From: a virus | DNA: 24,474 nucleotides | Direction: 5' to 3' (one strand) | Virus record (IMG/VR): IMGVR_UViG_3300045806_000094 | Location: 1-24,474 of that record | In this document: piece after piece, positions 1 to 24,474 of the stretch | How the letters are laid out: every line of letters starts with the position of its first letter | How positions within the stretch are numbered: position 1 is the first letter of the stretch | The notes under the pieces: generated by a model | Told to the model about the DNA's origin: nothing | Database searches by the model: none | The model's input: only the letters and a program-made list of their open reading frames with translations | Translations under genes and position numbers: made by a program

Positions 1-169
1 GGCCAAGCTCGCCACGCTCCAGCTCGAAGCGCTCACGGTTGCCCGGCCATTGCTGGCTGAACTGCGCGCGGCTCTGGCCGAGCAGGGCGGAGAGGATCTT
101 GCGGCGGTCGATCTGGCTCTCGGCAAGATTGACGCGGCCATCAACATCTCGCGCGGGCAAGCCGTTTGA
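1..169 (+). CDS. 3' end of an unrecognised upstream gene (partial)
   Basis: The frame starting at base 2 is open from the window edge to TGA at 167-169 and encodes the last 55 residues of a protein. The segment is rich in Ala and Leu with regular charged residues, so it is probably helical. I do not recognise a family. Its stop codon overlaps the start of the methyltransferase gene (TGATG), which suggests the two are co-transcribed and translationally coupled. Confidence 0.6.
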   Translation, partial: AKLATLQLEALTVARPLLAELRAALAEQGGEDLAAVDLALGKIDAAINISRGQAV

Positions 170-1527
170 TGCGCTTTCTTTCCTGCTTCTCAGGAATTGA
201 GGCGGCATCTGTCGCATGGCGACCGCTGGGCTGGCATTGCGTGGGTGTGGCGGAGATTGAGCCGTTCCCATGCGCCGTCCTCGCCCATCATTATCCTGAC
301 GTGCCGAATCTGGGCAGCGTGATCGCAGATGACTTTCTCGAACGCGCTGCAGCACTCAAGCCGGATGTGCTTGTCGGCGGGCCGCCCTGTCAGGATTTTA
401 GCATCGCCGGGCTTCGCGCAGGGCTGGGTGGCGCGCGCGGCAACCTCACTCTCAGATGGGTTCAAATTATCCATGCAGTTCAACCTCGATTTGTCGTCAC
501 CGAAAACGTGCCCGGCTGGCTCTCCGTCAATAACGGACATGCTTTCGGTGCCTTCCTCGCGGTCTTGTGGGCGCGGATTCCGCGCTCGTTCCTCCAAAAA
601 AATGCGGAGGACGATGGACAGACGCAGGTATGGTTGCTGGCCCAAATGGGCGGGCAGCATGGCGCATCCTTGATGCCCAATATTTCAACCTGGCCCAACG
701 ACGCCGTCGTGTGTTCGTTGTCTTCTGTCCTGCAGACGGGGCCGATCCCGCCAAGGTTCTTTTTGAGCTCGAAGGCGTGCAGCGGCATTCTGCGCCGAGC
801 CGAGGTAAGAGGGAGAGCGTTGCCGCCCCCACTGCATGCGGCGTTGGCACATGTGGTGCAGACGACAATCAAGGGCACGCCGCTGGTTCCTGTCGCCTAT
901 CAGGTAACGGGCAATGACGGGGCGCGCGCCACCGGCGATATCACCGGCGCGCTCGACACTGGCACAGATCGCACCAGCACGGTTCTGGTGTTCTCTTGCA
1001 AGGATCACGGCGCGGATGCGGGCGACGTGGCACCTACGATGCGTGCGATGGGCCATGCTGGCAGCCATGCCAATGCGGGCGGCCAGATCGCGGTTGCCAC
1101 CTATGGCTTTCAGCCCCGTATCGCCCGCAATGGCCGGGGCGATATGGGCGATGTCGTGTCTGCACTCAATGCGCAATCAGGCGAGACTGGGAAAGGCGAT
1201 GCTGCGCCGTGCGTGGCAACTGGTCACGCCGTCCGCCGCCTCACGCCGATGGATTGCGAGCGCCTACAGGGCTTTCCTGACGGCTATAGCGATGTGCCGT
1301 GGCGCGGGAAAGACTGCGCACCAGACGGAAACCGCTATAAAGCTTTGGGTAATTCTATGGCAATCCCTGTAATGCGCTGGATTGGCGAGCGCATTCAGAA
1401 AGTCGATACAGACCGGTTACTCGATCAAACTCAACAGAACCTGAATGGACAAGCTGAGCTGCTACTTTCTCAAGCGAGCGATGTGCTGCGGCATGTTCAG
1501 CAGGAGATGCAAACACATGAAGGTTGA
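169..1527 (+). CDS. DNA (cytosine-5-)-methyltransferase, central part out of frame
   Basis: This gene would transfer a methyl group from SAM to C5 of cytosine in DNA, most likely to shield phage DNA from host restriction. The N-terminal part shows motif I (FSGIEA, residues 7-12), motif IV with the catalytic Cys (GGPPCQ, Cys74) and motif VI (ENVPGW, 112-117). The C-terminal part shows a motif IX/X-like stretch (RRLTPMDCERLQGFP, then KALGNSM). Motif VIII (QRRRRVFVV) with its surrounding conserved sequence is not in this frame. It lies in another + frame between about 567 and 880, so the 452-residue translation is wrong in the middle unless two compensating shifts occur. The start ATG overlaps the previous stop codon. 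The last 40 or so residues look coiled-coil-like and overlap the antisense HNH gene. The family call is firm; whether the gene is intact is not. Confidence 0.85.
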   Translation: MRFLSCFSGIEAASVAWRPLGWHCVGVAEIEPFPCAVLAHHYPDVPNLGSVIADDFLERAAALKPDVLVGGPPCQDFSIAGLRAGLGGARGNLTLRWVQIIHAVQPRFVVTENVPGWLSVNNGHAFGAFLAVLWARIPRSFLQKNAEDDGQTQVWLLAQMGGQHGASLMPNISTWPNDAVVCSLSSVLQTGPIPPRFFLSSKACSGILRRAEVRGRALPPPLHAALAHVVQTTIKGTPLVPVAYQVTGNDGARATGDITGALDTGTDRTSTVLVFSCKDHGADAGDVAPTMRAMGHAGSHANAGGQIAVATYGFQPRIARNGRGDMGDVVSALNAQSGETGKGDAAPCVATGHAVRRLTPMDCERLQGFPDGYSDVPWRGKDCAPDGNRYKALGNSMAIPVMRWIGERIQKVDTDRLLDQTQQNLNGQAELLLSQASDVLRHVQQEMQTHEG

Positions 1528-1687
1528 TGGGGGAATTGTTGCTCGGCGTCAGGTCGATGTGATGCACGATCTCGCCGCGTTTGGCCTGTGCAACCTTGCG
1601 GTGCTCCCATTCACGCCGACTGCGCTTCGTTCCATCCCGAAGGCCAAGGATGGGAGTGGCGTGTGGTCTATCGCTCTTTTCGACCAT
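1355..1687 (-). CDS. HNH homing-type endonuclease (antisense gene)
   Basis: The reverse frame encodes 110 residues with a clear HNH core: EWEHR, then EIVHHIDLTPSNNSPINL, then FASPAEHAAAHR. This is the usual pattern of small phage HNH proteins (E-H-R ... V-H-H-I-D ... N-N-P-x-N-L ... S-x-x-E-H). Such proteins cleave DNA with one metal ion and often behave as free-standing mobile genes. It is the only minus-strand gene I accept here. Its 3' end overlaps the end of the methyltransferase gene by about 170 bases in a convergent arrangement. No strong ribosome binding site precedes the ATG at 1687. A + frame at 1517-1762 covers the same DNA and has tempting ATGA junctions, but its protein has no recognisable pattern, so I prefer the HNH reading. 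Confidence 0.62.
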   Translation of the reverse strand: MVEKSDRPHATPILGLRDGTKRSRREWEHRKVAQAKRGEIVHHIDLTPSNNSPINLHVFASPAEHAAAHRSLEKVAAQLVHSGSVEFDRVTGLYRLSECARQSSALQGLP

Positions 1688-1758
1688 CGGGCTTGTCGTG
1701 GGCGCAGCGGGTGGGGTGTCGCCTGGATCGGTCGCCGGATCGCTGCGGAGGATGCCCG

Positions 1759-2448
1759 ATGAGCACCACCAAGATCGGCTACGGCTTTGACATCATCGCG
1801 CCACCAACAGGCAGCCGAGGGCGCTGCATTACCCGATTTTCATGCACGGGCTGCCCTGCAACCCACGATCTGAATTTCCCAAACGACGGATTATCACCCG
1901 ACTTTCAAGCAGCACGGATGCAGCAAAAAGGCTGGCGGGCTCACTCTGTCCGCAAGAGCGAAACGCTGTGCCCTGCATGCCTTGCCGCCAAACGTGCGCG
2001 TAAACCCGAAAAGGAGAATCCGAGTATGGCCCAGCCTACCCCTGCAGCCGTCCCTGCGCCCGCGCCAGCACCCAAGCTCGCTATCGTGCCCAAGCAGCCC
2101 ACCGCTGATCAGCGCCTCGCCATCCGCAACCTGCTCGACAAGCATTTTGATGACGGGGTGGGCTGCTACCTTGATGGGATGGATGATCAGAAGGTGGCCG
2201 AAAGGGTTGGTGTGCCACGCCTGATTGTCGAGCAGATCCGTGATGCGGGGTGGGGGCCGGTCAAGGTCAACCCGGAGATGGTGGCGCTGCGTGCCGAGGT
2301 AGCTGCGCTCAAGGCTGAACTGGAAAAGCAGTCGGCGGATGTCGCCAAAGCATATTCAGAAGGGTCTGCTGCCGCGATGCGGGCCTATCAGGGGCTTGGT
2401 ATTAAGCTGGATGCCCTGCTGGCGCGGGTGGAGAAATCGGTAGCATGA
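1759..2448 (+). CDS. Zinc-ribbon plus HTH-like/coiled-coil protein of unknown function
   Basis: The gene encodes 229 residues. The start at 1759 is set by GGAGG seven bases upstream. Residues 20-75 contain Cys23, Cys29, Cys32, Cys71 and Cys74, with a CxxC pair at each end, typical of a small zinc ribbon. Residues 91-112 form an Ala/Pro-rich linker. Residues 115-160 (including QKVAERVGVPRLIVEQIRDAG) look like a small helix-turn-helix domain, and residues 172-229 form a coiled coil. Inside the gene, an AAGGAG stands nine bases before an in-frame ATG at 2026 (residue 90), exactly at the start of the linker. The gene may therefore yield a second, 140-residue product, or be a fusion of two genes that are separate in other phages. 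The end overlaps the next gene by ATGA. The biological role is unknown. Confidence 0.75.
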   Translation: MSTTKIGYGFDIIAPPTGSRGRCITRFSCTGCPATHDLNFPNDGLSPDFQAARMQQKGWRAHSVRKSETLCPACLAAKRARKPEKENPSMAQPTPAAVPAPAPAPKLAIVPKQPTADQRLAIRNLLDKHFDDGVGCYLDGMDDQKVAERVGVPRLIVEQIRDAGWGPVKVNPEMVALRAEVAALKAELEKQSADVAKAYSEGSAAAMRAYQGLGIKLDALLARVEKSVA

Positions 2449-3158
2449 TCATCGCGCCAATCCAGCATCTTGCTCAAATTGAGCTTGCGGAAGCCAACCG
2501 CGCACTTGCTGATTGGTCACACCAGATGGGGCCGTGCAACAGGCCAACAAATGCCATCTGGGCACATGGCATGTTTGAGCATGGCAACCTCGTCGCCGTC
2601 ACCGTCACAAGCAGCTTAATCAGAGAGACTGCCGCCGGTTTCACGCGCGATGAAGCGATTGAATTAGCTCGGCTCTGTGCAGAGCGTCCTGGGTTATGCA
2701 GGATTATGCTGCGTCTGTGGCAAGAGATGGTGATGCCTGCTTATGGCACGCCCTGGGCAGTCTCATATCAGGATGAGACGCTTCACTCTGGTGCGATCTA
2801 TCGCTTCAATGGTTGGGTGATCGTAGGGCGCTCACGCTCCGGCACAGATGCGCGTAGCGGTCGGAAAGGACGAAACAAAACTATCTGGGGCTGGCATGGT
2901 GATGATGCGGTGCGCGGCCGATGCGTGCGGGCTGGGTTCGGCAATTATATTACGAGTGCCGCAGGGAAAAAGGTCGCGTTCCATTTCAAGCAATGGGGTG
3001 AGTGGACCCACCAAAAAGAAGATGATTATTCCAACGGTGAGCGCGCTGTGCATGTGTGGTCAGCTCCCGATAGGGCGTTGGAGATCAGCGTGCGCGTCGG
3101 CAAGAAGGCCGCTGGCCACTTGCTTGATGGCGTTGCCATTCAAGAATTCCCAGCATGA
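2445..3158 (+). CDS. Mom-like acyltransferase fused to a DUF5131 (gp37/gp68) C-terminal tail
   Basis: The gene encodes 237 residues. Residues 45-150 resemble phage Mom-like GNAT acyltransferases: ARLC near 75-78, then WAVSYQDETLHSGAIYRFNGW at 104-124, then GRKGRNKTIW at 139-148. Mu Mom places a methylcarbamoyl group on adenine in DNA and so blocks restriction. The match is by pattern, so the exact modification is inferred. Residues 177-236 (VAFHFKQWGEW, then RVGKKAAGHLLDG, then EFP) look like the conserved C-terminus of phage gp37/gp68 proteins (DUF5131), while the rest of that family is absent. The gene therefore looks like a fusion made by deletion. It overlaps both neighbours by ATGA, which suggests one operon. 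Confidence 0.68.
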   Translation: MIIAPIQHLAQIELAEANRALADWSHQMGPCNRPTNAIWAHGMFEHGNLVAVTVTSSLIRETAAGFTRDEAIELARLCAERPGLCRIMLRLWQEMVMPAYGTPWAVSYQDETLHSGAIYRFNGWVIVGRSRSGTDARSGRKGRNKTIWGWHGDDAVRGRCVRAGFGNYITSAAGKKVAFHFKQWGEWTHQKEDDYSNGERAVHVWSAPDRALEISVRVGKKAAGHLLDGVAIQEFPA

Positions 3159-3406
3159 GCGCGCACATCACTGCGAATGAGGCAGGCATACCGCTGCCTG
3201 TCTCCGGTCGCCCCGCTTCTGAAACTCTCGAACGCTGCCGAGCACTGCCTGTCGGTGAATCATTTGCCTGTGCCGTCGCCGGTCGCGCGCTTCGCAGCGA
3301 TATGCGGGCGCTTGCACATGCCTATGGCAAGCAGTCGGGCAAGAAATTCCGCACCGGGCAGTGCCCAAAAGACCCGGCCTATTACCGCATCTGGAGGGTT
3401 CAATAA
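3155..3406 (+). CDS. Small basic phage protein of unknown function
   Basis: The gene encodes 83 residues. The ATG overlaps the previous stop codon (ATGA) and its own stop overlaps the next start (TAATG), so it sits in a tightly coupled operon. The C-terminal half (YGKQSGKKFRTG followed by YYRIWRV) has the aromatic and basic ending common in small phage proteins that may bind nucleic acid. I cannot name a family. There is no signal peptide or membrane segment. Confidence 0.7.
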   Translation: MSAHITANEAGIPLPVSGRPASETLERCRALPVGESFACAVAGRALRSDMRALAHAYGKQSGKKFRTGQCPKDPAYYRIWRVQ

Positions 3407-3903
3407 TGTCTGACCGTTGGGATAACCATTTCCTGCGTCTGGCCAAGGTCCATGCCGAGATGAGCAAAGACCCGAATACGCGGGTTGGCGCGGTGATCGT
3501 CGGGCCTAACCGAGAAGTGCGCTCGGCGGGCTTCAATGGCCTGCCGCGCCTGATCTGCGACACACCGGAGCGGTTGAACAATCGCGAAACCAAACTGCAG
3601 CTTGTGGTGCATGCCGAGTGCAATGCGATCGTCCTGGCGGCCCGCTCAGGCATCGCCACCGATGGCTGCACGCTCTACCTCGCCGCCACCGATGACACGG
3701 GGCTTGTGTGGGGCGGCCCGCCTTGCACGCGCTGCACGGTCCACATCATCCAGGCGGGCATCCGGCGTGTCGTGTCGCGGCCTGTCAAAGCCGTGCCGTC
3801 TCGATGGCATGCCGATCTGGCTGTTGCGCGCGATCTGCTGCATGAGGCTGAGGTCGAGTATTACGAGGTTCGTGACGATACCACCAAGGCTGAAAACAGC
3901 TGA
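3406..3903 (+). CDS. Deoxycytidylate (dCMP) deaminase family protein
   Basis: The gene encodes 165 residues, the usual size for the family. It would convert dCMP to dUMP using a zinc-bound water, feeding dTMP synthesis or changing the pyrimidine pool during phage replication. Visible motifs are the N-terminal MSDRWDNHFLRLAKVHAEMS helix and KDPNTRVGAVIV, His69-Ala-Glu71 (zinc ligand and proton shuttle) in VVHAECNA, and Cys107 and Cys110 in GGPPCTRC. All catalytic residues are present. The ATG at 3406 overlaps the previous stop and follows GGAGG by about nine bases. It lies in the same operon as the Mom-like gene, so altered nucleotides and modified DNA may be linked, but that is inference. Confidence 0.9.
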   Translation: MSDRWDNHFLRLAKVHAEMSKDPNTRVGAVIVGPNREVRSAGFNGLPRLICDTPERLNNRETKLQLVVHAECNAIVLAARSGIATDGCTLYLAATDDTGLVWGGPPCTRCTVHIIQAGIRRVVSRPVKAVPSRWHADLAVARDLLHEAEVEYYEVRDDTTKAENS

Positions 3904-3913
3904 GGTGGCGGAC

Positions 3914-4120
3914 ATGTTCACAAAGGCGGGTGAGGGCGTGGTGCGGTATTGGCGGCTGTTTCTCGCCTTCACGCGCCTGGATGATTCGGCGGTATGCGAG
4001 ATGAGCGCAGGGCGCGGCCTGGAAGACGACTTCCACGATTTTCCCGATAGCACGTTGCCATACCCTGACCATTTCATGGTCCATACCTGCATGCGCTGCG
4101 GCAAGCTGTTCTGCATATGA
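3914..4120 (+). CDS. Small Cys-containing protein of unknown function
   Basis: The gene encodes 68 residues. It starts ten bases after the deaminase stop, with a GAGG-like sequence just upstream, and ends in an ATGA overlap with the next gene. The N-terminal half (RYWRLFLAFTRLDDS) is amphipathic. The C-terminal half is rich in Asp and His and ends with a CxxC pair (CMRCGKLFC), suggesting a half zinc site. Proteins of this shape occur as unnamed genes in many phages; I cannot assign a function. Confidence 0.7.
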   Translation: MFTKAGEGVVRYWRLFLAFTRLDDSAVCEMSAGRGLEDDFHDFPDSTLPYPDHFMVHTCMRCGKLFCI

Positions 4121-4269
4121 GCGCGCCTCTGAAAGAGGATTGCAGCAATTGCCGGTTCGCGCTGTTGCGCAAACTGGAATCGTCACTGCCAAATCAGTGC
4201 CGCCGGTTTCCGGTGCATGTTCCGCTTCCTTTGGAACGGTGGTGCGGCGAGTGGAAAGAATGCGAGTGA
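4117..4269 (+). CDS. 50-residue zinc-ribbon-like protein
   Basis: The frame at ATG 4117 overlaps the previous stop (ATGA) and runs to TGA at 4267-4269. The protein has a CxxC near the N-terminus (DCSNCRF), a Cys-Arg-Arg-Phe in the middle and WCGEW near the C-terminus. This four-cysteine layout is typical of tiny phage zinc ribbons that carry a C-R-x-x-P block and a W-C-G-E-W end. The role is unknown. It is short enough to be missed by routine gene calling. The stop is followed one base later by the first copy of the recurring intergenic motif. Confidence 0.7.
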   Translation: MSAPLKEDCSNCRFALLRKLESSLPNQCRRFPVHVPLPLERWCGEWKECE

Positions 4270-4270
4270 T

Positions 4271-4284
4271 CGTCGTGATGTTAG
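4271..4284 (+). promoter_or_regulatory. Recurring intergenic motif, copy 1
   Basis: CGTCGTGATGTTAG begins two bases after the stop of the 50-residue gene and about 50 bases before the start chosen for the Ala/Pro-rich gene. It matches the first eleven bases of the consensus CGTCGTGAYGTCAC but loses the right arm. The function is inferred to be regulatory because all copies sit between transcription units in the same orientation. Confidence 0.45.
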
Positions 4285-4331
4285 CTCGTTGGTGGGCGCT
4301 TTTGAGGCGCAAAACAGATGGGAAAAATGTC

Positions 4332-4931
4332 ATGAGTGAAACCAACTCGCCGACGGTTGCGACCGTCGATCCAGCTTCTGCTGCCGCTCTGCCGTCGCTG
4401 GCCACGCTGGGGGTCGCTGTTGCGCCCGATCCGATGGCAGCCATTGATGCCGGATCAGTCGCGGTTGCTGCAACGCCCGCCGTTGATCCGTCTCCAGCCG
4501 TGGCCGATCCAGCCCCGGTTGCTGCGGTCGCTGAGCTCGCTGCTGAGCCTGCGCCATTGGCCGAACCAACCGGCAACCCAGCCCCGGCTGATATCGGCCC
4601 AGCCCCGGCTGCCGCCGGTTCCGCCCCGGTTCTTGAGATTGCGCCCGTCGCCGTCGATCCCGTTCCGGCTGCTGCCTCGGATAATGTGGTGGTTGAAGGC
4701 CTCACCATGCCGCCTTCGCCATATGTCGGCGAGACCGTGCTTTTCCGCCCCGATGGCCGCGGCGCAAACAGCGCAGGCGAATATGTGGCCATCGTCGGCC
4801 AAGTTCATGGCGACAGTGGTTTTGTGAGTCTGATCACGTTCCCGCCGTTCCGTGAGCCGCGCTGGGAAGGCTCGGTTGGCAAGGATGATGGCACCAGCCA
4901 GCCGCGCTCTTGGCGTTCGCCGGGTGCTTGA
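4332..4931 (+). CDS. Ala/Pro-rich protein with C-terminal SH3/KOW-like domain
   Basis: The gene encodes 199 residues from the ATG at 4332. Residues 1-115 are low complexity, made of Ala, Pro, Val and Asp with several PAP-type repeats, and are probably extended or disordered. The C-terminal 75 residues (VGETVLFRPDG, then AIVGQVHGDSGFVSLITFPP) look like a small beta-barrel of the SH3/KOW kind seen in many short phage proteins. The start is uncertain: in-frame ATGs at 4260 and 4278 would add a short hydrophobic or basic leader and overlap motif copy 1, and none of the three has a strong ribosome binding site. No enzymatic function can be assigned. Confidence 0.65.
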   Translation: MSETNSPTVATVDPASAAALPSLATLGVAVAPDPMAAIDAGSVAVAATPAVDPSPAVADPAPVAAVAELAAEPAPLAEPTGNPAPADIGPAPAAAGSAPVLEIAPVAVDPVPAAASDNVVVEGLTMPPSPYVGETVLFRPDGRGANSAGEYVAIVGQVHGDSGFVSLITFPPFREPRWEGSVGKDDGTSQPRSWRSPGA

Positions 4932-4936
4932 TTGAT

Positions 4937-4950
4937 CGTCGTGACGTGAT
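4937..4950 (+). promoter_or_regulatory. Recurring intergenic motif, copy 2 (before tRNAs)
   Basis: CGTCGTGACGTGAT lies six bases after the stop of the Ala/Pro-rich gene and ends nine bases before the first tRNA. A site this close to a tRNA suggests a transcription start or RNA-processing role rather than control of translation. Confidence 0.5.
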
Positions 4951-4959
4951 AAGCGTGGT

Positions 4960-5036
4960 TGCAGGGTGGAGCAGTCTGGTAGCTCGCCAGCCTCATACAC
5001 TGGGGGTCGTTGGTTCAAATCCAACCCCTGCAACCA
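4960..5036 (+). tRNA. tRNA with CAT anticodon (Met type, initiator-derived)
   Basis: The 77-base cloverleaf has acceptor TGCAGGG/CCCTGCA, discriminator A and encoded CCA. The D stem is GAGC/GCTC, the anticodon loop CTCATAC, and the T stem GTTGG/CCAAC. Most of the sequence follows bacterial initiator tRNA, including A11:T24 in the D stem. However, position 1:72 is a T:A pair rather than the initiator mismatch, and the three stacked G:C pairs next to the anticodon loop are missing (the loop-closing position is C against A). It probably acts as an elongator Met tRNA; decoding as Ile after lysidine modification cannot be excluded. Confidence 0.85.
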
Positions 5037-5037
5037 C

Positions 5038-5112
5038 GCCCGCCTAGCACAACGGCAGTGCAATGGCTTTGTAAGCTGGAGGTTGGGAGTTCAAATCTCT
5101 CGGCGGGCACCA
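5038..5112 (+). tRNA. tRNA-Thr (TGT)
   Basis: The 75-base cloverleaf has acceptor GCCCGCC/GGCGGGC, discriminator A and encoded CCA. The D stem is GCAC/GTGC, the anticodon loop TTTGTAA gives TGT, and the T stem is GGGAG/CTCTC. The anticodon stem is weak, with two G:T pairs and an A/G mismatch at the base. It starts one base after the previous tRNA, so the cluster is probably one transcript. Confidence 0.88.
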
Positions 5113-5113
5113 C

Positions 5114-5201
5114 GGAAGGGTGGTTGAGTGGCTTAAAGCAGCGGTCCTGAAAACCGCCGAACCGCAAGGTTCCGTGGGTTCGAATCCCACCCCTTCTGCC
5201 A
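5114..5201 (+). tRNA. tRNA-Ser (TGA)
   Basis: The 88-base class II tRNA has a long variable arm (GAACCGCAAGGTTC). The acceptor is GGAAGGG/CCCTTCT with a G:T first pair, the discriminator is G and CCA is encoded. The anticodon stem GCGGT/ACCGC encloses CCTGAAA, giving anticodon TGA. It starts one base after tRNA-Thr. Phage tRNAs often supplement codons that the host uses rarely. Confidence 0.92.
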
Positions 5202-5218
5202 TCGACAAGCCGCCATTT

Positions 5219-5232
5219 CGTCGTGACGCGAC
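5219..5232 (+). promoter_or_regulatory. Recurring intergenic motif, copy 3 (before portal)
   Basis: CGTCGTGACGCGAC lies 17 bases after tRNA-Ser. The distance from the first base of the motif to the portal ATG is 23 bases, the same as at copy 4, and neither start has a clear ribosome binding site. Bases 5219-5233 can also fold as a short CGTCG/CGACG hairpin. Confidence 0.5.
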
Positions 5233-5241
5233 GATGCTCAC

Positions 5242-6984
5242 ATGGCCGATGATCCACGCATAGTTGCATACGACGAGCGCGCTCCTCTCAACGAGAGGAC
5301 AGACGCGCGAGCGCAGCTGGAGGCGGCATACCGCCCTCTGGCCTCACAGCTGATACCGTCTGACGAGGTCCAGCGCGTCATAAATTACGTGCAAGATCAA
5401 TATGCCGAAGCCGATATGCTGAAAGCGCGCGGCGGCGGTATCGTGATGCCCAATCGCAGCGCCACCGGCGGCATGCGGTCTGTCACGCTGGACGGCAACT
5501 CAATCTCTCTCGCCGGCGGCTATTTCGAACGCCCGGCGGCGATGGGCTTTGATGCGCTGCGCTCGATGGTCGAGCAAACGCCGATTTTGTCGAGCATCGT
5601 CCTCACGCGCGTGCGCCAAGTGAGCCGATTCACGCAAATCTCCGAGGATGGCGGCCTTGGGTTCGAAATTCGCCACGCCGAGCGCAAGCACGAGATGACG
5701 CTGCCGGAGGAAGGGTCTGCGGCACTTTTGGCCAAGTTCTTTGCCAATTGCGGTTGGGAGTTCAACCCGCGCGCGCGGCGCAAGCTCAAGCGGGACAACT
5801 TCACGAAATTCATGGCGAAGCTCACGCGCGACTCTCTCACGATGGATGCGGCACCCATTGAGACCGAGATGAAGCGCAACGCCAATCTCGGGATCGACGG
5901 CATTTATGCGCTGGACGGCGCGACAATCCGCCTCTGCACCGAGATGGGATATGACGGCGATGACAGCATCATTGCTGTGCAGGTGGTGCAAGGCCAAATC
6001 CGCACGACTTACACGGCCGATCAGATCGTCTATGAGGTGCGCAATCCACGCTCCGATGTGAACGTCGGCGGCTATGGGATGGGCGAGACCGAACTGCTGA
6101 TCCGGGTTGTGACCGGCATCCTCAATGCCATGACTTACAATATCAACGGGTTCGATAAGAACGCGATTCCGAAGGGCCTGCTGAATATCTCGGGCGACTA
6201 TTCGACGGAAGATCTGACCGCGTTCAAGCGCCAGTGGAATGCGATGGTCAAGGGCATCAACAACGCCTGGTCGCTGCCGGTTTTGGTTTCCAAGGATGGC
6301 GAAGGCAAGGCCAGCTTTGAGAATTTTGGTGTCGAATTCAACGAGATGTATTTCGCCAAATGGATGACGTTTCTCACGTCGATCTGCTGCGCGATCTACG
6401 GCATGTCGCCGGAGGAGATCAACTCCGAGAGTTTCAGCGCGCAAAAATCCAGCCTGTCAGGTTCGGACACAAGCGAAAAACTGGCGGACTCCAAGGACAA
6501 GGGCTTGCGTCCTCTCATGGGCTATTTTGAGAGCACGCTGACCGATTACGTGGTTTCCGCATTCGGCGAGAAATACTGTTTCCGCTGGGTCGGCCTGGAT
6601 GAAAAAGACCAGGAACAGGCGTGGGAAGGCAAGAAGCTGATTCTCACGGTCGACGAGCTGCGCGCGGAACAGGGCTACAAGCCGATCAAGGGCACGCTTG
6701 GCGATGTGCCGCTCAACCCGTCACTGATCGGGCCGTGGCAGCAAGCCCAGCAAGCCGAGCAAAACCCGCAAGGTCAGCAATTCGGCGGGGCTCCTCCTGC
6801 CGAGCAAGGCGACTACGGCGAGGAAGATCCGAACGATCAGGACCAGCCCGGCGCCGATCATCAAGACCAGCAGCCCGACCAGCCCGATACCGGCGCAAAC
6901 GATGGTGCTGACCAGCCCGTCGGCGGCGCACCGCAAGGCGATTTCGGCAAGGCGCTGAGCGTCATCTATTCGATTGGGGGCTGA
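5242..6984 (+). CDS. Phage portal protein
   Basis: The gene encodes 580 residues. The portal forms the dodecameric ring at one capsid vertex through which DNA is packaged and ejected. The body (residues about 95-500) shows a typical portal order: a helical start with SIVLTRVRQVS, a beta-rich wing, GYGMGETELL, the stem and crown region with FNEMYFAKWMTFLTSICCAIYGMSPEEIN, and ESTLTDYVVSAFGEKYCFRWVGLD. The C-terminal 80 residues are a Gln/Asp/Pro/Gly-rich low-complexity tail ending in DFGKALSVIYSIGG. The start ATG has no visible Shine-Dalgarno and follows motif copy 3. The polyvalent gene begins one base after the stop. The usual neighbour, a large terminase subunit, is not in the window. Confidence 0.88.
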   Translation: MADDPRIVAYDERAPLNERTDARAQLEAAYRPLASQLIPSDEVQRVINYVQDQYAEADMLKARGGGIVMPNRSATGGMRSVTLDGNSISLAGGYFERPAAMGFDALRSMVEQTPILSSIVLTRVRQVSRFTQISEDGGLGFEIRHAERKHEMTLPEEGSAALLAKFFANCGWEFNPRARRKLKRDNFTKFMAKLTRDSLTMDAAPIETEMKRNANLGIDGIYALDGATIRLCTEMGYDGDDSIIAVQVVQGQIRTTYTADQIVYEVRNPRSDVNVGGYGMGETELLIRVVTGILNAMTYNINGFDKNAIPKGLLNISGDYSTEDLTAFKRQWNAMVKGINNAWSLPVLVSKDGEGKASFENFGVEFNEMYFAKWMTFLTSICCAIYGMSPEEINSESFSAQKSSLSGSDTSEKLADSKDKGLRPLMGYFESTLTDYVVSAFGEKYCFRWVGLDEKDQEQAWEGKKLILTVDELRAEQGYKPIKGTLGDVPLNPSLIGPWQQAQQAEQNPQGQQFGGAPPAEQGDYGEEDPNDQDQPGADHQDQQPDQPDTGANDGADQPVGGAPQGDFGKALSVIYSIGG

Positions 6985-6985
6985 T

Positions 6986-9900
6986 ATGGCCGCAAAGCAG
7001 CCTGTGAGCGTCGAGCGCGGCGATCACGTCTATGTCGCTCATCCCAAGCGCGGGGTGATCGCAGGGCGCGTCCTGGCGCATGGCAAGGACGGCATGACGC
7101 TGAAATGCGATCAGGGCCAAAAGCACAAGGTCGATTACCAGCACTACCTTGGCCACAAGGCGCGCGTCTCGCCGGCGGTCGATGTGATTGATCAGGGTGT
7201 GGACGGCGCGATCGTGCGCGATGCGTTCGGCCGCCGGAAATTTGTGGCGGGCCTGCAATCCGAGCCGCCCGCCCAGCCCGCCCCGGCCCCGGCCAAGAAA
7301 GATGATCCGCTGCTTGATGCGGCACCGATGGAGAAAGCGATGTCCACCCAGCCCGTAATCCTGTTCCTCAAGGCTGGCACGGTGGCCAATCGCCCCGGCC
7401 TGCAGCTGAAAGACGTCACTGACAAGGCCGGGCACCAGACCAAACGCTGGACCAAAACGACCAAGGATCAGCCCAAGGGCGATGAGCCGGGCGCGGCCGA
7501 CAAGCCGACGATGCACCACGGGCAGACGGTCGCGTTCCGCCACGGTGATGTGCAGGGCACCGGGAAGGTGGTGGCCAGCGGCGCGGATGGTGTGACGGTG
7601 CAGGATGAGACCGGACGCGAGCATCAAGTGCGCCACCAGCATTTGATCGGGCCGCATGATCCGGCTGCACCCGGCGGCGAGGGCCAGCCCGCAACACCAG
7701 CGGCACCAGATGCCGCGGCCAAGCCGCAGGATGCTAAACCTGGGCAGAAAGGCGGCGGTGATGGCGGCGGCAATGATGGTTCTGTGCCACCAGACTCGTT
7801 TAATGCGAAGGCTTATAGCAAGGATTATATTGACCTAAGCGTGACGCCTGCAGACATTCTCAAAGCATTCCCGCCAGATACCGCAACCAAGATGGATGCG
7901 ATCACTAAGAAGTTGGCTGCGACGCCGCAAACCATTGAGACATACAAGAAGGATGGCAAATACACGCCTGAGCGCTTGGAGCTGCACAAGAAGATTGTCG
8001 CACATATTTTGTCGCCAGATCGGCGCAAAGCGGCAAAGCCGCCAGCTGGCACTGACCCGACCTTCACCATTCTTGGCGGGCGCGGCGGATCGGGTAAATC
8101 TTGGTTCGCCGGTAAGGTTTATGATCCGACTACGGCTATCGTTTTAGATGCTGATGAAATCAAGCAAATGCTGCCCGAATACGAGGGGTGGAATGCTGCG
8201 ACTGTGCATGAAGAATCCGGCGATTTATTCGATCAAATCACTGCGGAAGCGCAAGGTTTGGGTCTTAATATCGTTCATGACGCAACCATGAAAGCGGGCC
8301 ATAAGGCCGTAAAGCTGGTCAAGGGCTTCAAGGATGCCGGGTATCGGACGGAGGCACATTATATGTTTCTGCCGCCTGCTGAGGCCGCTACGCGCGCTGT
8401 GCATCGTTTCCTTGGGCCAACTCAGCGTTTTGTCCCGCCGGGCATCGTGTTATCGAATACCACCAATGAACCCAGCTTTGATGATGTCAAGGCGCTTGTA
8501 GATAATTGGTCTTTCAGAGACAATAATGTGGCAAGGGGCGAACAGCCCAAGCTGATATCAGAAAGTCAAGGCAATGAAACTGACAGAGGAAAATCAGGAC
8601 TACATGGATTGCCGTCCGCTGGGTCGCGAGACGGGGATAGATCTGGGTCCGGAGATGGAAGCGGAATTCGCAGAGATGAAAAAAGCGGAGGCGGCTCGAA
8701 GGGCAGCACGCTTGGCAAGTCGCTCGCGGACGGCGGCCGAGTAACACTACTCCTCAAAGCTGCCGCTCCAACGGCAAAGCAGATCGAGGCCGGAAACTAC
8801 CCCAAGGCGCACCGCTCATTTCAGGGCCTGCCGGTAACGATTGAAAACCCGGCGGGCTCAGTGCGCTCTGGCGTATCCAGGGGTGGCCATCGCTGGTCCA
8901 CCATGATGAAGCACGACTACGGCTACATCAAAGGCACGCTGGGGTCTGATGGCGATCACTACGATTGCTATGTCGGCCCGCATGAGGATGCGACGCACGC
9001 CTATATCGTCGACACAATGAAGCCGCCGCACTTCGCCGAACTAGACGAGCAGAAGGCCATGCTCGGCTTTGCCAGCGAGCAGCACGCGAAAGAAGGCTAT
9101 CTGGCCCATTACGACAATCCGGGCTTCCTCGGCAAAATCACGCCGATGCACATGGATGAGTTCAAGGCCAAGGTTCGCCAAACGCGCGAGCCGGGCCATA
9201 CCGGCATTCTCAAGGCGCTCGGCAACAAGGTGGCCATGTTCTTCAAGGCCATCATTCCCGGCGGGGCTCAGGCTGATCTGTTCGCAATCCCGGTGCCGGT
9301 GAAGGCGCACACCACGAAAGACGGCACGGCCGTGGCCGCGCATACTGCGATCCGGCACAAGAAGGCCCCGGCGCCAATGTCAGCCGAGATGATCGACTCA
9401 ATCGCCAAAGCGGCGGAAGACCATCACGCCGCACGCCGCAAGAGCATGCGCAACCCGCCATTCGTGAGCATTGCGGCGGCATTAGGCGGCTACGCGCATT
9501 CGGTCGGCCTCAAAATCCATGACGATCATGAATTGCCGATCATCAATCGCATGATGGAGCTGCGCAAGATGGCCAGCGCCACGCTTGCGCCGCACACGCC
9601 GCAACCCGGCGGTGATCCGCGCAATGTGTATCCAGCCGATGAGCTGGTGCCAGCCGAGCATGGCTTGCCGGAGGGATCGACTTTCAAGGAGGGCAGGGGG
9701 CAGCTTGGCGCTGGGAAATGGTCTGTCGTGTTTCCCGGTGAGCGATTCAGCACCAACTACATGCCATCTAAAGCAAAGGCGATTGCAGAGGCGCACGGCA
9801 TTGTGAAAAGCCGCGCCGCTCAGGCTGAACGCAAAGCCGATCAGGATGCCAAAGACCGCGATCTTGTGGTTCGCCTGCTCAATGGTGGCATGGCCGATGA

Positions 9901-11362
9901 GCAAGACGTGAAGCGCCTTGGCCTTCGACCGGGCAAGGCGGCACGCTTCGGCGAGATGACTGGCATTGCTGAACGCCTGTTCGGAATCAGTTCGCGCAAG
10001 GCGCGTGAGGCTTTCGGCGATGCCATGTCTGTGGGCTATAGCGATGGGGGCACCAAGATTGACTATGTGAGCCCGCGTAAGGGGCTGGCCAATGCTGCGC
10101 GCTGGGCGGCGAAGAATGCCACCCTGCCGCGCGAGGTATTGGACAAGGTGGAAAGCGCATTCGGCGTGAAAATCAGCGACGATGGCAAAACGGTCAAGCT
10201 GAGCGCATCGGAGCAATTGCAGGCCCTCGAAAAGCAAATGAAAGACCTAGAGGCTGAGGCACCCAACGGCCGTGATTTTGTGGGTGATGAGCCTGGGTTT
10301 AAAGCGGCATTTGCTGGGTATCGTGCCAAACAGAATGCTATTCGCTGCGAGATGGAAAAGCTGACCGCTGCGGCTGTAGCTGAGCGCAAGGCTAAGCGCG
10401 CGGGTGCGCTGACCGAGGCTGATGCCACCAAGCGCGCTGAGGATACTCCATCGCCAGACATGAAGCACTTCTACGTCTCGGCCATTGATGGTGCGAAGCG
10501 CCACCTCGTCGCCGGGCCATATGCCTCACAGCAAGAGGCTGCCGATCACGTCGAGCACGTCCGCAAGCATGCCGACAAGCAGGATGGCCGCGCGCACTTC
10601 ATGGCCTGGGGCACGGCTGGCAGCACTGAGCCGATGAAAACCCCGCTCGGCGCAAACTGGAAGCCTGCGGATTGGCGTGATGAGGATAACTGGCACGCTC
10701 GCACGCAAGCGCGGATGAAGACCCTGCCAGAAGAATCGCTGCGCTATATTGTCAAGGATGCGAGCGATGCCTCACGCGCGCTGGATAGCGTTTCCTCGGC
10801 CAAAGCTGGCCAGTATGCCGATGAAGCCTCGTATGCCCAAATGGAGCTGAATGCCCGCGCAAAGGCTAAGGTTACGGCTGGCGACGATGAACATTCGGCT
10901 GCAGCGCGCAAGCTCTATCAGGATTATGCGGCGCTTGATCAGGGCAATACGAAAGAGCGCGCCAAGATCCTGCAGCGTGTTCGCACCCTTGCAGCCAAAA
11001 CACCGGCCGATCATAAAGCAGTCATGACTCTCGATGTCGTGGCAACACGCGCGGGCACGATGAAACCTCTGCAATTTGCTCCGGCATCTGATGCACCCGC
11101 CAAGGCTGAGCCGCGCATCATGCTGCCGGTGGCCAAGCCCAAGCTGACCGAAGGCTTCATCGCCAAGGTTTATCATGGCGACGATGTGCATACGACCGAG
11201 ATCCACGAAACTCGCGAGGCCGCCGCCGCTGCTGCCCTGGCGGCAATGCCCAAGGCCAAAACTGCTAGCACCTCAGTCGCGCGCAATGGACGAGACACAT
11301 ACGGTAATCTCCAGTCCCACAAACGCCCCTACAACCCGGCGGATGATGAGGATGACGAATAA
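6986..11362 (+). CDS. Giant polyvalent protein: SH3-like repeats, zeta kinase, pyrophosphatase-like domain
   Basis: The gene encodes 1458 residues; GGGGG stands just before the ATG. Domains in order: two related SH3/KOW-like repeats (about 12-58 and 179-223); a Gly/Pro linker; a zeta-toxin-type P-loop kinase (about 268-530) with Walker A GGRGGSGKS at 364-372 and LDADE at 387-391; a Ser/Gly/Asp-rich stretch; a pyrophosphatase-like domain as described in polyvalent proteins (about 595-745, SDGDHYDCYVG at 654-664); the shared K-A-I-I-P-G-G module (749-795); and several unnamed alpha/beta domains, including one starting FYVSAIDGAKRH near 1161. Polyvalent proteins beside portal and MuF genes are thought to enter the cell with phage DNA. 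The zeta part is clearly lower in GC than its flanks. Residues 119 (an in-frame ATG) and about 586 start L-F-L-K-A-like segments that may mark old gene boundaries. Confidence 0.85.
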   Translation: MAAKQPVSVERGDHVYVAHPKRGVIAGRVLAHGKDGMTLKCDQGQKHKVDYQHYLGHKARVSPAVDVIDQGVDGAIVRDAFGRRKFVAGLQSEPPAQPAPAPAKKDDPLLDAAPMEKAMSTQPVILFLKAGTVANRPGLQLKDVTDKAGHQTKRWTKTTKDQPKGDEPGAADKPTMHHGQTVAFRHGDVQGTGKVVASGADGVTVQDETGREHQVRHQHLIGPHDPAAPGGEGQPATPAAPDAAAKPQDAKPGQKGGGDGGGNDGSVPPDSFNAKAYSKDYIDLSVTPADILKAFPPDTATKMDAITKKLAATPQTIETYKKDGKYTPERLELHKKIVAHILSPDRRKAAKPPAGTDPTFTILGGRGGSGKSWFAGKVYDPTTAIVLDADEIKQMLPEYEGWNAATVHEESGDLFDQITAEAQGLGLNIVHDATMKAGHKAVKLVKGFKDAGYRTEAHYMFLPPAEAATRAVHRFLGPTQRFVPPGIVLSNTTNEPSFDDVKALVDNWSFRDNNVARGEQPKLISESQGNETDRGKSGLHGLPSAGSRDGDRSGSGDGSGIRRDEKSGGGSKGSTLGKSLADGGRVTLLLKAAAPTAKQIEAGNYPKAHRSFQGLPVTIENPAGSVRSGVSRGGHRWSTMMKHDYGYIKGTLGSDGDHYDCYVGPHEDATHAYIVDTMKPPHFAELDEQKAMLGFASEQHAKEGYLAHYDNPGFLGKITPMHMDEFKAKVRQTREPGHTGILKALGNKVAMFFKAIIPGGAQADLFAIPVPVKAHTTKDGTAVAAHTAIRHKKAPAPMSAEMIDSIAKAAEDHHAARRKSMRNPPFVSIAAALGGYAHSVGLKIHDDHELPIINRMMELRKMASATLAPHTPQPGGDPRNVYPADELVPAEHGLPEGSTFKEGRGQLGAGKWSVVFPGERFSTNYMPSKAKAIAEAHGIVKSRAAQAERKADQDAKDRDLVVRLLNGGMADEQDVKRLGLRPGKAARFGEMTGIAERLFGISSRKAREAFGDAMSVGYSDGGTKIDYVSPRKGLANAARWAAKNATLPREVLDKVESAFGVKISDDGKTVKLSASEQLQALEKQMKDLEAEAPNGRDFVGDEPGFKAAFAGYRAKQNAIRCEMEKLTAAAVAERKAKRAGALTEADATKRAEDTPSPDMKHFYVSAIDGAKRHLVAGPYASQQEAADHVEHVRKHADKQDGRAHFMAWGTAGSTEPMKTPLGANWKPADWRDEDNWHARTQARMKTLPEESLRYIVKDASDASRALDSVSSAKAGQYADEASYAQMELNARAKAKVTAGDDEHSAAARKLYQDYAALDQGNTKERAKILQRVRTLAAKTPADHKAVMTLDVVATRAGTMKPLQFAPASDAPAKAEPRIMLPVAKPKLTEGFIAKVYHGDDVHTTEIHETREAAAAAALAAMPKAKTASTSVARNGRDTYGNLQSHKRPYNPADDEDDE
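7790..8745 (+). other. Low-GC zeta-toxin insert within the polyvalent gene
   Basis: Three hand-counted 60-base lines in this stretch (7801, 8101, 8221) have 42-43% GC, against 73% at 7261 and 57% at 9121. The segment begins after a Gly-rich linker, contains the whole zeta-type kinase and ends where the main frame returns to an L-L-L-K-A segment. The borders are approximate. The simplest reading is a zeta gene acquired by transfer and fused in frame. Confidence 0.6.
8574..8744 (+). CDS. Possible 56-residue overlapping gene downstream of the zeta kinase
   Basis: In a different + frame from the host gene, ATG 8574 to TAA 8742-8744 encodes a protein with normal composition: MKLTEENQDYMDCRPLG, then GPEMEAEFAEMKKAEAA, then a basic helix. 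The main frame over the same bases gives Ser/Gly/Asp/Arg-rich low-complexity sequence, which is what an out-of-frame reading tends to look like. It could be a small partner gene once following a separate zeta gene, now a relic or still expressed. A purine-rich AGAAAG lies eight bases before the ATG, a weak ribosome binding site. Confidence 0.35.
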   Translation: MKLTEENQDYMDCRPLGRETGIDLGPEMEAEFAEMKKAEAARRAARLASRSRTAAE

Positions 11363-11799
11363 TGCCGACGCCTGTTCGTCTCCTCACCACGGCTGAGTTT
11401 GATGCCCGCGAGGCGCGGCGCATGGCGGAAGGTCTGACTTTCCTCGAAGCGTTCGGCCCAGGCGCGATGTATCATTGCCCGTGGTATCATGACCCGGCAG
11501 ATGCGGAAGACATGGCGGATTTAGATCTTGGCCATCATGCCGGGTTCCTATCCAGCCACTACCTCACCACCTGGGCGCGCAAGCGGTCTCCGCTGATGGT
11601 GCTCACGCCGAACGGGCGTATGTGGTGCGTCGATCAGGTCAGCACAAACGGGACGGGCTGGATCGTCACCGGTGATGCGCCGATCATCACCGCAATGCCG
11701 TCCATCGTCGTGCCCGGCTATCACGGTTGGCTTCGCGATGGCGTGTTCAGTGACGACATTGAGGGGCGCGGCATATCGGGTGAAATGCAGCTCGGGTGA
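11362..11799 (+). CDS. Conserved-looking phage protein of unknown function
   Basis: The gene encodes 145 residues, with the start overlapping the polyvalent stop (TAATG). Visible blocks are LTFLEAFGPGAMYHCPWY, SSHYLTTWARKRSPLMVLTP, then MWCVDQVSTNGTGWIVTGDAP and PSIVVPGYHGWLRDGVFSDD. The sequence is aromatic-rich and beta-prone with no membrane segment, like a small domain found as an unnamed phage protein. Its last codons lie in a perfect 16-base tandem duplication, which appears to have changed the C-terminus and separated it from the next gene. Confidence 0.7.
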   Translation: MPTPVRLLTTAEFDAREARRMAEGLTFLEAFGPGAMYHCPWYHDPADAEDMADLDLGHHAGFLSSHYLTTWARKRSPLMVLTPNGRMWCVDQVSTNGTGWIVTGDAPIITAMPSIVVPGYHGWLRDGVFSDDIEGRGISGEMQLG

Positions 11800-11807
11800 A
11801 ATGCAGC
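11776..11807 (+). repeat. 16-base perfect tandem duplication at a gene end
   Basis: TCGGGTGAAATGCAGC occurs twice in a row, at 11776-11791 and 11792-11807. With a single copy, the upstream gene would end in Met-Gln-Pro-stop and its TGA would overlap the next ATG as ATGA, like most junctions here. The second copy puts an earlier stop nine bases before that ATG. Confidence 0.9.
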
Positions 11808-11808
11808 C

Positions 11809-13182
11809 ATGAAGCCGCTCATTCTTTTCCTCAAGGCGATCATCCCCGGCGGGGCATCTGGTGACCTGTTTTCGGTCACGGTGCCTGTCCATGGCTACAC
11901 CACCAAAGGGGGCACTTATGTGGCCCCGCACGTTGCTGAGCGCCTAAAACGGCCCGACAATCCAGTTGCACCCGCACCAAAACCATTGCAGGATACACCC
12001 ATCGGACGGCATCAGGCCGCCGAAATTGGCAAGAGGCCAGAAGCAATGCTCCAAATCACACCTGCCAAATCAGGCAAAGGCACCTACCTCAAAATCCCGG
12101 ATGACGCTGCGGACCTAACGGCTGCATTCAAGGCGGAATTTCCGACCGCTGATTATTTCAGCGATACCAAAAAATGGTATCTGCGCGGCAGCACGGCCGA
12201 AAAACGCCTTCGCAAATGGGCTGAGACTCAATCGGAAGCATTGGCGGGAGTTGCGGCGCGCGAGGCTGAAAAGCAGTCCGCGGCCAAAGCCGCACAAGCT
12301 GAGGCTCAGAATGCCAAGCAGGCAGCCGCTGATGCCGATGCAGCGCTCGGTCAACTCACAAACGAGCATGTCAACGTGACATCTGCTGGGTCGCAATTAT
12401 CGGTGCGGTTCCCGTATGCGGTTGGTGCAGTCTCCATCATCAAGGCGGTGCCGGGAGCGCGATGGGATAATGCCTCCAAGTCATGGCTGGTGCCGCCGAT
12501 TGAGCGTCCAGCCCTTCGTGTGGCAATCGCTCGCATCAATGCCGCCTTAAAGCCGATCTTGGCGGCAGAGAAGGCCGAGGAAGATAAAAAAGAAGCAGAC
12601 CGGCAGGCGATTCGCGCACGGCGCTGGCCGATGCTGCTGAGTGATGGCCTGCGCATCGGACAAGTTATGCGCCTGCATGGCAAGGTCCAGGCGATCGAAA
12701 GCGTCGGCAAACGGTTCTACGTCAACGAGGACATGCCGAGCCTCTACGGCCACCTCCTGGGGAGTGAGGGCGAAGCAGTGGCCTATGCCTATATGCGCGA
12801 TGCGACCGAGGCTGAGCAGGCTGCATTTGAAGCGGATGAGCAGGCCAAAGCAGCACAGGCTGATGCTCGACGTGCTGCTGCTGCTGCGATACGTTCGGTG
12901 AAAGAAGAATTCAACGCCGCCTCTGTTCGCCCAGCCAAGCTGGATGAAGCACCGAAGGGTGAAACGGTTTTGGAGGAAAACCCGCGCTCGGCAATCTATG
13001 GCGGTGGCGTGCGGTGGGTCTATGGTGATGGCGTGCTATGGCAGTTGCGCGGCAATAGCGCTGATGGCGATGATTGGAGCGCTAACAATTTGTCTGGCAC
13101 GATTGCAACATGCGTGTTCGAGCCGCTTGCCGGTGAACTGGCTGAGCGTCTGCGCGCTGCCATGAAACAGGGCGCGATGTAA
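11809..13182 (+). CDS. Protein with shared N-terminal module and HARP/DUF5710-like repeats
   Basis: The gene encodes 457 residues. Residues 5-47 are the shared module (LILFLKAIIPGGA, DLF, TTKGGTYVAPH). Residues about 88-140 (YLKIPDDAADLTAAFKAEF, then KKWYL) and 195-245 (LSVRFPYAVGAVSIIKAVPG, ARWD, KSWLVPP) both resemble the small strand-helix-W units of HARP or DUF5710 domains, which bind DNA in annealing helicases, primases and phage proteins. They are separated by an Ala/Glu/Lys-rich coiled coil (141-182). Residues 270-335 form another beta-rich domain, followed by a second coiled coil (335-370) and a Trp-rich C-terminal domain. There is no helicase motor, so a DNA-binding or DNA-protecting role is inferred. 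It lies between two unknown small genes in the head region. Confidence 0.72.
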   Translation: MKPLILFLKAIIPGGASGDLFSVTVPVHGYTTKGGTYVAPHVAERLKRPDNPVAPAPKPLQDTPIGRHQAAEIGKRPEAMLQITPAKSGKGTYLKIPDDAADLTAAFKAEFPTADYFSDTKKWYLRGSTAEKRLRKWAETQSEALAGVAAREAEKQSAAKAAQAEAQNAKQAAADADAALGQLTNEHVNVTSAGSQLSVRFPYAVGAVSIIKAVPGARWDNASKSWLVPPIERPALRVAIARINAALKPILAAEKAEEDKKEADRQAIRARRWPMLLSDGLRIGQVMRLHGKVQAIESVGKRFYVNEDMPSLYGHLLGSEGEAVAYAYMRDATEAEQAAFEADEQAKAAQADARRAAAAAIRSVKEEFNAASVRPAKLDEAPKGETVLEENPRSAIYGGGVRWVYGDGVLWQLRGNSADGDDWSANNLSGTIATCVFEPLAGELAERLRAAMKQGAM

Positions 13183-13613
13183 TGAAATTCATCAAGCATT
13201 TGACGATGCTCACTGGTCATGTGCGCTCCAGTCCACGATCTGAGGTTGATCAACGCACCATTGATTTCATCCGTGGGTCTCTCACGGATGGGTCTGGTGC
13301 ATTGGGCGCAACGGGGTGGGCCGTCTTGCGGATTGACGCGCCGCCGGGCGGGTTCTGCTTTGATCTGTCGATGACGGGAAACGAGGTCGCGCGGTGTTGG
13401 CTGGCAACCACGGCGGCGGCGGCGGATGCGATGTGGCTTGCCGCGCAGGAAATGCCGCGCCTTCCTGGCGTCAATCCTGGCCAGCCATCTTTGCCGTGGC
13501 TTGCCGTTGGCCTATTGCCTGATGGGATGAAGGCTTTGCGCAGCGCGATCCCGATTGGCCAGCTTGGCGATTTGGAGCGTTGCGTAGCATGGGCGCTTTT
13601 GCCCGATGCCTGA
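13182..13613 (+). CDS. Unknown 143-residue protein upstream of an HTH gene
   Basis: The start overlaps the previous stop (TAATG) and the end overlaps the HTH gene (ATGCCTGA). The protein has an N-terminal basic segment, a central beta-prone part with WAVLRIDAPPGGFCFDLSMTG, an Ala-rich helix (TTAAAADAMWLAAQEMP) and a hydrophobic C-terminus (RCVAWALLPDA). I recognise no family. The pairing of a small unknown protein with a small HTH protein is the layout seen in anti-CRISPR operons, but nothing else here supports that. Confidence 0.6.
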   Translation: MKFIKHLTMLTGHVRSSPRSEVDQRTIDFIRGSLTDGSGALGATGWAVLRIDAPPGGFCFDLSMTGNEVARCWLATTAAAADAMWLAAQEMPRLPGVNPGQPSLPWLAVGLLPDGMKALRSAIPIGQLGDLERCVAWALLPDA

Positions 13614-13854
13614 CCGCCGAACGATTGCAGATATGCTCTGTGAGGTAGGCCCGCTTCTTTATGGCGAGGCATGGGAACACCCAATGGCGCGCGCGCTGCA
13701 TGTCTCTCCACGTACGGTTCAGCGGTGGGAATCTGGCTACAGCATTCCGCCGGATGGCATTGCCGTTGAACTTCGCACCCTAGTTGAGCAGCGGCTGATT
13801 GCGTTGCGTCGATTGGCTGATGAGATGCCCAAGGCTTCGCCTATAACGTCGTGA
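13606..13854 (+). CDS. Small helix-turn-helix protein
   Basis: The gene encodes 82 residues. Residues 14-45 (GPLLYGEAWEHPMARALHVS then PRTVQRWESG) fit a compact HTH in which the second helix ends with an R-W-E-S-G turn, as in small phage repressor-like or DNA-binding proteins. Residues 46-80 form a helical C-terminus. It overlaps the preceding unknown gene by eight bases. Its TGA stop lies inside motif copy 4. A protein like this could bind the recurring near-palindrome GTGAYGTCAC, but that is speculation. Confidence 0.72.
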   Translation: MPDRRTIADMLCEVGPLLYGEAWEHPMARALHVSPRTVQRWESGYSIPPDGIAVELRTLVEQRLIALRRLADEMPKASPITS

Positions 13855-13860
13855 TGTCAC
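13847..13860 (+). promoter_or_regulatory. Recurring intergenic motif, copy 4 (before MuF gene)
   Basis: CGTCGTGATGTCAC overlaps the stop codon of the HTH gene and begins 23 bases before the MuF ATG, as at copy 3. CGTCGTG (13847-13853) can pair with CATGACG (13869-13875), which includes the start codon. No Shine-Dalgarno sequence is visible for this gene. Confidence 0.55.
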
Positions 13861-13869
13861 GCATCCTGC

Positions 13870-16137
13870 ATGACGCTCCTGATCGACATCGGCCCGGTTC
13901 CCGAGGCGCATTGCAACGACTGCCTTGAAGATCTGTTCAAGGCCTTGGCGGTTGACCCGCTGGCCGATGAGGCGACAATCTGGGATCACCACCAGAATCC
14001 CTACCTCACGGCTCTGGTCGAGGAGATGACGCTGCGCTTTCAATCCATCCTTCAAGCGATGCAGGGCGCGATGAGCCGCTGGCTATTCGGCGATACCGTC
14101 GAGCATGCTCTGGAAAAGGCGCTTGGTGATGAGCCTGTCAGCCCCGAGGAATGGCTGCGCTGGACCCCGGAGGAAAAAGCCGCCGTTGAGGCGCGGCTGG
14201 CCAGTTTGCAAGAGGGCGAAATCAGCCTGGATGACTGGCTGCTCGGCTCTGAACTGCTGGTCCAGACATACCTGCCCGATAACGTGATCAAGACGCAGGC
14301 CGATTATATGACGGTCAAAGCGGCGCTGCTTGGCAAGATCCAGGCAACGCTTGCTGAGCAATCAGCCGAGGCGATCGCAAAGGCGACGTCCAATCTCCCG
14401 CCCAAGGTTGAGGAAGTGCCGGCCAAGGTGCTGACCCCTGTTGAGCGCAAGACCATCGAATTCGCGCAAGCACGCGCTGCTACCCGCATCCGCGGCGTGG
14501 CGGATGTCGCGCGCGCGCGCATGAAATCCATCATCATCGACAAGGTCGAGGCGCAAGTGATGGGCGACCCGCGCGGCAACGCGCAGCAGCTGCGCCAGGA
14601 ACTGTTCGACAATTTCGGGCAGCTCAATCGCGACTTTCGCCGCATCGCCATCACCGAGGCGGGCGAGGCTTGCAATCAGGGCTTTGTGGCTGCCATGCCG
14701 GAAGGTGACCGCGTCGAGCGGCGTGAGGCGTATCGCGGTGCCTGCGAATTCTGCAAGTCGATCAATGGCAAGTCGTTTCTCGTCGTAGCGGCATCTGATC
14801 CAAATCGCGATGGCCAGACGCAGGTATGGCCCGGCAAGACCAACGAGGGCCGGTCTGCATCACCACGCAAGCGGGTGGGCAAAGTCTTGATGGAGCGTGG
14901 CCTATCCGAGCGCTGGTGGCCAGCCGCCGGCGTGCAGCACCCGCATTGCTTCATTGACGGCAATCTACCTGTCTATACGTCTTCTGGTTGGAAACCAATT
15001 TCGACGATTGCCCTTGGTGATTTGGTTTTGACGCACCTGGGGCGGTTTATGCCTGTGACGTGGGTTCTGGCTGACACATTCCACACTGGGCAAGTCTTTG
15101 GTGCAGTGACAAAATTCGAGGGACGCAATAAGGCGCGGTTGCCAGCATCAACGGGCGAACACCCTATCCGAACGGAACGCGGCTGGGTGCCATCAAGTGA
15201 ACTGGTATCTGGGGATCGCTTGATTGCCCTCGCAAAAATATGTCCGACCTGCACGCATCCATTCGTCAATTTGAAATTTCCGAATGTGCGCTATTGCAGC
15301 CTTGGGTGTGTGGAAAGGGCTGGCATCAATCAATTTTCAACGGATGATCCTGCGGCCTTGGCTGCCGCCAAGGCAATCACTGGGGAGGCAAATACAAGGC
15401 GTCTACGCGGGATGACAGTTGAGCAGCGTGCCGCTCTTACTGCACCAGCACGGGCCATCATGCGCGAACGCGGCTATGCGCACCTGCTTGATCCCGCTAG
15501 TCGCCGACGCGGCGCGAAAACATTGGGCGCGAACAATTACCAGCCGAGTGAAACTGAAATTCAAATCGCTGAGGCGTTGGTTGGTATGGGTTGTCAGCCG
15601 CTTTTGCAGCACCGCGTTGAGCAAATTCGTGAGAACCGATTGGGCAAAAAACGCCATTGGTGGCTTGATCTTGCCATTCCAGATCAGCGGATCGCAATTG
15701 AGATTGACGGGGAGCCGTGGCATGGGCGCATGGCCAATGGGCGAGATGATGTGCGTGATGCCGATTTGCAGGAGCAGGGCTGGACGGTATTGCGATTTGA
15801 CGCCAAGCGCGCTGCATCTGATCCCTATGCCATTGCGGCTGAGATAGCGCGCATCGCCATGAACCATGATGGAGCCTATGTTTTCGGCTCTGTCGAGGTA
15901 GTTGAACCAACATCAAGGTGGGTGAAAAACCGCCGACTCTATAATTTTGCCGTCGATGAAGATGAAAGCTATGTCGTTGGTGGCGGCTATGTGGTTCATA
16001 ATTGTCGCGGATCTTGGACCCGACTCAGCGCAAAGCCGCCGGAAGTCAGCCAAGAGTTTGAGGATTTCCTGCACCGCACATTCGCTGAAATGTATCCGTT
16101 GCTGGCCACCAAGCCTGCGGAGCGCACCCCGGAATAG
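13870..16137 (+). CDS. Mu gpF-like head morphogenesis protein interrupted by an intein
   Basis: The precursor has 755 residues; the mature protein would have 403 after splicing. The N-terminal 200 residues are helical. The MuF-type domain follows: FRRIAITEAGEACNQGF, then REAYRGACEFCKSINGKSF, then HPH-[intein]-CRGSW, where the H-P-x-C-R motif is the conserved end of the domain. MuF proteins act in head assembly, bound near the portal inside the procapsid. The intein is inserted inside this most conserved motif (Cys360 to Asn711), and Cys712 is the first residue after it. The C-terminus is short and charged. The gene starts ten bases after motif copy 4 and its stop is directly followed by copy 5. 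Confidence 0.85.
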   Translation: MTLLIDIGPVPEAHCNDCLEDLFKALAVDPLADEATIWDHHQNPYLTALVEEMTLRFQSILQAMQGAMSRWLFGDTVEHALEKALGDEPVSPEEWLRWTPEEKAAVEARLASLQEGEISLDDWLLGSELLVQTYLPDNVIKTQADYMTVKAALLGKIQATLAEQSAEAIAKATSNLPPKVEEVPAKVLTPVERKTIEFAQARAATRIRGVADVARARMKSIIIDKVEAQVMGDPRGNAQQLRQELFDNFGQLNRDFRRIAITEAGEACNQGFVAAMPEGDRVERREAYRGACEFCKSINGKSFLVVAASDPNRDGQTQVWPGKTNEGRSASPRKRVGKVLMERGLSERWWPAAGVQHPHCFIDGNLPVYTSSGWKPISTIALGDLVLTHLGRFMPVTWVLADTFHTGQVFGAVTKFEGRNKARLPASTGEHPIRTERGWVPSSELVSGDRLIALAKICPTCTHPFVNLKFPNVRYCSLGCVERAGINQFSTDDPAALAAAKAITGEANTRRLRGMTVEQRAALTAPARAIMRERGYAHLLDPASRRRGAKTLGANNYQPSETEIQIAEALVGMGCQPLLQHRVEQIRENRLGKKRHWWLDLAIPDQRIAIEIDGEPWHGRMANGRDDVRDADLQEQGWTVLRFDAKRAASDPYAIAAEIARIAMNHDGAYVFGSVEVVEPTSRWVKNRRLYNFAVDEDESYVVGGGYVVHNCRGSWTRLSAKPPEVSQEFEDFLHRTFAEMYPLLATKPAERTPE
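14947..16002 (+). mobile_element. Intein with Vsr/DUF559-like endonuclease (352 residues)
   Basis: The intein runs from Cys360 to Asn711 of the precursor. Block A is CFIDGNLPVYTSSGWKPIS. Block B is STGEHPIRT, with the T-x-x-H signature. Block F/G is LYNFAVDEDESYVV followed by VVHN and then Cys. All residues needed for class 1 splicing are present. Between the splicing halves are a Cys4 zinc-finger-like segment (CPTC, then YCSLGC), an Arg-rich helix and a nuclease-like domain: SETEIQIAEALVGMG, then WWLDLAIPD, IAIEIDGEPWH, and DLQEQGWTVLRF. This resembles the PD-(D/E)xK fold of Vsr/DUF559 proteins, not the usual LAGLIDADG enzyme. Local GC is lower (45% in line 14941, 48% in line 15241), fitting recent mobility. 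Confidence 0.85.
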
Positions 16138-16151
16138 CGTCGTGACGTCAC
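16138..16151 (+). promoter_or_regulatory. Recurring intergenic motif, copy 5 (before fibre genes)
   Basis: CGTCGTGACGTCAC starts directly after the TAG of the MuF gene. It is the best copy: its last ten bases, GTGACGTCAC, are a perfect palindrome. A long hairpin that covers the next ribosome binding site begins at its last base. Confidence 0.6.
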
Positions 16152-16177
16152 CCTGATCTGGACATCACAGATTAGGG
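16151..16177 (+). promoter_or_regulatory. Leader hairpin covering the fibre-gene ribosome binding site
   Basis: CCCTGATCTG (16151-16160) pairs with CAGATTAGGG (16168-16177), giving ten pairs with one G:T and a seven-base loop. The AGGG at 16174-16177, seven bases before ATG 16185, is inside the stem. No T run follows, so this is not a standard terminator. The loop with its closing base (GACATCAC, 16161-16168) can pair with GTGACGTC (16142-16149) of motif copy 5 at seven of eight positions, so two competing folds are possible. Confidence 0.5.
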
Positions 16178-16184
16178 CGTGTGC

Positions 16185-16910
16185 ATGGCCTATGTGCCAA
16201 ATGCGGCGCGCACGGTGGCAGCGCCGGCGTCCGTATCCTCTCCAGAGTATCCCTTGTGGTTCCCCGCCAAGTCTCCGACTGAGCGGCTGGATTACTCTGT
16301 GGATTTCAGCGCACCGGTGGGCGCGTCAAATGGTGATAGCATCGCCTCGGTGACGCTCTCACTTGATGGCGGTGCGTCCTATAGCAGCATGCAGTGCGTG
16401 CTGATCCAGACAGCCAACAACGTGGTTTCGTTCTTCCTTTCCAGTGGCCAGGAAGGCGAAACGCACAACGTCACTGTCGACTGCCTGATGCAATCGGGCG
16501 ACGTGATCTCAGCGACTGTCCAACTTTTGGTCACTGCCCTGTCAGGCGCTGCAGCACGCGCTGCGGTCAGCCCGCCCCGTGGGCAGCCAGGACCGGCGGG
16601 TGCCACCATTACGGCGGGCAGCATCACCCCATCTGGCCACCTGGTCTTCACCAAATCTGATGGATCGTCTCTCGACGTTGGCTATGTCGTCGGGCCGCCG
16701 GGCACGGGTGCCACCGTCACCGAGTTCGTGTTCTCGCAGCCCACTCCAGCGACATCGTGGGTGATCAACCACACCCTCAATTACCACCCGGCCGTGCGTG
16801 TTGTGGATAGCGCGGGAACGCTCGTTGAGGGCGATGTCACCTATCCCAATGCCAATACCGTTGTCCTCACCTTTCCGGCCGGCTTCTCCGGCACGGCCTA
16901 TCTCTCGTAA
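16185..16910 (+). CDS. Tail-fibre-associated protein
   Basis: The gene encodes 241 residues from ATG 16185 (AGGG seven bases upstream). Residues 15-120 are beta-rich (YPLWFPAKSPTERLDYSVDF, then SIASVTLSLDGGASY) and resemble an Ig-like phage virion domain. A short Pro/Gly collagen-like linker (PPRGQPGPAG) follows. The C-terminal 65 residues (FVFSQPTPATSWVINHTLNY, then DSAGTLVEGDVTYP, then VVLTFPAGFSGTAYLS) match the pattern of a fibre-end domain widespread in tail fibres. It is the first gene of the fibre block and lies 15 bases before the next fibre gene. Confidence 0.75.
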   Translation: MAYVPNAARTVAAPASVSSPEYPLWFPAKSPTERLDYSVDFSAPVGASNGDSIASVTLSLDGGASYSSMQCVLIQTANNVVSFFLSSGQEGETHNVTVDCLMQSGDVISATVQLLVTALSGAAARAAVSPPRGQPGPAGATITAGSITPSGHLVFTKSDGSSLDVGYVVGPPGTGATVTEFVFSQPTPATSWVINHTLNYHPAVRVVDSAGTLVEGDVTYPNANTVVLTFPAGFSGTAYLS

Positions 16911-16925
16911 CCGGAGCACCCCGTC

Positions 16926-18044
16926 ATGGCCCGCAAATTTCTCGCTGGTATTGATCTGACATTTCAGCAATTGCTCAATGCAGTGCTGCAGAATTTGGCA
17001 ACTGCGCCATCCTCGCCGGTTGCTGGCTTGCATTACTTTGACACGGCGCTGGGCACGGGGCGGATTCATAACGGCACTGCCTGGGTAGCGACGGACGCCA
17101 GCAAGCTCGTCGGCACAATCCCGATGACGGCTTTGACCGTCGATCCCACCAACCGCGCGAACCATACCGGCACGCAGCTGGCCGCGACGATCAGTGATCT
17201 TGGCTCGACGGTGCATGGCTATTCGCTGTCGAGCTTTGCGGCACCCACCGGCAACCTTGCTATGGGCGGCTACACGCTGACTGGGCTTTCCACCACGCCC
17301 AACGCTGTCGGGCAGGCAGCAGAATACAGCTGGGTTATCAGCCAGATCCAAAGTGCAGCGGCGGGCATCTCGTCGAAAGCCCCTGTCACGGCGGTTGCTA
17401 CCACCAATATCGCGACATTGTCGGGCCTGCCGACCGTTGATGGCATAACCATGACGGCAGGTCAGCGTCTGTTGCTGCCTGCGCAGACCACCACGACGCA
17501 AAATGGTGTCTATGCGGTCGCTGCTGGCGCGTGGACGCGAGTCACCACCGAAGCGTCCAACGAAATGGACCCCGGCGCAACTTGGCTTGTCCTGCAGGGC
17601 ACCACCAACGGCGGCACGCTCTGGCGTATGGCCACCACGGGCACGATCACCGTGGGCACGACGGCTATCAGCATCGTTCAGTTCTCGACGGGCACATCGT
17701 TCTCAATCGGCTCAAACTCGGCGCTGAACTACACCGCTGGCGTCCTGACTCTCACGTTGCAGTCAAATTCGGGTTTGGTGCAGACGAGTTCGGGCTTGGC
17801 TGTCGATACCTCCGTGGTGGCCAAGAAGCAGCTCGCCACGATCACGGGGGATGGAGCCACCACCAGCTTCAACATCACGCACTCTCTGGCGGCAGGGACA
17901 TCTGTGATGGTGCAGATGATTGAGACAAGCACTGGCTCAACCGTCGATACCGACATCACCCGCACGAGCGCCACCAACGTCAACGTCTCGTTCCCGACCG
18001 CGCCCGCTGTGAGCAAGGTCTACAACGTGATCGTCATCGGCTAA
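16926..18044 (+). CDS. Tail fibre protein
   Basis: The gene encodes 372 residues; GGAG lies nine bases before the ATG. The N-terminus (MARKFLAGIDLTFQQLLNAV) is a common attachment-type start. NHTGTQLAATISDL (near residue 80) is a typical tail-fibre repeat motif. Residues 160-260 (VDGITMTAGQRLLLPAQTTT, QNGVYAVAAGAWTR) form the beta domain found in many phage fibres. The C-terminal 70 residues (TGDGATTSFNITHSLAAGTS, VMVQMIE, then VNVSFPTAPAVSKVYNVIVIG) form a beta-sandwich end domain, probably in the receptor-facing or trimerising part. Ser, Thr and Ala dominate, as in trimeric fibres. Confidence 0.82.
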   Translation: MARKFLAGIDLTFQQLLNAVLQNLATAPSSPVAGLHYFDTALGTGRIHNGTAWVATDASKLVGTIPMTALTVDPTNRANHTGTQLAATISDLGSTVHGYSLSSFAAPTGNLAMGGYTLTGLSTTPNAVGQAAEYSWVISQIQSAAAGISSKAPVTAVATTNIATLSGLPTVDGITMTAGQRLLLPAQTTTTQNGVYAVAAGAWTRVTTEASNEMDPGATWLVLQGTTNGGTLWRMATTGTITVGTTAISIVQFSTGTSFSIGSNSALNYTAGVLTLTLQSNSGLVQTSSGLAVDTSVVAKKQLATITGDGATTSFNITHSLAAGTSVMVQMIETSTGSTVDTDITRTSATNVNVSFPTAPAVSKVYNVIVIG

Positions 18045-18058
18045 GCTGGAGAGCGCTG

Positions 18059-18454
18059 ATGTCGAACTCCTATTTGAGTGCAGGGTTTAGGACGGCAGTT
18101 TTGGCGCTGCTTAGTGCTGGCACCGCTTATATCCCCAAGCGCCCGGTAACACCCGCCTACGCAGGCGCGCTCACAATTAATTGGGTTTCGGCTGACATCG
18201 CGTATCTGACGCTCACTGGAAACTGCACCATCACCAACAGTGGTGCGGTCGATGGGCAGGGCGTGTTGCTCTACGTCACCCAGGATGGCACGGGTTCACG
18301 CTCAATCTCCTTCGCCAGCGGCACCGCGTTCAACACCACGATCCCGAGCATCACGCTCTCCACCGCCGCAGGGGCGACCGACATGATCCAACTCATCTAT
18401 CGGGCCAGCACCGGCAAATACAACATCGTCTCTTTCGTGCAAGGGGTATCGTAA
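18059..18454 (+). CDS. Small beta-rich virion protein
   Basis: The gene encodes 131 residues; GGAGAG lies about six bases before the ATG. The centre (LTLTGNCTITNSGAVDGQGV, then VTQDGTGSRSISFASG, then LSTAAGATDMIQLIYRASTG) is a beta-strand repeat often seen in fibre and decoration proteins, where such units form a beta helix or cap. There is no signal peptide. It lies within the fibre block, so a structural role at the tail tip is inferred. The next gene starts immediately after the stop. Confidence 0.65.
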   Translation: MSNSYLSAGFRTAVLALLSAGTAYIPKRPVTPAYAGALTINWVSADIAYLTLTGNCTITNSGAVDGQGVLLYVTQDGTGSRSISFASGTAFNTTIPSITLSTAAGATDMIQLIYRASTGKYNIVSFVQGVS

Positions 18455-18937
18455 ATGTCTGGAACTACCGCAGTTTCGCCAATGCCAATGTCTGCGCCGA
18501 CCGTCGCGGATTTATATACTCAGGTCCGCAACGCAGGCATCAATTGCCGGTCGTATTGTTTGTCACTGCAATCAGCAATTGCAGCGGGAAACGTGTCACC
18601 GACCGCCTATCTCAACACGCTATCAGCGGCTGGCGGATTGCTCGTGCTAGCCGAAGAAGTGCAAGCGAACACCACGCTAGGCGCGGCCTTTACGGCCTAC
18701 ACACAATCGCAAACCGGGCAATCATCCTTGGATGTGGCTGCGTCGTTTTCGGCGTCAATGGGCGTGCTGTCTGCCTTGGTCACGTCAATGGTCGCCGCAT
18801 ATCCGGTGGACGCGTCGGGGCATTTGCTCGACCGCATGTTTGGCTCCAATGGCCAGGTGGTATTTGTTGCGATCCCGGCAGGCTCGCTCTCTGGCGTGTC
18901 CGCGCAAATCGGCGCGTGGCTGGCGACGGTGAGCTGA
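18455..18937 (+). CDS. Unknown 160-residue protein of the fibre block
   Basis: The ATG directly follows the TAA of the previous gene. The protein is Ala/Ser/Thr-rich and mostly helical: VADLYTQVRNAGINCRSYCL, then an Ala-rich middle, then a C-terminal hydrophobic part (VVFVAIPAGSLSGVSAQIGA). Two Cys lie close together near residues 31 and 35. I recognise no family. Its place between fibre genes suggests a virion or assembly role, for example a small baseplate or chaperone protein. Confidence 0.6.
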   Translation: MSGTTAVSPMPMSAPTVADLYTQVRNAGINCRSYCLSLQSAIAAGNVSPTAYLNTLSAAGGLLVLAEEVQANTTLGAAFTAYTQSQTGQSSLDVAASFSASMGVLSALVTSMVAAYPVDASGHLLDRMFGSNGQVVFVAIPAGSLSGVSAQIGAWLATVS

Positions 18938-18941
18938 TGCG

Positions 18942-19871
18942 ATGACGAGCACTGTCGTATTTCTCACCACTACCGGGACCGGCTTATCGTGGGTAGTCCC
19001 TTCGGGTGTTACGTCGATTAAAGGCGAGGCTATCGGTCCCGGCGGCAACACGAACGCCAATGGCGGCGGCGGCGGCGGCGGCGGCGCATATGCGGTTAAC
19101 CCATCAATCGCTGTCACACCCGGCCAGTCGATCTCATACAATATCGGTGGAGGCGGCTCCGGTATTGACACGATGTTTTTTAACACGTCCACGCTAGTGG
19201 CAAAAGCGGGCGGTGCGGCTGACGCATCAGGCAATGGCGGCGCGGGCGGCTCAGCGTCGTCGTGCGTGCCATCAACAGGCGCATTCTCAGGTGGTGCGGG
19301 GGGCAACTCTCTACAGGGCGGTGGCGGTGGCGGTGGGTCCGCTGGTCCTAACGGAGTAGGACAAAACGGTGGATCGACCCCAGCCCCGCTAGGAAACTCT
19401 GCGGGTGCGGGTGGTGGTGGGTCCAACGGGGGCAGTTCGACGGCAGGCGCGGGCGTCGCATCTGGCGGCGGAAATGGTGGTAACGGCGGCAACGGCAACG
19501 CCGGTTCGGGTGGGGGTGCTGGCTCGCTTAACAACACTACCTTTCCAGGCAGTGACGCGACGGCAAATTCTGGCGGCGGGGGTGGTGGGGGTAATATTGG
19601 TAGGACGAGCCAAACCGCAGGGGGTAGCGGTGCCGGTTCTATCGCTTGGACCTCAACGCTGGGAGCAACTGCCGGTCCAGGCGGTGGTGGTGGCGGCGGT
19701 GGCGGATTTACGGGTTCTGCTGCGGGCGGCAACGGGGGTGCCTATGGAGGTGGCGGTGGCGGCTCACTGCTATCTCTTAGCACCCCCGGCCAAGGGCTGA
19801 TCGTCATTACCTACACGCCCCTCGTTGTCAGCGGGCCGACGAACCCTTCAAACTTCCTAATGGGTTGGTGA
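18942..19871 (+). CDS. Polyglycine-rich receptor-binding-type protein
   Basis: The gene encodes 309 residues. The first 30 residues (VVFLTTTGTGLSWVVPSGVT, SIKGEAIGPGG) match the short beta domain that starts many glycine-rich phage proteins. About residues 35-280 are runs of Gly with Asn, Ser and Ala, including eight Gly in a row (43-50) and nine near the end. The C-terminus returns to normal sequence (GQGLIVITYTPL). In the T4-like phage S16 adhesin gp38, such Gly runs form a packed polyglycine-II sandwich that carries variable host-binding loops; a similar fold is inferred here. The long Pro-rich minus-strand frame over it is a shadow of these Gly codons. Confidence 0.75.
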   Translation: MTSTVVFLTTTGTGLSWVVPSGVTSIKGEAIGPGGNTNANGGGGGGGGAYAVNPSIAVTPGQSISYNIGGGGSGIDTMFFNTSTLVAKAGGAADASGNGGAGGSASSCVPSTGAFSGGAGGNSLQGGGGGGGSAGPNGVGQNGGSTPAPLGNSAGAGGGGSNGGSSTAGAGVASGGGNGGNGGNGNAGSGGGAGSLNNTTFPGSDATANSGGGGGGGNIGRTSQTAGGSGAGSIAWTSTLGATAGPGGGGGGGGGFTGSAAGGNGGAYGGGGGGSLLSLSTPGQGLIVITYTPLVVSGPTNPSNFLMGW

Positions 19872-19873
19872 CC

Positions 19874-20224
19874 ATGAGCACTTATCTCTCCCAAGTCAGT
19901 ACAGCGAGCGCCACCCTCGGTCGAAATTTCGATGAGTGGATCAACGCGCTATTTGGTGGCAAACCGGACCAAACATGCAGTGAGCGCACCGCGCTGGCCG
20001 CACAAGCAGGCAGCATACCCGGCTGCATCGTGTGTGCGCTGCTCTCCGTGCTGGTGCAATGGGGGCACTGCAAAGCGACCCTTGACCCCAATGGACCACC
20101 AACGCCTGCCAGCGCCTACGTGCGGGCTGGGCTGTGCTTTGTCCTGCTGATGGGTGCGGTCGGCAACGGCCTCTTGCTGCTGATCAGCTGGACCGTGTCT
20201 CACATGCTTTCAGTGATCGGCTAA
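19874..20224 (+). CDS. Small membrane protein with two hydrophobic segments
   Basis: The gene encodes 116 residues from ATG 19874. An N-terminal amphipathic part contains NALFGGKPDQTCSERTALAA, a pattern I associate with small unnamed phage proteins that share an L-F-G-G-x-P-x-x-T stretch and a G-H-C motif (here WGHCKAT). Hydrophobic segments lie at about 48-63 (IPGCIVCALLSVLVQW) and 84-108 (RAGLCFVLLMGAVGNGLLLLISWTV). The location after the fibre genes would suit a lysis role such as a holin, but no endolysin is next to it and the N-terminal pattern is not holin-like. Confidence 0.65.
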   Translation: MSTYLSQVSTASATLGRNFDEWINALFGGKPDQTCSERTALAAQAGSIPGCIVCALLSVLVQWGHCKATLDPNGPPTPASAYVRAGLCFVLLMGAVGNGLLLLISWTVSHMLSVIG

Positions 20225-20233
20225 GGCTCATTT

Positions 20234-20247
20234 TGTCGTGATGTCAG
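20234..20247 (+). promoter_or_regulatory. Recurring intergenic motif, copy 6 (before giant methylase/helicase gene)
   Basis: TGTCGTGATGTCAG lies nine bases after the stop of the membrane-protein gene. It differs from the consensus at the first and last base. As at copy 5, a hairpin covering the next ribosome binding site starts at its last base. Confidence 0.5.
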
Positions 20248-20276
20248 GCTCGCTCTTGGTAAGACCGGAGCGGGCC
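20247..20276 (+). promoter_or_regulatory. Leader hairpin covering the ribosome binding site of the giant gene
   Basis: GGCTCGCTC (20247-20255) pairs with GAGCGGGCC (20268-20276), giving nine pairs with one G:T. Inner GGT/ACC pairing extends the stem. The GGAG at 20267-20270, seven bases before the TTG start, lies in or at the edge of the stem. A T-rich stretch follows (ATTGTTGCTGTTTTT), so a weak terminator or attenuator is an alternative reading. Confidence 0.45.
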
Positions 20277-20277
20277 A

Positions 20278-23200
20278 TTGTTGCTGTTTTTGAAGGCTAA
20301 GATTGCGGGCGGCGCGCGCGCTGATCTGTTCTCAACCACCGTTCATGTCGACGGCTATACGACGAAAGAGGGCACCTATGTGGCCCCGCATGAGTCGATC
20401 CGGCACAAAGCCCCAACCAAGGCAAAAGCCCCGCCGGCGCAAATCTCCCTGTTTGACAATCCGCTGCCCGATGAGCATGCGGCCAAGGTTGAGTTCCACG
20501 CGCAGGAGCCCGAAACCACCGGGCCGCTCATGGCCGATCTGCCCGACGATGCGGCGCTGATCGAGAGCGGCGGCAAGTGGCTGGTCGAGATAGGCGAGCA
20601 GCGCACCGAACGCTTCGCCACCCAGCGCGAGGCGGTGGAAGCGGCGCGGGCAATGGTCGCGGCAAAGCCAGAACCTGATGCGCCACCCATGCCAGAGCCA
20701 CCGAAACAACAGCCCGGCGTGACAGTATCGCCTGAATTGGAAGCGTTTTTGCCCGGTATTACCGAGGCTGCGCGCCAATTGGCCAACACGCTTATGCCCA
20801 AACACTTGGTCAATTTGATTTTGGCGGCAGACCAGACGCAGCCCAAGGGGCGGATTGAGTCACCTCATACGCCGCTCGAATACGGGATGACGGCCCCGGT
20901 CGAGCCCAAAGGGAAGGGCGAGGATTTCGTCATCCAAATCAACAAGCTCGATGTCTATGGCAAAGAGCGCTCGCGCGCGAGCTGCTGGGACACGGTGTTG
21001 CATGAGTTCGGCCATGCTTTTCAGATGGCACAATTCCAGGCGGCAGATCGCGAGACAAAGGCAGCGATCGTCAGTCAGTGGGAGCGCAGCGTCAAATCCA
21101 ATCAGGAACATGAAGACAATCTAATTCAGGTCAAGAAGTGGATCATCGACGGCGAGCCGATGAAACACATTGAGGACAAGGCCGCCCGTGAGCACAGCCT
21201 AAAGCGCAATGGGCGCTATTTTGCCCAATTCGAAGAATGGTTCGCTGAGCGCTTTTCGAATTGGATGGCCACACGCGAGCAGGATTCTTCGCCGATCGGC
21301 ACGTTCTTTGGACAGTCCATGCTGGTGATGCGCTCGGCCATTTCCAAGGCCGCCAAACTGCTCGGGCTGAACATCAAGCGAGGCGAGTTTGAGCGCTTCG
21401 CTGATGCGGCCTGGGAGGCCGGAACGCCGCCAGCACCCATCATGGATTGGGGCGTCTCGGCTGGCGTCACCAAGGGCGAGCGGCGCCGGATCAACGCCGA
21501 GTGCGTCGACATCCTCACGCGCAAAACCGACGATCAGATCACTGATGCTGACCGCGCCACGCTCGCGCGCTATTCGGGCAACGGCGGGTGCGGTGACTCG
21601 CTCAACGAATTCTACACCGATCCGGCCGTAGCGCGGTCCATGTGGGATATGCTGGCCTCGGCGGGTTTCGCGGGCGGCGCGGTGCTAGAGCCCAGCTGCG
21701 GCACGGGCGTATTTCTCCATACTGCGCCAGCCAATGCGCGTGTCACCGGTGTTGAGTTGGATGGCGTGTCGTCACGCATCGCCCGCCTGCTGCACCCGAC
21801 GCATGAGGCGCAAGATGCCAGCCTGGAGCGGTTTGCAACCACGGATGGCCGGAAATTCGCGGCCGTCATCGGCAACGTGCCGTTCGGCCTGCGTGGCGAT
21901 CTGATCAAGGACGACAAGCCAGACCTTGCCACGGCTGAGCGGTATTTCGTCGATACCAGCTTGGACAAGCTGGAGGATGGCGGCTTGCTGGCATTGATCG
22001 TGCCGACTGGCATCATGGACTCATCCTCCGGCCGCGCGTTTCGTGAGCGGATCTTGCGCAAGGGGGAATTCCTCGGCGCGATGCGTCTGCCCAACACCGC
22101 GTTTGAGGCATCGCACACTGAGGTGACTTCTGACGTGATCCTGATGCGCAAGCGCCCGGCGGATATCGCTGGCGCGCTGCGCACGGTCTCGCAAGAGCAG
22201 CTGCAGGCGCTGGGCGTTTGGGAGCCTGATTTCCTGTCGGGTGGCTACTTCACCGATGGCACCAACGCGGGTTCGGTGCTCGGGACGCTTGAACCAGGCT
22301 GGCGGGCCAAGGCTGGTATGGGCGCGGATATCACCGTCACGGGCAGCATGCATGGCGTGCCGGCGGCGCTGGCGGCGTGGCGGCCTGAACCGTCCAAAGG
22401 TTCGCCCGACATGCAGCAAATCCTCGCCAGTTTTGGAGATGATGAGGAAGGCAAAAAGCGCGCGCTGAATGCCGCCATCAAGCCCGCCTATCAGCTGGCC
22501 AAGGTGGGCGATGTCAAAGTGGTCGACGGCGTGCGCTACATTTTGCAGGGCGACCCGCCGCGCTGGCACCGCACTGAGGAAGCCACCAGCGCCGCCGTGC
22601 TGGATGCATGGCCGCTGGCTGAGATGATCAATGATCTGCATGAGGGGAGCACGAAAGACCCGGCTTATACCCGCGCGCAGCTGATCGAAGGCCTGGATGA
22701 GTGGGTCCGTAACCACGGCTCTCCGGTATCCAATCGCGATTTGATCGCCTGGATTTCGGCGCCGGTTCAGATTGACGATAATCCCCTGCCTGTCGGTATC
22801 GCGCAAAAGATGGCGCGCATGCTCGGCGCGGTCTCGTCTGATGGCAGTTATTCGGATTTGGTAACTGGGCGGGCGCATGATGGAGCTGAGGCTTCCATTG
22901 ATACGACGGCCATCAAACTCGCGCTGGAAAACGGCAGCTTCTCGCCCGATGAGCTGGCTGGCCAGATGGGGCTTGATCGCGAATCTGTGCTTGACCACCT
23001 GATGGCCGCGCCGGGCTATGCGGTGCTGCCTGATGGCAAGCGTTGGACAACGCTGGATGATTATCTGTCGGGCGAGCTCTGGCCAAAGCTGGATGAGGCC
23101 CGCGCTGCGCTGTCAGATGAGGCGCTGTCTGCGGAAATTCGGACCAAGCTCGAAACGCAGGCTGCCGAACTTGAAAAGACCATTGCGCCGCAATCGCTGG

Positions 23201-24474
23201 ATGACGTCGAGGTGCTGGTCAACAGCGGCTTTGTGGCGCCTGAAATTCTCGCGGCATATTTCAACGATCGCGAGGCCAACAGCGATTATCGTGGCTACAA
23301 GCCGGATGGGAAAATCGCCGTCACCTATGCGCATGGTCTGTATTCCGTCCATCGCGTGGCAGCCAACGGCAATCGTGGCTCAGTCTATGGCGAGGCCGAC
23401 CTGCTCGAGCGCGTGCTGAACCGCGATAACGTCAAGAAAGATGAAAAGCTCGACGTCGCCGAACTGAACCAATCTTTCCGCGATTGGCTGGTCAGCAGCC
23501 CTTATCGTGATGAGGTGGAAACCCGCTACAACCGGCTTTATCGCGGGTTCCGGCCCAAAGCGCAGAGTGATGCGCCTATCGAAATCCCTGGTCTCAACCC
23601 GGCCCTTGATGTCAACGCCTATCACTTCGCCGGGCTGCGCTGGGCGATGGCCGCTGGCAAGGGCATCATTGCGGCTGACGTCGGCCTCGGGAAGACCGGC
23701 CGTGCGCTGATGTTGGCGAAGCTGGCCAAGGCCACCGGCCAAGCCAAGAAGCCCACCATCGTTGTGCCCAAGAGCGTCCTGGCGAACTGGGCGGCTGAGG
23801 CTGAATTCTGGTTTCCCGGCTCGCGTGTGTTGATAATCGGCGAGACGGTCAGCACCAACAAAGCCGGCGAGCTCGTCTCCAAGAGCGACAATGAGGATAC
23901 GCGCCGGGCGAAGTATCACCAGCTGCAGCAGAACGACTATGATTTCGTGCTGATCTCGCAACCGGCCTGGAATGAGCTCGACGTCAATCCTGCCACCAAA
24001 GAGGCCTATATCAACGATGATTTCTGGACCAAGCGCGGCGAGGCGATGGGAAAGAAAAACGAGAAAGCTCAGAACAAAATTCGCACTGCCTATGATCAGG
24101 CGATGGCCAAGCGTGAGTTTTTGGGTGGGGAAGAGACGATCTACTTCGAAGACCTCGGCATTGACATGCTGATTATGGATGAGGGGCACGCCTACAAAAA
24201 CCTGTTTTCCGTGCGCAAGCGCTTTGGTGAAAGCCCGAAATTCCTTGGCGGCTCAGGTGAGTCGAAACGGGCTCAGGACACGTATTTCAAGAGCCGGGCA
24301 TTGCGTGAGGCCAATGGCGACAAGGGCATCTATATGCTCACTGCCACCCCAACCAAGAACAGCCCGCTTGAGGTTTATTCGATGCTCGCGCACATCGCGC
24401 CAGAGACATTCGAACGAATGGGCATCAAGAACAGCGAAGATTTTCTCGACCGATTCTGCGACTTCAAAACCGAT
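20278..24474 (+). CDS. DarB-like giant protein: zincin, N6-adenine methylase, SNF2 helicase (partial)
   Basis: The frame is open for 1399 residues and leaves the window. The start is TTG 20278, seven bases after GGAG; a TAA at 20260 blocks an earlier start. Residues 1-46 are the shared module (LLLFLKAKIAGGA, DLF, TTKEGTYVAPH). A zincin protease-like domain follows, with HEFGH at 242-246. An N6-adenine DNA methylase comes next: motif I VLEPSCGTG at 469-477 and GNVPFG (NPPY-type motif IV) at 532-537. The SNF2 helicase has motif I DVGLGKT at 1134-1140, Ia IVVPKSVLANW, II DEGH at 1301-1304 and III TATP at 1355-1358. P1 DarB has the methylase/helicase combination, enters with the DNA and protects it from type I restriction. 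A zincin in front hints at cleavage of host or phage proteins after injection (inference). Confidence 0.88.
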   Translation, partial: MLLFLKAKIAGGARADLFSTTVHVDGYTTKEGTYVAPHESIRHKAPTKAKAPPAQISLFDNPLPDEHAAKVEFHAQEPETTGPLMADLPDDAALIESGGKWLVEIGEQRTERFATQREAVEAARAMVAAKPEPDAPPMPEPPKQQPGVTVSPELEAFLPGITEAARQLANTLMPKHLVNLILAADQTQPKGRIESPHTPLEYGMTAPVEPKGKGEDFVIQINKLDVYGKERSRASCWDTVLHEFGHAFQMAQFQAADRETKAAIVSQWERSVKSNQEHEDNLIQVKKWIIDGEPMKHIEDKAAREHSLKRNGRYFAQFEEWFAERFSNWMATREQDSSPIGTFFGQSMLVMRSAISKAAKLLGLNIKRGEFERFADAAWEAGTPPAPIMDWGVSAGVTKGERRRINAECVDILTRKTDDQITDADRATLARYSGNGGCGDSLNEFYTDPAVARSMWDMLASAGFAGGAVLEPSCGTGVFLHTAPANARVTGVELDGVSSRIARLLHPTHEAQDASLERFATTDGRKFAAVIGNVPFGLRGDLIKDDKPDLATAERYFVDTSLDKLEDGGLLALIVPTGIMDSSSGRAFRERILRKGEFLGAMRLPNTAFEASHTEVTSDVILMRKRPADIAGALRTVSQEQLQALGVWEPDFLSGGYFTDGTNAGSVLGTLEPGWRAKAGMGADITVTGSMHGVPAALAAWRPEPSKGSPDMQQILASFGDDEEGKKRALNAAIKPAYQLAKVGDVKVVDGVRYILQGDPPRWHRTEEATSAAVLDAWPLAEMINDLHEGSTKDPAYTRAQLIEGLDEWVRNHGSPVSNRDLIAWISAPVQIDDNPLPVGIAQKMARMLGAVSSDGSYSDLVTGRAHDGAEASIDTTAIKLALENGSFSPDELAGQMGLDRESVLDHLMAAPGYAVLPDGKRWTTLDDYLSGELWPKLDEARAALSDEALSAEIRTKLETQAAELEKTIAPQSLDDVEVLVNSGFVAPEILAAYFNDREANSDYRGYKPDGKIAVTYAHGLYSVHRVAANGNRGSVYGEADLLERVLNRDNVKKDEKLDVAELNQSFRDWLVSSPYRDEVETRYNRLYRGFRPKAQSDAPIEIPGLNPALDVNAYHFAGLRWAMAAGKGIIAADVGLGKTGRALMLAKLAKATGQAKKPTIVVPKSVLANWAAEAEFWFPGSRVLIIGETVSTNKAGELVSKSDNEDTRRAKYHQLQQNDYDFVLISQPAWNELDVNPATKEAYINDDFWTKRGEAMGKKNEKAQNKIRTAYDQAMAKREFLGGEETIYFEDLGIDMLIMDEGHAYKNLFSVRKRFGESPKFLGGSGESKRAQDTYFKSRALREANGDKGIYMLTATPTKNSPLEVYSMLAHIAPETFERMGIKNSEDFLDRFCDFKTD

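What the first reader, a model, noticed from the sequence alone, without database searches (positions are those of the whole stretch)
9230..20415. A shared ~45-residue module joins three otherwise different giant phage proteins
Residues 749-795 of the polyvalent protein, 5-50 of the HARP-like protein and 2-46 of the DarB-like protein share one pattern. It reads hydrophobic-F-x-K-A-x-I-x-G-G-A-x-x-D-L-F, then V-x-V-x-x-x-T-T-K-x-G-T-x-V-A-x-H, then a basic end. The three proteins share nothing else obvious, yet all lie in the virion/polyvalent region. In two of them the module is exactly at the N-terminus. It could be a common tag for capsid entry, portal docking, co-injection or proteolytic maturation. 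I know of no named function for it.
Basis: partly seen in the sequence, partly recalled or inferred. Interest (0 to 1): 0.8.

Follow-up and report, generated by a model that had tools for sequence, protein, structure and literature searches.

The report
Cleavable packaging leader on phage cargo proteins
Three unrelated giant proteins of this phage share a short leader that looks like a cutting tag for the phage's own head protease followed by a small folded clip; the same cutting motif sits in the capsid, scaffold and protease of related phages, so the leader probably marks proteins that are loaded into the virus head, trimmed there and injected into the host.

Summary
Three ~45-residue copies (51-70% identical) sit inside the polyvalent protein and at the N-termini of the HARP-like and DarB-like proteins; nothing else is shared. 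The module is composite. Part 1 is a disordered hydrophobic leader ending in [L/F/M]-x-K-[A/S]; part 2 is a confident beta-hairpin. Part 1 matches the predicted cleavage motif of the head protease of this phage group: L-x-K-[A/S]-L is invariant in the capsid protein N-arm, repeats about 7 times per scaffold, recurs in a disordered linker of the protease, and is enriched in head but not tail or replication proteins. The protease model matches T4 gp21. Leaders share the scaffold sites' P3 preference; chance matches elsewhere in the same proteins do not. Leader-bearing DarBs occur with this capsid type in 20/20 records, P1-type DarBs in 0/15. Best reading: a cleavable capsid-loading leader, analogous to T4's capsid targeting sequence but with K, not E, at P1; internal copies suggest polyvalent proteins are cut into pieces. 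Cleavage and packaging are inferred, not shown.

The parts
9230..9364 (+). module copy 1, inside the polyvalent protein directly after the InPase domain (aa 602-734): VAMFFKAIIPGGAQADLFAIPVPVKAHTTKDGTAVAAHTAIRHKK
11809..11961 (+). module copy 2, N-terminus of the HARP-like protein: MKPLILFLKAIIPGGASGDLFSVTVPVHGYTTKGGTYVAPHVAERLKRPDN
20278..20415 (+). module copy 3, N-terminus of the DarB-like protein (TTG start, GGAG upstream): MLLFLKAKIAGGARADLFSTTVHVDGYTTKEGTYVAPHESIRHKAP
20332..20406 (+). beta-hairpin half of the module (DarB-like aa 19-43, pLDDT 93-95); residues 1-18 before it are disordered in the model
20287..20298 (+). candidate protease site F-L-K|A in copy 3
11827..11838 (+). candidate protease site F-L-K|A in copy 2
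9239..9250 (+). candidate protease site F-F-K|A in copy 1
9206..9217 (+). candidate site I-L-K|A-L at the end of the InPase domain (resembles MIKAL at the C-terminus of stand-alone PHB04 InPase)
8750..8761 (+). candidate site L-L-K|A just before the InPase domain of the polyvalent protein
8711..8722 (+). candidate site L-G-K|S-L before the InPase domain
7364..7375 (+). candidate site F-L-K|A between the SH3-like N-part and the Zeta/AAA part of the polyvalent protein
7328..7339 (+). candidate site M-E-K|A, 12 residues before the previous one
6943..6954 (+). candidate site F-G-K|A-L at the C-terminus of the portal protein (PHB04: LQKAFGL; Jeremy: MQKAFGL)
5416..5427 (+). candidate site M-L-K|A in the portal N-region (PHB04: FAKAL)
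13933..13944 (+). candidate site L-F-K|A-L near the N-terminus of the MuF-like protein
6974..11362 (+). polyvalent protein, 1462 aa: Zeta_toxin aa 355-492, InPase aa 602-734, region homologous to PHB04 gp49 aa 1137-1284
11809..13182 (+). HARP-like protein, 457 aa (HARP domain of SMARCAL1 by profile, weak)
20278..24474 (+). DarB-like methylase-helicase, cut off by the end of the record

Best explanation
The module is a leader for proteins loaded into the phage head. It has two parts. The first ~8 residues end in [L/F/M]-x-K|[A/S], the predicted recognition motif of the phage's T4 gp21-type head protease; this protease is inferred to cut the capsid protein, scaffold, portal, itself and the leaders at K|A or K|S during head maturation. 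The second part is a small basic beta-hairpin that would stay on the mature cargo and may contact DNA, scaffold or shell. At an N-terminus (HARP-like, DarB-like) cutting would remove the hydrophobic leader. Inside the polyvalent protein the same sites lie before and after the InPase domain, so cutting would separate a fused polyprotein into pieces that related phages encode as separate leader-bearing genes. Shown here: module, composite structure, motif statistics, co-occurrence with head type. Inferred: that the bond is cut, that the leader is needed for packaging, that the cargo is injected, and that the window's phage has this protease (the fragment lacks its capsid and protease genes).
For: (a) L-x-K-[A/S]-L is invariant in the N-arms of about 40 capsid proteins whose preceding residues vary freely, and L-x-K-A-L is in the homologous SPO1 capsid. 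(b) Blind scan of all 400 P1-P1' pairs in head proteins: KS and KA rank first and second (350 vs 69 and 428 vs 111 expected); scaffold 229 sites vs 25 expected, protease 314 vs 46. The SPO1 scaffold has 11 such sites. (c) Genome-wide: PHB04 head and cargo 35 vs 15.4 expected, tail 12 vs 9.1, rest 27 vs 27.8; Jeremy head 17 vs 4.4, tail 15 vs 12.6. (d) 97% of DarBs and 92% of partner helicases have a site in the first 60 aa, vs 10% of other ORFs. (e) Leader sites use L/M/F and avoid V/I at P3, as scaffold and protease sites do; chance matches in the rest of the same proteins do not (p 4e-5 and 2e-7 vs 0.77 and 0.86). (f) Leader-bearing DarB goes with this capsid type in 20/20 records, P1-type DarB in 0/15. 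(g) The protease model matches only T4 gp21 significantly (E 3e-5), and its disordered linker carries a near copy of the capsid N-arm. (h) InPase is preceded by a site in 15/18 internal and 15/22 N-terminal occurrences; the two from phages PBC5 and Rb1 lack it. (i) Yersinia phage fHe-Yen8-01 ART and NUDIX-like proteins, far from the head genes, bear leaders and are annotated as particle-associated. (j) P1 DarB is loaded by an N-terminal signal of 10-30 residues (PMC9024508).
Against: No cleavage has been measured in this phage group. The window has no capsid, scaffold or protease gene; these come from relatives. P1 DarB's loading signal has no sequence similarity to this leader. Sequences within families are related, so enrichment counts are not independent events. 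MuF sites do not show the P3 preference. The particle-associated list of fHe-Yen8-01 is broad (52 of 118 proteins tested) and its link to N-terminal sites is weak (Fisher p 0.035, partly due to the head proteins). Conservation of K-A could also reflect docking without cutting.
Confidence: 0.62

Rival explanations
1. Docking peptide that is never cut: the hydrophobic leader binds scaffold, shell or portal and loads the cargo, like encapsulin cargo-loading peptides; K-A/S is conserved for binding.
For: Leader is very hydrophobic at P6-P4, more than scaffold or protease sites need; P1 DarB loading needs no known cleavage (PMC9024508).
Against: P1', P1 and P3 preferences match those of scaffold and protease sites in unrelated contexts; sites also lie between domains and at C-termini of portal and InPase, where a loading peptide is not obviously needed.
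Confidence: 0.2
2. The module is simply the N-terminal domain of this DarB family, copied into two neighbouring genes by recombination in one subclade, with a function in the host cell (for example nucleic-acid binding by the basic hairpin) and nothing to do with the head.
For: The full IPGGA.xDLF form is shared by DarB, HARP-like and polyvalent proteins only in the window's closest relatives (L004, L005, L034, L075); the hairpin is confidently folded and followed by a basic stretch.
Against: Does not explain why the same leader precedes unrelated helicase, InPase, HD, NUDIX and ART proteins, nor its match to capsid and scaffold sites, nor its strict link to one capsid type.
Confidence: 0.12
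3. Local gene duplication or convergence in lysine/alanine-rich proteins without function.
For: High-alanine proteins make K-A frequent by chance; whole-protein counts in DarB are not enriched (208 vs 198.5).
Against: Shuffle controls exclude composition for the module and for head proteins; the leader is kept in DarBs that are otherwise only about 50% identical.
Confidence: 0.02

Closest known systems
T4 capsid targeting sequence (CTS) of internal proteins, cut by gp21
   Same: Short N-terminal leader shared by otherwise unrelated injected anti-host proteins, loaded into the prohead core (PMC3012670); protease of the same fold as the one here (5jbl); hydrophobic P3 (T4 consensus L/I-x-E, from general knowledge).
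   Different: P1 is K with P1' A/S, not E; leader is followed by a conserved beta-hairpin; copies also lie between domains of giant polyvalent proteins.
SPN3US / phiKZ head protein propeptides cut at A-x-E by gp245
   Same: One protease cuts capsid, portal, itself and ejection proteins at one three-residue motif, serine favoured at P1' (PMC10052503).
   Different: Motif and propeptide lengths differ (20-254 residues there, about 6-9 here for N-terminal leaders).
P1 DarB N-terminal packaging signal
   Same: Same protein family (DarB), same position: first 30 residues send a reporter into the head (PMC9024508).
   Different: No sequence similarity; P1 head type and protease differ (capsid cut E120|S121, PMC9024508).
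SPO1 / phi812 (Herelleviridae) head maturation
   Same: Homologous capsid protein; K-[A/S] site in the same place; SPO1 scaffold full of [hydrophobic]-x-K-S; SPO1 protease with a copy of the capsid site.
   Different: Polyvalent cargo with leaders was not looked for there.
Polyvalent proteins (Iyer, Burroughs, Aravind 2017)
   Same: InPase, zincin, methylase-helicase and other conflict domains in giant virion-associated proteins (PMC5512222).
   Different: That paper proposes autoproteolysis by internal zincins; a shared head-protease leader did not appear in the passages read.

Membership tests
Head-protease substrate of the SPO1/PHB04 type (works like) | carries [L/F/M]-x-K-[A/S] with the subsite preferences of scaffold and protease sites | tested here: met
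Head-protease substrate of the SPO1/PHB04 type (works like) | bond after K is cut in virions | not testable with these tools
   no mass-spectrometry data for these termini; library papers gave none
Head-protease substrate of the SPO1/PHB04 type (works like) | same genome encodes the cognate capsid and protease | tested here: inconclusive
   met in 20/20 longer relatives for the capsid; the window and L004 are fragments without these genes
T4 capsid targeting sequence | E at P1 of the leader cleavage site | tested here: not met
   P1 is K in the window copies and nearly all others; works like, not a member
T4 capsid targeting sequence | sufficient to load a foreign protein into the head | not testable with these tools
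   experiment needed
T4 gp21 / assemblin-type head protease (the cutter) | fold match and conserved H and S | tested here: met
   5jbl E 2.8e-5; H71 and S138 invariant in 16 sequences; phrog_1028 4e-70
P1 DarB packaging signal | sequence similarity of the N-terminal 30 residues | tested here: not met
Polyvalent proteins | several conflict-related domains in one large protein beside portal/MuF | tested here: met
   Zeta_toxin, InPase, N6_Mtase, SNF2; portal 9e-16
Named Pfam domain | any Pfam match to the module itself | tested here: not met
   43 members scanned; the only strong match is an HD domain downstream of one copy

The most novel reading that the evidence does not exclude
Phage polyvalent proteins of this group are true polyproteins: the head protease cuts them inside the prohead at K|A/S tags between domains, so that one fused gene and several separate genes deliver the same set of injected effectors, and the tag alone identifies the cargo list of a phage from sequence.
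Probability: 0.4. Interest if true: 0.78.

Novelty: new variant of a known kind. Interest (0 to 1): 0.62.

Why it matters
How giant polyvalent and Dar proteins are chosen for packaging, and whether they are trimmed or cut up, is largely open; for P1 no consensus signal was found. A leader readable from sequence, tied to a named protease, would let injected proteins be predicted in many phages and tested with one peptide-cleavage assay. It also points to a blind spot: trypsin cuts after K, so ordinary tryptic proteomics cannot tell these maturation cuts from digestion. And it suggests a short leader for loading proteins into phage heads.

Tried and rejected
Known domain for the module: Pfam and PHROGs scans of 43 copies gave nothing informative. 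Fold search with the module model: nothing significant, best E 0.62. Close homologues by tblastn in annotated phages: none for the full 51-residue form. HARP-like protein is rare: one relative by scan, a third found in L034. P1 DarB N-terminus as a sequence homologue: rejected. Counting sites over whole DarB proteins shows no enrichment (208 vs 198.5); the signal is only in the leader, so whole-protein counts are not evidence for cargo. Portal docking: no specific evidence found. Literature proof of the K|S cut in SPO1-type capsids: not held; I recall an N-terminal sequencing result for the Listeria phage A511 capsid protein cut before a serine, but this is memory only and is not used as evidence.
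Full report
WHAT IS THERE. The window is a 24,474-base IMG/VR virus record with portal, polyvalent, HARP-like, MuF-like and DarB-like genes. Their similarity is far beyond chance: local alignment scores are 123-150 against a shuffled maximum of 57, while the rest of the three proteins scores no better than shuffles.

IT IS COMPOSITE. A search for the first six residues alone showed that hydrophobic-F/L-x-K-A recurs in the polyvalent protein near aa 133 and 595, and in relatives before HD, InPase and helicase proteins, each time followed by a different sequence. An AlphaFold2 model from 38 aligned copies has residues 1-18 disordered (pLDDT about 53-59) and residues 19-43 as a confident beta-hairpin (pLDDT 93-95). 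The hairpin half (V.V.GYTTK.GTYV.PH) is a general N-terminal feature of DarB-like proteins in related phages, as in MIILFRKSQLALFDAPVHVAASVRKDGTVVKPHIRIQK. The IPGGA.xDLF form of the window is a subclade variant (L004, L005, L034, L075).

THE LEADER MATCHES THE HEAD PROTEASE MOTIF. Related phages with full genomes (Bordetella phage PHB04, Pseudomonas phages Jeremy and Touem01) show the same [L/F/M]-x-K-[A/S] in capsid protein, scaffold, protease, portal and MuF. In about 40 diverse capsid proteins L-x-K-[A/S]-L is invariant while the residues before it vary freely, as expected of a propeptide. Scaffolds carry about seven sites each: 229 observed, 25 expected. In a blind scan of all 400 P1-P1' pairs over head-core proteins, KS and KA rank first and second. 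Within single genomes the enrichment is in head and cargo proteins, not tail or other proteins (PHB04; Jeremy). The SPO1 capsid is homologous, and the SPO1 scaffold has 11 sites. Thermus phage Lalka8, a distant relative, has K-A in capsid and scaffold and ELLAKAEQPALF at the DarB N-terminus.

THE PROTEASE. It belongs to phrog_1028, head maturation protease (4e-70). Its model has a beta domain (12-172), a low-confidence linker (about 175-230) and a helical C-part. The only significant PDB matches are three chains of T4 gp21. The linker contains KALEAGYATDAVGKTGGAALGMQSLD, a near copy of the capsid N-arm KALQASNYQTDVATLEGGGALTVQSLD; the capsid query itself also hits a 291-302 aa reading frame just upstream of the capsid gene in three records (E about 2e-4 to 4e-4), which I take to be the protease gene. 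This suggests self-cleavage at the same site, as reported for SPN3US gp245 (PMC10052503).

LEADERS BEHAVE LIKE REAL SITES. 97% of DarBs and 92% of partner helicases have a site in the first 60 residues (about 16 per 1000 aa) against 2.4-3.5 per 1000 in the rest of those proteins; 10% of other ORFs have one. Scaffold and protease sites favour L/M/F over V/I at P3 (p about 1e-28 and 1e-21 against background). Leaders do too (p 4e-5 and 2e-7), but chance matches in the remainder of the same proteins do not (p 0.77 and 0.86). MuF sites do not show this preference.

CO-OCCURRENCE. Among 35 longer viral records, the SPO1-type capsid is present in 20/20 with leader-bearing DarB relatives and in 0/15 with P1-type DarB. 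P1-type DarB N-termini lack the hydrophobic leader; 5 of 21 have a motif match somewhere in the first 60 residues. DarB-like proteins of Vibrio phage VvAW1, Sinorhizobium phage PBC5 and Xanthomonas phage Rb1 also lack the hydrophobic leader, and none of these phages is among the 60 of 62 capsid hits listed.

POLYPROTEIN HINT. The InPase domain is a separate leader-bearing gene in PHB04 and others, and is fused inside the polyvalent protein in the window and L004 with the leader kept at the junction. A site lies within 40 residues upstream in 15/18 internal and 15/22 N-terminal occurrences; some of the internal ones reflect mis-set starts. The window's polyvalent C-part (aa 1137-1284) matches PHB04 gp49, a separate gene that begins MSTVILFLKSHVAGY. 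Fusion keeps N-termini by itself, so this supports but does not prove cutting.

VIRION EVIDENCE. In Yersinia phage fHe-Yen8-01 the ART protein (MLVLAKALNQ) and a NUDIX-like protein (MLKAQIKGYMRRDGVYVKPH), encoded far from the head genes, are annotated as phage particle associated. That list is broad, and its link to N-terminal sites is weak (p 0.035).

COMPARISON WITH THE KNOWN. T4 internal proteins are a diverse set of anti-host proteins sharing only a capsid targeting sequence (PMC3012670). P1 DarB is loaded by its N-terminal 10-30 residues, with no consensus found among Dar proteins (PMC9024508). Iyer et al. place InPase, methylase-helicase and related polyvalent proteins in virions and propose zincin autoproteolysis (PMC5512222). 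The present case works like the T4 leader but has K at P1 and a hairpin, and it extends to sites between domains: a new variant of a known kind.

LIMITS. No cut has been measured. The window lacks capsid and protease genes. Sequences within families are related, so z-scores overstate independence; the P3 control, the 20/20 vs 0/15 split and the recurrence in unrelated protein families are the stronger arguments.

Noticed in passing
13870-16137 (+), about aa 357-720: The MuF-like head gene carries an in-frame intein-like insertion (Hint_2 E 4.9e-5) with a DUF559/Vsr-like endonuclease domain (1.5e-7); MuF proteins of PHB04, L004 and L005 lack it.
   Followed up: no
4960-5201 (+): Three tRNA genes in tandem (Met-CAT, Thr-TGT, Ser-TGA) just upstream of the portal gene.
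   Followed up: no
20278-24474, about aa 150-380: DarB-like protein has a HEFGH zincin-like stretch before the methylase; phrog_4529 and Zincin_1 match weakly.
   Followed up: no
6974-11362; L004 854-3550; L006 10258-11739: The slot after the N-terminal SH3-like part is swapped between a Zeta/AAA kinase (window, L005) and a RelA/SpoT-like region (PHB04 gp34, and by similarity L004), while the flanking leader sites stay.
   Followed up: partly
L157 10001-10891: C-terminal helical part of the head protease has weak HU/IHF-like matches (PDB 2iie E 0.11; Pfam HU-CCDC81 0.049), suggesting a DNA-binding-like fold on a head protease.
   Followed up: no
2445-3158 (+): Mom-like DNA modification protein (phrog_1384, 6e-10) upstream of the tRNAs.
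   Followed up: no
L188 9601-11771: Thermus phage Lalka8 record annotates a CRISPR array and a TnpB-family transposase next to the capsid gene.
   Followed up: no
16179-19871 (+): Several short fibre-like or glycine-rich genes lie between MuF and DarB in the window, with different ones between MuF and the HARP-like gene in L004; PHB04 has none there.
   Followed up: no

What the first reader, a model, noticed from the sequence alone, without database searches (positions are those of the whole stretch)
7316..9262. K-A-L ... L-F-L-K-A peptides mark domain borders inside the polyvalent protein
At residues about 115-130 (MEKAMSTQPVILFLKA), 576-592 (LGKSLADGG then RVTLLLKA) and 738-755 (ILKALGNKVAMFFKA) the same short pattern recurs, each time between recognisable domains. 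Two other genes begin with it (MKPLILFLKA and LLLFLKA), and the portal tail ends with FGKALSVIY. Either each mark is the relic of a former gene start, so the giant arose by serial gene fusion, or it is a cleavage site for a phage protease that cuts the polyprotein into separate effectors.
Basis: partly seen in the sequence, partly recalled or inferred. Interest (0 to 1): 0.7.

Follow-up and report, generated by a model that had tools for sequence, protein, structure and literature searches.

The report
Cleavable packaging tags between effector domains
A giant phage protein is a chain of separate weapons joined by short greasy tags ending in Lys-Ala or Lys-Ser, and relatives suggest that the phage's own head protease cuts at these tags after the cargo has been loaded into the virus head.

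Summary
The peptides are real and non-random. The 1458-aa protein has three pairs of [hydrophobic]-x-Lys-[Ala/Ser] sites, 12, 13 and 11 residues apart, each bracketing a hydrophobic stretch and lying at a domain border. Two facts from relatives explain them.

(1) At all three points related phages have separate genes that start with the same hydrophobic tag. The giant is therefore best read as a fusion of tagged cargo genes.

(2) Lys-[Ala/Ser] matches the inferred cleavage site of these phages' head maturation protease. It is the standout motif of the scaffold (111 seen, 13.8 expected) and the protease (79 vs 13.3) in 16 records that were not used to find it. It also sits at the major capsid protein's N-terminal arm in 16 of 16. 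A solved homologous capsid protein starts directly after that Lys.

I conclude that each junction is a hydrophobic capsid-targeting tag flanked by two prohead-protease sites, and that the giant is cut into separate effectors inside the prohead. The fusion is supported by comparison. The cleavage specificity is strongly inferred. Cutting of the giant itself, and targeting by the tag, are not shown. It works like T4 capsid-targeting sequences, but with different site chemistry and with internal copies.

The parts
6940..6984 (+). portal C-terminal tail DFGK|ALSVIYSIGG-stop, predicted site after K570
   Evidence: a site lies in the last 30 aa of 11 of 11 distinct portals that kept both search peptides; in G009 the portal continues through LAKSGDALGESLLKAN into the SH3 domain
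6986..11362 (+). giant polyvalent protein (ATG 6986; a TTG at 6974 overlaps the portal)
7007..7264 (+). first SH3-like domain (about residues 8-93)
   Evidence: (weak)
7328..7375 (+). junction 1: MEK|AMSTQPVILFLK|A
   Evidence: in-frame ATG with GGAG 10 codons upstream of K129
7520..7666 (+). second SH3-like domain (residues 179-227); its own tagged gene in L036, L042, L053, L070 and L076
8036..8449 (+). zeta-toxin kinase domain (residues 351-488)
   Evidence: PF06414 E 2.4e-20
8711..8761 (+). junction 2: LGK|SLADGGRVTLLLK|A
8777..9175 (+). inorganic pyrophosphatase domain (residues 598-730)
   Evidence: PF18823 E 3.9e-42; folded core in the model
9206..9250 (+). junction 3: ILK|ALGNKVAMFFK|A
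9236..9373 (+). module of about 45 aa (MFFKAIIPGGA..DLF..VPV...TTKDGT), repeated at two gene starts
11809..11838 (+). N-terminal tag MKPLILFLK|A of the 457-aa gene 11809-13182
20278..20298 (+). N-terminal tag of the methylase-helicase gene 20278-24474 (runs off the contig)

Best explanation
Each mark is a removable capsid-loading tag: a short hydrophobic stretch bounded by sites for the phage head maturation protease, which cuts after Lys in [L/M/F]-x-Lys | [Ala/Ser]. Free cargo genes carry one such tag, usually at the N-terminus (tag-LFLK|A-domain) and sometimes at the C-terminus (domain-MIK|A-hydrophobic tail, as on the portal). When cargo genes fused head to tail, the tags ended up between domains with a site on each side, giving the K[AS]-hydrophobic-LK[AS] pattern. 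The polyvalent chain would be drawn into the prohead by its tags together with scaffold and protease, then cut at the pairs during head maturation. That would release the SH3 parts, the zeta-toxin kinase, the pyrophosphatase and the C-terminal part as separate proteins for injection. Shown: the peptides, their pairing, their place at domain borders, gene starts at the same points in relatives, and enrichment of the same site in protease and scaffold. Strongly inferred: the protease specificity. Inferred: cutting of the giant, tag-driven encapsidation, injection.
For: Pairs: K117/K129, K578/K591 and K743/K754; 11 tag pairs in 17 records against 0.45 in shuffles, 3 of them in the window. Protease: PHB04 19624-20517 matches phrog_1028 head maturation protease, E 4e-70; 22 of 28 relatives' records hold a homologue. 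Site enrichment in 16 records not used to find the motif: scaffold 111 vs 13.8, protease 79 vs 13.3, capsid N-arm site in 16 of 16 (ranks). Preference around 232 K[AS] in protease and scaffold of 15 records: L x4.9, M x7.8 or F x3.1 two before Lys; Lys-Ser x2.9, Lys-Ala x1.9. Solved capsid protein 9row_B (439 aa) equals 5lii_P (463 aa) minus 24 residues, i.e. begins at Ser25 after Lys24 at the aligned position. SPO1, with a homologous protease: scaffold 11 vs 1.05, protease 5 vs 1.09, capsid protein site at 23. InPase C-terminal border has a site in 17 of 18 clade proteins, 1 of 10 outside phages, 7% of random windows. Tag position: 23 of 56 tag hits within the first 21 residues against 4.5 expected; control endings K[GTVLI] 1 vs 1.5, [EDQNT][AS] 6 vs 7.4, K[EDNQKR] 4 vs 2.3, R[AS] 3 vs 1.1. 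Yersinia phage fHe-Yen8-01: two genes starting MLVLAKALN and MLKAQIKGY carry the record note particle associated. A model of the InPase stretch puts all four flanking Lys in segments with pLDDT under 50, outside the folded core.
Against: No cleavage product of this or any cargo protein was seen. The window itself holds no protease, scaffold or capsid gene that I found, so the protease is inferred from relatives. Records and proteins are related by descent, so counts are not independent trials. The site is short and Ala/Lys-rich proteins match it by chance: genes other than protease, scaffold and capsid protein show 880 vs 712, and four of ten sites in the giant look incidental. Some InPase borders have no clear tag (L021), and some portals of more distant relatives lack the tail site (L026, L035). 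G004 63442 starts VLFFAKT, not K[AS]. In fHe-Yen8-01 particle association is annotated for many proteins, enzymes included, so it is weak support.
Confidence: 0.74

Rival explanations
1. The marks are only relics: each is the fossil N-terminus of a gene that fused with its upstream neighbour, with no present function.
For: Relatives have genes that start at each mark. Mark 1 keeps an in-frame ATG with a GGAG in the window and a GAGG in L005, 10 codons before the Lys.
Against: A relic explains only the second half of each mark. The first K[AS] follows the preceding domain and is kept whether or not the gene ends there (17 of 18 InPase C-borders). All 22 listed proteins with both SH3 domains keep K[AS] between them and 20 of 22 keep the strict tag, while linkers differ. 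It does not explain why the same site is rich in scaffold and protease.
Confidence: 0.12
2. The hydrophobic peptides are docking strands that bind coat, scaffold or portal and stay on the protein; Lys-Ala/Ser is part of the docking surface, not a cut site.
For: N-terminal clustering (23 of 56) and the hydrophobic character fit a binding peptide; portal tails carry a similar strand.
Against: The Lys-[Ala/Ser] step is shared with scaffold, protease and capsid arm, and at the capsid arm a solved homologue starts right after the Lys.
Confidence: 0.08
3. Internal translation starts at the marks make shorter proteins from the same frame.
For: ATG plus Shine-Dalgarno-like sequence at mark 1 in window and L005, and ATG with AAGG at mark 3.
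Against: No usable start at mark 2 in the window and no Shine-Dalgarno-like sequence at mark 1 in L006; does not explain the C-terminal sites.
Confidence: 0.03
4. The resemblance is chance or compositional, or just shared domain homology.
For: Proteins are Ala/Lys rich; loose sites 10 vs 4.7 in the giant; mark 3 is part of a 45-aa homologous module.
Against: Strict tags 3 vs 0.084, pairs 11 vs 0.45, and tags in front of unrelated domains: zeta toxin, ADP-ribosyltransferase, NUDIX, LPD3-helicase.
Confidence: 0.03

Closest known systems
T4 capsid targeting sequence removed by the gp21 prohead protease
   Same: short N-terminal peptide on internal head proteins (described in PMC9024508, section 3.3 read); its removal by gp21 and site details are recalled
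   Different: here the site is Lys|Ala/Ser instead of a Glu site, the tag is strongly hydrophobic, and copies sit inside fused chains with a site on each side
SPN3US / phiKZ prohead-protease propeptides (gp245)
   Same: many head and ejection proteins carry propeptides cut by one head protease; propeptides contain several sites (PMC10052503, passages seen)
   Different: different site motif; mostly N-terminal propeptides; no internal processing of multi-effector fusions in the passages seen
Polyvalent proteins (Iyer et al. 2017, PMC5512222, passages seen)
   Same: multi-effector phage proteins near virion genes, with InPase among the domains; the paper expects processing
   Different: in the passages seen, processing is ascribed to built-in zincin metallopeptidase domains; the giant has no Pfam peptidase match and the sites here point to the head protease
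SPO1-type heads (gp3.2 protease, scaffold, gp6.1) and the capsid protein of 5lii/9row
   Same: homologous protease (SPO1) and capsid proteins with the same Lys-[Ala/Ser] site
   Different: tagged effector cargo was not examined there
P1 DarB packaging signal
   Same: N-terminal 30 residues suffice to load a reporter into the head (PMC9024508)
   Different: P1 capsid protein is cut at MLE|SVAAEM, so P1 uses other site chemistry

Membership tests
Phage with phrog_1028-type head maturation protease | protease gene next to scaffold and phrog_752 capsid gene | tested here: inconclusive
   met in PHB04 and a protease homologue in 22 of 28 relatives' records; the window contig does not reach this region, portal identity 53-63% to relatives
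Phage with phrog_1028-type head maturation protease | capsid protein cut after Lys at the N-arm | tested here: inconclusive
   site present in 16 of 16 relatives and aligned homologue 9row_B starts after Lys24; the cut itself was not read in this clade
T4-type capsid targeting sequence | short N-terminal peptide on head cargo | tested here: met
   23 of 56 tag hits in the first 21 residues vs 4.5; that the bearers are head cargo is annotated for two proteins only
T4-type capsid targeting sequence | cleavage after Glu by a gp21-type protease | tested here: not met
   sites are Lys|Ala/Ser
T4-type capsid targeting sequence | peptide suffices to load a foreign protein | not testable with these tools
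   needs a reporter experiment
Polyvalent protein | several effector domains in one phage protein near virion genes | tested here: met
   zeta toxin and InPase next to the portal gene
Polyvalent protein | own metallopeptidase for processing (seen in some members, not all) | tested here: not met
   no peptidase match in Pfam at E 0.1 in the giant
P1 Dar-type cargo | same head-protease site as P1 | tested here: not met
   P1 gp23 site is MLE|S

The most novel reading that the evidence does not exclude
Phages with this head-protease lineage (including distant ones such as SPO1-like heads and Leptospira LE1) use a polyprotein strategy for injected effectors. Hydrophobic tags load one chain into the prohead, and the head protease cuts at Lys|Ala/Ser pairs so that one chain yields several separate weapons. 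The tag acts as a portable, exchangeable module that lets cargo genes fuse, split and swap without losing packaging or release.
Probability: 0.55. Interest if true: 0.85.

Novelty: new variant of a known kind. Interest (0 to 1): 0.72.

Why it matters
It gives a simple sequence rule for finding virion-packaged effectors in many phages: a short N-terminal hydrophobic stretch ending in LK[A/S], often followed by a GYTRKDGT-like stretch. It suggests how polyvalent proteins without a peptidase of their own could be processed. It also predicts a blind spot: since trypsin cuts after Lys, ordinary tryptic virion proteomics cannot distinguish these cuts. If the tag suffices for packaging, it would be a short cleavable handle for loading proteins into phage heads.

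Tried and rejected
P1 as a member: I checked whether the P1 DarB packaging signal and capsid site are of the same type. The capsid protein is cut at MLE|S, so P1 is only a functional analogue.

LE1 as an outgroup: chosen as one of ten outside controls for InPase borders, it turned out to have the site and, on inspection, a phrog_752 capsid protein, and the two genes just before it carry sites (277-aa 5 vs 1.14; 243-aa 4 vs 1.13). I keep it in the control count (1 of 10); calling it a relative is post hoc.

Protease fold: the AlphaFold model was poor (pLDDT 52), so I did no fold search; its sequence profile found nothing useful among solved structures. Internal starts: only mark 1 looks convincing, so I did not adopt this. 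No paper on fHe-Yen8-01 virion proteomics was found. The Mecenats66 paper had no mass spectrometry in the term search.

Script errors: the G005 row of the N-side count is a truncated protein with a bad slice, so the honest N-side figure is 15 of 17, not 16 of 18; the printed Fisher values were not recomputed. In one search the gene caller picked opposite-strand frames at the head genes of G001 and at the scaffold and capsid genes of G021; both were fixed by hand. The script printed nothing and was rerun. G008 and L026 share nearly the same InPase downstream region. The site motif was noticed in PHB04, so PHB04 is left out of the 16-record count.

Full report
OBSERVATION. The window is an IMG/VR virus contig of 24474 bases. 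The giant gene at 6986-11362 follows the portal gene directly. In shuffles of the giant, the strict tag (four hydrophobic positions then K[AS]) is expected 0.084 times and found 3 times (p 0.0004). The loose site [LMFIVW]xK[AS] is found 10 times against 4.7 (p 0.023), and six of the ten form the three pairs K117/K129, K578/K591 and K743/K754. The third mark also opens a module of about 45 residues that begins the genes at 11809 and 20281 with 59% and 57% identity. Domains: zeta toxin 351-488 and pyrophosphatase (InPase) 598-730 by Pfam, and two SH3-like repeats by homologues.

RELATIVES: DO SEPARATE GENES START AT THE MARKS? Yes, at all three. Mark 1: in L036 the first SH3 domain is its own gene and the next gene starts MTKIVFFKS and holds the second SH3 domain; in L042, L053, L070 and L076 a gene after the portal starts with MTPLFIKA, MTTPIFIKA, MSTAVFFKA and MTTPIFIKA and holds the second SH3 domain. 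Among the proteins listed with both SH3 domains (22 rows, several near-identical), all 22 have K[AS] between them and 20 match the strict tag. Mark 2: InPase is its own gene in Bordetella phage PHB04, starting VGAVVLLKAD, and starts genes in G002, G004 and G014, with G004 reading VLFFAKT instead of K[AS]; elsewhere it is fused to other partners. Mark 3: the window genes at 11809 and 20278 and two genes of L005 start with the module. The domain between marks 1 and 2 is swapped: zeta toxin in the window and, by resemblance, L006; a RelA/SpoT-like domain in PHB04 and, by resemblance, L005. In G009 even the portal is fused to the SH3 domain, through LAKSGDALGESLLKAN, so the portal tail belongs to the same set of borders.

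THE SITE AND THE HEAD PROTEASE. In PHB04 the gene 19624-20517 matches phrog_1028, head maturation protease (E 4e-70), and the capsid gene matches phrog_752. The scaffold-like and protease genes stood out among 66 PHB04 genes for [LMFIVW]xK[AS] (7 vs 0.81 and 5 vs 0.88). I then tested records not used to find the motif. I took stretches of 20 relatives, called genes with a script that reproduced 33 of 35 annotated PHB04 genes exactly and all 35 stops, and used 16 of the 20 after dropping near-duplicates. Scaffold: 111 seen against 13.8 expected, p below 0.05 in 16 of 16; protease: 79 against 13.3, 15 of 16; capsid protein N-arm site in 16 of 16; all other genes together 880 against 712. In 13 of the 14 records where the caller found both genes, scaffold and protease were both among the top three of the record by this measure; in G004 the protease ranked fifth. 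Around 232 K[AS] in protease and scaffold of 15 records, the residue two before Lys is L (x4.9), M (x7.8) or F (x3.1), Lys-Ser is x2.9 and Lys-Ala x1.9 over composition, and L follows at the second position after the cut (x4.4). A stretch near the protease C-terminus resembles the capsid protein's N-arm around the site in the same genomes (weak second matches, E 1e-6 to 7e-4).

INDEPENDENT ANCHOR. A search of solved structures with a clade capsid protein finds gp6.1 (9vel), 5lii_P (463 aa) and 9row_B (439 aa). The last two align as the same protein with an offset of 24, so the 9row chain starts at Ser25, directly after Lys24, and this Lys aligns with the clade's site. Phage SPO1, whose protease is a remote homologue (E 8e-6), shows the same picture: scaffold 11 against 1.05, protease 5 against 1.09, capsid site ALNK|ALEAG at 23. 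Cleavage of HK97 capsid protein after Lys103 is recalled, not looked up.

BORDERS OF A MOVING DOMAIN. InPase C-terminal border: a site within the 26-residue window in 17 of 18 clade proteins, in 1 of 10 InPase proteins from phages chosen as outside controls, and in 7.1% of random windows. N-side: 15 of 17 after dropping a truncated protein, against 3 of 10. The one positive control, Leptospira LE1, proved to have a phrog_752 capsid protein, and the two genes just before it carry sites. When an InPase gene ends there, it ends 7 to 14 residues after the Lys, mostly with a hydrophobic tail; when it continues, the next domain follows, usually after a second site. A model of the stretch around InPase (mean pLDDT 69) puts K578, K591, K743 and K754 in the segments below 50, outside the folded core.

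TAG AT GENE STARTS. Over 1386 genes of the 16 records the strict tag occurs 56 times, 23 of them within the first 21 residues against 4.5 if spread evenly. Other endings after the same hydrophobic run do not cluster as strongly: K[GTVLI] 1 vs 1.5, [EDQNT][AS] 6 vs 7.4, K[EDNQKR] 4 vs 2.3, R[AS] 3 vs 1.1. Pairs occur 11 times in 17 records against 0.45, 3 of them in the window, one in a scaffold and two overlapping in one protein. Of ten tagged proteins given to Pfam, five had matches: LPD3 with helicase, zeta toxin, WGR with ADP-ribosyltransferase, NUDIX twice.

MECHANISM. I commit to this: hydrophobic tag plus Lys|Ala/Ser site is a removable capsid-loading signal; fusion of tagged genes leaves a tag with a site on each side between domains; the head protease cuts the chain inside the prohead. 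Steps shown by sequence: peptides, pairs, borders, gene starts in relatives, enrichment in protease and scaffold. Strongly inferred: specificity. Inferred: cutting of the giant, targeting by the tag, injection. The direction of change (fusion rather than fission) is the simpler reading of tagged gene starts, but no tree was made.

KNOWN OR NEW. Cleaved targeting peptides on head cargo are known for T4 (cleavage recalled), and P1 DarB has an N-terminal packaging signal (PMC9024508, section 3.3 and passages read). Head-protease propeptides are known in SPN3US (PMC10052503, passages). Polyvalent proteins and their likely processing by built-in metallopeptidases are described by Iyer et al. (PMC5512222, passages). 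I did not find Lys|Ala/Ser tags on cargo, or head-protease processing of polyvalent proteins, in the search listings; most subscription papers are outside that library. I rate it a new variant of a known kind.

LIMITS. The window does not reach its own head-protease region. Counts come from related sequences. No product was observed. Tryptic proteomics cannot settle the matter, because trypsin cuts at the same Lys.

Noticed in passing
13870-16137: Minor head protein gene carries what looks like an intein: a Hint domain (from about residue 360) with a DUF559/Vsr-like nuclease (580-661) instead of a usual homing endonuclease; homologues in PHB04, L005 and L006 read straight through QHPHCRG.
   Followed up: partly
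G009 70449-72896 (minus), also L037, L039, L040, L041: Portal protein of 815 aa fused to the SH3 domain that elsewhere starts the next gene.
   Followed up: partly
L219 8710-11829 (Leptospira phage LE1): LE1 has a phrog_752 capsid protein; the 277-aa and 243-aa genes just before it carry the same sites (5 vs 1.14, 4 vs 1.13), and its InPase protein has KSVIIKSSIKNLFLKS after the domain: the system may reach far beyond this clade.
   Followed up: partly
clade protease residues about 200-231 and capsid N-arm: The protease C-terminal part resembles the capsid protein N-arm around the cleavage site in the same genomes, as if the protease carried a copy of its main substrate.
   Followed up: partly
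9236-9373, 11809-11952, 20278-20412 and many relatives' gene starts: Right after the tag many cargo genes have a GYTRKDGTxVxPH-like stretch, a small recurrent module of unknown role.
   Followed up: no
7328-7375: In-frame ATG with a GGAG ten codons before K129, and a GAGG in the same place in L005: possible relic or active internal start.
   Followed up: partly
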